From: Asterias amurensis
Lineage: Eukaryota > Echinodermata > Asteroidea > Forcipulatida > Asteriidae
Assembly (NCBI RefSeq): GCF_032118995.1
Contig: NC_092649.1
Location: 15,398,332-15,462,331 of the forward strand
DNA length: 64,000 nucleotides
Reading direction: 5' to 3'
Position numbers and translations under genes: made by a program. Position 1 is the first letter of the stretch. Each line of letters begins with the position of its first letter. Positions 1-64,000 of the stretch are shown here, piece after piece. The notes beneath the pieces are model-generated. The model saw only the letters and a program-made list of their open reading frames with translations. It searched no databases and was not told the DNA's origin.

Positions 1-812
1 TCCGTTGCAAGAATTTGCTTTGCCGACGAAGCAGCTTGAGTTGGTACAGATGCAACCCAGACTTCCTTCCGAACCTTAGAAGTACTTGGTTTTGATCCAT
101 CGTCGATAGAGCTGGACTCCGGAACTACAACAGTAGAAGGGCAAATTGTCGAACAGTCGTTGCGACGGGTTCTCAACGAACTGGCCCCAACTTTCACATG
201 TTGCCTGATTGCTTTGTAAACTAAGCTGTAGAACACGGCGACCATCACGAGCGTAGTTACACAGATTATAGCATGACATGCCAATATCAGTATGGGCAAT
301 ATAGGAATGGATGAGAATACTCCAACATACTCTGGAATATTTATTAGAACTGAGAACAAGGTCGATGCCCAGGCAGCTATCTTACCCCGTCTGTGCGTGA
401 AGAACCGCCGATGTGGACGGCAGACGCAGTCGTAGCGATCTACTGCTATCAATGCCGTTATCATAATGGAGGTACCAATGGCCGTCGTATTAAATGCCAA
501 CAAAAGCCGTATAACTACGGGTATTTCGTGTCCCATCATGATTAAAACTCGCCATGCAATGTTTGCTACTTTGATAAGGCAGACAGCAAGATCAGCCCAG
601 GCCAATGTCATGATGAAAACGTGGGTGCTTGTCTTCAGAGTCTTGGTCCAGTACACGCGAAGGATTAGAGAGTTACCAGGAACACCAAGTAATAGAACAA
701 GTGTAAAGCAACATATCCGAAATAGATTTACGCCAAGCTGAACGAAGGCAGGTTCAAGCGTTGTGTCGTTGAAAAGTTCTGTTGAATTGAATGCTGATGA
801 CATGTCTTCCAT
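1..812 (-). CDS. GPCR-1, class A receptor, cut by window edge
   Basis: N-terminal 270 codons of an intronless rhodopsin-like GPCR; the 3' part lies before base 1. It is aligned without gaps to GPCR-2 at an offset of 3706 bases and reads open to the edge. The start is the MEDM methionine, the one ATG kept by every complete copy. It shows TM1 with GNS, TM2 with LAWAD, TM3 ending in DRY, and a long ICL3 running off the edge. Position 3.32 is Asn. It differs from GPCR-2 at a few residues (for example Ala-Trp-Arg for Ala-Tyr-Arg after TM2, Ile for Thr in TM3), so it is a separate paralogue or allele and not an exact copy. An assembly duplication cannot be excluded. Likely a plasma-membrane receptor; the ligand is unknown. 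Confidence 0.85.
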   Translation of the reverse strand, partial: MEDMSSAFNSTELFNDTTLEPAFVQLGVNLFRICCFTLVLLLGVPGNSLILRVYWTKTLKTSTHVFIMTLAWADLAVCLIKVANIAWRVLIMMGHEIPVVIRLLLAFNTTAIGTSIMITALIAVDRYDCVCRPHRRFFTHRRGKIAAWASTLFSVLINIPEYVGVFSSIPILPILILACHAIICVTTLVMVAVFYSLVYKAIRQHVKVGASSLRTRRNDCSTICPSTVVVPESSSIDDGSKPSTSKVRKEVWVASVPTQAASSAKQILAT

Positions 813-1257
813 GTTGTTACGGCTGACGCTTTAAACTGACATGAAAATCACCATTTTCGTATGAAGCAACAATGTAATGTACAACTGTAGCTAACACAAG
901 ACACGTTGATGTCTTTCTAAAGTATCTCAACCTGCTTTTTCACTAGCAAATCACTTGATCGTTAATGACATACTTCATTAGTTCAGACGGATCGTGTGTG
1001 TTTTTCTTCAGGAGTTGACGGGAGTCCCACACACTGCATTTCTCGGTACGTATAAAGGATTGGGATGAATTTAATCTGGCGTGTATTGCGTGCTCACAGG
1101 AGTAAATGCATCTTGACTTTCCCTAGCCCGGCGGCATAGTCAGAAATCATGGCATTGTTAAAGCCAACCAATCACAAGGCAACATTGAATTATTCAGTGA
1201 TCGAAAGTTAGCCTTGGCCCAAGAGCTAAAGCTCCTCGCGACAGCGCATCACGATAA
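813..1257 (-). promoter_or_regulatory. 5' flank of GPCR-1
   Basis: This flank is conserved with those of GPCR-2, -3 and -5: a leader block reading TGATTTTCATGTCAG on the minus strand near 836-851, a GTGTCTTGTGTT block near 890-905, and a block around 980-1040 with GTGTGGGACTCCCGTC. Where GPCR-5 has CATATAAAAAGGG, this copy reads CATACGAAAATGG, so the TATA box is lost. Blocks seen directly; promoter role inferred. Confidence 0.55.
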
Positions 1258-1685
1258 TAGACTGTGCAAGTCTCGCGCGGATTTGAACTTCCGGGACCAT
1301 TGTGGTCCCAACCTTATGGAGTTTTACGTTGGGGAGATTTTGTTTCGTCCATTACTTTAGTTTAATGTAGTTTATGACCATAAAAATGACAAATGTTATT
1401 AAAAATGTAATACTAATTAACATCATATACCAAAGTAAAAATAAAGTCAACATAGTAACGAAGAAAAACCGATATTTAAACTTGACCTTAGAATTTGTGC
1501 CCATCTCCGATCACGAAACTAACGCAGACGCTTATTTTGGTCGCACGGGGTGAAAAGCCCATTCATTTGTCGTTTAGGCGTCGGCTTCCTCTTGAAACTG
1601 CGTCATGCATTTATCTAACGCCCTTGCGACCATCGTGCGTCCGCATATAAACCAGCTTTGAGTAGTTTCACATTCGGGCGTAGAT

Positions 1686-2276
1686 CATAGAGTTATATAT
1701 AAGAACTAGAGGGCGCACGAGTGATGCTTCGTGCACAAACGCCACGGGACCGCAAGATGACAAGCGCGTCATTATGTGACGCGCGTTGAATATGAAATAC
1801 ACGTTTGAGGGTTTTTTTATTGAACGCTCACGCGATGCTGTTTGTTCAACTTGTAAAATGGCCGCACAAACACACGCTGTGAGATAGCTGTTTTGTCAAC
1901 TTAGAAAATGGCCGCCTGCTCGCATACCGGGGCGCGTATATAGACCTTTCTTTTGTTGATCAACAAACCGCCTTGGTTGGCATGGTCGGCCGAATGTTAG
2001 TAAAACACTAAATCGTAAAAACAAATGTTTAAACAATGTTCAACATTTTCTGCTAACTTTCAGTTAAATAAAATACCTCTCATAATTAGTTGTTTTGTTT
2101 TAAACAAAATCGACAAATTTGGTTACATTATCACACAAAATAGCAATCTTTTCTTGATTTGCACTTATGGCTTTCCATAGTTGTCCAATCTGGGTTGGCA
2201 AAAGCTCGGGCTGTGACGTTGCAAAAGAAAGGTCTATGGGCCAGCGCGCGCTCTAGTTCTTATATATAACTCTATG
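1686..2276. mobile_element. hAT-like MITE nested in TA-1
   Basis: Ends are CATAGAGTTATATATAAG and its reverse complement. They are flanked by the 8-bp direct repeat GCGTAGAT (1678-1685 and 2277-2284). The TA-1 copy at 31357-32065 has the uninterrupted site (GCGTACAT, read on the minus strand near 31618). An 8-bp duplication and a CA start fit the hAT superfamily. Non-autonomous, no ORF. Confidence 0.85.
1943..2234. mobile_element. Possible third-level MITE with GACCTTTC ends
   Basis: GACCTTTCTTTTG on the left is mirrored by CAAAAGAAAGGTC on the right, with TA outside both. It resembles the TA-3 family at 50785 and may be an insertion into the hAT-like MITE, or simply that element's subterminal repeats. 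No empty site is available. Confidence 0.45.
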
Positions 2277-2546
2277 GCGTAGATTTACAAAAGGGGTTTC
2301 AAAAAAATTTAAGATCAAACAAACATCCTTGTCCCAGAATTTTACCTTTGTCTATAAATAGACTTTAACCGATAATTGTGTATTTGTTCAAAAAGCTAAA
2401 ACTAATTTAAACAAGCTCTATAGGGTATTTTTGTTGTTCAGATTCGGCATTAAGAATAAATTAAAGCAAAGATTTGATTCATAAAAAATAAAGTTCTTCA
2501 GTTGTCGTGTTTCTCGCTCCGGTGCGCGCGAGACTTGCACAGTCTA

Positions 2547-3354
2547 TTCTTGTTTCTTTCGAATTAACAATCTTTACGCATTCTCTCACCAGTGGTCACA
2601 TCACATGTCTTTAAACAATGTTTGACAAGTGAAACCATACCACAAGCGTAGAAAAAGAGAAAATCGTTTTCACTTGTTATTTAAATTTAATGTCTTCCAC
2701 GACAATCTTTGCGATTTCGCTGACATGGCTGCATGATATGACGATGTATATATTAGTCTTGAATTTTTTTTTTTAAATTAAGCACAGAGTAAAATACTGA
2801 AATTCTGACAAAAAAAAACTCTGCCGATGTCGACTATTATGCAGTTTCACGTCTTTTTCCCCTAACTCACCTATAAGGACAAGCACCGCTTTCAAAATGA
2901 TTCGGTTTCTATTTAGTTGCAAATATTTGTGGTCAATTATCTACATTAGTTTATATCATGATATCCTGGAAAGGAAATTGTGTAAGTCGTTGAGGAAAAC
3001 ATTTGATTTCCATAAAGAGTGAAACGGAACATGATTTCCTCATGTCTCTGTGCACATAACTAGGCACATGTACACCTCAGCAGTGGCGCGCGGCAGTGCT
3101 CAACACTTGCGTGCCCGTTGCGCGCCTGGATTGGTCTATACAACAGTTGAGCTTAAAACTCGTTTTGATGTGTGTACTAAAAAAGCCGGACATGCTCTTT
3201 TTGTGGTAAAATGTTGCACTTCATTGGGTAAACTGCTCCTCGTGGAAACCAATTTACCCATAATGCAAAGTGCACATTACACACACACTATGAAACAGCT
3301 AATTCTATTTTCTCAAATTCCAGATAAAATTTAAGTGTTGGAGGAATTCAAATG
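2547..3354. other. Spacer downstream of GPCR-2, no gene seen
   Basis: Unique to the 3.7-kb unit and repeated at 6253-7062. It holds AT-rich sequence with homopolymer runs. A 94-codon frame at 3050-3334 is present in both unit copies only because the DNA was duplicated. No RNA gene recognised. Confidence 0.6.
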
Positions 3355-4518
3355 TTAGCAGAGCTTTAGTTTGCGAATCACTTCTCTGCAGTCTTTCCTG
3401 AACCGTCTGTTTGCAACTCCATATATGAATGGGTTCATGACGTGGTTAATGTATAAAATGAGATACATTTCATTCAGTACTTGCAAGAGTATAGGATCGA
3501 TGTTCAGGCCACCCTGTACGGCAAAACTTACAATGATAAAGATCCAATATGGCAGCCATGTCATGAGGAAAAACACACTTGTCACAAAGAGCATCTTCGT
3601 TGTCTTACGCTGAAGTTGACTTATTGGCTGTTCGCGATCGGGGCGTGTTCTTTGACGGTTTGCCTCAAACCCCGACTCGGTATCCAGTGAAGATCGTGTC
3701 TGTAGATCCGTTGCAAGAGTTTGCTTTGCCGACGAAGCAGCTTGAGTTGGTACAGATGCAACCCAGACTTCCTTCCGAACCTTAGAAGTACTTGGTTTTG
3801 ATCCATCGTCGATAGAGCTGGACTCCGGAACTACAACAGTAGAAGGGCAAATTGTCGAACAGTCGTTGCGACGGGTTCTCAACGAACTGGCCCCAACTTT
3901 CACATGTTGCCTGATTGCTTTGTAAACTAAGCTGTAGAACACGGCGACCATCACGAGCGTAGTTACACAGATTATAGCATGACATGCCAATCTCAGTATG
4001 GGCAATATAGGAATGGATGAGAATACTCCAACATACTCTGGAATATTTATTAGAACTGAGAACAAGGTCGATGCCCAGGCAGCTATCTTACCCCGTCTGT
4101 GAGTGAAGAACCGCCGATGTGGACGGCAGACGCAGTCGTAGCGATCTACTGCTATCAATGCCGTTATCATAATGGAGGTACCAGTGGCCGTCGTATTAAA
4201 TGCCAACAAAAGCCGTATAACTACGGGTATTTCGTGTCCCATCATGAGTAAAACTCGGTATGCAATGTTTGCTACTTTGATAAGGCAGACAGCAAGATCA
4301 GCCCAGGCCAATGTCATGATGAAAACGTGGGTGCTTGTCTTCAGAGTCTTGGTCCAGTACACGCGAAGGATTAGAGAGTTACCAGGAACACCAAGTAATA
4401 GAACAAGTGTAAAGCAACATATCCGAAATAGATTTACGCCAAGCTGAACGAAGGCAGGTTCAAGCGTTGTGTCGTTGAAAAGTTCTGTTGAATTGAATGC
4501 TGATGACATGTCTTCCAT
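3355..4518 (-). CDS. GPCR-2, intact class A receptor, 387 aa, Asn3.32
   Basis: Complete intronless rhodopsin-type GPCR. The N-terminus has two N-glycosylation sequons (NST at 9, NDT at 16). Key residues: Asn47 (1.50), Asp74 (2.50), Ser at 3.39, DRY at 125-127, Trp148 (4.50), Tyr199 (5.58), an ICL3 of about 100 residues (203-305), Trp321-Leu-Pro323 in TM6 and NPFIY at 362-366, then helix 8 and a C-terminal KLC. Unusual: residue 101 (3.25) is Ile, so the canonical TM3-ECL2 disulphide cannot form. Position 5.50 is Val, and residue 108 (3.32) is Asn. Tyr356 fills 7.43, so it is not an opsin. Expected at the plasma membrane, coupling to a G protein; ligand unknown. Start chosen at MEDM. The 3' half is identical to that of GPCR-3. 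Confidence 0.92.
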   Translation of the reverse strand: MEDMSSAFNSTELFNDTTLEPAFVQLGVNLFRICCFTLVLLLGVPGNSLILRVYWTKTLKTSTHVFIMTLAWADLAVCLIKVANIAYRVLLMMGHEIPVVIRLLLAFNTTATGTSIMITALIAVDRYDCVCRPHRRFFTHRRGKIAAWASTLFSVLINIPEYVGVFSSIPILPILRLACHAIICVTTLVMVAVFYSLVYKAIRQHVKVGASSLRTRRNDCSTICPSTVVVPESSSIDDGSKPSTSKVRKEVWVASVPTQAASSAKQTLATDLQTRSSLDTESGFEANRQRTRPDREQPISQLQRKTTKMLFVTSVFFLMTWLPYWIFIIVSFAVQGGLNIDPILLQVLNEMYLILYINHVMNPFIYGVANRRFRKDCREVIRKLKLC

Positions 4519-4963
4519 GTTGTTACGGCTGACGCTTTAAACTGACATGAAAATCACCATTTTCGTATGAAGCAACAATGTAATGTACAACTGTAGCTAA
4601 CACAAGACACGTTGATGTCTTTCTAAAGTATCTCAACCTGCTTTTTCACTAGCAAATCACTTGATCGTTAATGACATACTTCATTAGTTCAGACGGATCG
4701 TGTGTGTTTTTCTTCGGGAGTTGACGGGAGTCCCACACACTGCATTTCTCGGTACGTATAAAGGATTGGGATGAATTTAATCTGGCGTGTATTGCGTGCT
4801 CACAGGAGTAAATGCATCTTGACTTTCCCTAGCCCGGCGGCATAGTCAGAAATCATGGCATTGTTAAAGCCAACCAATCACAAGGCAACATTGAATTATT
4901 CAGTGATCGAAAGTTAGCCTTGGCCCAAGAGCTAAAGCTCCTCGCGACAGCGCATCACGATAA
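4519..4963 (-). promoter_or_regulatory. 5' flank of GPCR-2, TATA lost
   Basis: Nearly identical to the GPCR-1 flank, with the same decayed TATA position and the same TGATTTTCATGTCAG leader block. One visible difference is GGGAGTTGACGG for AGGAGTTGACGG near 4715. Promoter role inferred. Confidence 0.5.
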
Positions 4964-4965
4964 TA

Positions 4966-6250
4966 GACTGTGCAAGTCTCGCGCGGATTTGAACTTCCGG
5001 GACCATTGTGGTCCCAACCTTATGGAGTTTTACGTTGGGGAGATTTTGTTTCGTCCATTACTTTAGTTTAATGTAGTTTATGACCATAAAAATGACAAAT
5101 GTTGTTAAAAATGTAATACTAATTAACATCATATACCAAAGTAAAAATAAAGTCAACATAATAACGAAGAAAAACCGATATTTAAACTTGACCTTAGAAT
5201 TTGTGCCCATCTCCGATCACGAAACTAACGCAGACGCTTATTTTGGTCGCACGGGGTGAAAAGCCCATTCATTTGTCGTTTAGGCGTCGGCTTCCTCTTG
5301 AAACTGCGTCATGCATTTATCTAACGCCCTTGCGACCATCGTGCGTCCGCATATAAACCAGCTTTGAGTAGTTTCACATTCGGGCGTAGATCATAGAGTT
5401 ATATATAAGAACTAGAGGGCGCACGAGTGATGCTTCGTGCACAAACGCCACGGGACCGCAAGATGACAAGCGCGTCATTATGCGACGCGCGTTGAATATG
5501 AAATACACGTTTGAGGGTTTTTTTATTGAACGCTCACGCGATGCTGTTTGTTCAACTTGTAAAATGGCCGCACAAACACACGCTGTGAGATAGCTGTTTT
5601 GTCAACTTAGAAAATGGCCGCCTGCTCGCATACCGGGGCGCGTATATAGACCTTTCTTTTGTTGATCAACAAACCGCCTTGGTTGGCATGGTCGGCCGAA
5701 TGTTAGTAAAACACTAAATCGTAAAAACAAATGTTTAAACAATATTCAACATTTTCTGCTAACTTTCAGTTAAATAAAATACCTCTCATAATTAGTTGTT
5801 TTGTTTTAAACAAAATCGACAAATTTGGTTACATTATCACACAAAATAGCAATCTTTTCTTGATTTGCACTTATGGCTTTCCATAGTTGTCCAATCTGGG
5901 TTGGCAAAAGCTCGGGCTGTGACGTTGCAAAAGAAAGGTCTATGGGCCAGTGCGCGCTCTAGTTCTTATATATAACTCTATGGCGTAGATTTACAAAAGG
6001 GGTTTCAAAAAAATTTAAGATCAAACAAACATCCTTGTCCCAGAATTTTACCTTTGTCTATAAATAGACTTTAACCGATAATTGTGTATTTGTTCAAAAA
6101 GCTAAAACTAATTTAAACAAGCTCTATAGGGTATTTTTGTTGTTCAGATTCGGCATTAAGAATAAATTAAAGCAAAGATTTGATTCATAAAAAATAAAGT
6201 TCTTCAGTTGTCGTGTTTCTCGCTCCGGTGCGCGCGAGACTTGCACAGTC
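4966..6250. mobile_element. TA-1 MITE, duplicate of the copy at 1260
   Basis: Same insertion as 1260-2544, copied with the 3.7-kb unit; same GACTGTGCAAG ends and flanking TA. Confidence 0.85.
5392..5982. mobile_element. hAT-like MITE nested in TA-1, second unit
   Basis: Duplicate of the element at 1686-2276, again between two GCGTAGAT repeats. A handful of point differences from the first copy help date the unit duplication. Confidence 0.85.
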
Positions 6251-6252
6251 TA

Positions 6253-7062
6253 TTCTTGTTTCTTTCGAATTAACAATCTTTACGCATTCTCTCACCAGTG
6301 GTCACATCACATGTCTTTAAACAATGTTTGACAAGTGAAACCATACCACAAGCGTAGAAAAAGAGAAAATCGTTTTCACTTGTTATTTAAATTTAATGTC
6401 TTCCACGACAATCTTTGCGATTTCGCTGACATGGCTGCATGATATGACGATGTATATATTAGTCTTGAATTTTTTTTTTTTTAAATTAAGCACAGAGTAA
6501 AATACTAAAATTCTGACAAAAAAAAACTCTGCCGATGTCGACTATTATGCAGTTTCACGTCTTTTTCCCCTAACTCACCTATAAGGACAAGCACCGCTTT
6601 CAAAATGATTCGGTTTCTATTTAGTTGCAAATATTTGTGGTCAATTATCTACATTAGTTTATATCATGATATCCTGGAAAGGAAATTGTGTAAGTCGTTG
6701 AGGAAAACATTTGATTTCCATAAAGAGTGAAACGGAACATGATTTCCTCATGTCTCTGTGCACATAACTAGGCACATGTACACCTCAGCAGTGGCGCGCG
6801 GCAGTGCTCAACACTTGCGTGCCCGTTGCGCGCCTGGATTGGTCTATACAACAGTTGAGCTTAAAACTCGTTTTGATGTGTGTACTAAAAAAGCCGGACA
6901 TGCTCTTTTTGTGGTAAAATGTTGCACTTCATTGGGTAAACTGCTCCTCGTGGAAACCAATTTACCCATAATGCAAAGTGCACATTACACACACACTATG
7001 AAACAGCTAATTCTATTTTCTCAAATTCCAGATAAAATTTAAGTGTTGGAGGAATTCAAATG
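6253..7062. other. Spacer downstream of GPCR-3, no gene seen
   Basis: Second copy of the spacer at 2547-3354. Nothing coding recognised. Confidence 0.6.
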
Positions 7063-8226
7063 TTAGCAGAGCTTTAGTTTGCGAATCACTTCTCTGCAGT
7101 CTTTCCTGAACCGTCTGTTTGCAACTCCATATATGAATGGGTTCATGACGTGGTTAATGTATAAAATGAGATACATTTCATTCAGTACTTGCAAGAGTAT
7201 AGGATCGATGTTCAGGCCACCCTGTACGGCAAAACTTACAATGATAAAGATCCAATATGGCAGCCATGTCATGAGGAAAAACACACTTGTCACAAAGAGC
7301 ATCTTCGTTGTCTTACGCTGAAGTTGACTTATTGGCTGTTCGCGATCGGGGCGTGTTCTTTGACGGTTTGCCTCAAACCCCGACTCGGTATCCAGTGAAG
7401 ATCGTGTCTGTAGATCCGTTGCAAGAGTTTGCTTTGCCGACGAAGCAGCTTGAGTTGGTACAGATGCAACCCAGACTTCCTTCCGAACCTTAGAAGTACT
7501 TGGTTTTGATCCATCGTCGATAGAGCTGGACTCCGGAACTACAACAGTAGAAGGGCAAATTGTCGAACAGTCGTTGCGACGGGTTCTCAACGAACTGGCC
7601 CCAACTTTCACATGTTGCCTGATTGCTTTGTAAACTAAGCTGTAGAACACGGCGACCATCACGAGCGTAGTTACACAGATTATAGCATGACATGCCAATC
7701 TCAGTATGGGCAATATAGGAATGGATGAGAATACTCCAACATACTCTGGAATATTAATCAAAACTGAGAACAAGAACGATGCCCAGGCCGCTATCTTACC
7801 CCGTCTGTGAGTGAAGAACCGCCGATGTGGACGGCAGACGCAGTCGTAGCGATCTACTGCTATCAATGCCGTTATCATAATGGAGGTACCAATGGCCGTC
7901 GTTTCTAACGCCAACAAAAGCCGTATAACAGCGGATATTTCGTGTCTCATCATGAGTAAAACTCGGTATGGAATGTTGGCTACTTTGATGAGGCAGACGG
8001 CAAGATCAGCCCAGGCCAATGTCATGATGAAAACGTGGGTGCTTGTCTTCAGAGTCTTGGTCCAGTACACGCGGAGGATGAGAGAGTTTCCAGGAACACC
8101 AAGTAATAGAATAAGTGCGAAGAAAATTATCCGGAATATATTTACGCCAAGCTGAACGAAGGCAGGTTCAAGCTTTGTGTCGTTGAAAAGTTGGGTTGAA
8201 TTGAATGCTGGTGACATGTCTTCCAT
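7063..8226 (-). CDS. GPCR-3, intact class A receptor, 387 aa, mosaic, Glu3.32
   Basis: Full-length intronless GPCR with the same landmarks as GPCR-2 (GNS, LAWAD, DRY, WLP, NPFIY; no Cys3.25). The part from TM4 to the stop (7063-7755) matches GPCR-2 base for base as far as I could compare, while the N-terminal half (7756-8226) differs: SPAFNS for SSAFNS, TLEP replaced by KLEP, ALETT for AFNTT. Residue 108 (3.32) is therefore Glu, not Asn. This is a hybrid produced by unequal crossover or gene conversion at the TM4/ECL2 junction. The MYNSSNI stretch upstream of MEDM opens on GTG, so MEDM is taken as the start. Confidence 0.92.
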   Translation of the reverse strand: MEDMSPAFNSTQLFNDTKLEPAFVQLGVNIFRIIFFALILLLGVPGNSLILRVYWTKTLKTSTHVFIMTLAWADLAVCLIKVANIPYRVLLMMRHEISAVIRLLLALETTAIGTSIMITALIAVDRYDCVCRPHRRFFTHRRGKIAAWASFLFSVLINIPEYVGVFSSIPILPILRLACHAIICVTTLVMVAVFYSLVYKAIRQHVKVGASSLRTRRNDCSTICPSTVVVPESSSIDDGSKPSTSKVRKEVWVASVPTQAASSAKQTLATDLQTRSSLDTESGFEANRQRTRPDREQPISQLQRKTTKMLFVTSVFFLMTWLPYWIFIIVSFAVQGGLNIDPILLQVLNEMYLILYINHVMNPFIYGVANRRFRKDCREVIRKLKLC

Positions 8227-8640
8227 GATGTTACTGCTGTTGTACACGAACGCTTTAGATTGACATGAAAATCATCCCTTTTCATATATGAAGCAACAAT
8301 AGAAGACACGGTGATGTTTTTCTAAACGTATCCCATTTGGGCTATTTCAATAGGACAGCACTTGGCCGCAGGAATATAAATGTTAGTGACATTGGTCCCA
8401 GACGGATCGTGTGCGTCGACGGCAATCATGAATCGACGGGTGTTGTCCCACACATTGAAGTTATCAGTACTTATACATTATACCTATGCATCTAATCGTG
8501 CCTGTTGTTTATGCTCTCAGGAGTGACTTTTTCCTAGCCCGGTGGCATATAGTCAGAAATCATAGCATTGTTAAAGCCAATCAATCACAAGGCAATTTGA
8601 ATTATGCAATTATACTCGCATCACTGCATCGTTATTATTC
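8227..8640 (-). promoter_or_regulatory. 5' flank of GPCR-3
   Basis: On the minus strand it contains CATATATGAAAAGGG, a weakened version of the GPCR-5 TATA box, then the shared TGATTTTCATGTC leader. The block at about 8398-8453 (GACGGATCGTGTGCGTCGAC, and TGTCCCACAC) is mirrored upstream of GPCR-5 at 17105-17160. The stretch at 8500-8640 matches the flank of GPCR-1 and -2 and holds the empty site for their TA-1 insertion. Confidence 0.55.
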
Positions 8641-9028
8641 TTGTTCCATTCGATTTAACAATTATTATGCCTTCTATTATCACCTCACATAATACATGTC
8701 TTAAAATCAAGTTTGACCGAGTGATGCGTACCTCAAGCGTTAGATTTAACAAGGATAAAAAAAACATTCCGCATCACTGCAATAAACTGAGGTGTTCAAA
8801 TGGCACCATGGGTATTGTCACAAAATTGATGGCAACAAAGTACCATCAATTTCTTTCAAAACAATTACATTCGGTGTTGTTTTTGATTCTCTGTTCGGTA
8901 CAAGCATGCATATGGTGTCAATTTTAACACCCCAATTTTTACAGTGTGTATATTGTAGATAGTTGACCTTAAAACTCGTATTAATGAAATAACCTTTATT
9001 TTACAAACTTTTCGATTATTCATTTAGG
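8641..9028. other. Intergenic, no gene seen
   Basis: Diverged homologue of the spacer beyond the TA-1 insertion in the 3.7-kb unit (for example the TTGTTCCATTCGATTTAAC region). No coding signal. Confidence 0.5.
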
Positions 9029-9409
9029 GAAAGCAGTTGACACTATTGATAATATTGTCAAAGGCAAGTCTTCTCACTTGGTGTATCTCAATAAATGCAT
9101 ATTATAACAAACCTGTGAAAAATGGAGCTCAATCGGTCATAGAAGTTGCGAGATAACTATGAATGAAACAAACCATCCTTGTCACACGAAGTTGTGTGCT
9201 TTCAGATGCTTGATTTTGAGACCTCAAATTCTAAGCTTGAGGTCTCGAAATCAAATTCTTGGAAAATTACTTATTTCCCAAAAACTACGTCACTTCAGAG
9301 CGAGCCGTTTCTATCATATACTATCAACCTCTCCCCATTACTCGTTACCAATTGAGGTTTTATGCTGATAATTATTTTGAGTGACTACAAATAGTGTCCA
9401 CTGCTTTCA
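9029..9409. mobile_element. TTAA-1 MITE
   Basis: Member of the commonest repeat here. The ends resemble GGCAGTGGACACTATTGGTAA inverted; the centre has a short hairpin around GAGACCTCAAAT. Edges somewhat decayed. Confidence 0.75.
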
Positions 9410-9516
9410 AATGTCTTTTTTTTCTTAAGGATCGAATTAAAGTCAATAATGTTTTGACCCATTAAATATATCCTACACATGTTGAAGATAGACCAGGCCA
9501 AGGACACAATAAGGAA

Positions 9517-9915
9517 TTAATGGGAAGGTATACACGTTTGGTAATTACTCAAAACAAACATGTACTTGAAAACTGACTTGGTAACGAGGATTTGAGAGCT
9601 GTTGATAGTATAAAACATTGTGAGAAACAGCTCCCTCTAAAGTAGCACAGATGTTGTGATTTTGTAAGAGGTAATTTCTCGCTAAAATAATAAAAGACTT
9701 CCAGCCAGAAGTCTTGTATTCCTTGTTATTATTTGTTTCTATCTAAAAGGACACAAATTCATCCAACAATGGTTCTTTTCGCTGATCATTTTCTCGAAAC
9801 TTCGATGACCAATTTAGCTCAAATTTTCACAGGCTTGCAAATTATGCTTATGTTGGGATACACCAAGTGAGAAGACTGGTCTTTGACAATTACCAAACGT
9901 GTACCTTCCCTTTAA
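9517..9915. mobile_element. TTAA-1 MITE, variant B
   Basis: TTAA at both ends; terminal repeats GGGAAGGTA..ACACGTTTGG are mirrored. The centre carries the GACTTCCAGCCAGAAGTC hairpin that distinguishes variant B. Confidence 0.75.
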
Positions 9916-10102
9916 GAACCGTGTAAGTGCATCCCAAACGCACCACCTAGCGTTCGCTGTGGCAAGCAATATGTTTTCTAATGAGCCCCGTTTTTACGAG
10001 GTATCTGTGGAGCAGATATTTATTACGTAAGGCGTACAATAGTTTATATATTCGCTTCAAGATTCTGTCATATATTTGCCATCCCATTGTCTGCATAATA
10101 AA

Positions 10103-10305
10103 TGCAGTGAACACTATTGGTAATTACTCAAAATAATTGTTAGCACAAAAACTTACTTGATAACAAACCATGGAGAGCTGTTGATAGTATAACACATTGT
10201 GAGAAACGGCTCCCTCTGAAGTAACGTAGTTTTTGAGAAAGAAGTAATTTTCCACGAATTTGATTTCGAGACCTCAGAATGAGACTTTGAGGTCGGCTAT
10301 ATATT
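10103..10305. mobile_element. TTAA-1 MITE, truncated
   Basis: Left half only (CAGTGAACACTATTGGTAAT to the central GAGACCTCAGAAT hairpin), then unrelated sequence. Confidence 0.7.
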
Positions 10306-10887
10306 ATTAGATATGCCGGCTTTTTGTTATACCTTCCATCAATATCTTGCTCCATTTTTGCTATATTTGTGTATGCCTTTATTGTTTATGCCTCTGACGA
10401 AGGTCCCAGCTAGTCTTATAAAAATATGGCTTTATTATTGATAACATCACTGTTCAACAGTCTAACAATGAGGAAGTCATTGTACTAAACTCAACAAAGA
10501 AGTGCCGCGGGCACTTTGAAACACCGCCCTCTCGTTCAACTTCGTATTCACCAATTCCGGAATAATTGATAATTGAAGCTTTGTGAGTCTGTTCCGATGA
10601 AAAGTTGATTTAATTTCAAAAAAACTGTCATGGTAGGCCCCCTACCTTTGATTGTATTATGACGTCAATGGGTGAACTTCGTAGAGAGAAGTGAAGACAT
10701 AAAAACGAATTACATTTGTCAATAAATCATCGTGCAATTTTTCTGTTCTGTTCTGTTTCGTTTTGCATTGTTTTGTAAAAACAACGCTTGTTGAAAGAAG
10801 CGAAGAGAGAGTGACTTTGGCAAAATGGTGTTCCACATTAACACCATACTGAGTTTTGATTGGTATGGGGACTTTTTTTGTTCAGAC
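10306..10887. other. Intergenic, no gene seen
   Basis: No ORF with protein-like composition and no recognised repeat. Confidence 0.4.
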
Positions 10888-11111
10888 CTGGGCCAAATTT
10901 CATGGCTCTGCTTACCGTAAGCGCAGAATCGCCGCTTACGGAAGCAGTGAATTATGTGCTTACGGAAAGCGTATTTCACGTGCTACTCAACGTTACTAGG
11001 CATTCTACGCTTACAAGGCTAGCGCAGAAATTCGGCGCTTGCACGTGAGCGAGGAATCATGATCGTAAGCGCAGAATTCGGCGGTAAGCAGAGCCATAAA
11101 ATTAGGCCCTG
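10888..11111. mobile_element. Short inverted-repeat MITE (GGGCC-AATTT-TGGCTCTGCTTACCG ends)
   Basis: Both ends carry ATGGCTCTGCTTACCG in inverse orientation next to GGGCC, and the interior repeats GTAAGCGCAGAA several times. Resembles the widespread hAT-type MITEs of marine invertebrates; no clear target duplication. Confidence 0.6.
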
Positions 11112-11191
11112 TTTTTTTTAGACGGCGAGATTTTTTGAAATGAGTGATTCCCATCCATGCATCTCCTGAATACAGTGCAAAAAATGAGGTA

Positions 11192-11552
11192 TTAAAGGAA
11201 CGTTACAGAATTTGTAAGAAACAAAAATCGTTAAGATCACAGATTTACATAAAACTTACACGGTTTAATGATGATAGTTGAAAACATCCCTTGAAATATT
11301 TTGTCTGAAATGTCATATTTGATGAGAATGAAAATAATATAATTTCGCGGTTTGAGTTTGTCGCTCATCGAGCGTTTTCCTCATTTTTATTTTGGCATCA
11401 ATGCAATGCAAAATTTGTAATCGGTTTTTCACTATTCTCTCGTGGCCCAGATGACCGATCGATCTCAAACTTCTACAGGTTTGTCAGTTTATTTATATAC
11501 ACTGCCAGCAACTGTTTTGTTAGCAAAAACCAACAATGTAATGTTCCTTTAA
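11192..11552. mobile_element. TTAA-3 MITE
   Basis: TTAA on both sides, ends AGGAACGTTACAGAAT and ATGTAATGTTCCT inverted. Same family as 61358-61744. Confidence 0.75.
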
Positions 11553-11889
11553 CTTTGACAACATAGATGTTGTCACATAATATTACTAAAAAGAGAATCA
11601 AATTTCAACATCTTCAGGGTGTTAAATAACACCAACGTAAATTTTTGCAGAAATTATTGTGTCATTATATTATTGTTGTGTCACAGTGCGATGGTGTTTT
11701 GTGTTGCGCCTCTTTCCACGTAAATCTTGACAAACCGGAATCAATTGCTCAAGACGTCGAAATTCCTTTGAATATGGTTTGGCTTGATTTTGCATTAGTT
11801 GATACTAAAATGCCGGACTAAATGTAATACAGACCTATATCATGGATAGTACTTCAAAGAAATAACACACAACGTCATGCTGAATGAAA

Positions 11890-12168
11890 GGGACTGTACA
11901 TTATTGGTAATTACTCAACATAATTGTTAAAGCATACAACGTATTGGTAACAAGCAGTGGAGAGTTGTTGATAGTATAAATCATTGTGAGTAGGGGTTCC
12001 CTCTGAAGTAACATAGTGTTTGAGAAAAAGATAATTTCTTCTTTGAATATTCTCTTGCAACTTCGATAACCATCTGAGTCCCAATTTTCAGAGGTTTGTT
12101 ATTTTATGCATATTTTCGGATACACCAAGTGAGAATACTGGTTTTTGACGATGTGTTCAGAGCCTTTA
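11890..12168. mobile_element. TTAA-1 MITE, degraded
   Basis: Recognisable from TACATTATTGGTAATTACTC through GGGGTTCCCTCTGAAGTAAC to the far-end block GGATACACCAAGTGAGAA. Central hairpin lost. Confidence 0.65.
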
Positions 12169-12320
12169 ATCCAAGAACTTAAAGAAAGGTTCAAACGAAG
12201 ATCACGAGAGAATAAAATAAAACGGCAATTTTTTTTCTCATGAATTCTGAGTGAGTTAATAAAGTATTATGAGCCAGCCTTTTTGTAAAATTCTTTTATC
12301 AGAATGGTCTGGTAATTAGT

Positions 12321-12732
12321 ATAGGTTTTCTCTGTCAAGTGCGGCAAATAAGCTGCCAGTTTCATTTTAATGCGCTCGAATTAAAGCTGTTTTGCCTCTC
12401 CAGTTGTTACTGCATTTCAAACTCAGAATTCGGCCATTCAATTTCGTTTTGAGTCGAGTCAAATTCCTTTAGCACTAGGTTCAGTTAAGCGTATCGTCAT
12501 TCTTTTTCGAGACACACACGCCCCAAGAAGCGTTTGCGAATTTTAATGCTGCTTTGATGAATTGTGCAATTGAAAGACTATTTTGTTAAATCGAACGACG
12601 TGACATTACGTTTGACTAATCACAAAACGAAATCGAATGACCCTTTTCAGTGGCATTCGATTTCGGGTGAAAAAGAATAGCTTGGTGGTTAAATTGGCTG
12701 CTCATTTACTGAAATTGGCCGAGAAAACCTAT
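12321..12732. mobile_element. Family D MITE
   Basis: Inverted ends ATAGGTTTTCTC...AGCTGCC and GGCTGCTCATTT...GAGAAAACCTAT. The interior has repeated ATTCGATTTCG-like words. Other copies at 44562 and 46370. Confidence 0.7.
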
Positions 12733-12882
12733 CATTAATAATTATTCGGTAAAAAAGAGAGATATGTTTGTAAAATCGCTTGTTTTTTACCCCCCCAAAA
12801 AAATTCCATTTGGATCCACCGAATAAGGGGAGTAAAGATTTTAAAGATTCCAGGTTTTAGTTACTGTTGTATGTCTTGATAG

Positions 12883-13168
12883 TCGTACTTATTTGAATCC
12901 TCGTTGAGCGAAATTGGTTGCCTTTACAAAATTGAAAATGATTAAATCAGCACAATCTCCAGTCGTACTAGCTTTGCTAAACTGAATTGTGATTGTGTGT
13001 CATGAAAAAGAATGAGTGTGTTTGGAACTTGAATGCCTCCAAACGAAATTGAAGGGCCGAATTCTTAATTTGAAACGCAGTAAAAACCGGAGAGGCAAAA
13101 TAGCTTTAATTCGAACGCATGGAAACTAAATGGCTGCTCATTTCATAAATTGACCGAAAAAACCTATA
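12883..13168. mobile_element. Family D MITE, right half with extra segment
   Basis: Ends GACCGAAAAAACCTATA. Preceded by a segment that also precedes the same half at 45208-45496, so this composite form was itself copied. Confidence 0.6.
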
Positions 13169-13702
13169 ATGATCATTATTATTAAGAATATTATACTGTA
13201 CATGAATTATAGTTCCCTTGACCATGGAGGTAGAATGCCTTGACTCAGCATGGTTTGTTGTCACCAATAGGCATAATTTTTGCCTATCGAATATAACGAG
13301 ATGAATGGTTAAATTGTGCAATCATTTATAGCCCCAAAGTTTTTACAAAATTGTTCCCAGCAACACAGATTAATTTGGATCCTCAGTAAAGAAGGATAAA
13401 GTTTTTTTCATGATTTTCTTTTTGAAGATACGAGCGGTTGAACCGAATAACGAATTGCACAATGCCGTGGCCGTGCGTTAAAGGCCCGAGCCTCCGGCCG
13501 GTTTTAAACGGCAGTTTAAGAACTCGTCGCTACCCTTATATTCCCTTAATAGCACAATTCTTCGGAGGTTGATTGTACGAGATCAACAAAGTGGTTTCAG
13601 TGACTCTATAATGGTTGTGTCTAAGATCTAAAAGCCGGTTACAATGTAAGCTTTATAGACAACTTTGGTGTTCTAGTGGCGACAACCAGGTGGAGAGAAA
13701 TA
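13169..13702. other. Intergenic; part resembles the 3' flank of GPCR-8
   Basis: The stretch 13575-13700 (TGGTTTCAGTGACT...) resembles 43222-43310, the plus-strand 3' flank of GPCR-8, although no plus-strand receptor precedes it. Confidence 0.5.
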
Positions 13703-14147
13703 CTTCCATGTGAAAGAGAAACACCACTACCGTGAAAGAGAAACACCACCACTGTGAAAGAGACACACCACCACTGTGAAAGAGAAACACTACCACCGTG
13801 AAAGAGAAACACCACCACTGTGAAAGAGAAACACTACCACCGTGAAAGAGAAACACTATCTCGTAAAAGAGAGACAATAGCCGTGAAAGAGAAACACTAC
13901 CACTGTGAAAGAGAAACACTATCTCGTGAAAGAGAAACACTACCACCGTGAAAGAGAAACACTACCACCGTGAAAGAGAAACACCACCACTGTGAAAGAG
14001 AAACACTACGTCTGTGAAAGAGAAACACCACCACTGTGAATGAGAAACACCACCACCGCGAAAGAGAAACACTACCATGTGAAAGAGAAACACTACCACT
14101 GTGAAAGAGAAACACCACCTCTGAGAAAGAGAAACACCACCACTGTG
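13703..14147. repeat. 22-bp minisatellite S1 (GTGAAAGAGAAACAC unit)
   Basis: About twenty units of GTGAAAGAGAAACACYACCA. Units contain GAAAGAGAAAC, matching the interferon-regulatory-factor consensus GAAANNGAAAC. It abuts pseudogene GPCR-4 directly and reads antisense to it, unlike the arrays after GPCR-5 to -8. The frames through it are translation artefacts. Confidence 0.9.
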
Positions 14148-14657
14148 AGGGATTACTCAGGAATACTCCTCAACTGTGGGCTAGTTATGAGAACTGAGAA
14201 CAAGAACGATGCCCAGGCTGCTATCTTACCCCGTCTGTGCGTGAAGAACCGCCGATGTGGACGGCAGACGCAGTCGTAGCGATCTACTGCAATCATGGCC
14301 GTTATCAAATGGAGGTACCAACGGCCGTCGTTTCTAACGCCAACAAAAGCCGTATAACAGCGGGTGTTTCGTGCCTCATCATGAGTAAAACTCGGTATGG
14401 AATGTTAACTACTTTGATGAGGCAGACGGCAAGATCAGCCCAGGCCAATGTCATGATGAAAACGTGGGTGCTTGTCTTCAGAGTCTTGGTCCAGTACACG
14501 CGGAGGATGAGAGAGTTACCAGGAACACCAAGTAATAGAACAAGTGTAAAGCAACATATCCGAAATAGATTTACGCCAAACTGAACAAAGGCAGTTTCAA
14601 GCTTTGTGTCGTTGAAAAGTTAGGTTGAATTGAATGCTGATGACATGTCTTCCATGA
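14148..14657 (-). pseudogene. GPCR-4 pseudogene, N-terminus to ECL2 only
   Basis: Fragment covering the N-terminus, TM1-TM4 and the first part of ECL2, then cut by the minisatellite. The MEDM start is present. A CAA-to-TAA change creates a stop 12 codons in, and a one-base deletion near 14308 shifts the frame after TM3. Position 3.32 is Glu. The ECL2 remnant matches GPCR-6 best. The promoter side is intact, with a TATA box and an E-box, so it could still be transcribed. Confidence 0.9.
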
Positions 14658-15080
14658 TGTTACTGCTGTTGTTCACGAACGCTTTAGACTGACATGAAAA
14701 TGGTAACTTTCGTTTGAAGATGTTCATCAAATCAAAAGATAACAGGAAACACGCTTGTGCCTTTTTATATCGCTCGGCTCGTCTATTAGCAAATCACGTG
14801 GTCACATAATGGAGGGTTGGTGTAATGTCTGGTGTTGTTGTTATTGGTTCAGGCGAATCAAGACGTGAAAAAACGAAGGTAACGTTGTTGTCTTTTTATG
14901 CCACCCAATATCTGGTTAATTACTGTATGGCTTAAATTTATGTAATATTTATTAAATGTTTTATGGGACATCGCAAAACCAATTTACTTCTGTCAATGGG
15001 AAAATAACAGAATTTTTTTAACAAAAACACTGACGATGACTTCGAGTGACGCAAAGTAGTCGCCATTGCTGACCTTGACG
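14658..15080 (-). promoter_or_regulatory. 5' flank of GPCR-4 pseudogene with TATA and E-box
   Basis: Read on the minus strand: E-box CACGTG at 14795-14800, then TATAAAAAGG at about 14761-14770, then the TTTTCATGTCAG leader at about 14689-14700. It corresponds block for block to the GPCR-7 flank at 38640-39022. Confidence 0.65.
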
Positions 15081-15095
15081 CCTATAACGAATTGA

Positions 15096-15316
15096 GGGCT
15101 CTGAAGAGGTGATGATGCCTGGGTTTAAACAACAAGATCATGAGGAGGAAAGGGGGCGATAGGCTACTTCTTGGAGCATAGGGTAATGACTTTAAGGGGC
15201 TCAGTTTGGATAGGTTTCTTTGGAGTGGATGTTAAACTTTTGGGAATGCGATGGGTAAAAATCTGAACTCCAGTTTGGAGGGGGGGGGGGGGGGGGTTGG
15301 AGGACAGGCTACTACG
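15096..15316. repeat. Dispersed repeat, copy of 53415-54005
   Basis: Shares GATGATGCC..GGGTTTAA, GGCTACTTCTTGGAG and CTTTTGGGAATGCGATGGGT in the same order and orientation with 53.4-54.0 kb. Contains a G run of about 18 bases near 15280. Confidence 0.65.
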
Positions 15317-15509
15317 TAGACTTGATTCAAGTCCCATTCTCGTGTGAGAGGTCCCTATCACCCCAACTTACTAACTATGGAACAACCCGTATACAGTACA
15401 GTGCGCGCTCGCCGACAAAATGTGGCCCCAGGTTTGGGAATGCAGCGCAGCATCACAAAACAGTAGTTTCCTGGGGGATGACACGGGATTGGGACTTGAG
15501 TCAAGTTTA
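15317..15509. mobile_element. TAG-foldback element, short form
   Basis: Ends TAGACTTGATTCAAGTCCCA and the inverse. The 9-base flanks GCTACTACG and GCAACTATA are similar but degraded. Same family as 20201-20411. Confidence 0.7.
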
Positions 15510-15837
15510 GCAACTATACCTAGTCAATGAAGGCCTATCCCTATCTATACTATTAATTTTTTAACCCGCGCCATCTTGGATTGAAATTAAAAGGTCCAGT
15601 GGCATGGCATCTTTGTGGAATTCAACACGGTTGTGTCGTTTCAGACGTCGGGTTGCAAATCTACAAAAACCTTGACCCGAACTGCAATTGTCAAGTGATA
15701 AATCACACGGATGATGTTTTAGCCGACTTGTTCGGTCTACAAAAAAAAAGAGAAAAAAAAGGTGAAGATAAAAGAAGTGACCTACCGTACAAGCCTGTAG
15801 TTTAAGATATTTCTCACATGTACTTTCGATTAACACA
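15510..15837. other. Intergenic, no gene seen
   Basis: Short frames on both strands here have no recognisable similarity. Contains a purine tract near 15745-15770. Confidence 0.4.
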
Positions 15838-16222
15838 TTAAAGACAATGGACACTATTGGTAATTGTCAAAGACCAGTCTTCTCACTTCGTGTATCTGAA
15901 CACATGCATAAAATAACAAACCTGTGAAAATTTTAGCTCAATCGGTCGTCGAAGTTGCGAGATAATAATGAAAGAAAAAACACCTTTGATACACGACGTC
16001 GTGTGCTTTCAGATGCTTGATTTCGAGAACTCAAATTCTAAATCTGAGGTCTTGAAATCAAACTCGTGGAAAATTGCTTCTTTCTCGAAAACTACTTTAC
16101 TTTAGAGGGAGCCGTTTCTAACAATGTTTTATACTATCAACCTCTCCCCATTACTCGTTACCAAGAAAGGTTTTATGCTAATAATTACTTTGAGTAATTA
16201 ACAATAGTGTCCACTGCCTTAA
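15838..16222. mobile_element. TTAA-1 MITE, full length
   Basis: TTAA at both ends (15838-15841, 16219-16222), terminal repeats AGACAATGGACACTATTGG and the inverse, central GAGAACTCAAATTC hairpin. Confidence 0.85.
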
Positions 16223-16690
16223 GCTAACTTATTGATCAACAAATTCAGTTAAATTCCTGTATTTTTATAATGATATTGAAATAAGTATCTTCGCAAACCT
16301 AATTTTGGGGAGTTTACTCTCTTACCATGTTTGTGAATGATAAATTAAGCATTTTAAAACAAATTAAAAAGGTACTGGTTTAAATGAAATTAATTTATCT
16401 GACTTTAAGACTGTTGTAGTTTACTAACACTTTTAAACTTCTCAGCTAAACAATAATTTAACAATGTAGCTGTTTACTTGTGGAAAGTCTTTTCGAACCT
16501 TTTGTAATACATGCGTATAGCTCTTATAACCTGTGTTCAAAACAAAATAAGTGGTCTATGGCGTCATTGTGACGTCCTTTACTTTTGTTCATTTACGTTA
16601 GCACAATGGGTGGTATAATTGAGTACCCATCGCGCCGTTCCTGCAAAATAATGAAGCGATTTAACAAAAGCATGACGTCTCAGGTGTGGG
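16223..16690. other. Intergenic, no gene seen
   Basis: AT-rich, no repeats or ORFs recognised. Confidence 0.4.
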
Positions 16691-17085
16691 TTAAAGGAAC
16701 ACGTTGCCTTGGATCGGACGAGTTGGTCCATTAAAAAGCGTTTGTAACCGTTTGTTATAAAATGCATATGGTTAAAAAGATGTTTTAAAAGTAGAATACA
16801 ATGATCCACACACATTTGCCTCGAAATTGCGTGGTTTTCCCTTTTCTTTGCGAACTAACACTGTCGGCCATTTCTGGGAGTCAAACATTAACTTGACTCC
16901 CATAAATGGCCGACCGTACTAGTCGACGAAGTACAAGGAAAACCGTGCAATTTCGAGGCATGTTTGTGTGAATCATTGTATTCTACTTTTAAATCATCTT
17001 TCTAACCATATGCACTTTATAACAAAAGGTTACAAACGCTTTTCAACGACCAACTCGACCGATCCAAGGCAACGTGTTCCTTTAA
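16691..17085. mobile_element. TTAA-2 hairpin MITE upstream of GPCR-5
   Basis: Almost a perfect palindrome with arms of about 190 bases. Ends AGGAACACGTTGCCTTGGAT inverted, TTAA on both sides, centre at CATTAACTTGACTCCC. It sits directly against the conserved promoter block of GPCR-5. A second copy is at 63559-63948. Confidence 0.88.
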
Positions 17086-17328
17086 TCACTGAGAACTGCA
17101 GAGTGTGGGACGACTCCCGTCGATTCATGATTCCTGTCGACGCACACGATCCGTCTGGACCAAGGTCACTAACATTTATATTCCTGCGTGCTGTGCTAAT
17201 GAAATAGCCCCTTGGGATACGTAAGAAAGACATCACCGTGTCTTGTGTTTACATCTATTGTTGCTTCATATAAAAAGGGATGATTTTCATGTCAGTCTTA
17301 ACCGTTAGTGTACAACAGCAGTAACAAC
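17086..17328 (+). promoter_or_regulatory. Promoter and 5'UTR of GPCR-5
   Basis: Clear TATA box TATAAAAA at 17269-17276, about 53 bases before the start codon, implying a transcription start near 17300. Upstream are blocks shared with GPCR-1 to -3: GTGTGGGACGACTCCCGTCG (17103-17122), CGACGCACACGATCCGTCTG (17139-17158) and CATCACCGTGTCTTGTGTTT (17231-17250). Confidence 0.7.
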
Positions 17329-18540
17329 ATGGAAGACATGTCATCAGCATTCAATTCAACCCAACTTTTGAACGACACCAAGCTTGAACCAGCCTTCGTT
17401 CAGCTTGGCGCAAATATATTCCGGATAAGTTGCTATACACTTATTCTATTACTTGGTGTTCCTGGTAACTCTCTCATCCTCCGCGTGTACTGGACCAAGA
17501 CTCTGAAGACAAGCACCCACGTTTTCATCATGACATTGGCCTGGGCTGATCTTGCCGTCTGCCTCATCAAAGTAGCAAACATTGCATGGCGAGTTTTACT
17601 CATGATGGGACACGAAATACCCGTTGTTATACGGCTTTTTGGAGCATTTGATGCGACGGCCATTGGTACCTCCATTATGATAACGGCAGTGATTGCAGTA
17701 GATCGCTACGACTGCGTCTGCCGTCCACATCGGCGGTTCTTCACTCACAGACGGGGTAAGATAGTAGCCTGGGCATCGTTCTTGTTCTCGGTTCTTATAA
17801 ATAGTCCAGAGTATGTTGAATTGTTCTCGAATAGTCCCATCTTGCCTATAATAAGAACGGCATGTCATGCTATTATCTGTGTAACTACGCTCGTGATGGT
17901 CGCCGTGTTCTACAGCTTAGTTTACAAATCAATCAGGCAACATGTGAAAGTTGGGGCCAGTTCGTTGAGAACCCGTCGCAATGACTGTTCGACAATCTTC
18001 CCTGCTAATGTTGTAGTTCAGGGATCTAGCTCAATCAAAGATGGATCACAACCAAGCACTTCTAAAGTTCGGAAGGAAGCTTTGGTTGCATCTGTACCAA
18101 CTCAAGCTGCTAGACTCTATGGAAAAACAGTTCAAGATCAAAACTTCTGCAAAAATTCAACATCGGCAAAGCAAGCTTTTGCAACGGATCTACATACACC
18201 AACTTCACTGGACACCGGGTCAGGGTTGGAAGCAAACGGTCAAAGAACACGCCCCGAACAGCCTTCCAACGTTAGTCAACTTCAGCGTAAGACAACGAAG
18301 ATGCTCTTTTTGGCAAGTGTGATCTTCTCCATGACATGGCTGCCATATTGGATCTTTATCATTGTAAGTTTTGCCGTACAGGCTGGCCTGAACATCGATC
18401 CTATACTCTTGCAAGTAGTGAATGAAACATTTCTCACGTTGTACATTAACCACGTCGTCAACCCATTCATCTATGGAGTTGCAAACTCACGGTTCAGGAA
18501 AGACTGCAGAGAAGTGATTCGAAAATTCAAACTCTGTTAA
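17329..18540 (+). CDS. GPCR-5, intact class A receptor, 403 aa, Asp3.32
   Basis: Intronless GPCR with all family landmarks. Its ICL3 is about 16 residues longer than in GPCR-2 because it keeps a segment containing RLYGKTVQDQ. In TM3 it reads LFGAFDATA, giving Asp at 3.32. With Tyr at 7.43 this is the ion-pair geometry of aminergic receptors, so an amine ligand is possible; however Cys3.25 and Trp7.40 are missing and no specific family can be named. ECL2 also differs (SNSPILPIIRT). The start is MEDM: the upstream MYNSS stretch begins with GTG here and is preceded in frame by TAA, and the TATA spacing allows only a short leader. The 3' minisatellite starts about 135 bases after the stop. Confidence 0.93.
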   Translation: MEDMSSAFNSTQLLNDTKLEPAFVQLGANIFRISCYTLILLLGVPGNSLILRVYWTKTLKTSTHVFIMTLAWADLAVCLIKVANIAWRVLLMMGHEIPVVIRLFGAFDATAIGTSIMITAVIAVDRYDCVCRPHRRFFTHRRGKIVAWASFLFSVLINSPEYVELFSNSPILPIIRTACHAIICVTTLVMVAVFYSLVYKSIRQHVKVGASSLRTRRNDCSTIFPANVVVQGSSSIKDGSQPSTSKVRKEALVASVPTQAARLYGKTVQDQNFCKNSTSAKQAFATDLHTPTSLDTGSGLEANGQRTRPEQPSNVSQLQRKTTKMLFLASVIFSMTWLPYWIFIIVSFAVQAGLNIDPILLQVVNETFLTLYINHVVNPFIYGVANSRFRKDCREVIRKFKLC

Positions 18541-18675
18541 CATCTGATTTCCTTATTAACTGTAATTTCATCTTCAATGTATGCAATTCACAGAAATAAC
18601 ATATTTCTTTGGAAGTTGTTTGTACGACTAATTGTTGATATCAAAATGGTGGTTTCACGTCAACTTCCAAGGGAA

Positions 18676-19105
18676 CCACTGCCACTGAAAGAGAAACACT
18701 ACCAAGAGAAAGAGAAACACTACCACGTGAAAGAGAAACACTACCAAGAGCAAGAGAAACACTACCACGTGAAGAGAAATACGTCTACGTGAAACAGAAC
18801 CACACCAACGTGAAACAGAACCACACCAACGTGAAAGAGAAACACTACCAAGTGAAAGAAAAACACTACCAAGTGAAAGAGAAATACGTCCACTAGAAAC
18901 AGAACCACACCTAAGTGAAAGAAAAACACTACCAAATGAAAGAGAAACACTGCCAAATGAAAGAGAAATACGTCCACGTGAAACAGAACCACACCCAAAT
19001 GAAAGAGAAACACTACCAAGTGAAAGAGAAACGCCACCAAATGAAAGAGAAACACGTCCATGTCCTCGAAAGAGAACCACTGCCACTGTGAAAGAGAAAG
19101 GCAAC
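18676..19105 (+). repeat. Minisatellite S2 after GPCR-5
   Basis: Units of AAAGAGAAACACTACCAAGTG, with interspersed variants TACGTCCACGTGAAACAGAA that bear CACGTG. Same purine strand as the gene. Confidence 0.88.
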
Positions 19106-19894
19106 ACGGTGGCATGGTTCCCATACTAAACAGAGGCGTTTGCTTAAATTATTTGTCTCAAACTTCTTACTTCAAGCATGACTGTGTCCTGACTCTTGTG
19201 CTTGATCACTATGCACCGTTTTAAACACCGTAGCCAAAGCCGGAGCCTTTGCTCAGAAAACAGTAATCGCCGTTAGTCGTGGGGCTCTTTTTTCTAGAAC
19301 CTTGGCTTAGGCTCCGTATCTGGCTCCGAGCTACGTTTGATGTTGTAAACACAGTACCTAATGTACACTGCGCCACAATTGATGACGGAACACAAACCGA
19401 AAAACAAACTCGTCAAATTCTGCACAAACAATACATGCAAGTACATGTACGTATACTGTATATAATACACCTGTAAACTGCAAGCATGCAGACGCCGAAA
19501 GTAAGCTTTCCATATCTGTGTTTTGATTGGTCCGAGGTGACGTTTTTCATCTGCACTAACATCACCTCAGACCAATCAAAACACAGCTATGTAATGATGT
19601 TGTCACTGCACGTTTATCCAATCATAACATGTATACATCTAATGAAATCACTGGTTCTCAAAACTGCTTTATCTTTGCGGATAAAGCAGGATACCAGTCT
19701 AAGGATGTCCCAGATTGCGGGTATTTATTTACACACTTGTTCGAGTGAGTAGTGAATTGTGAGGTGTTTTTTGTGCTATAGTGAAATGTAACAGATGGAC
19801 TAGTCTAGATTTTACCTCGTGTTGATGTACTGCAACACTGGACCCGTACACACCCAATTACTTGTGTGTTATCCCCCCCCCCCCCCCCCGAGTG
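19106..19894. other. Conserved 3' spacer of the satellite-type GPCR unit
   Basis: Recurs after GPCR-6 (37276-38160) and GPCR-7 (40691-41420): the ATGGTTCCCATAC..AAACAG junction, CTTGGCTTAGGCTCCG, and two short inverted repeats described separately. Ends with a C run of about 19 bases at 19871. No gene. Confidence 0.65.
19514..19587. promoter_or_regulatory. Inverted CCAAT-box pair
   Basis: CTGTGTTTTGATTGGTC and its mirror GACCAATCAAAACACAG flank GAGGTGACG and a 20-base loop. ATTGG/CCAAT are NF-Y-type sites and TGACG is a CRE half site. Intact here; decayed on one arm in the copies at 37861 and 41198. Function inferred. Confidence 0.45.
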
Positions 19895-20200
19895 CTAGCA
19901 CTGAGTCTATCTCAAGCATTTAAATTACATTTACTGATTCTAGTCAGCCCAGGCCTACTTTTAAATACGTTTTCATCTTTTTTGTTTTGTTAATTCCCCG
20001 TCAGTTTTACCGTAGGTCTACCTGGGCCTACCGCCCAACAACTAACGGGACGTAAAGCATTTGAGTGAACACCATGAAATCCAAGCAATGCAGCTTTTGT
20101 TCATAAAATCAACAAATTCTTCCAAATGTTCCAAAAGTGAAACAACTCGTTGTCAAAAGCTACTTTACTGAAGTCAGCAACGCAGCAACGAGCCAGCCTT

Positions 20201-20411
20201 TAGACTTGACTCAGGTCCCATTCTCGTTTGAGAGGTCCCTAAGCTAATACCTCAACTTACTATGAAACAACCCGTAGCATACAGTAACGTGCACGCTCGC
20301 CGTCAAAATGTGGTCCCGAGAATGGCATGCGGAACAGGTTTTGGAATGCAGAGCATCACAAAACAGTAGTTTCCTGGGGATGGCACGGGATTGGGGCTTG
20401 AGTCAAGTCTA
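20201..20411. mobile_element. TAG-foldback element with 9-bp duplication
   Basis: Ends TAGACTTGACTCAGGTCCCA and CTTGAGTCAAGTCTA. Direct repeats GCCAGCCTT at 20192-20200 and 20412-20420. The inverted arm at about 52940-52950 has the single empty site. A 9-bp duplication points to a Mutator-like mechanism. Confidence 0.85.
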
Positions 20412-20977
20412 GCCAGCCTTTGGTTTCTGGAACCGTTAGTTTGTTTTAATCCCATGTATGCCTAAATAACGTAGGCCTACTAGATGCATATCAAACTAAC
20501 ATTGAATATTTTATTTCAAAAGGTGGTCGTGTTTTTGGTGCCGCAATTCTGGAGCGAATAGTCCACGCATGGAAGAAAAATCCGTAGAATATACGCAATC
20601 TGAGAAGCGTTACTGACAGTAATGCTTCTCAGATTTAAGTTTTGTGGCATTTAAACTTCTGTCTATTTACATAATCACTACTTAAAAGTGAAATGTTTCT
20701 CGAAGTGCGTTATAGCGAAAGCTGCCGTGAGTTTCTAAGAAAAAGATTCAATGCCATTTACTATAAGGGTTGATTACCAAACATAGTTTGCCTGTAAGAG
20801 ATTCATCAGTGGTTTGACATCTAAACGTTCCATCGGTGAAATAAAAGATGGAAAAAACGACACAGGAAAATAAACAATATTCAACAGCTTCTTTTTCAAC
20901 ATGAAACCAACAACCATGATCTGTTTATTAAACATCTAGATATCAATAAAGTTCAGGCAGTATTTTGTTTTGAGAAG

Positions 20978-21376
20978 ATCAAAGGCACTGATGGACACCT
21001 TTGGTAATTGTCAAAGATCGGATTTCTCACTAGGTGTAGGATCCCAATTAGGTCAAAATAACAAATCTGTGAACATTTTGACCCTCGAAATTACAAGAGC
21101 ATAACAAGAAGTACACCCTTGATGCACACAAATATAACTTGTGTGTTTTCTCAGATGCCTTATCAAAAAAATATATATTAAAAGACTTCCTGTCTGAAGC
21201 CTTTTAATATTTGAGTGAGAAATTACCCCTTTTTCACAAACTACGTAATACTTTAGCTGGAGATGTTTCTCACAATGTGTAATAATATTATCAACCTATA
21301 GCTCTCGATTCCTCGTTACCAAGTAAGTTTTTATGCTAAGATTTGTGTATACCGATAGTGTCCAGCAGTGCCTTGA
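20978..21376. mobile_element. TTAA-1 MITE, variant B
   Basis: AAAGGCACTGATGGACAC ends mirrored; GACTTCCTGTCTGAAG hairpin in the centre. The same insertion is present in the mirror arm at 51855-52228, so it predates the inverted duplication. Confidence 0.75.
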
Positions 21377-21447
21377 GTAGGATCATTGGTAGGTGGCAAG
21401 TTAAATCGGGTACACAACCCGGGAGACTATGCGGTTCATGTCTTATG

Positions 21448-21582
21448 ACCATGGGTGGATTTCACAAAGAGCCTATAGGACTAGTCTTTTCTCGAGTTGA
21501 GACTAGCTATACGTTTTTGATATCTCCTAGGACTAGTCCTAAGTAAGAACTAGTCCTAACTCTTTGTGAAATCGACCCAAGA
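21448..21582. mobile_element. Short palindromic MITE (CTTTGTGAAATC ends), family R
   Basis: GGATTTCACAAAGAG and CTCTTTGTGAAATCGACC face each other around repeated ACTAGTCCTA words. Relatives at 59352 and 60748. Confidence 0.65.
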
Positions 21583-22026
21583 AAATATAACATGTCTCAC
21601 TTAGTTGTTTATATTGACTGATAAATTCGGTTTTAAGAGTTTGACTACGGGCTCCTCTAACCTCACGTTAAAAATTGTGTAAAATGTCAACCAGTGTGCA
21701 CAGTTGTTTGTCAAAATCCAAAAACGGTCTCGATTACGTCACATTTAAAACTTGTACAGCGGTATTTTTTTCCAGGTCATTCCTGAATTTTTGATGATAT
21801 TAAATAATAATTGTATTGTATTTTGACATTTTGACTGGCACATAAATTCTTCTCAGAATCTACAGAGTAGATGATGTCATATTTAAACTTTCGCTCTGAA
21901 TCGAATCATACTACACAATGTTAACGTGAGTTTAGAGACACGAAAGCTTAGAGACATGTATGTCTCCGCTTTGGCAATGACTTCAATCTACTGGGGAAAC
22001 TGAGTTTATCACATAAGTGCCTCTTG
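21583..22026. other. Intergenic, no gene seen
   Basis: No coding region or repeat recognised. Confidence 0.35.
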
Positions 22027-22149
22027 AAAAGCAGTGGACACTCTTGGTTATTACTCAAAACAATTGCTAGTAAGCATAAAACCTTACTTGGTAACGAGTA
22101 ATGGGGAGAGGTCGATAGTATAAAACATTGTGAGAAACGGCTGCCTCTG

Positions 22150-23462
22150 TAGCCTTGATCAAGGCTGTGTAGACAATTACTCTAGCTAAAAACCATAGAG
22201 CAAGGATAAACCTAAGCCGTCCGAATGAGGATGCGATACCCCCGACTGCTGGGGGTCCGCCCGATAGTCCGAAGGTCCGTTAGTCCGAAGGTGCAATAGT
22301 CCGAAGGTTCGATAGTCCGAACGCGCAAATTTTCCATAAGAGGGGGTTCATTAGTCCGAAAATGTAATAGGGTTCGTTAATCCGAACATATGATGCGATA
22401 GTCCGAAGGTTCATTAGTCCGAAGGTTCATCGATCCGAAGGTTTACTGGTCCGAAGGTTCGGTAGTCCGAATTTAAAAAAGGTTAGTTGGTCCGAAGGTT
22501 CGATAGTCCGAAACAAAAACGAGGTTCAACAGTCCGAAGGTTCATTATTCCGAATCGACGATAAGGTTCGATAGTCCGAATCGACGACAAGGTTCGATAG
22601 TCCAAATTGACAATAAGGTTCGATAGTCCGAATCGACAATAAGGTTCGATAGTCCGAACTGACAATAAGGTTCGATAGTCCGAACTGACAATAAGGTTCG
22701 ACAAAACAAAACGAACTTCTTATTTAAATTTCCCTACGGTGTGCGTCTTTCGAACCTTAATCGAACCTTATTATCGATTCGGACTATCGAACCTTATTGT
22801 CAGTTCGGACTATCGAACCTTATTGTAAATTCGGACTATCGAACCTTATTGTCAATTCGGACTATCGAACCTTATCGTCGATTCGGACTACCGAACCTTA
22901 TCGTCGATTCGGACTATCGAACCTTATCGTCGATTCGGAATAATGAACCTTCGGACTGTTGAACCTCGTTTTTGTTTCGGACTATCGAACCTTCGGACCA
23001 ACTAACCTTTTTTAAATTCGGACTACCGAACCTTCGGACCAGTAAACCTTCGGATCGATGAACCTTCGGACTAATAAACCTTCGGACTATCGCATCATAT
23101 GTTCGGATTAACGAACCCTATTACATTTTCGGACTAATGAACCCCCTCTTATGGAAAATTTGCGCGTTCGGACTATCGAACCTTCGGACTATTGCACCTT
23201 CGGACTAACGGACCTTCGGACTATCGGGCGGACCCCCGGTAACCGACTGCTGTACATGTACGCATCCTCACACGCACACCGCTATTCCACACACCGCTAT
23301 CACTCACAATCCTAGCCCTTGAGTCGTCAGGCTCACAGCCTTGACGATCTTGTAAACCGAGTGTCTCATGTGTTTCATTGTTTTTCTTCGCAAATCCGTG
23401 GAAAATGGGGGGGGGGGGGAGGATGTGAGTGGATATGCAAAGATCAGCCTTGATCAAGGCTA
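22150..23462. mobile_element. Large TAG-foldback element, 1.3 kb, 9-bp target duplication
   Basis: Perfect 18-base terminal repeats TAGCCTTGATCAAGGCTG, each itself a small palindrome. Direct repeats CTGCCTCTG at 22141-22149 and 23463-23471 interrupt a TTAA-1 MITE, so the boundaries are certain. The interior is dominated by two arms of about 450-480 bases made of GGTTCGATAGTCCGAA-type subrepeats. Architecture resembles the foldback (TU) elements known from sea urchins. No ORF with transposase features. Confidence 0.9.
22251..23237. repeat. Giant palindrome of GGTTCGATAGTCCGAA subrepeats
   Basis: The left arm (about 22251-22705) is the reverse complement of the right arm (about 22760-23237), including the irregular interruptions (CGCGCAAATTTTCC, AACATATGATGCGA), so the arms arose by one inversion or copying event. 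Each subrepeat itself begins TTCG and ends CGAA and can fold. Confidence 0.92.
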
Positions 23463-23788
23463 CTGCCTCTGAAGTAACGTAGTTTTCGAGAAAGAAGTAA
23501 TTTTCCACGAATTTGATTTCGAGACCTCAGAATTAGATTTTGAGGTCCCGAAATCAAGCATCTGAGAGCACACAACTTCGTGTGACAAGGGTGTTTTTCT
23601 TCCCTTATTATCTCACAACTTCGACAACTAATTGAGTTCAAATTTCCACAGGTTTGTTACTTTATGCATATGTTGAGATACACCAAGTGAGAAGACTGGT
23701 CTTTGACAATTACCAATAGTGCCCAGTGTCTTTAAAGCAATATTGCAATGGTTTCAGGGCGCCTTACTGCGTTTCAATGACATTGCAG

Positions 23789-24166
23789 TAAAAGACACTG
23801 TATATGGACACTACTGGTAATATTGTCAAAGACCAGTCTTCTCACTCGGTGTGCATAAAATAACAAACTTGTGAAAATTTTAGCTCAAACGGTCGACGAA
23901 GTCCAACATAATAATGAACATCCTTGTCAAACGAAGTTGTATGCTTTCAGATCAGATGCTTGATTTCGAGACCCCAAACTCTAAATCTGAGATCTCGAAA
24001 TCAAATTCGCGGAAAACTACTTCTTTCTCGAAAACCAAGTTACTTCATAGGGAGCCGTTTATCACAGTGTTTTATATCATCAACCTCTTCCCATTACTCG
24101 TTACCAAGTAAGGTTTAATGCTTATAATTATTTTGAGTAATTGCCAATAGTATCCATTGCCTTTAA
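23789..24166. mobile_element. TTAA-1 MITE
   Basis: GACACTACTGGTAAT left end, TATCCATTGCCTTTAA right end, central GAGACCCCAAACTC hairpin. Confidence 0.78.
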
Positions 24167-26060
24167 GGTGTTTGTAACTGCACAATAGGCCCACAACATC
24201 CTCAAAGTGATTATTTACGTCAAGTGATTATTTACGTCAAGGCCTACAAACAAAACACCAATAATATATTATAAGTGCATCACAAAACTCAATGATTGGT
24301 CAATAGCTTGAAGAGTAACTGACTTGGTGCTTTACAGTTTCATTACAACATGTTTTTTGTTTTTACTACACCATCAACACCCAAAACTTGTTTACTTCTG
24401 TCAAGGATTGAGTACATTACTAAGCTTTAAGAATAACTGACTTGCACTTAAATTGCTGATGTTATATAATTTATGAAACACCGTAGAATTTTAAATAAGG
24501 GTTTTTACCCATAAAAGACCTACACCGATACGTGTTAGCACGGTATACTTGGTACTTTCCCGAGCTCTGTGAAAAAAACACTGGCGTATTACTCGGGTTG
24601 GAAAACCAAAAATAAATATATCCTTTATTCCCGATGCAAATTTAACATCTATTAAACCATAGAATTTCCCCAAACTGATTTCGTTCTGTCAATGAGATAG
24701 GCATACAAACAATGAGTAGACCTACACACAATTCAATGATCAAGTAACAGCTTGGAAAATGACTAACTTGGTGCTCTACACTGAAATTACTAGTGTTATA
24801 GTTGTATTACATACCATAGAATTTCCCAAAACCGATTTACTTCTGTCAAGATAGGCCTACAAACAAAATAACCAACAAATGAGTACATCACAAAACTCAA
24901 TTATTTTGCAATAGCTTGAAGAATAACTGGCTTAGTGCTGTCAATTAAATTACTGCTGTTATGTAGTTGTCTACACATCATAAACACAAATTCCCAAAAT
25001 GGATTAACATCTGTCAGGCCCAAACAAACACAACACTTTGACATTTATTTTTAGTACATCACAAAACTCAATGATTTTGCAATAGCTTGAAGATTAACTG
25101 ACTTGTTGTTCACAGCGACATTACTGCAGTTAAAGGGTCTGGGTACTTTGTGTAGGACAAAAACCACAATGTCCACAGATTTACATTAAACTTACACAGT
25201 TAGAAGAAAATGATGGTAGAAAGCTCAGCCCTGAAAATATTACTTGTTGAGGTGCTGTTGTCTTTGAGAAGTGAGTAAAACAATGTCATGAAAATAATTT
25301 ACGTCTCAGTGATCATGACACGAAAATTATTTTAGCAGGTAAAAACGTATTTTCGTTACATTGTTTTACTCATTTATAAAAAACTACAGCACCTCAGCAA
25401 CTAATATTTTAAGGTACGCTTTCTACTATCATTATCTTCAAACGGTGTTAGTTTAATGTAAATCTGTGGGCATTGTGTTTTGTGTTACAAAAAGTACCCA
25501 AATCCTTCAAAGAGCCTACATTTTGTTTGTAGTTTTTACTACACCATCAACATCCTAAAACGTGTTTATTTTTATCAAGGAGTGAGTACAATCAACTCAA
25601 TGCTTGAAGAATAACTGACTTGGTGCTGTACAATGAAACTGCCTTTGTTAAAGTTCTAGAATTTCCCTAAACCGATTTACTTCTGTCAAGGAGATATAGG
25701 CCTACAAACAAAACAACCAACAAATGAGTGCATAAAAACAACTCAATGATTTTTGCAATAGCTTTTAGAACAACTGACTTGGTGCTTTACAATGAAGTTA
25801 CTGCTGTAAGGCTATAGTCGTATTACACACCACAGAGTTTCCAAAAACGGATTAACATCCGCCAGGCCCAAACAAACAAACAAACACAACACTATAATTA
25901 CTAGTACATCACAAAACTCAATGCTTTTGCAATAACTTGAAGAACAACTGTCTTGGTGCTTTACAATGAAAGTACCATTGTTATAGGGCCTACATTTTGT
26001 TTCAAAAACACCATCAACATCCCAAAACTTATTGAGCAAGGGTGGAATTGCTGTTGTTTT
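24167..26060. repeat. Diverged tandem repeat, period about 165 bp
   Basis: The words CAATAGCTTGAAGAATAACT and GACTTGGTGCT recur near 24310, 24430, 24750, 24910, 25085, 25605, 25765 and 25930, with ACCGATTTACTTCTGTCAA and ATAGGCCTACAAACAAA between them. Spacing is mostly 157-170 bases. Interrupted by a MITE at 25140. No ORF. Confidence 0.7.
25140..25510. mobile_element. TTAA-4 MITE
   Basis: AGGGTCTGGGTACTTTGTG on the left, mirrored by AAAGTACCCAAATCCTTC on the right, with TTAA on the left side. Internal sequence around GTCCACAGATTTACATTAAA links it to TTAA-3 and TA-2. Confidence 0.7.
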
Positions 26061-26975
26061 CTTAAAAAAAACCTAATTGACTTCTTTCAAGGGATAGGTC
26101 TACAAAAAAAAAACCTATATATACAAAACTTAATCAAAAACTATGGCCGATTATTACATTTTTTTTGCGTGTGTTACAATATACAATACAATCACACACA
26201 CAGTGTATTCTCAACAGTGCATTGACCTCCCAATCTCGTGGCTGCGCGCCATGAAATAGTGAGAAATTGTGAGAATCTACTAGAAGACTGTATTTTAGGA
26301 AAAGCTGTAATGTTAAGAAGTTTGTAGAAATAAGACATTTCTAGATTACCAAACTTGGTATTGTAAAGACGGGCTGAGAGAGACATTTAGTTTCAAGGTA
26401 GCATAAGGTAGCATAACGGATGCAAACCGACTGTATGCGGCCCCAGAGAGCTATTCGGTGTGGAGCTGAATTTTGTTCCGGGAGAGACAGTTTTGTGAGC
26501 TGAATCTGCAGTTCCAGTTTTGGGATCATCGGTTCCCTTATTTGCCACGGTCATCCCGCCGCCGTTTCGTCTCGAGACCGGTCATCGTGTTTGAGGTGAT
26601 TTTTGCCCCAGTTGCAGCTAATTTGTGCACCGATAACGATCAGGACTGAACTGTGTTTACCAGTATTGTATAGTGCCTCAAGCGCTCGCCCGTAAGATCT
26701 TCTTGTTTTTGTAAGATCATTTTTTGATTATTACTCTTCACATTGTAAATTAGTATTGATCAACATTTTATTGTTATCATCTTTGACGGCTTAAGAGTAG
26801 TGTTTTATTAAATCACACTTGTTCATGTTGTTTATATCAGTGTGATCTTGTTTGATTCTTTGTTGCGTCTGAGAAAAGTCAAATTTTCGGATAATCGACA
26901 TTGAGGAAAGTTTGGGGATTTTCGGATCGTAACACGTGCGTAACTCAAGCAGCGCAGGTGTTGCCTCAAGAAGGT
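26061..26975. other. Unclassified intergenic segment
   Basis: No coding similarity. The part at about 26520-26935 has somewhat different composition and could be a solo long terminal repeat, but I found no flanking duplication or partner, so no call is made. Confidence 0.3.
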
Positions 26976-27130
26976 TTTTCATTAACATCAAAGACGAATT
27001 CTGATTGAATTTTGTTCATAGTGATCTTAATAACACCCACAGGTGACCTCAGTTCCTGCTATTATCGCTCTCACCGTTTTCATTTCAATTCATTTCATTT
27101 CGAACTATGGTTTTTGAAGACAAGGTCTCT

Positions 27131-30100
27131 TAGACCGTGGGATGATGCTCCAAATTCTGCTTTTCAGTGCTCTACCCTACACAACTACTTACATTTGGTC
27201 TCAAAATTTGAAGAAAATTACCACCCAAAAAAAAGTCGTCAAGCACAAAACTTGCACAGTATGGATTTATTCGCGAAATGAAGCACAATAATACAGCGAG
27301 AATAAATGGCTGAACGTGCAACAAAAAAATAGATGACTTATAAGCTCGGCCAATCATAGCGCATATGACATGCATGCGGATGTGTGGACCAATGAAAGAG
27401 CTTGTTTCGAAGTCCTGTGGTTTTGTGGCCCTTTTAGAAACGACGGCGCCTGCGTTGGATTCAGCTTCAGGTTCCCTTATCTCGTCTGAAGCCCTGACTG
27501 AGCGCGTACGCAAAGTACGCACAATTGCCAAAACAACCGCGGGGCCAAGCTAGCATGCGGAGCCGAAGCCGTGGTTTCGAGAAGGATTTCAGAAAGATGT
27601 CGTCTACGCTTCTCAGGAAACTTCGTCCTGTGTGAAGGGAAGAAAGTTGCGAAGATCGGCTCGTTTTATGTTACATGAACACAACATAAATTTAATCCGA
27701 GCTAGTTCGGGAAAATAGTTATCGCTGGCAGGAGTTCGTTGGCCCAGCAGTGGTTAGGAAAAACATCATGATCATCATGACATGTGAAAATGTGTATGCT
27801 TGGAGTTTGGACGCCATGGATGGATGACATGACAGCGACCTACAAAAGACAAGACCTTCCGATCCAATTTCACCAGAAAGCACAACGGCAGCTGCTGGTT
27901 GGAGTACCGTGGATGTACTAGTGGAAGTTGAAGGTATTTAGGCAACATTTCTTTCCAGAATAAGTTGTGCTTCAATTCGAAGCAAAGCAGTTAATCATTT
28001 TTTATTTTATTTTGTTATTCAAGTCATGAAGTTAAACAAAATGAAATGCTCCGATCTCTCAAATATATGAAACGAAATCAGAGTCACGATCACATGATGA
28101 GGATACACATTTTGGTGATGAATCATGATGATGACACACATCGGTTTTAGTTATTTACTTAATACTTGAATTAATAACAAAAAACATACATCATATTCAT
28201 ACATGCACTGTTACAATTAGTAATTACAATTACCGTGTACAGACTACAGTATGAAAAATAAAATACATTAAATATTCAATGCACTAGGCCGATTAAAAAT
28301 GTACACGATTCAGGAAAAATTAAATTGGCCCTTACTTACTAAACTAAAACACTGAAGTGGAGGAAGGGCAAGGGTACATACACGTACCCCAAGACCCCCA
28401 TACTAATCACGTGATGAAGTATGCTTGAATAATAATAAATAACATCCCCATCTTTATTCTTAAAATTCTAGAGGCAAACAACCAGATTTCTTTGAGATGT
28501 GGTATTAAAATTAAAATTTTGTATTTAAACTAAGGGGAACAAGCCTAATTTTGTTTTCAAATAAGATGAGTAAACTAGGGCCTCATTTATTTGTATTTCT
28601 TTTCTTTTCAGTATGACATGTCCGCTCTGGGTTAGTGGTATATCAACACTTTTCGCTGACAATGAAGCGTGCAGGTAGTAGGAGAAACAAAGAAAGGCAG
28701 AAACTAATCTGAGAAAGCTAAAGAAGAACAAAAATTGAAGGTAAAAAAAAATAACTTGTTCATTACTCTCGTCCACCAGAAGAAATACTGTGCGTAACCT
28801 TCTAACCTTTTTTTCTTTTGTTTTCAGGAAAACGAGAGAAAAAACTCAAATGAATATATGGTTAACTGTTGGTATTTGTGAACAGGACCAGTATCCCTAC
28901 TATTAAATAAAAAAATCTATGTATAAAATCTGTGTAAATTTTTGCAAGAATTTGCTACAAGATAATGAAAAGTTCAAAGTATTGGGTAAAAATGTCCTCT
29001 TTATATCAAAAGCTTTCCAGTGCTCTTTATCATACGTTTTGTATGGATTGACCTTTAGTAGTTGGGCACAAGTTGACTAGGGTATGAGGGCATGCCACTT
29101 GGATATGAGAAATTCATACTGCCTAAATAAACTTTGGATTGGATGTGTACTACAATTAAGGAACAATGAGTTGATCTACCTTCACCAAAACTGTACATGT
29201 TTGCTTTTCCTACAAATTGTTTTTATTTTGTGTACTGTCTGTTCAGTCATCGAGTATGCTTTTATAATTCGCTTGCAGAACGCGAGAATAGTGATGCCAT
29301 TAGCAACGAGACAACTGAAGGTGAACCACGATCAAAAGGTTGCTACGCTCTGACGCTGGTGATTCTGAAACGCCTCAGCTGAACGTGCTCCCCGAACAGT
29401 GTATCAAGCAGATTGAAGAAGAAAGTATGTAAAGGAAAATATCACACAGCAGATGTTCCTGTCAACAAATCAATTTCCCCTGCACAGACTTATGCTTTTG
29501 TGCCAGTTGCGGAGTGGCTACAAAGGACTCGGACGGGGATGTTTATTCTGATGACAACTAATTTAAACAAAATGTTGTCTGAATCATCATTTTCAATAGA
29601 AAAGTAGAAAAAACAAGAAGAGAATTCTGCACAAGTACAATGTGTAAAAAGTAAGCTTTTGGCTTACCAAAATATAAACCTTAAAATAAATGTGGAACAA
29701 TTTATTTGAGAATTGAATTAACCCATCAGTTACTGTGGTACCAGAAAGACAGTTTGGGAACTAGATTTATATTATTTTCATTCAATTTTGTTAAATCTTT
29801 ATATCTTTGAAATTGTTAACGGCCCTGTCACACCATGGTGTATCGCCTTAACGTATGCCGGCGTATAGGCCTACAGAAACTAGTTCGAGCATTTTAAAAG
29901 TTCAAGAGTGCCCAACTTCCCAGAATCGCATCCATAGCGTACTGAACGTATACAAAGCGTATGACTAATGAATTGATAGCGTATCACTAACTTAAAATGA
30001 AGTTATGTATGTTACATGTGGATACGTGAGAGAATACGTCAAGACTTTTTGGGGATACGCCAGGCATAGGTTATACGGCACATAAACGGATTTATTATTG

Positions 30101-30752
30101 TTTTAAATTGAATTATGTGGGGGAATTTAAAAGGGCCTTTTCAAGAAAGTAACATAATTCATCATGATAACAATGAGTATTGTACTAGAAATGTGTCATT
30201 ATGATATGAAGAGAAGAAATTAAAAAAATCTTAATGTCAACAATATCCTTTTTTTTGTCAAGTTCATTCATTCAATCGATTACAATTTAATTAAGGCCTG
30301 TCTAAGCTCTGAAAACTTAGTAAATGACCAAAATGAGGCCCAGAAAGTTTGTTAGTGACATTAATTTGAAACAATTGAAATAACTCAATTGGGGAAATGA
30401 TTGATGTCCAGGGATGTTAAATAATTATTAATCTGGGAGAAAAGAGCTGAAAACCTGTAAATGAAAGCAAAATAAATAAGCCAGTATATTTTCCCCATTC
30501 GTTTGTGCACTTGGTGTTTTGCCCATAGAGTTTGTGCATAGTTCTCCAGTTTTGACCAATAGAGGGCGCTATTTTTCTATAATTATTTTCTAATTAAAAT
30601 AACTCATTACTGTGCAAGTTTTGCCCTTGACGACTTTCACATGTTATTCAGGACTACCATAAGAACATCTGGGGAAAAATTCAGGTAGTTGCAGAGGGTA
30701 GACCACAAAACTCGAAAACTAGAGCCCTTTTTGATGATCATCCCACGGTCTA
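27131..30752. mobile_element. 3.6-kb terminal-inverted-repeat element, unclassified
   Basis: Ends TAGACCGTGGGATGAT and ATCATCCCACGGTCTA. The inverted similarity extends about 140 bases inward (the TGTGCAAGTTTTG..CTTGACGACTTT block is in both). Flanked by TCTCT at 27126-27130 and 30753-30757; a TA duplication inside the ends is the alternative reading. The mirror arm near 51170 lacks it. Interior frames of up to 119 codons resemble no transposase I know, so it looks non-autonomous or eroded. Confidence 0.78.
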
Positions 30753-30789
30753 TCTCTTTAGAAGCGCAAAAAATAATCACTCTGTGACC

Positions 30790-31176
30790 TTAAAGGCAGT
30801 GGACACTATTGGTAACTACTCAAAATAATTATTAGCATAAAACCTTTCTTGGTGACGAGTAATAGTGAGAGGTTGATGGTATAAAACATTGTGAGAAACG
30901 GCACCCTCTGAAGTGCCATAGTTTTCGAGAAAGAAGTAATTTTCCACGAATTTGATTTCGAGACCTAAGATTTAGAACTTGAGGTCTCGAAATCAACCAT
31001 CTAAACGCACACAACTTCGTGTGACAAGGGTGTTTTCTTCTTTCATTATTATCTCGCAACTTTGACGACCGATTGAGCTCAAATTTTTACAGGTTTGTTA
31101 TTTTATGCATATGTTGAGGTACACCAACTGTGAAGGCTAGTCTTTGACAATTACCAATAGTGTCCACTGCCTTTAA
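30790..31176. mobile_element. TTAA-1 MITE with proven TTAA target
   Basis: Full-length copy, AGGCAGTGGACACTATTGG ends, TTAA at 30790-30793 and 31173-31176. The mirror arm at about 51140 has the unfilled site (GACC-TTAA-GGTA on one strand), so TTAA is duplicated on insertion. Confidence 0.92.
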
Positions 31177-31356
31177 GGTAAACGTTGCAATTAGCCAACA
31201 CCCCCAAATGGAGAAATCACAAGAAAGAAGGTTTCAGTTTTAGATGTGGGAGGAAAACCCCAAAGGAGTAGTCCAGGGAAAACTCAAGCAGTCATGTAGA
31301 GATTAAAAAGACAATTCACGTAGTGCCCTCGAAGTGATTTGAAGCGGGATGCTATA

Positions 31357-32065
31357 GACTGTGCAAGTCTCGCGCGCACCGGAGCGAGAAAACACGACAA
31401 CTGAAGAACTTTATTTTTTTTATGAATCAAATCTTTGCTTTAATTTATTCTTAATGCTGAATCTGAACAACAAAAATACCCTATAAAGCTTGTTTAAATT
31501 AGTTTTAGCTTTTTAAACAAACACAATTATCGCTTAAAGTCTATGTATAGACGAAAGTAAAACTCTGGGACAAGGATGTTTGTTTGATCTTAACTGTTTT
31601 GAAACCCCATTTGTAAATGTACGCCCGAATGTGAAACTACTCAAAGCTGGTTTATACGCGGACGCACGATGATCGCAAGGGCGTTATATAAACGCGTGAC
31701 GCAGTTTAAAGAGGAAGCCGACGCCTAAACGACCAATGAAAAAGCTTTTCACCCCGCACGACCAAAACAAGCGTCTGTGTACGTTTCGTGATCGGAGATG
31801 GGCACAAATTCTTAATTTTTACCAAGTAACCTGACCTGAGGTCAAGTTTAAATATCGGTTTTTCTTCGTTATTATGTTGACTTTATTTTTATTTTCATAT
31901 GATGTTAATTAGTATTACATTTTTAACAACATATGTCATTTTTATGGTCATAAACTACATTAAACTAAAGTAATGGACGAAACAAAATCTCCCCAACGTA
32001 AAACTCCATAAGGTTGGGACCACAATGGTCCCGGAAGTTCAAATCCGCGCGAGACTTGCACAGTC
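31357..32065. mobile_element. TA-1 MITE without the hAT insert
   Basis: GACTGTGCAAGTCTCGCG ends with TA outside. In reverse orientation it aligns with 1260-2544 but lacks the nested element, supplying its empty site. Confidence 0.85.
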
Positions 32066-32131
32066 TATTGACCCCTTGCACGCGTATCTTACGCGGCGAC
32101 CAATGCCACGCTCACCCATAGATATAGAATA

Positions 32132-32727
32132 GACTGTGCAAGTCTCGCGAGAAATTGAACTTCCGGGACCATTGTGGTCCCAACCTTATGGAGTTTTACG
32201 TTGGGGAGATTTTGTTTCGTCAATAATTTTAGTTTAACATAAGTTATGACTCTAAAAAGTGAATATGTTCTTGGGAATGTAAAAATAAGTGATTAAAAAC
32301 AGAAAAGTAAAATCAATTCAACAAATTAACGAAGAAAACTAAAGAAAAAAACTTGACCTCCAGTTTCCGGTTTACTCTAAACAATTAAGAATATTACCCA
32401 ATTGACGTTCCCATTATCGCTGAACCTATGTGATGATCGCACCAATTGGACGTGATTCACAAACGGGGTTTGTTAGAAAAACCATTCAGGTCGATGTCGA
32501 ACAGCGATCCTTGTCCCGATAAATGTATAATATTTACGTTAATTTAAACAAAACAATTATTATGTACACGAATTAAAATAATAATTATACAAAAAGTACG
32601 TTAAAAATAATAATCTTTAAGAATTTTTTAACAAATAACAATTTCAATACAATTTGGTTTTGTACAAAAATATACTTTTTTTCGAATTAAGTTCTCGTTT
32701 TTCGCTACGTGCGAGACTTGCACAGTC
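32132..32727. mobile_element. TA-1 MITE, shorter subfamily
   Basis: Same GACTGTGCAAGTCTCGCG ends and the GACCATTGTGGTCCC subterminal palindrome, flanked by TA; the interior is diverged and AT-rich. Placed 66 bases from the previous copy. Confidence 0.82.
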
Positions 32728-32924
32728 TATTCTATATATCTATGCGCTCACCATGTTGGTGGGCAGTTAGGTTTACGTGTATTAACGCCGCGTCGCCTAA
32801 AATGCACGCTTTCACTGCATAACGCGCAGCATAGAGTTAATATAAAAACGCACAGTGAAATTGCCCACCAGTATGGCGCATTCAAGATTTTTCTGCTGAT
32901 GACGTCAGGTGAAATGGGTCAATA

Positions 32925-33028
32925 GACCTTTATCACGGTGTAGCCATCTTTAAATATTAACAAACCGACCCTGTGGATGAACAGAAATAGTCTGGTTCCT
33001 ATTTGCAAAATGATTATTTGCAAAATGA
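32925..33028. mobile_element. TA-3 MITE, left part
   Basis: Starts GACCTTTATCACGG and shares the GTCTGGTTCCTATT..GCAAAATGATTATT segment with 50785-50958. The right end is missing. Confidence 0.6.
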
Positions 33029-33740
33029 TTATTGTCGGGTGATGCCCGGCAATCCAGCAGAGTGATTTTAGCAAGCAATGGAGTAAGAAGTGTAATTTCA
33101 AGCGGGAGTTGTGTGACGGGCTGTGGAAGACGGGATGGAAGTTTCGGTGCTGCGGTAAATCCGCCGGGACCCATTGCTGCCTCCGACCCAACTTCGGCCT
33201 ATTCAACAGCGGTGACCTCACCGGGGTTGACGAGTGGTTGTTCATTATCAGTTAAGTAGTTCAGCTAATTTGGAAACTCGAATGAGACAATTGGCGAAAC
33301 AGTCGGCGTGCTAGCGCGTGCATTTTGGTAGCTATAGTGCATATAACACTGGGTCGGTCCTCCGAGGAGTGCATTCGAGAAGACAGGTTTGTTAAAGGAA
33401 TTGTGAAAGGTTTGTGAAAGGATTGGAGATAGTGAGATGCCCAGGAGGCAATTAAAGAGTTCAACACATAGAGCTGTGTGTCAGAGTCCCCTCATTTATG
33501 TTCTCCCAAACCCCCGGTAGATTCCCAACCCTGCCCCCAGAGTGCAACAGACAAACAGTTACCGATCGGGGGGTAGATGTCCACCCAAACGAGCCTGCAG
33601 CCTTAGCCCGAGACTGCTCGTAGTATTCCCCGGGTCTGAGGTACGATTTGGATTCGGGATAAGGGGAACTTGCGGCCCAGCGGTCGGACAGTCTCCCCGG
33701 ACTCCCGAACTCGAATTAGTCTCGCGGGAAACCCGCCACA
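33029..33740. other. Unclassified segment, GC-richer than its surroundings
   Basis: Absent from the mirror arm, so probably an insertion. Frames on both strands have no recognised domain. It may be part of an old retroelement, but no terminal repeats are visible. Confidence 0.3.
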
Positions 33741-34740
33741 ATATGTTGTGAGAATTCTGGTCTTTGATAATTACCAAACGTGTCCTTTAACTGTCTGGAG
33801 ATAATGATGTTCAGTGTCAAAATAACAGCGGAGGTTGAGTATTTCCTAATGGAGGATTACATGGCAATTAGTTCTAACCTTTAATTTGGATGGGCAAGTC
33901 GTGATTCAAATCATAAAACGCACGCTCATTCAAATAAACAACATGAAGGATTTACTGTTGCCCGTTGTATTATTATGGCAGCCTAATTATCAGACCCCAA
34001 ACCTTCCAGCTAGGTTTACATAGGTATAATTTGATTGATATATTAACGATTAACCATGACAGGGTCTTTTTAAAAAGACTCTGTCATGGGTCGAAACGTG
34101 TTTAGCCTTGTTTTATAAAGTAAGTTATTCAGTTAAAGAAAATATTTGATGGTAATTTGGTTCGCCAATTAAAGGAATATAAAGCCATTGGACCCTTTCG
34201 GTTCAGAAAAAAAATAAAAGTTCACAGATTTACATATAACTTACAGGGTTTACAGAAGGCAATGGTGAAAGACTTCTCTTGAAATATTATTCCATGAAAT
34301 GCTTTACTTTTTGAGAAAACAGCAAAACAACATAAATTCTCGTTAACGGGAATTACGGATTTATATTAAACACATGTCATGACACGGCAAAACGCGCGGA
34401 AACAAGAGTGGGTTTTTCCGTTGTTTTCTCCCGACTCCGATGACCGATTGAGCCTAAATTTTCACAGGTTTGTTATTTGATATAGAAGTTGTGATACACG
34501 AAGTGTGGGCCTTGGACAATACTGTTTACCGAAAGGGTCCAATGGCTTTAAATGGGGATATACATGTACATGGATTTTTTTGCTCGCAATGCCTGGAATT
34601 AAATAGATTTCATATGAGATTGGAAGGTTTTCGGCAAATGTTTAGGTTAAAATTCCGCTTTTTGACTACTGGCAAGAAACTTCGAACTTGTTTCATAAAA
34701 TTGGAATTTGCAAGCCACAAGGTGTGCCAACGGTGATGGC
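33741..34740. repeat. Block C, left arm of the mirrored duplication
   Basis: Matches 48530-47750 on the opposite strand, including the AAAGACTCTGTCATGG hairpin, GGTTCGCCAATTAAA and GCTCGCAATGCCTGGA. A TA-2 MITE is inserted in this arm only. Confidence 0.8.
34182..34548. mobile_element. TA-2 MITE
   Basis: Ends AAGCCATTGGACCCTTTCGG, mirrored, with TA outside. Missing from the mirror arm near 47960, where the flanks are contiguous. A close copy is at 58463. Confidence 0.82.
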
Positions 34741-35548
34741 TTGCTCATGAGTCAATGCCAAGGCATAAGTCCAAGCTCCAGACCCCCCAAAATGAGAACA
34801 CCCTACACTATTTGCTCACCTAAATATTTTTATATGAAAATGTGCGGTAGGACATGCTGATCATGAATCAGGGTGGTGTATAAAATTTTGACCCGGCGAA
34901 AGTGCATTTTGGGGTCAAAAAACAAAATGGCCGCCGTTTTCCAACTGAAACCATATAAAACAACTCCCATTGACATAACTAGAAAATTAAGTGACCGATT
35001 CAGCCCAAATTTGGGCTAAAGTTATAGAATTGTACGTTTTTACAATTAAAATGTTTCAAAATTCAAGTTGGCCGCCATTTTGCATAAAAAAGTAGGGAAA
35101 AAGACAAGTTTTTGTGAAAATTGTAAGGCAAATTTGGTCAGGATCAAAATTAAATACAGTTTTGGTTGAACAGAATAATGTGGTGAAAAAATATACGTCT
35201 AATATTTTTACATAAAATTAAGAGACAGATTCAGCCCAAATTTGCCTGAAAGTATGAGGTTTGTACATTTTACATTTAAAATGTTACAAAATTCAATATG
35301 GCCGCCATTTTGCATGAAAAATGGTGAAAAAACACATTTTGGGGATTTCTTTAGGCAACTTTGGTTAGGTACAAACTTGGTTGAACAGAATATGTTGTGA
35401 AAAATACACATTCGAATAATTTTACATTAAAATGTGACAATCACTATAGCATTACAGATCGTCAGGAAAAAAAATCAACTGCAGACACTCAAGATCCTGA
35501 ACAAGAGTAGGAAGCTGAAAGAGTAACAAATAAAGCAGTAGCTATCTG
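34741..35548. repeat. Tandem repeat of about 235 bp with GCCGCCATTTTG words
   Basis: GATTCAGCCCAAATTTG recurs at 34993 and 35228, and GGCCGCCATTTTGCAT at 35070 and 35300, with a weaker match at 34929. GCCGCCATTTTG is the YY1-type core. It occupies the place where a receptor promoter should be, immediately 5' of pseudogene GPCR-6. Confidence 0.6.
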
Positions 35549-36737
35549 ATGAAATGTCCGTTCCAAAAAGACAAGTCCTTTGTTCAGCTTGGTGTAAATA
35601 TATTCCGGATAAGTTGCTTTACACTTATTCTATTACTTGGTGTTCCTGGTAACTCTCTAATCCTCCGCGTGTACTGGACCAAGACTCTGAAGACAAGCAC
35701 CCACGTTTTCATCATGACATTGGCCTGGGCTGATCTTGCTGTCTGCCTCATCAAAATAGTCAACATTCCATGCCGAGTTTTACTCATGATGGGACACGAA
35801 ATACCCGCTGTTATACGGCTTTTGTTAGCATTTGAAACGACTGCCATTGGTACCTCCATTATGATAACGGCAGTGATTGCAGTAGATCGCTACGACTGCG
35901 TCTGCCGTCCACATCGGCGGTTCTTCACGCACAGACGGGGTAAGATAGCAGCCTGGGCATCGTTCTTGTTCTCAGTTCTCATCACTAGCCCACAGTATAT
36001 AGGAGTATTCCTAAATAATCCCGTTCATGGTTCGTCCAAAATAGTATTGGCATGTCATGCTATAATCTGTGTAACTACACTCGTGATGGTCGCCGTGTTC
36101 TACAGCTTAGTTTACAAAGCAATCAGGCAACATGTGAAAGTTGGGACCAGTTCGTTCCGAACCCGTCGCAATGACTGTTCTACAATCTTCCCTGCTAATG
36201 TTGTAGTTCAGGCATCTAACTCAATCAACGATGGATCAAAACCAAGCACTTCTAAGGTTCAACGGAAGGACGTCTGGGTTGCATCTGTATCAACTCAAGC
36301 TGCTAGACTCCATGGAAAAACCTTTCAAGATCAACGCTTCAGCAAATATTCCACACCGGCAAAGCAAGCTTTTGCAACGGATCTACAGACACGAACTTCT
36401 TTGGACACCGAGTCAGGGTTGGAGGCAAACCGTAAGAGAATACGCCTTGAACACCCATCCAACTTTAATCGACTTCTTCAGCGTAAGACAACGAAGATGC
36501 TCTTTTTGGCAAGTCTGGTCTTCTCCATGACATGGATGCCATATTGGATCTTCATCTTTGTAAGTTTGGCCGTACAGAGCGGCCTGAACTTTCAATCCAA
36601 TATTCCTTCAAGTAGTGAATGAAATGTTTCTCATTTTGTACATTAACCACGTCGTCAATCCATTCATCTATGGAGTTGCAAACAGACGGTTCAGGAAAGA
36701 CGGCAGAGAAGTGATTCGAAAATTCAAGCTCTGTTAA
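35549..36737 (+). pseudogene. GPCR-6, receptor pseudogene with replaced 5' end
   Basis: Open from 35549 to 36622. Homology begins only at FVQLGVNIF before TM1; the usual MEDM N-terminus, both glycosylation sites and the promoter are replaced by a foreign 10-codon start (MKCPFQKDKS). TM1-TM6 are intact with Glu3.32, DRY and WMPYW; ECL2 is its own type (LNNPVHGSSKIV). An extra T near 36591 shifts the frame, so TM7, NPFIY and helix 8 are lost, although their sequence persists to the family stop at 36735-36737. A sequencing error could account for the shift but not for the lost 5' end. Confidence 0.88.
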
Positions 36738-36857
36738 CAACTGAATTCCTTATGAACTGTACACAGTACACAGAAATAACATATTTCTTCGGAAGTTGTT
36801 TGTACGACTCAATTTCGATATTAAAATGGTGGTTTACGTCAACTTCTGAGGGAACCA

Positions 36858-37275
36858 TGCTGCCACTGTGAAAGAGAAACACTACCAAGTGAAAGAAAAA
36901 CACTGCCAATGTTAAAGGGAACCACACTACCAAGTGAAGGAGAAACACCACCACTGTGAAAGAGAAACACTACCACGTGAAAGAGAAACATTTCTACTCG
37001 AAAGAGAAACACCACCACTGTGAAAAAGAAATACTACCACTGTGAAATATAAATATTTCCACGGCAAAGAGAAACACCTCTAAGTGAAAGATAAACACGT
37101 CCACGTGAAAAAGAGCCACTACAACTGTGGGAGAGAAACACTACCACCTGAAAGAGAAACACTACCACTGTGGCACTGTGGAAGATAAATATTTCCACCT
37201 GAAAGAGAAACACTACCACTTGAAAGAGAAACATTTCACTCGAAAGAGAACAACTGCCATTGTGAAAGAGAAACG
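36858..37275 (+). repeat. Minisatellite S3 after GPCR-6
   Basis: GTGAAAGAGAAACACTACCA units with variants, about 120 bases after the family stop, same strand as the gene. Confidence 0.88.
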
Positions 37276-38160
37276 CAACACGACGGCATATTATGGTTCC
37301 CATACTAAACAGATGCGTGTGCGGGCTACATTTAGGGCTCGGGCTCCATTATGGTGCCGCACAGGCGTGTGCTTAAATTATTTGTCTCAAACTTCCAACT
37401 ACAAGTATGACCGTGTCCTGACTCTTGTGAATGGTCACTACCACCGTTTTAAAAGTAGCCCAGCACCATGCTTGGCCAAAGCCGGAGCCTTCGTTCAGAA
37501 AACAGCAATCGCTGTTTTAGCCGTTGGGCTTTTTTTAAGATTCTTGGCTTAGGCTCCGCCTCTGGCTACGAGCTACGTTTGATATTGTAAACTCCGTACC
37601 TAATGTGCACTGCTCTACAAATTGATGACTGAACCCAAACCGAAAGAGAAACTCGTGGCCGTGGTTTGGATAGGGCAGCCTATAGCATATCTTTCAAACC
37701 TTGTTAATTAGGAAACCATACAACAATCCCCGCCGTCCTCACATTCATTTTCCAAAGAGATACGTCGTCAAATTCTGCACCAAATGCAAGTACATGTACG
37801 TGTACTGACCATAATACACATGAAACTGCATGCATGCAGACGCCGAAAGTAAGCTTTTCATATCTGTGTTTTGGTGGTCCGAGGTGACGTTTTTCAGCTG
37901 CATTAACATCACCTCAGACCATTCAAGTCACAGTTATGTAAATATTTTGTCACTGCACGTAACTTTACCCAATGAAATCACAACATGTATTCAATGAAAT
38001 CACTGGTTCTCATAACCAATTCCCTATCTTTACCTTTGCGGATAAAGCAGGATACAGTGTAAGGATGTCCCAGATGGTTTTTTATTTATTTAATACACAC
38101 TGATTTGAGTCAGTAGTGAGTTGTGGATTTTTCGAGTGAAATTTAACAGGCAGGCTAGTG
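37276..38160. other. 3' spacer of GPCR-6 unit
   Basis: Homologous to 19106-19894 and 40691-41420. The CCAAT inverted repeat at 37861-37930 has lost ATTGG on one arm. No gene. Confidence 0.6.
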
Positions 38161-38640
38161 CAGATTTTACCTCATAATAATATTATGAATGATAAAAGAG
38201 TATTTATATAGCGCCTTATATGTCAGGCCTCGACACACTAAAACTATATTAGTCAAAACAACGCTAATTAGTCGTAAGAGACATGATTTTGACTAACTTA
38301 CATCAAAATCATGTCTCGTACGACTAATTAGCGTTGATTTGACACATACATTTTATTTATTTTTTACATTGAAAGCGCTTTCCACTAAAATACAATTATT
38401 TTAAAAACAACACTAAGTATAGAAAAGGCAGTCTAAAAACCTAAAAAAGTGTATACTGGGGTATACAAAAAAAGGTATAAAACTTATACTGATGTTGTGT
38501 GACACTGGAATCGTGTACGTATCAAGTTTTGGGTACATAACCCCCCCCCCCCCACCCCCCACAACCCCCGGAAGGATGACAATTAGGTTTCTACTTTGTT
38601 ACGGGCGGCAAGGTCGGCAATGACGACTACTTCACTCGAA
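38161..38640. other. Repeat-derived spacer with an 80-base hairpin
   Basis: AACGCTAATTAGTCG...GACATGATTTTGA at 38253-38288 faces its mirror at 38300-38334. The flanks TTTATATAGCGCCTTA and AAAGCGCTTTCC suggest a host repeat into which the hairpin inserted. Ends in a C run near 38541. Confidence 0.5.
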
Positions 38641-39022
38641 GTTACCGTCAGCCTTTTCTTTTGTTACACTTTCTACTATTTTCTCTTTGACAGAAGTAAA
38701 TTAGTTTTGCGACGTCCCGTAAAACATTAATTACCATACATAAAAAATTTAAGCCATTCAGTTATTAACCAGATATTGGACGGCGAAAGCCTAATGTGTT
38801 ACTTTCGCTCTTTCACGTCTTGATTCACCTGAACCAATAACAAAATTATCACAGACATTACACTAACCCTCTATTATGTGACCACGTGATTTGCTAATGG
38901 ACGAGCCGAGCGATATAAAAAGGCACAAGCGTGTTTCCTGTTATCTTTTGATGGACATCTTCAAACGAAAGTTACCATTTTCATGTCAGTCTGGAGTGTT
39001 CATGTACAACAGCAGTAACATC
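38641..39022 (+). promoter_or_regulatory. Promoter and 5'UTR of GPCR-7
   Basis: E-box CACGTG at 38883-38888 and TATA box TATAAAA at 38914-38920, giving a start site near 38945. Leader with TTTTCATGTCAG at 38978-38989. The same array precedes pseudogene GPCR-4 in reverse, and in damaged form GPCR-8. Confidence 0.7.
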
Positions 39023-40240
39023 ATGGAAGACATGTCATCAGCATTCAATTCAACTCAACTTTTCAACGACACCAAGCTTGAACCTGCCTTCGTTCAGCTT
39101 GGTGTAAATATATTCCGGATAAGTTGCTTTACACTTACTCTATTACTTGGTGTTCCTGGTAACTCTCTAATCCTCCGCGTGTACTGGACCAAGACTCTGA
39201 AGACAAGCACCCACGTTTTCATCATGACATTGGCCTGGGCTGATCTTGCTGTCTGCCTTATCAAAGTAGTTAACATTCCATACCGAGTTTTACTATTGAT
39301 TGGGCACGAAATACCCGCCGTTATACGGCTTATGTTGGCATTTGAAACGACGGCCATTGGTACCTCCATTATGATAACGGCAGTGATTGCAGTAGATCGC
39401 TACGACTGCGTCTGCCGTCCACATCGGCGGTTCTTCACTCACAGACGGGGTAAGATAGCGGCCTGGGCATCGTTCTTGTTCTCAGTTCTGATAAATATTC
39501 CTGAGTATGTTGGAGTATTCTCATCCATTCCTATATTGCCCATACTGAGATTGGCATGTCATGCTATAATCTGTGTAACTACACTCGTGATGGTCGCCGT
39601 GTTCTACAGCTTAGTTTACAAAGCAATTAGGCAACATGTGAAAGTTGGGGCCAGTTCGTTGAGAACCCGTCACAATGACTGTTCGACAATCTGCCATGCT
39701 AATGTTGTAGCTCCGGAACCTAACTTATTTAACGATGGATCAAAACCAAACACTTCTAAGGTTCGGAAGGAAGTCTGGGTTGCATCTGTACCAACTGAAG
39801 CTGCTAGACTTCATGGAAAAACCGTTCAAGATCAAAGCTTCAGCAAATATTCCACATCGACAGCGCAAGCTCTTGCAACGGCGGATCTACAGACACGAAC
39901 TTCTTTGGACACCGAGTCAGGTTCGGAGGCAAACCGTAAGAGAATACGCCCCGAACATCCATCCCATTTCAATAAACTTCTTCAGCGTAAGACAACGAAG
40001 ATGCTCTTTTTGGCAAGTCTGGTCTTCTCCATGACATGGATGCCATATTGGATCTTCATCTTTGTAAGTTTGGCCGTACAGAGCGGCTTGAACTTCAATC
40101 CAATATTCCTTCAAGTAGTGAATGAAATGTTTCTCATTTTGTACATTAACCACGTCGTCAACCCATTCATCTATGGGGCTGCAAACAGAAGGTTCAGGAA
40201 AGACAGCAGAGAAGTGATTCGCACATTCAAGCTTTGCTAA
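39023..40240 (+). CDS. GPCR-7, intact class A receptor, 405 aa, Glu3.32
   Basis: Complete intronless receptor: two N-terminal sequons, GNS in TM1, LAWAD in TM2, MLAFETT giving Glu at 3.32, DRY, RPHRRFF in ICL2, long ICL3 with the LHGKTVQDQ segment, WMPYW in TM6, NPFIY in TM7. Differences: GAAN after NPFIY where relatives have GVAN, and DSREV for DCREV in helix 8, which removes a possible palmitoylation cysteine. In-frame ATGs at 38951 and 39002 would extend the N-terminus by 24 or 7 residues; MEDM is chosen because it alone is conserved across copies. TM6 and the C-terminal half are closest to GPCR-6. Confidence 0.93.
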   Translation: MEDMSSAFNSTQLFNDTKLEPAFVQLGVNIFRISCFTLTLLLGVPGNSLILRVYWTKTLKTSTHVFIMTLAWADLAVCLIKVVNIPYRVLLLIGHEIPAVIRLMLAFETTAIGTSIMITAVIAVDRYDCVCRPHRRFFTHRRGKIAAWASFLFSVLINIPEYVGVFSSIPILPILRLACHAIICVTTLVMVAVFYSLVYKAIRQHVKVGASSLRTRHNDCSTICHANVVAPEPNLFNDGSKPNTSKVRKEVWVASVPTEAARLHGKTVQDQSFSKYSTSTAQALATADLQTRTSLDTESGSEANRKRIRPEHPSHFNKLLQRKTTKMLFLASLVFSMTWMPYWIFIFVSLAVQSGLNFNPIFLQVVNEMFLILYINHVVNPFIYGAANRRFRKDSREVIRTFKLC

Positions 40241-40394
40241 CAACCTCTGAACTCCTTATGAACTGTAATTTCATCGAATCAATGTATGTAAACACAAAAT
40301 GACGTTTAGACATTACACACAAATAACATATTTCTTCGGAAGTTGTTTGTACGACTCAATTGTGATATCAAAATGGTGGTTTTACGTCAACTTC

Positions 40395-40690
40395 AAAGGG
40401 AACCACTGCCACTGAAAGAGAAACACTACCAAGAGAAAGAGAAACACTACCACGTGAAAGAGAAACACTGTCACGTGAAAGAGAAACACTGCCAATGTGA
40501 AAGAGAAATACAACCACATTAAAGAGAAAAACTACCACGTGAAAGAGAAACACCTGTAAGTGACTAGATAAGCACGTCCACGTGAATAAACAGCCTCTGC
40601 CACTGTGAAAAAGAAATACTATCTCTGTGAAAGAGAAACATTTCCACTCGAAAGAGAACCACTGCCACTGTGAAAGAGAAACGCAACACG
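40395..40690 (+). repeat. Minisatellite S4 after GPCR-7
   Basis: About a dozen GTGAAAGAGAAACAC units beginning some 160 bases after the stop; same strand as the gene. Confidence 0.87.
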
Positions 40691-41480
40691 GCGGCATAAT
40701 GGTTCCCATACAAACAGAGGCGTGTGCTTAAATTATTTGTCTCAAACTTCCAACTACAAGTATGACCGTGTCCTGACTCTTGTGCTTGATCACTATGCAC
40801 CGTTTTAAATGTGGCCAAGCACCAAACACCGCAGCCAACTTTTTCAAGATTCTTGGCTTAGGCTCCGTCTCTGGCTACGAGCTACGTTAGCTGTTGTAAA
40901 CACCGTACCAAATGTGCACTGCTCTACAAATTGATGACTGAACCCAAACCGAAAGAGAAACTCGTGGCCGTGGTTTGGATAGGGCATGCAGCCAATATCA
41001 TATCTTTCAAACCTTGCTTATTAGAAAACCCTACAACAATCCCCGCCGTCCTCATGCACCTTTCACCTACATTCATTTTTCAAAGAGATACGACGTCAAA
41101 TTATGCACCAAATGCAAGTACATGTACGTGTACTGACCATAATACACATGAAACTGCATGCATGCAGACGCAGAAAGTAAGCTTTTCATATCTGTGTTTT
41201 GATTGGTCCGAGGTGACGTTTTTCAGCTGCATGGACCATTCAAGTCACAGCTATGTAAAGATTTTGTCACTGCACGTAACTTTATCCAATGAAATCACAA
41301 CATGTATGTATAGTCAAAGAAATCACTGGTTCTCATAACCAATTCCCTGTCTTTACTTTTGCGGATAAAGCAAGAATTCGAGTGAAATGTAACAGATAGG
41401 CTAGTCCAGATTTTACCTCATGTTGATGTACCGCGACACTGGACTCGTACACACCCAATTATTTGTACGTTATGCCCCCG
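40691..41480. other. 3' spacer of GPCR-7 unit
   Basis: Third copy of the conserved spacer. The CCAAT hairpin at 41198-41255 has its loop and part of one arm deleted. No gene. Confidence 0.6.
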
Positions 41481-41921
41481 AGTGCTGACAATAATTAGGT
41501 TTCTACTTTGTTATAGGCGTCAAGGTCGGCAATAGCGACTACTTTGCGTCACTCGAAGTCACCGTCAGTCTTGTTAAAAACTTTCTACTATTTTCTCCTT
41601 GACAGAAGTAATTATTAGTTTTGCGATGTCCAATAAATTATTAAATACCCACATAACGAATTTAAGCCATACAGTAATTACCCAGATATTGGGTGGCAAA
41701 AGCCTTAGTGTCACCTTCGCTCTTTTACGTCTTGATTCACCTGAACCAATAACAAAATGATTACGCTGACATTACACCAACACTCAGTTATGTGACTACG
41801 TAATTTGCTAATAGACGAGCCGAGAAAGCGTGTTTCCTGTTATCTTTTGATGCACATCTTCAAACGAAAGTTACCATTTTCATGTCAGTCTGGAGTGTTC
41901 ATGTACAACAGCAGTAACATC
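41481..41921 (+). promoter_or_regulatory. Damaged promoter of GPCR-8
   Basis: Aligned to the GPCR-7 promoter. The E-box reads TACGTA instead of CACGTG (41798-41803), and a net 15-base deletion after GACGAGCCGAG removes the whole TATA box. The TTTTCATGTCAG leader remains at 41877-41888. Confidence 0.65.
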
Positions 41922-43136
41922 ATGGAAGACATGTCATCAGCATTCAATTCAACCCAATTTTTGAACGACACCAAGCTTGAACCTGCCTTCGTTCAGCTTG
42001 GTGTAAATATATTTCGGATAATTTTCTTCGCACTTATTCTATTACTTGGTGTTCCCGGTAACTCTCTAATCCTTCGCGTGTACTGGACCAAGACTCTGAA
42101 GACAAGCACTCACGTTTTCATCATGACATTGGCCTTGGCTGATCTTGCCGTCTGCCTTATCAAAGTAGCAAACATTGCATACCGAGTTTTACTCATGATG
42201 GGACACGAAATACCCGCTGTTCTACGGCTTTTGTTGGCATTTGAAACGACGGCCATTGGTACCTCCATTATGATAACGGCAGTGATTGCAGTAGATCGCT
42301 ACGACTGCGTCTGCCGTCCACATCGGCGGTTCTTCACTCACAGACGGGGTAAGATAGCTGCCTGGGCATCGACCTTGTTCTCAGTTCTGATAAATATTCC
42401 TGAGTATGTTGGAGTATTCTCATCCATTCCTATATTGCCCATACTGAGATTGGCATGTCATGCTATAATCTGTGTAACTGCGCTCGTGATGGTCGCTGTG
42501 TTCTACAGCTTAGTTTACAAAGCAATCAGGCAACATGTGAAAGTTGGGGCCAGTTCGTTGAAAACCCGTCGCAATGACTGTTCGACAATTTGCCCTGCTA
42601 ATGTTGTAGCCCCGGAACCTAGCTCAATCAATGATGGATCAAAACCAAACACTTCTAAGGTTCGGAAGGAAGTCTGGGTTGCATCTGTTCCAACTCAAGC
42701 TGCTAGTCTTCAGGAAAAAACCGTTAAAGATCAAAGCTTCAGCAAATGTTCCACATCATCAGCAAAGCAAGCTCTTGCAACGGATCTACATAAACCAACT
42801 TCTTTGGACACCGAGCCAGGGTTGGAGGCAAACCATAAAAGAATACGCCCCGAACACCCATCCCACTTTAGCCAACTTCAGCGTAAGACAACGAAGATGC
42901 TCTTTGTGGCTAGCGTTGTCTTCTTCGTCACATGGATGCCATATTGGACCTCCATCTTTTTAGGTCTCTCAGTACAGAGTGGCTTGAACATTGGGCCCTT
43001 AGTCCTTCAAGTATTATCTGAAATACATCTCAGTTTATACATTAACCACGTCGTGAACCCATTCATCTATGGAGTTGCAAACAGACGGTTCAGGAAAGAC
43101 TGCAGAGAAGTGATTCGCAAATTCAAACTCTGTTAA
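41922..43136 (+). CDS. GPCR-8, intact class A receptor, 404 aa, diverged TM6-TM7
   Basis: Open, full-length receptor with family landmarks and Glu3.32. TM2 reads LALAD where relatives have LAWAD. The outer half of TM6, ECL3 and the start of TM7 differ strongly from all other copies (TSIFLGLSVQ, LNIGPLVLQVLSEIHLSL), while the flanking VTWMPYW and YINHVVNPFIYG are conserved. That region lines the ligand entrance in class A receptors, so altered specificity is plausible. The promoter lacks TATA and E-box, so expression may be altered. MEDM start chosen; an in-frame ATG lies 7 codons upstream at 41901. Confidence 0.92.
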   Translation: MEDMSSAFNSTQFLNDTKLEPAFVQLGVNIFRIIFFALILLLGVPGNSLILRVYWTKTLKTSTHVFIMTLALADLAVCLIKVANIAYRVLLMMGHEIPAVLRLLLAFETTAIGTSIMITAVIAVDRYDCVCRPHRRFFTHRRGKIAAWASTLFSVLINIPEYVGVFSSIPILPILRLACHAIICVTALVMVAVFYSLVYKAIRQHVKVGASSLKTRRNDCSTICPANVVAPEPSSINDGSKPNTSKVRKEVWVASVPTQAASLQEKTVKDQSFSKCSTSSAKQALATDLHKPTSLDTEPGLEANHKRIRPEHPSHFSQLQRKTTKMLFVASVVFFVTWMPYWTSIFLGLSVQSGLNIGPLVLQVLSEIHLSLYINHVVNPFIYGVANRRFRKDCREVIRKFKLC

Positions 43137-43149
43137 CGTTTGAATTCCG

Positions 43150-43155
43150 AATAAA
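43150..43155 (+). terminator. Polyadenylation signal AATAAA of GPCR-8
   Basis: AATAAA begins 14 bases after the stop codon, followed by T-rich sequence. No such hexamer was noticed at the same place after GPCR-5 or -7. Confidence 0.5.
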
Positions 43156-43309
43156 CTTTTATTTTATCTTGAACGTATATCAAAACACAAAAGGATGCTT
43201 GTTACATATGTTTGTATGATTTAGCTATGATAACAAAATGGTGGTTTCAGTGACTTTACTCGGTGCTGGACCAAGACCAAAAGGTCGATTGTAATGCAGG
43301 TCTAGAAAC

Positions 43310-44546
43310 ACTTCCAAGTGAATTAGAAACAACATGAAAGAGAAACACAGCACCGTGAAAGAGAAACACTATACTACTATTAAACAGAAACACTACCCTG
43401 TGAAACGTGAAAGAAAAAACACTACCACAGTGAAAGAGAAACACTACTACCGTGAAAGAGAAACACTTCCACCGTGAAAGAGAAACACCACCACTGAGAA
43501 AGAGAAACACCACCACCGTGAAAGAGAAACACCACCACCGTGAAAGAGATACGCCACCACTGTGAAAGAGAAACACTACTACTGTGAGTGAGAAACACTA
43601 CCACCGTGAAAGAGAAACACTACCACCGTGAAAGAGAAACACCACCACCGTGAAAGAGAAACACTACCACTGTGAAATACAAACACTACCACGGTGAAAG
43701 AGAAACACTACCACCGTGAAAGAGAAACAACACAACTGTGAAAGAGAAACACTACCACCGTGAAAGAGAAACACTTCCACCGTGAAAGAGAAACACCACC
43801 ACTGAGAAAGAGAAACACCACCACCGTGAAAGATAAACACCACCACCGTGAAAGAGATACGCCACCACTGTGAAAGAGAAACACTACTACTGTGAGTGAG
43901 AAACACTACCACCGTGAAAGAGAAACGCTACCACCGTGAAAGAGAAACACCACCACCGTGAAAGAGAAACACTACCACTGTGAAATACAAACACTACCAC
44001 GGTGAAAGAGAAACACTACCACCGTGAAAGAGAAACAACACCACTGTGAAAGAGAAACACTACCACCGTGAAAGAGAAACACTACCACTGTGAAAGAGAA
44101 ACACTACCACCGTGAAAGAGAAACACTACCACCGTGAAAGAGAAACACCACCGCCTGAAAGAGAAGCACTACCACCGTGAAAGAGAAACACTACCACCGT
44201 GAAAGAGAAACACCACCACCGTGAAAGAGAAACACTACCACTGTGAAACAGAAACACTACCACCGTGAAAGAGAAACACTACCACTGTGAAACAGAAACA
44301 CTACCACCGTGAAAGAGAAACACTACCACTGTGAAAGAGAAACACTCCACCGTGAAAGAGAAACACCATCATATAAAAATAACACCACTCACAAAAATAA
44401 ACACGTCCACTCGAAAGAGACACAGTTCAACATGGAAGAGAAGCACCACCATTTAAAAGAGAAACGTCGCCACGTGAAAAAAAAACACCACCACGTAAAA
44501 AAAGAAGCACTTCAACGTGAAAAAAAAGAAGCACTACCACGCAAAA
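43310..44546 (+). repeat. Minisatellite S5 after GPCR-8, with 308-bp higher-order repeat
   Basis: Largest array. Units are 22 bases, GTGAAAGAGAAACACTACCACC. A block of about 308 bases (14 units) including the odd units GTGAGTGAGAAACAC and GTGAAATACAAACAC occurs twice in a row (about 43430-43737 and 43738-44045). The far end after 44372 decays into shorter lysine-codon-like units and stops at a family D MITE. Confidence 0.9.
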
Positions 44547-44561
44547 CTTCACGCAAATACT

Positions 44562-45496
44562 ATAGGTTTTCTCGGTCAATTTCGGAAAATGAGCAGCCAA
44601 TTTAACCACCAGCCTATTCTGTTTCGCACGAAATCGAATGCCACTAAAAAAGGGTCATTCGATTTCATTTTAAGACTAGTCAAATCTACTTTTACGTCAT
44701 TCGATTTAACAAAATAATCATTCAATTGAACAATTCATCGAAGCTGCATTCAAATTCGCAGGAGTGTTTTTTAGGCGTGTGTTTAGTCATTCAATTTCAT
44801 TTTGTGACAGTCAATTCTGATACTTGTGCAGTCTTAAAAACGCTTGGTTAACTTGTTGTTTCCGAATGTTAAAGGTATGCGGTTATTTGTTGGCAACCTT
44901 GAACATAAAATGTCAAGATGTCCGCCAACAGATGGTTGGTGAATATTTACAAAAACTAACAACTGGAAAAACATTAAAAAAAAACTAAAAAAAACTAAAC
45001 ATTCAAACACATTCAAATGTAAGGTTTGGTCAGTTAACCATTGAAAGTCTCCCGAAAAAAATAAAGAAGAAAACAACCCTTATTGGGCCCAAGGTAAAGT
45101 CTACTGGAAACATAAAATAAAGAAAATAAGGTTCGCTCGATTTAAAGCGAAGGTAGGAAACGGTTTGCCTTATACAGTTTATCTGTTTATTCGTATTTCT
45201 TTAGTCGTACTTATTCGAATCCTCGGTGAGCGAAAATGATTGCCTCTTTACGAAATTGAAAATGATTAAATCAGCAAAATCTCTAGTCGAACCAGCTTTG
45301 CTAAGTTGAATGATGATTGTGTGTCATGAAAAAGAATGAGTGTGCTAGGAACTTGAATGCCTCAAAACGAAATTGAATGACCGAATTCTGAATTTGAAAC
45401 GCAGTAAAAACCGGAGAGGCAAAATAACTTTAATTCGAACGCATGAAAAATTAAATTGGCTGCTCATTTGCCGAATTTGACCGAGAAATTCTATAT
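44562..45496. mobile_element. Family D MITE, composite and interrupted
   Basis: Left end ATAGGTTTTCTCGGTCAATT at 44562, right end GACCGAGAAATTCTATA at about 45496. The middle (about 44835-45205) is a different AT-rich segment. The right part matches 12883-13168. Confidence 0.6.
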
Positions 45497-45745
45497 CAAA
45501 GAGAAACTCTTCCACGTAAAAGAGAAACACCACCAATCGAAAGAGAACCACTGCCACGTGAAAAAAAATTCCACATAGAAGAAAAACACTTCCACGTAAA
45601 AAAACAACAACCGCAGAAACACTATCAAAGAGAAACACTTCAACATGAAAGAGAAACACAACCAATTGAAAGAGAAACAATAACACGCGAAAAACAAAGG
45701 AACACTTCCATATGAAAGAGAAACATCACCATTCGAATTTAAAAA
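45497..45745. repeat. Minisatellite S6, degenerate
   Basis: AAAGAGAAACAC units with CTTCCACGTA and ACCAATTG linkers, starting exactly where the family D MITE ends. Confidence 0.75.
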
Positions 45746-45793
45746 AGAAGTGAAACAATGAAACGCAACGTGGCACTAATGGTTGCTTTATGG

Positions 45794-46235
45794 CGGTGTC
45801 GCATGCAATTATGTCCTTTATGCAATACTATCCGGAGGACAGTATTGCATATGCAATAATGTCCGGCGGATGGTTTTGCATATGCAATCGTGTCCGCCCT
45901 GACGCTGCTGCATCATGCAATTGTGTCCGCCCGGTCACATTTGCATATGCAGTTGTGTCCGCCCCCGTGCAAAACCGTCCTTGCAGTAAATTAAACGCCC
46001 TTGGTTGACGGAACACGTTCGCCATTTTTGTATAAGCTATGTGCATGTCATGAATGACATGTGAAATGTTCGGCCGTTGGGTATTCGCTGCAATCACAAA
46101 ATACGTGGGTATTCATGCTGCATATACGTAGGGTCAGTGCATGCACGCTCGCTTACGCGCGCACATACGATTGCATATGCAAAAGTGTCCGGAGCGGACA
46201 GTATTGCATGGCGGACATAATTGCATCTGACACCG
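45794..46235. mobile_element. Inverted-repeat element with GCATATGCAA/TGTCCGCC subrepeats
   Basis: Ends CGGTGTC-ATGCAATTATGTCC and its inverse. About eight internal repeats of TTGCATATGCAAT plus TGTCCGCC lie near both ends. TTTGCATATGCA resembles POU octamer sites. No target duplication identified and no ORF. Confidence 0.65.
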
Positions 46236-46369
46236 GAGACGTATGCTTGAATACACAACCTACCTAGTATAACTGTTGTACAGCTCTGTCACACCTTTAT
46301 TTTAATGTAGCAATTAGCACCAAACACCCATAGCAAAAATGTCCTGTCACGTATACATGTATAGGTTTT

Positions 46370-46770
46370 CTAGGCCAAATTAAAATAATTAGCAGCCAAT
46401 TTAATTTCCATGCGTTCGATTAAGCTGTTTTGCCTCTCCAGTTGTTACTGCGTTTCAAATTCAGAATTCGGCCGTTCAATTTCGTTTTGGGTCGAGTCAT
46501 ATTCCTCAAGCACTCCTTTCAATTTAGCGTTTCGTTACTCTTTTTCGTGACCACACGCCTCAAGAAGCATCTTTGAATTTGAATGCTGCTTTGATGAATT
46601 GTTAAATTGAATGAGTTTTTTTTTCACTCGAATGACACAACATTACATTTGACTAATCATAAAACGAAATCAAATTACCCTTTTCAGTAGCATTCGATTT
46701 CGCAAGAAATAGAATAGCTTGGTGGTTAAATTGGCTGCTCATTTGCCGCAATTGACCGAGAAAACCTATA
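46370..46770. mobile_element. Family D MITE
   Basis: ATAGGTTTTCTAGGCC left end, GACCGAGAAAACCTATA right end; closest to 12321-12732. Confidence 0.7.
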
Positions 46771-47749
46771 TTATGCTTATGCGATCTTTTAATAACCAAA
46801 TAATGCCATTAAAGCTTTCCACCTTATCAAAACAAGCAGGGCGTAAATGCCGGATGGGAAGGACATTATTACAGCCCTCTTTTGTCGAGCGCTGGGGTGG
46901 GGGGGGGTCCATAATATCGTACTCCAACACTTCTTATCAGCGATGGAGTTGATGTAATCATAATATTAATAGTGTTTATACTGCACCACCCATCTGGGTT
47001 CCCTAATCCAAGGCGCAGGAAAACAAACGATGAAACAAAACTAGCAGACATATACTTCAACAGAATAGGCTGTAAGTTTAAATTAGAACATTAGTACAAC
47101 AGCAAATTATAAATGGGCGAAGATTTCCGAGTATCGTGTAAAGACAGATTTTTCGCACGGCACCAACACCTTTGATCGGCGACGATATTAATGTAAAAAA
47201 AAAAAAATTGTACATACGATGCACCGCTCATATTGAGATCCACTTCACTCAAGGTTGCAGAAAAGAGAATTGTACAAATTAAAAAAAAAAAATTACTAAT
47301 TGCATTGATAAGCACCCTTTCGTCTAGAAACCAGTTCCAAGGCGCAGAAACAAAAGAAAATTAACAAAATATTTCACAAAATTAACAATGGTATATTATA
47401 ATGCACAGGTTATCTAAAGACCCATTCCACGGTGCAGAAAGAATAACACAAACGATTAAACGAAACAGTCACACAAATATAAATTAATAAATATTATAAC
47501 TATTCGGAACAGTGGTATAACGCCTTCCGAAGTTTGTGCGCAAGAAATGAGAAAGTTCTGTCAACGTATTAGAAGAAGAAGTTGTCAAATCGGCACCAAA
47601 ACTTGTTTGAGTAACGCACATAAACCACATTCAATTAACTTGTTGTATCATCTATATTTTATTTTATCTATTTTGCACTGGTCTTCTCACATTATTACTC
47701 CATCACAGCCATAGAAACAATATGTTTAATTTATCCTCTCCAATATCCG
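46771..47749. other. Intergenic, low-level repeats only
   Basis: CCAAGGCGCAGAAA-like words recur near 47010, 47250, 47340 and 47430, each after a short GTACA-rich stretch, suggesting a worn tandem repeat. Two poly-A tracts (47199, 47280). No gene. Confidence 0.4.
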
Positions 47750-48530
47750 ACACAAAATAACCCCAACTTATTTTGACTCTTGTGCAATCCCTAACCGTTA
47801 GCATGCATTGGTTTGTAAATTCCTATTTTATGAAACAAGTTTCTTGCCAGTATGTCAAAAGCTCAAACTAATTGAGTCTAAACATGCCAAAAACCTTCCA
47901 ATTTCGAAATCCAGGCATTGCGAGCAAAAATCCATTTCTATCCACAAGTAAGATATTCATTTAATTGGCGAACCAATTTGCCATTAAATCTGAATAAATA
48001 ACATAATAAAATAAGGCTAAACACGTTTCGACCCACGACAGAGTCTTTTTAAAAAGACCCTGTCATGGTTAAATGTTATTATGTCAATCAAAATATGTCT
48101 ATGTAAACCTAACTGGAAGGTTTGGGGTCTGATAATTAAAAAGACCCTGTCATGGTTAAATGTTATTATGTCAATCAAAATATGTCTATGTAAACCTAAC
48201 TGGAAGGTTTGGGGTCTGTCAATCAAAATATGTCTATGTAAACCTAACTGGAAGGTTTGGGGTCTGATAATTAGGCTGTCATAATACAACGGGCAACAGT
48301 AAATCCTCCATGTTGTTTATTTGAATGAGCGTGCGTTTTATGATTTGAATCACGACTTGCCCAAATTATCCAAATTGACGGAGATAACTAATTGCTATGT
48401 AATCCTCCATTAGGAAATCCTCAACCTCCGATGTTATTTTGACACTGAACATCATCGTTTCCAGACAGTTAAAGGCACTGGACACGTTTGGTAATTGTCA
48501 AAGACCAGAATTCTTACAACATAATGCAAA
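47750..48530. repeat. Block C', mirror arm, with internal tandem repeat
   Basis: Reverse complement of 33741-34740. Within it, AAAATATGTCTATGTAAACC plus TAACTGGAAGGTTTGGGGTC occurs three times between 48085 and 48270 but once in the left arm, so it expanded after the duplication. Confidence 0.78.
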
Positions 48531-48715
48531 CAAATAACAAACCTATTTTGGCTCAATCGGTCATCGAATTTGCAAGAGAAAAACACTATTGTTGCTGTCT
48601 TTGTGTGCTTTCAGTATTTGGGTTAGAAACTACCTCTTTCTCAAAAACTACGTTACTTCAGAGGGAAGTGATTGTGAATAATTACCCGTTTACTGATCGT
48701 GTCAAGTGCCTTTAA
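48479..48715. mobile_element. TTAA-1 MITE, internally deleted
   Basis: TTAA at both ends, AGGCACTGGACACGTTTGG left end. One end of the same insertion survives at 33745-33793 in the left arm, so it predates the duplication. Confidence 0.75.
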
Positions 48716-48956
48716 AGCAATGTATACAGTCTAGGCCTGACGATTTATTTGGAGAAAATACTCATGTCATTATAGAGTAGGACACATAAAAACAGTTATC
48801 TAAACAGCCTGTACAAATTTTAAAGTTCATATATTTGCTTTATGTAGGGTTACTATAACTTACTCTGATAATACACTTGCAGAAATTTAATACAGCAGTC
48901 GGTTGCACCACCAACAGAAGGGTTTAACCTCCTTTATTGCGACCCCCGTTTTCACT

Positions 48957-50318
48957 TAGTTAAGTTGTATAATTGTATGTATTTACCTGTAATAAACTGT
49001 CTTGTACTTTCGCTGTTGTACAAACGGAACGAAAAAAACACCCCCCCCCCATAAAAAAAAAAAAACACGCACACAACAAACCGAACAAAACCCGAACAAA
49101 AACAAAAAAGCTTGGGTGTATACATGAGCCCATGGAGGAATTTATTCCTCTATGATGAGCCAAAGTGACATGTAAAAAATACAATGGCAATGATTAAACT
49201 AGTGAACTGACTGAATAACGTAAAAAGCCGCTAGGCCTTCCTCATAAAGATATGTTCATCTCAATGTTTGAGTTTTCTCATATTATTATTATTATTATTA
49301 CGAACCACAGGACCTGGTACTCGGTAAACAAAAACAAATGAACCTTGTATTTGCTATGTTTATGTTTATGTATGTTGTTTATATTTATGTAGAACGACTA
49401 TACTAATTTCCACATTGAAGTGTTTATAATACCTACAATGGTTATTATTTATTGTTAAAGACACTGGACACTATTGGTAATTGTCAAAGACCAGTCTTCC
49501 CACTTGGTGTATTTCAACATGCATAAAATAACAAACCTGTGAAAATTTGTGCTCGATTGTTCATCGAAGTTGCGAGATAACTATGAAAGAAAAAACACCC
49601 TTGTCACACGTAGTTGTGTGCTGTCATATGCTTGATTTTGAGAACTCAAATCCTAAATCTGAGGTCTCGAAATCAAATCCGTGGAAAATTACTTCTTTCT
49701 CGAAAACTACGTCACTTCAGAGGGAGCCGCTTCTCACAATATCAACCTCTCCTCTCTACTCGTTACCGAGTAAGGTTTTATGCTAATAATTATTTTGAGT
49801 GATTACCAATAATGCCCGCTGCCTTTATTTAAGTTGTTTATAACTGTATTTGTTTACCTGTGATGAATTGTCTTATACTTTCGTTGTTGTAAGAAGACCC
49901 CCGGCCCCCCCCCCCCCCCACCAGAAAAAAAACTTTGGTTCAAGGAAAAGAATTGTTTTTTGGGGGGGTACCTATGAGCAAAAGTGACATGTCAAAAATT
50001 TAAAATTACATTGACAATTATTAGACCAATGAACTGACTAAAAAATAACGTGAACAGCCCATAGGCCTACCTCTTTCTGGCGCCATTAGTTTTGAAACAT
50101 ATTCATCTTAAGTTATCTTATACTATTATATATACGAGCCACAGGCTCTGGTACTCGGTAACAAAAAATATTGAACTTTGTATTTACTATAGGTTTATAA
50201 ATGTTTATGTTTATGTATTTTTTTGGGTTATATTTATGAAGTGTACGACTATACTAATTTCCACATTGAAGTGTTTATAATAGGCCTACCTATAATGGTC
50301 AGCATTTATTGTTAAAGC
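48957..50318. repeat. Tandem duplication of about 490 bp split by a TTAA-1 MITE
   Basis: 48957-49454 and 49829-50318 share TAAGTTGT, the CTTTCGCTGTTGT/CTTTCGTTGTTGT stretch, C runs, AGTGACATGT, CCACAGG..CTGGTACTCGGTAA and CTAATTTCCACATTGAAGTG in order. No coding capacity recognised. Confidence 0.75.
49455..49828. mobile_element. TTAA-1 MITE
   Basis: TTAA at 49455-49458, AGACACTGGACACTATTGG left end, right end CCCGCTGCCTTTA. Lies at the junction of the 490-bp tandem copies. Confidence 0.8.
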
Positions 50319-50782
50319 AAGCTGTTGTTTATGAGTGTTTATCATCCGTCGTCCTTAATACCCAATCCTTACCCTTACGATTAGATTTGCACTCTATGGT
50401 TATTGTTCGTTACAACACTATGGTGGCAACTTGTGTAGTATTTTGCAGGACAATCATCTGTTTTTGTCCATCATTTTGTTGTATTTCAAAGAACTGTGTG
50501 GAGATTGTCTAACAATCAAAGAAACAAAGAAACAAAGAAACAAAGAAACAAACAAACAAACGAACAAACTACCACATACAAAAATAATTTTTTAAAATCA
50601 TACGGATCCAGTTTGGCAATAGAATAGGTCTACAAACACAAAAGCCTCACGTTTCTTCAAAGTAGTATTTTGTTTCGCTCGAAGTCTTATTTTTTTCCAC
50701 TAATTTCGCCTGACAGTGTTACATGGCGGTCGAGTGGTTGGGTTGGCGTTTAGGTTTTTATCTGTCCTCGCCTTCCACCCTA
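50319..50782. other. Intergenic with AAAC/AAAG microsatellite
   Basis: A run of AAAGAAAC/AAACAAAC tetramers at 50517-50566. Nothing else recognised. Confidence 0.5.
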
Positions 50783-50784
50783 TA

Positions 50785-50958
50785 GACCTTTATCATGCTG
50801 CCTCCATCGTGGTCTTGTACCTTGTATCGAATAACAATAATGACAGTTAATAATCATTTTGCGAATAGGAACCAGACTATTTTTGTTCTTCCAGCCTCGG
50901 TTTGGTAACATTGATAGTAATGGGAGAAATTCAAGATGGCTGCACCGTGATGAAGGTC
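50785..50958. mobile_element. TA-3 MITE, full length
   Basis: Ends GACCTTTATCATGCTG and its inverse with TA outside, 174 bases. Inserted at the edge of block B', at the point where the left arm carries a TA-1 MITE. Confidence 0.78.
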
Positions 50959-50960
50959 TA

Positions 50961-51350
50961 TAGCATCCCGGTTCGAATTACGCCGGGGGCACTTTACTTG
51001 GATTGTGTTTGTAATCCCTACATGACTGCCTGAGTTTTCCCTGGACTACTCCTTTGGAGTTTTCCTCCCACATTTTAAACTGAAACCTTCTTTCTTATGT
51101 CCTCTCCATTTGGGGGTGTTGGCTAATTGCAACTTTTACCTTAAGGTCACAGAGTAATTATTTGCGCCTCTGGGAGTCCTTGTCTTCAAAACCATGATTC
51201 GAAATGAAATGAAAAATGGTGTGAGCGATACAGAACTCACTAAACTTGGAGTGAGAATTGAGGCCACCTGTCAGTGTTATTGAGATCATCATGGACACAA
51301 TTCAATCAGAATTCATCTTTATTATTAATGAAAAAATTTCTTGTCTAGAC
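50961..51350. repeat. Block B', mirror arm
   Basis: Reverse complement of the pieces of block B (26976-31356). It lacks both the 3.6-kb element and the TTAA-1 MITE found there and so gives their empty sites. Confidence 0.8.
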
Positions 51351-51482
51351 AACAAGTAAAGCATTACATGGGATAATATTTCAAGAGAAGTCTTTCACCA
51401 TTACCTTCTGTAAACCCTGTAAGTTATATGTAAATCTGTGAACTTTTTTTTTTTCTGTTCCGAAAATGTATAATGGCTTTGA
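51351..51482. mobile_element. TA-2 MITE fragment
   Basis: Inverted partial copy: GAAGTCTTTCACCATTACCT, TGTAAACCCTGTAAGTTATA and an end reading AATGGCTTTGAG. Confidence 0.65.
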
Positions 51483-51830
51483 GACAGTGGACACTATTGG
51501 TAACAATTGTCAAAGACTAGTCTTCACAGTTGGTGGTGCTCAATTTGTCGTCGAAGTTGCGAGATAATAATGAAAGAAAAAACACCCATGTCACACGAAG
51601 TTGTGTGCGCTTAGATGGTTGATTTCGAGACCTCAAGTTCTAAACTTGAGGTCTCGAAATCAAACTCGTGGAAAATTAATTCTTTCTCCCGCGAAAACTA
51701 CGTGACTTTTAGAAGCAGCTTTTTCTCATAATGTTTTATTCTATCAACCTCTCCCCATTACTCGTAATCAAGAAAGGTTTTATGATGATAGTTATTTTGA
51801 GTAATTACCAGTAGTGTCCACTGCCTTTAA
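51483..51830. mobile_element. TTAA-1 MITE
   Basis: CAGTGGACACTATTGGTAA left, GTGTCCACTGCCTTTAA right. Its right TTAA joins block A' exactly where the left arm has an unfilled TTAA at 21401-21404. Confidence 0.82.
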
Positions 51831-53400
51831 CTTGCCACCTACCAATGATCCCTATCAAAGGCACAGCTGGACACTATTTATTGGTATCAAAAAAGGTTAG
51901 CATAAAACTTACTGATGAACGAGGAAATGAGTGCTTGGTTGATAATAATATTATAACACACTGTGAACAACAGTTCCCTCTGAAATAACGTAGTTTGTGA
52001 GAAAGAGGTCATTTCTCACTCAAATATTATTTAAAGGCTTCAGACCGGAAGTGAAAGCACCCAAATTTATTTTTTGCAACAAAGGTGTACTTCTTGTTAA
52101 TATGCTCTTGTAATAATTATGGTCAAAATTTTCAAAGATTTGTTATTTGATGCCTCAATGGGATCCACCTACACCTAGTGAGAAACCCGGTCTTTGACAA
52201 CCAAAGAATGTCCATCAGTGCCTTTGATCTTCTCAAAACAAAATACTGCCTGAACTTTATTGATATCTAGATGTTTAATAAACAGATCATAGTTGTTGGT
52301 TTCATGTTGAAAAAGAAGCTGTTGAATATTGTTTATTTTCCTGTGTCGTTTTTCCATCTTTTAATTCACCGATGGAACGTTTAGATGTCAAACCACTGAT
52401 GAATCTCTTACAGGCAAACTATAGTTGGTAATCACCCTTAAGGCCGAGTTATAGTCGGTCGCGCGATGGTCGGGCGTCGGAAATCTAGACGCGCGATCAT
52501 AAAAATACACGGTTTTTAGGCCTCAGTCTTGGGATTGCGCGCAAGATTTCCGTCGCGCGTCCGTCGCGCGACCGACTATAAACAGGCCTTTATAGTAAAT
52601 GGCATTGAATCTTTTTCTTAGAAACTCACGGCAGCTTTCGCTATAACGCACTTCGAGAAACATTTCACTTTTAAGTAGTGATTATGTAAACAGACATAAG
52701 TTTTAATGCCACAAAACTTAAATCTGAGAAGCGTTACTGTCAGTAACGCTTCTCGGACTGTGTATTCATACTATACGACTTTTTCATTCATTCGTGGACT
52801 TTTCACTATTTTCTGCAATATTATTTCAAAAACACGACCACCTTTTGAAATAAAATAATATTCATTTGTTAGTTTGATATGCTTTTACGCCTACATTTTT
52901 TAGGCTACATAGGATTAACACAAACGGTTCCAAAAACCAATTAAGGCTGGCTGTATAAAGAGCTGCAGCGTTGCTGACTTCAGTAAAGTAGCTTTTCACA
53001 TCACAGCGAGTTGTTCTACCTTGATACAATTGGAAGAATTTGTTGATTTTTATCAAAAAGCTGCATGCTTGGATTTCATGGAATCACTCAAATGCTTTAC
53101 GTCCCGTTTTGTTATTGATTTTGGGCGGTAGGCCATGTAGCCCTACGGTACAATTGATGTGGCATCCTATCAAAGCTGCCAGGTAAAGTGCCGTTAATTT
53201 CACGGAACTTTTGCAAACTACCCCACGGCACATTACAAAACTTCCACTGTAAAATTGACGGCACTCAGCTAGGGTGCCAGGTAAAGTGCCGTAATTTCAC
53301 AGATATTTTTTACAGTGTATAGTAGGCCTACATGTAAAATACGAATGGAATCAGTTTTGATGAAATTGAAATACTTGAGATAGACTCAGTGCTGATGAGC
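51831..53400. repeat. Block A', mirror arm
   Basis: Reverse complement of 19895-21404. Carries the shared variant B TTAA-1 MITE (51855-52228) and a private Harbinger-like MITE; lacks the TAG-foldback element of the left arm. Confidence 0.8.
52441..52589. mobile_element. Harbinger-like MITE with TTA duplication
   Basis: Ends AGGCCGAGTTATAGTCGG and CCGACTATAAACAGGCCT, TTA at 52438-52440 and 52590-52592. The left arm near 20763 has a single TAA at the homologous point. A TTA/TAA duplication fits PIF/Harbinger. Confidence 0.82.
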
Positions 53401-53404
53401 TGAG

Positions 53405-54010
53405 CTCATCAGCACCTCGTGAGGTGAAGAGATGATGATGCCGGGGTTTAACAAGATGGGGAGTGGGGCGGGGTTAGTCTTGGTGCAAGACGTTTCTCGT
53501 TTCCCTTTCACGCACACCGTGGCCAATTCACCGACTGCGCGCGCACCGACTCACCTGACTTTAGTTCACTCACCGGGGCGGTTAGTTCACTCACCGCCCC
53601 GGTGAGTGAACTAATTAGTTCACTCACCGGGGCAGTGAGTGAACTAACCGCACGGTGAGTGAACTAAAGTCAGGTGAGTCGGTGCGCGCGCAGTCGGTGA
53701 ACTAATTAGTTCACTCACCGGGGCGGTGAGTGAACTAACCGCACGGTGAGTGAACTAAAGTCAGGTGAGTCGGTGCGCGCGCAGTCGGTGAATTGGCCGC
53801 GGTGTGCGTGAAAAGGAAACGAGAAACGTCTTGCACCAAGACTAGGGCGGGGTCGGCTACTTCTTGGAGAATGAGGGTAATGACTTTATGGGGCTTTGGA
53901 TAGATTTCTTTGGGGTGGATGTAAAACTTTTGGGAATGCGATGGGTACATAACTCACTGAACTAGTGTGGAGGGGGCGGGGTGTTGGAGGGCATGCAGGC
54001 TACTTTTTTT
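53405..54010. repeat. Dispersed repeat, copy of 15096-15316
   Basis: GATGATGATGCCGGGGTTTA through GGCTACTTCTTGGAG and TTTTGGGAATGCGATGGGTA, same orientation as 15.1 kb. Interrupted by a foldback element. Confidence 0.65.
53475..53844. mobile_element. TAG-foldback element, G+C-rich, 9-bp target duplication
   Basis: Ends TAGTCTTGGTGCAAGACG and the inverse. Direct repeats GGGCGGGGT at 53466-53474 and 53845-53853. The interior is nested palindromes of TTAGTTCACTCACCGGGGCG, with a duplicated right half. Third foldback in the window with TAG..CTA termini and 9-bp duplication. Confidence 0.88.
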
Positions 54011-54284
54011 GAAATTATGTGGCCAAGGACTTTATGTAGCATAGTCAAATTGGAGGGACGCTCTATGAACTTTCTGTGGGAAAATGGGTAGGCCTAGAGT
54101 TTTGGGGTACTTGGTTGGGAATATCAGTTAGGCAGAGCATGGCAGAGGGTTGATTGAAAACCGGGGACTGGCGCAACTCGGTCGGTGCACTCGGTGCTGA
54201 AACCCTTTTCTGCATTAAGACTGGGTTGCTCTAAAAATCAAAGAAGTGGTGCCAGACTTTCAAAAATGGATTTCGTTTAAACTT
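54011..54284. other. Intergenic, no gene seen
   Basis: No ORF or repeat recognised. Confidence 0.35.
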
Positions 54285-55300
54285 TGCACAATTGAAGGCC
54301 ATCAACCAAAATGTAAAAATAAAGCATAAGTTTTGCATTTACACCTTCGTTGCCATGGCAACGGTCAAGAGTAGAAAATTACCATATTTCACCTAATTTA
54401 GCTCTTTTCATGAGTAAAAATTACCCAAAGTTGAGGGCTTCCACTGTGTAAAAACCAAATAGTGGACCTACCTCTCAGCTGGATATGATAAATATGCATC
54501 CTTAATCTTTCCAAAAATGCATTTGACAAAAGTACAGTTAATTGTGAATGGAAGATTCCATTATTTCAAAAAGGGGTGTTTTGAGGAAAAGTCAATTTAG
54601 GAAATACAGGGGGTTGCTAAAATTGTCAGAAGTCCCAAAGTGGCATATTTAGGAAAGTTTTGCTTCCAGGCATGAAAGATAAGATACTGGTCTGTAAGAA
54701 TTTCAAAAAAAAAGTTTTGGTATTTGTTGTACTAGGGAGCAGTGCTGCCATAAACTTCGTCCTTTTTTGGAAAAAAAATGTGTTTATTTTCAAATTGTAT
54801 AACAAAAAAAATATGAATTTTTGTTTTAATGGATTTTGTTTACTCTTTGCACATGTTAATTCCTTCAACCAAAGTGTAAAAAGAAAGCATAGTTTTTGCA
54901 TTGCACTTTGGTTGCCATGACAACGGTTAAAAATAAGAAAATTTCTGAAAATTACCCAAAGTTGAAGGCTTCACTGTGTAAAGACCAAATATATTACCTG
55001 CCTTTCAACTGAATATGGTAAATATACACCCTTGGTCTTTCAAAAAGTGCACCTGACACAGGTACAGTCAATTGTGAATGGAATAATCCATTATTTTCAA
55101 AAAGGGGTATTTTGAACAAAGTTCAGTTTGGGAAATAGAGGGGGTTGCTAAGTTTGTCAGAAGTCCGAAAGTAGCATATTTAGGAAAGTTGGGCTACCAG
55201 GCTTGAAAGATAAGATACTGGTCTGTAGGAATTTCAAAAAAATGTTTTGGTATTTGTTGAACTGGGGAGCAGTGTTGTCAGAAGCTTCATGCTTTTTGGC
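54285..55300. repeat. Tandem repeat, period about 555 bp, two copies
   Basis: Copies share CAACCAAAATGTAAAAA, the GTTGCCATGGCAAC site, ATTACCCAAAGTTG, AAAAAGGGGT, CAGAAGTCC and GGGAGCAGTG in order, with about 15-20% visible divergence. Confidence 0.75.
54349..54362. promoter_or_regulatory. Palindromic RFX-type X-box GTTGCCATGGCAAC
   Basis: Perfect 14-base palindrome matching the RFX consensus (GTNRCC followed by RGYAAC). One-mismatch versions at 54911-54924 and 56943-56956. Regulatory role unproven. Confidence 0.35.
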
Positions 55301-55700
55301 GATTGTATAGATTTAAAGTTGTAAAATAATGCTCTTTTTATGACTTTCTACATGCTAACAATGATGAAGACTGACAAAATATCAGGACAAAATATAATAA
55401 AGCATCTTATGACAACATAACTCCCAGTTGTATAAACAGGCATCACATAATTAAAAAAGAAAGTTTTTGCATTTTTTGAACTGTGGAGCAGTGTTGCCAG
55501 AGACTTCATGCCTTAAAAAAAAGGGGTGTATTTTGCAAATTTCATAATCATATGAAAAAAATAATGCTCTCTTATTACTTTTTACACGCTGAACAATGAT
55601 GTTGATTGAAAAAAAACAGGCACACAATAGAGCAAAGCAACTTACAAGTATAAAAATACAACTCTCAATTGTATAAACATGCATCACAAAAAGATTCTGT
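55265..55700. repeat. Tandem repeat, period about 222 bp, two copies
   Basis: TTGAACTG.GGAGCAGTGTTG begins each copy; both continue through TAATGCTC and CTCCCAGTTGTATAAAC/CTCTCAATTGTATAAAC. Part of the second copy recurs inverted at 56005-56075. Confidence 0.65.
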
Positions 55701-57598
55701 GGTATGTTTGTGGTCATTTACGTTTGGCTATAGCAGCTATACAATCTAAAAACAAAATGTTCAATTTTCTTGACAAAATTGACGTTCACAGCTCTTCGTT
55801 TGAACATCAAAAATGTCTAACACGTCCTTAACACTGCACAGAGGCATCACATAATCAGTGACTGCGTGTATAATTAATGGTTACGTAAATCAATTAATTT
55901 CCAAGTTCCCTAATGGAACATAGCCGGATAACACTATTACCAGCCGAATTAGCTTCAGTGGGGTGAGTCTTCGAACTATGCATTGTATACAGTTATATTT
56001 TTTATACTTGTAAGCTGCTTTGCTTTTTTAAAATTTATTCTCAATCAACATCATTGTTCAGCATGTAAGAAATGCCAATAAAGAGAATTAATTTGTTCTA
56101 TTTTTTTTCTTCAAATTTTACCATGTTGAGGCAGTGTCACTACATGATACAGTTGCCTATTTGTGCTCCCCAGACATGAAAACACAAATAATCGCCCAAT
56201 CACAACCGAAATGGCAAATATTCCCTAAAGGTGACTGAAGACAGCACAAACTTTCCTACTATTAATGATGTGCAATGGCAATTTTAAAAAGGGACTTTCA
56301 ACAAAGGAGGCGCTTTGTAATGCATTATCAACAAAATTTGATATGCTTGGGGGCTGGGCATGCAGGGGAGGGGGGGGGGGGTAGTATAAAATCCAAAACT
56401 TAGGTCATTAAAAATATTCTTGATCAATGTTGGGTAATCCACAAGGCTACAGGGTGCTCAAGAAAGGTGCCGGATTGATGGAAGACTTAAAAGTATTATT
56501 TTATTAAAGTTATTTATTCAATCAATCTAAAGAAAACATGTTAAACATGCATTTTTTTAGCAGTACTGTTACAACAGGATACAATTGCAAAGGTTTTTCT
56601 CAAAAGTTTTTCTCAAAATGGAAGGACCAATGTTGGCCCGAAATACAACCGAAAGGAAAACATTCTGAGTCCCCTGGCAAATTGTCATTTTTAGGGCAAA
56701 AAATAGGGTAAAAATGTTGATTTTGCAAATTTCTAAAAACATGTCCTAATAATGTTATAAAAATAGCATTAGGGTAAAAGTTAAAGCAATTATTGTTTTG
56801 TCTCAAGTTAAGCATAGGACGACTCAATGTATTGATGTGAAAGGTTTTATAAAATAGAATGCACATTGGCTGGGTGGAGTTGCTAAAATACAGTTTTTTT
56901 GACCCCAAAATTGGAAAAAAATAGCCAAAACACAAATGAGCTGTTACCATGGCAACGGGCTCTATAGTGATTTCAAAAGTTTAGTTTTTTTGAATGCACC
57001 TCAAGTCCCTTCCACCCACAAGGTTTTATAAAAAAAAAGAAATTCCTGATATTTTTACGTAATAATAATGTATAAGTTTTTGCCATTTGTTGCGTTTTTG
57101 CCCTGCCAAAGTGCTAACTTTCCGGCAAAACTGTGTTCGCGCACTTAAAATACCAAATTATTTTATTGCATTTTTATGTAGGTTGGTACCTTATCTTCCA
57201 ACTATAAAAGTGTCATAATCCACAAAGTGCCACTTTCGGACTTATGGCCCCATTCGATACCCCTATTTTTCGCTATAAGAAAATATGACAAAAACACCCC
57301 TATTTGAAATAGTGGTTTGATCCAAAGTTGATCGCACACTTAATTTTTAAAAACATTTTCTGAAAGAGTAAACATGGTTGTGCAACATGTGTGAAAGAAA
57401 AACTTCAACGTTTTTCCATTTAGACGTACCAGTGCTTTCAATTTACCTATATTTTAACTCTTAAAAAGGGTAAAAAATTATTATGTACCCATACCTACTC
57501 ATACATGGAGTTCTGCCAATATTTTAAAATATCTTTGATTTTTACAGCAACCATTGATCTCCACTATACTGGAGAACAATGACAGCAACCCAGTCTTA
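55701..57598. other. Intergenic, no gene seen
   Basis: AT-rich. Frames up to 116 codons (56600-56950, minus) lack recognisable features. A G run lies near 56365. Confidence 0.4.
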
Positions 57599-57727
57599 GG
57601 CCGTGTCCGAAACGACGACTTCGGCTACAGCTACGTCTAGATCACCGCGTCTGTCAGTGTTGAAGAATAGGCCGACGCGCGCGATCTAGCCGTAGCTGTA
57701 GCCGAAGTCGCCGTTTCGGACACGGCC
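57599..57727. mobile_element. Harbinger-like MITE with TTA duplication
   Basis: Ends GGCCGTGTCCGAAACG and the inverse, TTA at 57596-57598 and 57728-57730; arms CTTCGGCTACAGCTACG make it nearly a full hairpin. Confidence 0.8.
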
Positions 57728-57730
57728 TTA

Positions 57731-58460
57731 AATTTGTTCTCGTAATGGTCGAGCGCCCTCTAACGACAGCTAATTTCCGGATACCGGTTGTACTCCTAGA
57801 CTCCAATGATACGATCCAAACGATTACGCACATTCAGGGACCCGACTGACTGAACGAATGTTCACAACGTGTGTTCGTTTTGTCTGCAGTGTGTGTTTTG
57901 GTTATTTTCAGCATTTTCGCCTGAATAAAGTGCTGTGAGAGAGCAATAACAACGTACCCAGAAGGTTTATTTTCCCCCTCCTACATTATCATACTTTTCG
58001 AGTTCCGGAAAAGAGTATTTAAGACCTCGCACCCAGTCTGGTCGGTCAGCAGTGTGTGGATGGTGGAGTGATTGTTGGTCCACCGTCAACATATTTTTGT
58101 TTTCACAAATGAATTAAGCATAAAACTTAAAAGAAGCATACTTAGTCATGTTATTGTTAGTATCTTTCTCATAAATCGTTCGAATGCAAATGCTAGCCAC
58201 TTCTAGAGTAGTTTACCCCTAGAATTGAGGCTAACTCATTCATTGTCTCCACCACCACGGACCGTGTATCTTTCAAGAAATCCTGTTCAAAACTAGACCT
58301 AGCACTCACTCACTGACTCAGCTCAGCTAGCACTGGCTGGTCATAAAAGACATAAGGTTTATCGTGTTTCAGAAGCGCAATGCGTTGTAGGAAGGCATAT
58401 ATGGGGCAGTTTGCTATGCAGTGTATGTTGTCATGCACGACTCGCGCTCGCATTGCCTAT
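57731..58460 (+). other. Possible 5' region of PUS7, unassigned
   Basis: The PUS7 start codon follows a splice acceptor, so a non-coding first exon must lie upstream, perhaps here or further left. I cannot identify the promoter or donor. Confidence 0.25.
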
Positions 58461-58462
58461 TA

Positions 58463-58831
58463 AAGCCATTGGACCCTTTCGGTACAGAAAAAAAAAAAAA
58501 AAGTTCACAGATTTACAAATAATTTACAGGGTTTACAGAAGGTAATGGTGAAAGACTTCTCTTGAAATATTAGTTCATGAAATGCTTTACTTTTTGAGAA
58601 AACGGTAAAACAATATAAATTCTCGTTAACGAGAATTACGGATTTGTTATAAGCACATGTCATGACACGGCGAAACGCGCGAAAACAGGAGTGGGTTTTC
58701 CCGTTATTTTCTCCCGACTCCGATGTCCGATTGAGCCTAAATTTCCACAGGATTGTTATTTTATATATAAGTTGTGATACACGAAGTGTGGGACTTGGAC
58801 AATACTGTTTACCGAAAGTGTATAATGGCTT
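58463..58831. mobile_element. TA-2 MITE
   Basis: AAGCCATTGGACCCTTTCGG left end, inverse right end, TA outside both. Close to the copy at 34182. Confidence 0.82.
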
Positions 58832-59351
58832 TAACTTTGTGTGTGTTCAATAGCGCCCTCTCTCAACATATCTTGCTATTGGCAATAAACCTTTAGGATG
58901 GGGCACTGTTCTCCTTTTTTCAAAACTTTTGTCATAATCGGTCGTACATATGACAGAATTTCGTCCTATTCACAATTGATAATCCCCCATTTTCCAGACA
59001 GTCACAGATTAATTAAAGGGTTATAAGACAACTCTTGATAACAAATCACCAATTATAATTCATGTTTTTATCATACAGGTATGAATGGACATATACAACC
59101 TAAGGAAAGTAAAGACAGAAAAAAAGCCGTGAACGTTATTAGAATCACAATCACATAATTCAATAAATAAAGAATATCAAAGTGAGAGGTCAATTAGGCA
59201 AGGCAAAATAGAACAAAACCAATACAGTAAAAACAATACACTGAATACAATTTCGACCTCTTTTGTCAGACTAGTGACCAGATTTGCTTTTACCACTTGC
59301 AAAAAATCATGACACACATTCTAAGAAAACCAAATTGGGGTCAAATTTAAA
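58832..59351. other. Intergenic or 5' intron of PUS7, no feature seen
   Basis: Nothing recognised; probably part of the intron ending at 59491. Confidence 0.35.
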
Positions 59352-59467
59352 AAGAATTAGGACAAGTCCTAGGAGATATTAAAACGTATGGCTAGTCCTA
59401 AATTAGGATTAGTAACTCGTCCTAACTCGAGATAAGACTAGTCGTAACTCTTTGTGAAATCTACCCT
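59352..59467. mobile_element. Family R palindromic MITE
   Basis: TTAGGACAAGTCCTAGG...ACTCTTTGTGAAATC, as at 21448. Ends about 25 bases before the PUS7 exon. Confidence 0.6.
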
Positions 59468-59491
59468 TGATCTCATATTTTTGTTTTCCAG

Positions 59492-60198
59492 ACAATGGCT
59501 GAACGACAGTCTTCAAAGCGAGACCATCCAGAGAGGACTTCTGAAGCTGAGGCTAAACCAAGCTGCGGCCCTGCTGCATCTTCAAGCAAACGAGTTCGGG
59601 TCCTGAGTGAAGGTAGGGAGCGTGGGATGAATGTTGTAGATTCAACCACCAGCCAGGAAGCAAGCCACAGGAATGAAGCTCCAGCCCCAAATCTACCCGT
59701 CAGTTATGGGGAGGTTGAAGTTGACGAAACCAATCCAAGCAGTACAAGTGGTAGAAGTCATCTTTCTTCAAATGAAAATGAACCTTCAAGCTGTGTCAAC
59801 TCCGAAGCAACATCTTCAAGCATTCCTTCCCTATCTGAAGTAAGTAATAATGAACACACTGTGTCACTGTCGAGGAACGCTTGTGACTCGCAGATCGAGT
59901 CGACCTCTGAAGGGAATGCTGTGGATAACTCGCCCACCAATCCTGTAGCTCTGCAAGAAACCCAGCCAACAGTCGAGGAAGATTTGACTGGACTTTCCAC
60001 AAGCTACAGCGATCAGGGTCAAGGGTCAACTGTAGCATCTGATGTACAATGCGTGGAGACGGTGAAGGAAGAGGAGACTGGTCTTAATAAGCGTGCATTG
60101 ACGTTGAGCACACCCTTAACTGGTCTGAAGGAGTCGGATGTTGGTATCGTGGAGTACATCAGTAAACATGACGGATTCCATGGCGTTATCAAACAAAG
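59492..60198 (+). CDS. PUS7: PUS7 first coding exon (ATG at 59495)
   Basis: The exon follows a pyrimidine-rich acceptor (TTTTGTTTTCCAG) and opens with ACAATGGCT. The first 205 or so residues are acidic, Ser/Thr-rich and low complexity, with basic KR clusters, like the disordered N-terminus of PUS7 proteins. The end carries the conserved entry to the TruD-type domain, GLKESDVGIVEYIS then GFHGVIKQR, which matches human PUS7 (GLTEADVGITKFVS, GFSGILKER, from memory). It ends in codon phase 2 at a GTTGGT donor. PUS7 makes pseudouridine in tRNAs and mRNAs; the catalytic Asp lies in exons beyond this window. The frame running on to 60259 is intronic read-through. Confidence 0.88.
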
Positions 60199-60594
60199 GT
60201 TGGTTTTTAACTGTAATAGGCCCTATAAAGCATCTTATAACCCTTCGGGAGCGTTTTAAAAGTTGGAATGACAGGAGTGTTCTAGTGGGTAACTTTGGAA
60301 CAGCAAACACTATAGATGGCAGTAGACTTACCTGATAGATTTACATTGTTCATGTAGTTCTGAGCACGCGCACATTACTGTGAAAAATGGATTTACCTGG
60401 AAAGTCTGCTGCCACCAAGTGTCTCAAAAGTCCCACATTGGATCTGATAAGTATTCCAGCGCGGGCACAAGGACCATTCTTGCGGCACATTCTAATGTGC
60501 TTAAGGGGATATTCACTCTTGTAGGATTGCTCCCGTAATTTGACATAATTATGTGGTCAAGCTACTAACAGAATGTTCTGACTGTCCGACGCTC

Positions 60595-60747
60595 GAGCAG
60601 TCTAGTCCATCGGACCCAAGACCTGGTGTTGTCAGCAGCATTGTGTGGGTTCGATTCCTGGTCATGACACTTGTGCACGTGAGCAAGGCACTTGATCATT
60701 GCTTTGTTGGGAAGGTAGTGCATTCTACTCCAATGGCCAGCCGCTGA
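60595..60747 (+). mobile_element. tRNA-derived SINE fragment
   Basis: B-box GGGTTCGATTCC near 60647 and the downstream GAGCAAGGCACTTG word common in deuterostome SINEs. No tRNA fold recovered, no poly-A tail. Confidence 0.5.
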
Positions 60748-60912
60748 GTTCACCAAACTCTTCCTAACTTAGGATTAATCTTAGGACTTGGGATGAGTTA
60801 GTTTCCGTATCCACAGACTTAACAGTGACGCATTGAACCCATCCTAAGTTAGGACGGGTAACTTGTCCTAACTCGAGAAAGTATTAATCCTAGCATTTCG
60901 TGAAATCGGCTG
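60748..60912. mobile_element. Family R palindromic MITE, longer form
   Basis: CTTCCTAACTTAGGATTAAT faces AACTCGAGAAAGTATTAATCC and GCATTTCGTGAAATCG. Confidence 0.5.
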
Positions 60913-61232
60913 CAGGCTCCTAGTGGGTGATACACTTGCCTACATTCGTACAGATTGTAAATCAGGGGAAAACCAGCCTGTTTTAGCCCCAGAAATAGGT
61001 GACAACGTGCCCCTGGTGGCAGCTGATTTGGGTCGATAGTCCAAATCAGTTAAGTGTAGCCCTTACTTTGAGTAATTAACAAAAGTGTCCAGTGCCTTTA
61101 AACCATATAGAAAGCACTGAGTAAAAAATCACTTTGTATGTTACAAAATGTATAAATGATTCAAAGAAACAATTATTTAGTATTTTTCCCAATCCAGACT
61201 AACAAATGTATTTCTCTTTTTCATCCAAACAG

Positions 61233-61320
61233 GTTTCAGGATTTTCTCGTCAATGAAGTGGACCTCGACAAAAAAATAGTTCGTCTGACAGACATGAAAA
61301 GTCCAGACCCTAAAACAAAG
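61233..61320 (+). CDS. PUS7: PUS7 second coding exon
   Basis: Joins the first exon as AG plus G to complete Arg, then reads FQDFLVNEVDL and VRLTDMK through to PKTK, ending in phase 0 at a GTATAG donor. It aligns to the human PUS7 segment YSDFVVHEI...ISHLNDL (recalled), the F-x-V-x-E motif at the start of the TruD fold. Only 88 bases, which explains why it is easily missed. Later exons were not found before 64000. Confidence 0.87.
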
Positions 61321-61357
61321 GTATAGTGTCATTGAATCGTGCCATTGCTTATCATAG

Positions 61358-61744
61358 TTAAAGGAACGTTACAGAATTGGTATAAAAAACAAAAATCGCG
61401 AAGATCACAGATTTACATTAAACTTACACAGTCTAATGATCATGATAGTTGAAACCATCCCTTGAAATATTTCTGTCTGAAGTTTCATATTTGATGAGAA
61501 ATAAATAAACTAACTACGCGTTTGGAGTTTATTGCTCAGTGAGCATTTTAGTCATTTTTATTTTGGCATCGATGCAATGCAAAATTTATAATCGGTTTTT
61601 CACTCGTCTCTCGTGACCCAGATGGCTGATCGATCTCAAACTTCTACAGGTTTGTCAGTTTATGTATATGGTGGATTACATAAAATGCTTACGCAGCCAG
61701 CAACTGTTTTGTTAGCACAAACAAATTCTGTAATGTTGCTTTAA
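61358..61744. mobile_element. TTAA-3 MITE in the next PUS7 intron
   Basis: TTAA at 61358-61361 and 61741-61744, AGGAACGTTACAGAATTGG end mirrored; homologous to 11192-11552 throughout. Confidence 0.85.
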
Positions 61745-62530
61745 AATATTTGTACTTTTATTATTTGAGACTCCTTTATATAGGGCTGATATGAGGCATT
61801 GAAGGTGGTTGCCTCCATGCCCCCTTAATATTGCCTTAATGCCCTTCAAATGCTCCAGTAGAAACTTCCTCATAGGGTGCCCTAAATAACATGGAGAAAA
61901 TACATTGGTGCACTAGCCCTTCCAATAATGAAGCATACAGTCTTGGCTTTATATTTTTCAGGTACACATGTACCATATATCATTAATAAATACCATGGAC
62001 GGTTTCAAGTCTCTGATTGGTCAAAACCCGGTCACGTGTGGGAGTGTTAACGGTGGTATAAAGACCGGCTTTGGAAAGTAGCGAATAAGTGGCCACTAAA
62101 TCAGCATACATTGTGTAAACCTTGCGCGTTGCACTGTATCGCACGCTTATTTATATCCCTGTTAGTTTCATTGCAACTTCGCTCACTTACGGGTACGCGC
62201 GCTGAAAATGTATCAACTTTTAGTGCGCGCGTGTAATATGTGCACGCGTATAAACTGATGCCGAGCTCATGCGCGCGTTTTAATGCACAAGGAACAGCTA
62301 TCGTCCAATCATTTGCCTCCTTTGACCCCAGTGAAGGCGCTGAACAGATCATTATTTCAAAGAGTCACTGGTCTCAAAGATCAGTAATGTGATTAACGCA
62401 CAAAAGAGATGGGAACCATCAAAAGCTCAAATATGGCCCCTGAACATGTCTGGAAGTACTGCCGAGAGAAAAGTCATAAAATTTGGACAATTGTAGCCGT
62501 TTAATTCGCTAAAAAAAGGATTTATTAATC
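61745..62530. other. Intronic or intergenic, no exon seen
   Basis: No further PUS7 sequence recognised. CG-containing words (GCGCGC) are frequent around 62190-62280. Confidence 0.4.
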
Positions 62531-62692
62531 GGAATAACAGTGTTCGTACCCGGTCTTCACTGCGTGGTAATGACCTTGGTTGGTGGCTGGCGCTGTTAAC
62601 AGACCTCGCCTCCGGCTCGGTCCGTTAACAGCGCCAGCCACCAACCCGGTCATTACCATGCAGTGAAGACCGGGTACTTGCACTGTTATTCC
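62531..62692. mobile_element. Hairpin MITE (GGAATAACAGTG ends)
   Basis: GGAATAACAGTGTTCGTACC and its mirror enclose arms GGTCTTCACTGC, GGTAATGACC and TGGTGGCTGGCGCTGTTAAC. About 160 bases, almost wholly self-complementary. Confidence 0.75.
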
Positions 62693-62715
62693 CTAATTAA
62701 AGACTCCCTTTTGTC

Positions 62716-63050
62716 TTTAAGGCAACGGACAGTTGTCAAAGACCAGTATCCTCACTTGGTGTATAACCCAACATGTATAAAATAACAGGTTTGTGAAAAT
62801 TTGGTCTCAATTGGTCATTAAATTTTCAAGACAATAATGAAAGAAAAAACACCCTTGTTGCACATTTATGTGCTTTCAGATGCCTAGAAAGTAGGCTTCA
62901 GGCCTGAGGTCTTTTAATATTTGAGTGAGAAATTCCCTCTTCCTAAAAAAAATATGTTTCTCAGAGGGAGCAGTTTATCACAATGTTTTATGCTACCAAC
63001 AGCTCTCCATTGCTTGTTACCAAGTTAGTCTTTATGCTAACAATGGGAGA
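62716..63050. mobile_element. TTAA-1 MITE, variant B, right end missing
   Basis: TTAAGGCAACGGACAGTTGTC left end, GTAGGCTTCAGGCCTGAGG hairpin in the centre, then stops at TATGCTAACAATGGG. Confidence 0.7.
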
Positions 63051-63558
63051 CTTTTTGAAAGCTCTGCCACTAGAAGGCAGCAGACCTACCAGGTAAGGGT
63101 GCACAACTCCTATAGCAAACAATGGTAAATGCTAAAAGTTCAAAAATACTCAAAAAGTATTTAAAAGTCTCTCAGCCTCTTGAAAATTAAATCAGATACA
63201 TTGCCATACAACTAAATTTCAGATTACTTCTCAAGTTTTGGTAGGTCAGCATTTTGGAATTGTTGCTAATTACCCTAGAAGAAACACTCCCCAAAACTCA
63301 TGCAGACCGCTTGGTATCCTTGGGGAACTCGTGTCCAGTACGTCCTGTTCCAGAACAGTTTGGTTTATGCTGGCAATGTGTTATGAAAAACAAAATACAG
63401 TTTGGCTAAATCTAATATACAAAAATCAAAAACACGCAAAACATAAGGTATTTTGCTGTCGGTGACCGTCACTCATGCTTCTCCTAAGTTGTTGACATTA
63501 CCTGGTGAAGAGTGCCCTCTCTCAGTGATTGGCAGATAGTCTAAAGTTTCCCATTATG
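63051..63558. other. Intronic or intergenic, no feature seen
   Basis: No exon with PUS7 similarity and no repeat recognised. Confidence 0.35.
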
Positions 63559-63948
63559 TTAAAGGAACACGTTGCCTTGGATCGGACGAGTTGGTCAAAA
63601 CAAAAGCGTTTGTAACCCTTTTTTATGAAATGCATATGATTGGAAAGATGTTTTAAAAGTAGAATACAATGATCCACACAAGTTTGCCTCGAAATTGCGT
63701 GGTTTTCCTTCTACTGTGCGAACTAACATGGTCGGCCATTTATGGGAGTCAAAATTTTGACCCCCATAAATGGCCGACGTGTTAGTCGACGAGGTAAAAG
63801 GAAAACCACGCAATTTCGATGCATGTTTGTGTGGATCATTGTATTCTACTTTTACAACATCTTTCTACCCATATGCATTTTATAAAAAACGGTTACAAAC
63901 GCTTTTCAAAGACCAACTCGACCGATCCAAGGCAACGTGTTCCTTTAA
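63559..63948. mobile_element. TTAA-2 hairpin MITE, second copy
   Basis: TTAA at both ends, AGGAACACGTTGCCTTGGAT arms of about 190 bases. Near-identical to the copy upstream of GPCR-5, suggesting recent activity. Confidence 0.88.
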
Positions 63949-63986
63949 GTAATTACCAATAGTATCCAGTGCCTATTAAGAACTCA
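63949..63986. mobile_element. TTAA-1 MITE terminal fragment
   Basis: GTAATTACCAATAGTATCCA followed by GTGCCTATTAAG: the end of a TTAA-1 copy into which the TTAA-2 element appears to have inserted. Confidence 0.6.
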
Positions 63987-64000
63987 ATCAATATTTATGT

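Follow-up and report, generated by a model that had tools for sequence, protein, structure and literature searches.

The window, by which we mean the whole stretch of 64,000 nucleotides that was analysed, carries a tandem array of eight receptor copies, GPCR-1 to GPCR-8, the intact ones having open frames of 387-405 amino acids as read from genomic DNA. On the minus strand lie GPCR-1 (1..812), which is cut by the window start and whose full copy of 387 amino acids is at C2:15397983-15399143 (L014), GPCR-2 (3355..4518) and GPCR-3 (7063..8226), both intact with 387 amino acids and the latter a mosaic with GPCR-2, and GPCR-4 (14159..14655), a pseudogene in which codon 12 is a stop, TM3 carries a frameshift and the sequence breaks off near residue 170, next to a minisatellite. 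On the plus strand GPCR-5 (17329..18540), GPCR-7 (39023..40240) and GPCR-8 (41922..43136) are intact with 403, 405 and 404 amino acids, respectively, while GPCR-6 (35570..36734) is without its first 19 residues, shifts frame near residue 358, immediately ahead of TM7, and is likely a pseudogene. Since GPCR-4 and GPCR-6 are broken, six of the eight array genes are intact. The units containing GPCR-1 and GPCR-2 are 3.7 kb each and 99.4% alike, and a frameshifted copy lies about 250 kb from the array at C2:15148561-15149768. A minisatellite with a unit of 21-22 bp is found on the plus strand, the sense strand of GPCR-5, 3' of that gene (18686..19099), and the same minisatellite is present on the plus strand 3' of GPCR-6 (36863..37274), GPCR-7 (40395..40687) and GPCR-8 (43335..44366), as well as where GPCR-4 is cut short on its 3' side (13694..14148), its sense there being opposite to that of the gene.

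The proteins belong to class A by their 7tm_1 match (E 6.6e-26) and by the presence of N1.50, D2.50, DRY, W6.48-x-P6.50 and NPxxY; a search of the NCBIfam profiles gave no match. Structure prediction for the five complete window proteins gave a mean pLDDT of 37 and a pTM of 0.20. The match list for the genome had at least 110 rows, with several genes split in two pieces, and 50 proteins were aligned using the longest open frame per locus, GPCR-8 being taken from its start codon. Left out of the alignment were L017 and L019, which are halves of a split copy, L037 (GPCR-4), the 134-amino-acid fragment L066 and the weaker rows. Ten distant rows (L052-L058 and L062-L064) were set aside by motif and score, leaving 40 core rows that include the truncated L016 (GPCR-6), L039, L046, L048 and L051; 32 further family rows lie elsewhere in the genome, several of them clustered. 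Cys3.25 was found in none of the 40 core rows and in five of 50 when the ten distant rows were added, all five being among those ten; in the family member L047 a Cys is present at 3.27.

At position 3.32, which is reached by counting 18 residues back from Arg3.50, the codon is AAT (Asn) in GPCR-1 and GPCR-2, GAT (Asp) in GPCR-5 and GAA (Glu) in GPCR-3, GPCR-7 and GPCR-8, and the broken copies GPCR-4 and GPCR-6 have Glu as well. These are the residues given in the preliminary description, namely, Asn in two copies, Asp in one and Glu in the other five. That description depended on the residue being in register, and it is: the eight top-scoring 7tm_1 matches in this genome, chosen by profile rank, were used as a control, and the 18-residue count reached Asp3.32 together with Cys3.25 in seven of them, the eighth, L002, being a miss in which the script picked the wrong ER motif. 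In addition, in a profile of 19 family sequences the family Glu aligns with the TM3 Asp of the D2 dopamine receptor and TM3 is free of gaps. A salt bridge between Lys or Arg at 2.57 and an acidic residue at 3.32 is at most a possibility, as the two showed no association across the 40 family rows, 2.57 being basic in 13 of 18 rows with acidic 3.32 and in 13 of 22 other rows.

Glu3.32 is common to the majority of the array and to its closest outgroups. In a tree of ten copies the Asn copies group at 98% and the Asp copies, GPCR-5 and the frameshifted copy outside the array, at 72%. Because GPCR-1 and GPCR-2 are 98.4% identical, Asn counts as one event, and two changes would be enough for the whole pattern at 3.32, one to Asp in GPCR-5 and the frameshifted copy and one to Asn in GPCR-1 and GPCR-2. 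There may have been more than two, because the deeper nodes of the tree are poorly supported (19-49%). Among the six intact genes three or more residues are seen at 10 of 214 TM positions and at 7 of 85 outer TM positions; 3.32 is one of these, a position that varies more than most but is not unique in doing so.

Copies in the array also show signs of sequence exchange. Between GPCR-3 and GPCR-2 there are 34 nucleotide differences up to codon 157 (nucleotide 471), six of them in codons 146-157, and then none in 690 compared nucleotides; the junction of the mosaic thus lies just after codon 157, near the end of TM4. Informative sites conflict, and codon 87, a two-nucleotide site, is common to GPCR-1 and GPCR-5 and not to GPCR-2. 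The TM1-TM4 halves carry the variable 3.32 and the outer TM1-3 sites.

Variation is spread unevenly over the proteins. The outer TM halves of this tandem family change faster than the inner ones, which supports the preliminary description to that extent, with 42 of 85 outer positions variable against 16 of 92 inner positions, pN of 0.122 against 0.035 and dN/dS of 0.63 against 0.22. An excess of change at pocket positions, which had been expected, was not seen: within the outer halves 16 of 33 pocket sites were variable and 26 of 52 non-pocket sites, with dN/dS of 0.54 and 0.68, respectively. The intracellular face, which was said to be constant, is so in part. Across the six intact genes plus the C10 copy, ICL1 (TKTLKT) and the RPHR stretch of ICL2 are free of variation, and DRY and NPFIY are invariant in the six intact genes, whereas 60 of 115 positions vary in ICL3 and 5 of 19 in helix 8 with the C-terminus. 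Tyr7.43 is also invariant in the six intact genes, as claimed. In ECL2, to which variation had been ascribed, the stretch EYVGVFSSIPI is identical in five of the six intact genes, and GPCR-5 differs. Overall dN/dS is 0.46, and it is below 1 in every segment that allowed computation. What changes faster is the outer part of the helix bundle as a whole, together with ICL3, and not the pocket sites in particular.

The preliminary description had read the array as receptors diversifying in ligand choice. In its adaptive form this reading would put outer TM1-TM3 under positive selection centred on 3.32, with each residue class tuning a different ligand. The dN/dS site tests that bear on this used seven sequences and hence have little power, and in the site-class fits the branches kept the relative lengths estimated under M0. 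For the 5' half, M8 was favored over M8a with 2 delta lnL of 4.7 or 5.0 in two fits, in which 3.32 had a posterior of 0.97 or 0.99; in the fit with 0.97 it ranked fourth of 200 sites, and the top sites include 2.63, 3.29, 1.38, 3.32 and 1.40. Together with the faster change of the outer halves these results speak for ligand diversification, but the 3' half gave no selection signal in the site test and the whole gene gave 2 delta lnL of 3.4. Null simulations with exchange and without positive selection reached 2 delta lnL of 5.0 in 7 of 79 runs, and in 49 of 79 at least one site was above 0.95. With a single tree, 3 of 78 null runs equalled or exceeded the observed value; the trees of the simulated data were re-estimated with FastTree and the observed tree was from IQ-TREE. 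Since some runs of both nulls reach the statistic, the 5'-half result is borderline, there is no clear positive selection at 3.32 and we do not accept it. Weak positive selection may still act, because only 3 of the 78 single-tree nulls get that far. Given the nulls with exchange, the absence of a pocket excess and the sufficiency of two events at 3.32, adaptive ligand diversification appears unlikely.

The preliminary description also pointed to the amine counter-ion site, and on that analogy the array could encode amine or trace-amine sensing receptors in which Glu, Asp and Asn are variants of that site. The array and the aminergic receptors share the class A signature, W6.48, Tyr7.43, DRY and NPxxY, and the D2 receptor is the best solved match of the family profile. 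The array differs from them in having Asp3.32 in one of six intact genes and in being without Cys3.25, and the absence of this Cys from the 40-row family argues against aminergic or TAAR membership. Aminergic receptors have an aromatic pair, Phe6.51/Phe6.52. The six intact genes, like the C10 copy, have Tyr6.51/Trp6.52 in its place, whereas the top-scoring 7tm_1 matches in the genome, seven of eight of which retain Asp3.32 and Cys3.25 as noted above, read CWLPFF or similar there. In the array 5.42 is Cys and Lys2.57 is invariant, and Pro5.50 is present in 3 of the 40 family rows. TAARs, according to passages in PMC4695389 and PMC8546428, are a chemoreceptor family in which 3.32 varies as well (Asp, Glu or lost); the same passages report Glu3.32 in a few rodent TAARs and a lamprey TAAR in which an Asp-to-Glu change retained polyamine activity at lower potency, whereas in mouse TAAR9 this change nearly abolished activity (a passage in PMC8546428). 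Zebrafish TAARs without Asp3.32 mostly have Asp5.42, as stated in part of PMC4695389. TAARs are marked by Asp3.32 and/or Asp5.42, and in the array Asp3.32 is in GPCR-5 only; Cys5.42, Tyr6.51/Trp6.52 and the lack of Cys3.25 set the array apart from them. Membership among the amine receptors was rejected on Cys3.25, 5.42 and 6.51/6.52, and the amine reading as a whole is quite improbable.

When single sequences were used, the best matches, among the best 60 of 642, were the peptide receptors CCK, NPY2, TRH and SST2, and peptide receptors are the closest solved sequences to GPCR-8. This also stands against the amine reading and, with the long ICL3, would fit receptors for peptides or other endogenous ligands in place of environmental chemoreceptors. 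We regard that as possible but doubtful, because tandem, fast-duplicating clusters of open-frame genes with pseudogenes typify chemoreceptor families, and echinoderm OR-like genes are mostly single-exon and tandem in the part of PMC7042368 that describes them. The sea urchin surreal-GPCRs and the Acanthaster ApORs resemble the array in being rhodopsin-class tandem open-frame expansions with overall purifying selection and a variable ICL3, as far as passages in PMC5442662 and PMC7042368 describe them. The ApOR alignment, in the portion of PMC5442662 that presents it, has four cysteines that are 80% conserved, one of them in TM3; the starfish family differs from that account in having Cys3.25 in none of 40 rows. 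The starfish family is perhaps chemosensory.

Taken together, the array is probably a young, lineage-specific tandem cluster of open-frame rhodopsin-class genes that evolves by duplication, exchange between copies and decay, and as such it seems unremarkable for a gene cluster of recent origin. Its lineage-specific character we infer from the A. amurensis genome, the one genome compared. Each protein would be a membrane receptor with its ligand site in the outer bundle and with G protein coupling via the conserved DRY, W6.48 and NPxxY, and its most likely role would be chemical sensing. The pocket lining probably includes residue 3.32. Judging from the residues present, Glu or Asp at 3.32 may pair with the invariant Lys2.57 just as well as with an amine on the ligand, and for this reason 3.32 alone cannot tell the ligand. 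A more speculative proposal, and a very improbable one, is that the cluster acts as a module shuffler in which exchange near the end of TM4 joins different TM1-TM4 halves to a shared signalling half of TM5-TM7 and ICL3, so that novel pocket combinations arise more quickly than by point mutation, the gene-linked 3' minisatellite perhaps aiding the pairing of copies.

The young cluster is a worked case of how two substitutions and sequence exchange can yield a striking residue pattern, and of how exchange alone can mimic a signal of positive selection at a famous ligand-contact site. With its roughly 40 class A receptors lacking the TM3 cysteine, the family is a sensible choice for de-orphaning, and the starfish is a species of economic and ecological concern.

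A class A receptor gene is present in eight copies at positions 1-43136 of the window, which spans 15398332-15462331 of contig C2 in a source genome of 491,506,623 bases in 23 contigs. Six of these have an open frame of 387-405 residues across all seven helices, namely, GPCR-1 (1-812), GPCR-2 (3355-4518), and GPCR-3 (7063-8226) on the reverse strand, and GPCR-5 (17329-18540), GPCR-7 (39023-40240), and GPCR-8 (41922-43136) on the forward strand; GPCR-1 is truncated by the window start and its full copy is present in the genome (L014). GPCR-4 (14159-14655, reverse strand) is interrupted by a stop at codon 12 and by a frameshift in TM3 and does not extend past about residue 170, and GPCR-6 (35570-36734, forward strand) lacks 19 N-terminal residues and has a frameshift at about residue 358, immediately preceding TM7. 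Outside the window, C10 carries an intact copy with 78% identity to GPCR-8, and on C2, about 250 kb from the array, there is a split copy (L061, C2:15148561-15149768) that is interrupted by a frameshift and is nearest to GPCR-5, to which its two parts have DNA identities of 95.8% and 98.3%. Counting GPCR-6, seven array genes entered the family set of 40 rows, which is a lower bound; the remaining rows are the C10 copy and 32 members spread over several contigs. DRYDC(V/I)C is common to 35 of the 40 rows.

Position 3.32, counted as 18 residues before Arg3.50, is Asn (AAT) in GPCR-1 and -2, Asp (GAT) in GPCR-5 and the split copy, and Glu (GAA) in GPCR-3, -7, and -8, the C10 copy, a relative on C22, and the broken copies GPCR-4 and -6; a relative at C2:2.60 Mb has Glu encoded by GAG. 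The register is sound because TM3 has no indels across the array, the family profile aligns with TM3 of the D2 receptor without a gap, family Glu3.32 falling opposite the TM3 Asp of D2, and in a control with the eight best 7tm_1 matches of the same genome the same count gave Asp3.32 and Cys3.25 in seven, the eighth being a script miss. The residues assigned to each copy in the preliminary description were right. Ten copies were placed in a tree, where GPCR-5 groups with the other Asp-bearing copy, the split one, with 72% support; the two Asn genes group with 98%, and deeper nodes have 19-49%. GAA to GAT is a change of one nucleotide and GAT to AAT of one further, and the third codon position is T in GPCR-1, -2, and -5; the pattern can be accounted for by two changes.

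The variation at 3.32 had been read, together with a constant intracellular face, as chemoreceptors diversifying in ligand choice. Three or more residues were seen in the six intact genes at 10 of 214 TM positions and at 7 of 85 outer-half positions, 3.32 being among these, and by entropy in the 40-row set 3.32 ranks 23rd of the 214 TM positions and 20th of the 85 outer ones. When the six intact genes and the C10 copy were compared, 42/85 positions in the outer halves were variable versus 16/92 in the inner halves. Pocket positions, as listed for class A receptors in general, were no more variable (16/33) than non-pocket positions (26/52) within the outer halves; when outer and inner TM positions are pooled, the pocket (16/37) exceeds the rest (52/177) because pocket positions are mostly in the outer half. 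The dN/dS was 0.46 overall, 0.54 in the outer pocket, 0.68 in the outer non-pocket positions, 0.22 in the inner halves, and 0.68 in ICL3. Therefore, constraint is looser across the outer half and ICL3, without an excess targeted to the pocket. Of the intracellular face, ICL1, the DRY region, and NPFIY are constant, but ICL3 is not.

GPCR-2 and GPCR-3 differ at 34 nucleotides, none of them beyond nt 471 (codon 157, the end of TM4), with zero differences in the 690 nt compared after that point and likewise none in a 102-nt stretch of the 5' part (nt 336-437); their difference at 3.32 lies within the unexchanged 5' part. GPCR-1 and GPCR-2 have 98.4% protein identity, and their units are 99.4% alike across 3.7 kb. 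Thus, recent common origin partly explains why the signalling half is constant among GPCR-1 to -3. Codon 87 is Trp in GPCR-1 and GPCR-5, which have in common both nucleotides responsible for it, although the otherwise near-identical GPCR-2 has Tyr there. The exchange events could be either gene conversion or intragenic unequal crossing-over. Site tests on the 200 codons of the 5' half, with seven sequences, preferred M8 over M8a with a 2 delta lnL of 4.7 or, with the script rewritten, 5.0, an omega of about 2.1, and a posterior of 0.97 or 0.99 at 3.32; the whole gene gave 3.4 and the 3' half no signal. Because the copies exchange sequence, simulations without positive selection were run. The observed 5.0 was reached in 7 of 79 null runs with four block-specific trees and in 3 of 78 with one tree, and at least one site above 0.95 appeared in 49/79 and 32/78, respectively. 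At the 5% level, the 5' signal cannot be told apart from the null once exchange is allowed; a single-tree null would make it nominally significant. The adaptive reading found no support in the tests run.

The 3' ends of several copies are linked to a minisatellite with a 21-22 bp unit, TGAAAGAGAAACACTACCACCG, and an exact core, AGAGAAACAC. It lies on the sense strand 3' of GPCR-5 (18686-19099), GPCR-6 (36863-37274), GPCR-7 (40395-40687), and GPCR-8 (43335-44366), the first exact core being 138-205 nt past the last codon, and it also follows the split copy (C2:15147932-15148408, first core at 175 nt) and the C10 copy (C10:7184055-7184920, at 478 nt). The exact core was not found within 1.5 kb either side of GPCR-1 to -3, nor in the roughly 1.5 kb checked downstream of 12 family members that are more distant. 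Other arrays of the minisatellite occur on C7 (at least two) and C20 (at least one), with short matches on at least C1, C2, C5, C6, C10, C14, and C15, and no receptor of the array kind was found at the four stretches examined (C7 twice, C20, and C6). At the truncated end of GPCR-4 the minisatellite (13694-14148) is in opposite orientation to the gene, and the pseudogene ends flush against it (13694-14159), which suggests an inversion or exchange junction. Elsewhere in the window, a large palindrome at 22251-23237 has the appearance of a foldback element; its two 464-nt arms are 97% complementary with a 59 nt spacer, and it contains tandem repeats of 16 and 26 bp. A 262 aa open frame at 59471-60259 had no match in Pfam or solved-structure searches; its end presumably resembles part of the pseudouridine synthase PUS7.

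The array receptors match 7tm_1 in Pfam, and GPCR-2 also reaches the Srw chemoreceptor model, at the cut-off (22.2 bits). Among solved structures, CCK, NPY2, TRH, and SST2 receptors were on top in the single-sequence search (best 60 of 642) and D2, NPFF2, CCK-A, and 5-HT2C in the family-profile search (best 60 of 763). No clear affiliation emerges from these matches. It is unusual for class A receptors to miss the TM3 cysteine. Cys3.25 was found in none of the 40 family rows (L047 carries Cys at 3.27) and Pro5.50 in three; the array genes carry an invariant Lys2.57 and have Cys at 5.42. These features speak against placing the receptors among the standard aminergic ones or the TAARs but do not count against an amine ligand, and the analogy of 3.32 to the amine counter-ion site was not borne out in the tests run. 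In TAARs, Glu3.32 occurs but is rare, and replacing Asp with Glu has variable effects (PMC4695389, PMC8546428). Among the literature matches listed, no title concerned the present array or the 3.32 pattern in asteroid receptors. The OR-like families of echinoderms are reported to lie in tandem, to be mostly single-exon, and to evolve under purifying selection, M7 having been favored over M8 in four clades (PMC7042368). The present array fits this description as far as it goes, and a putative chemosensory function of its receptors is a reasonable guess.
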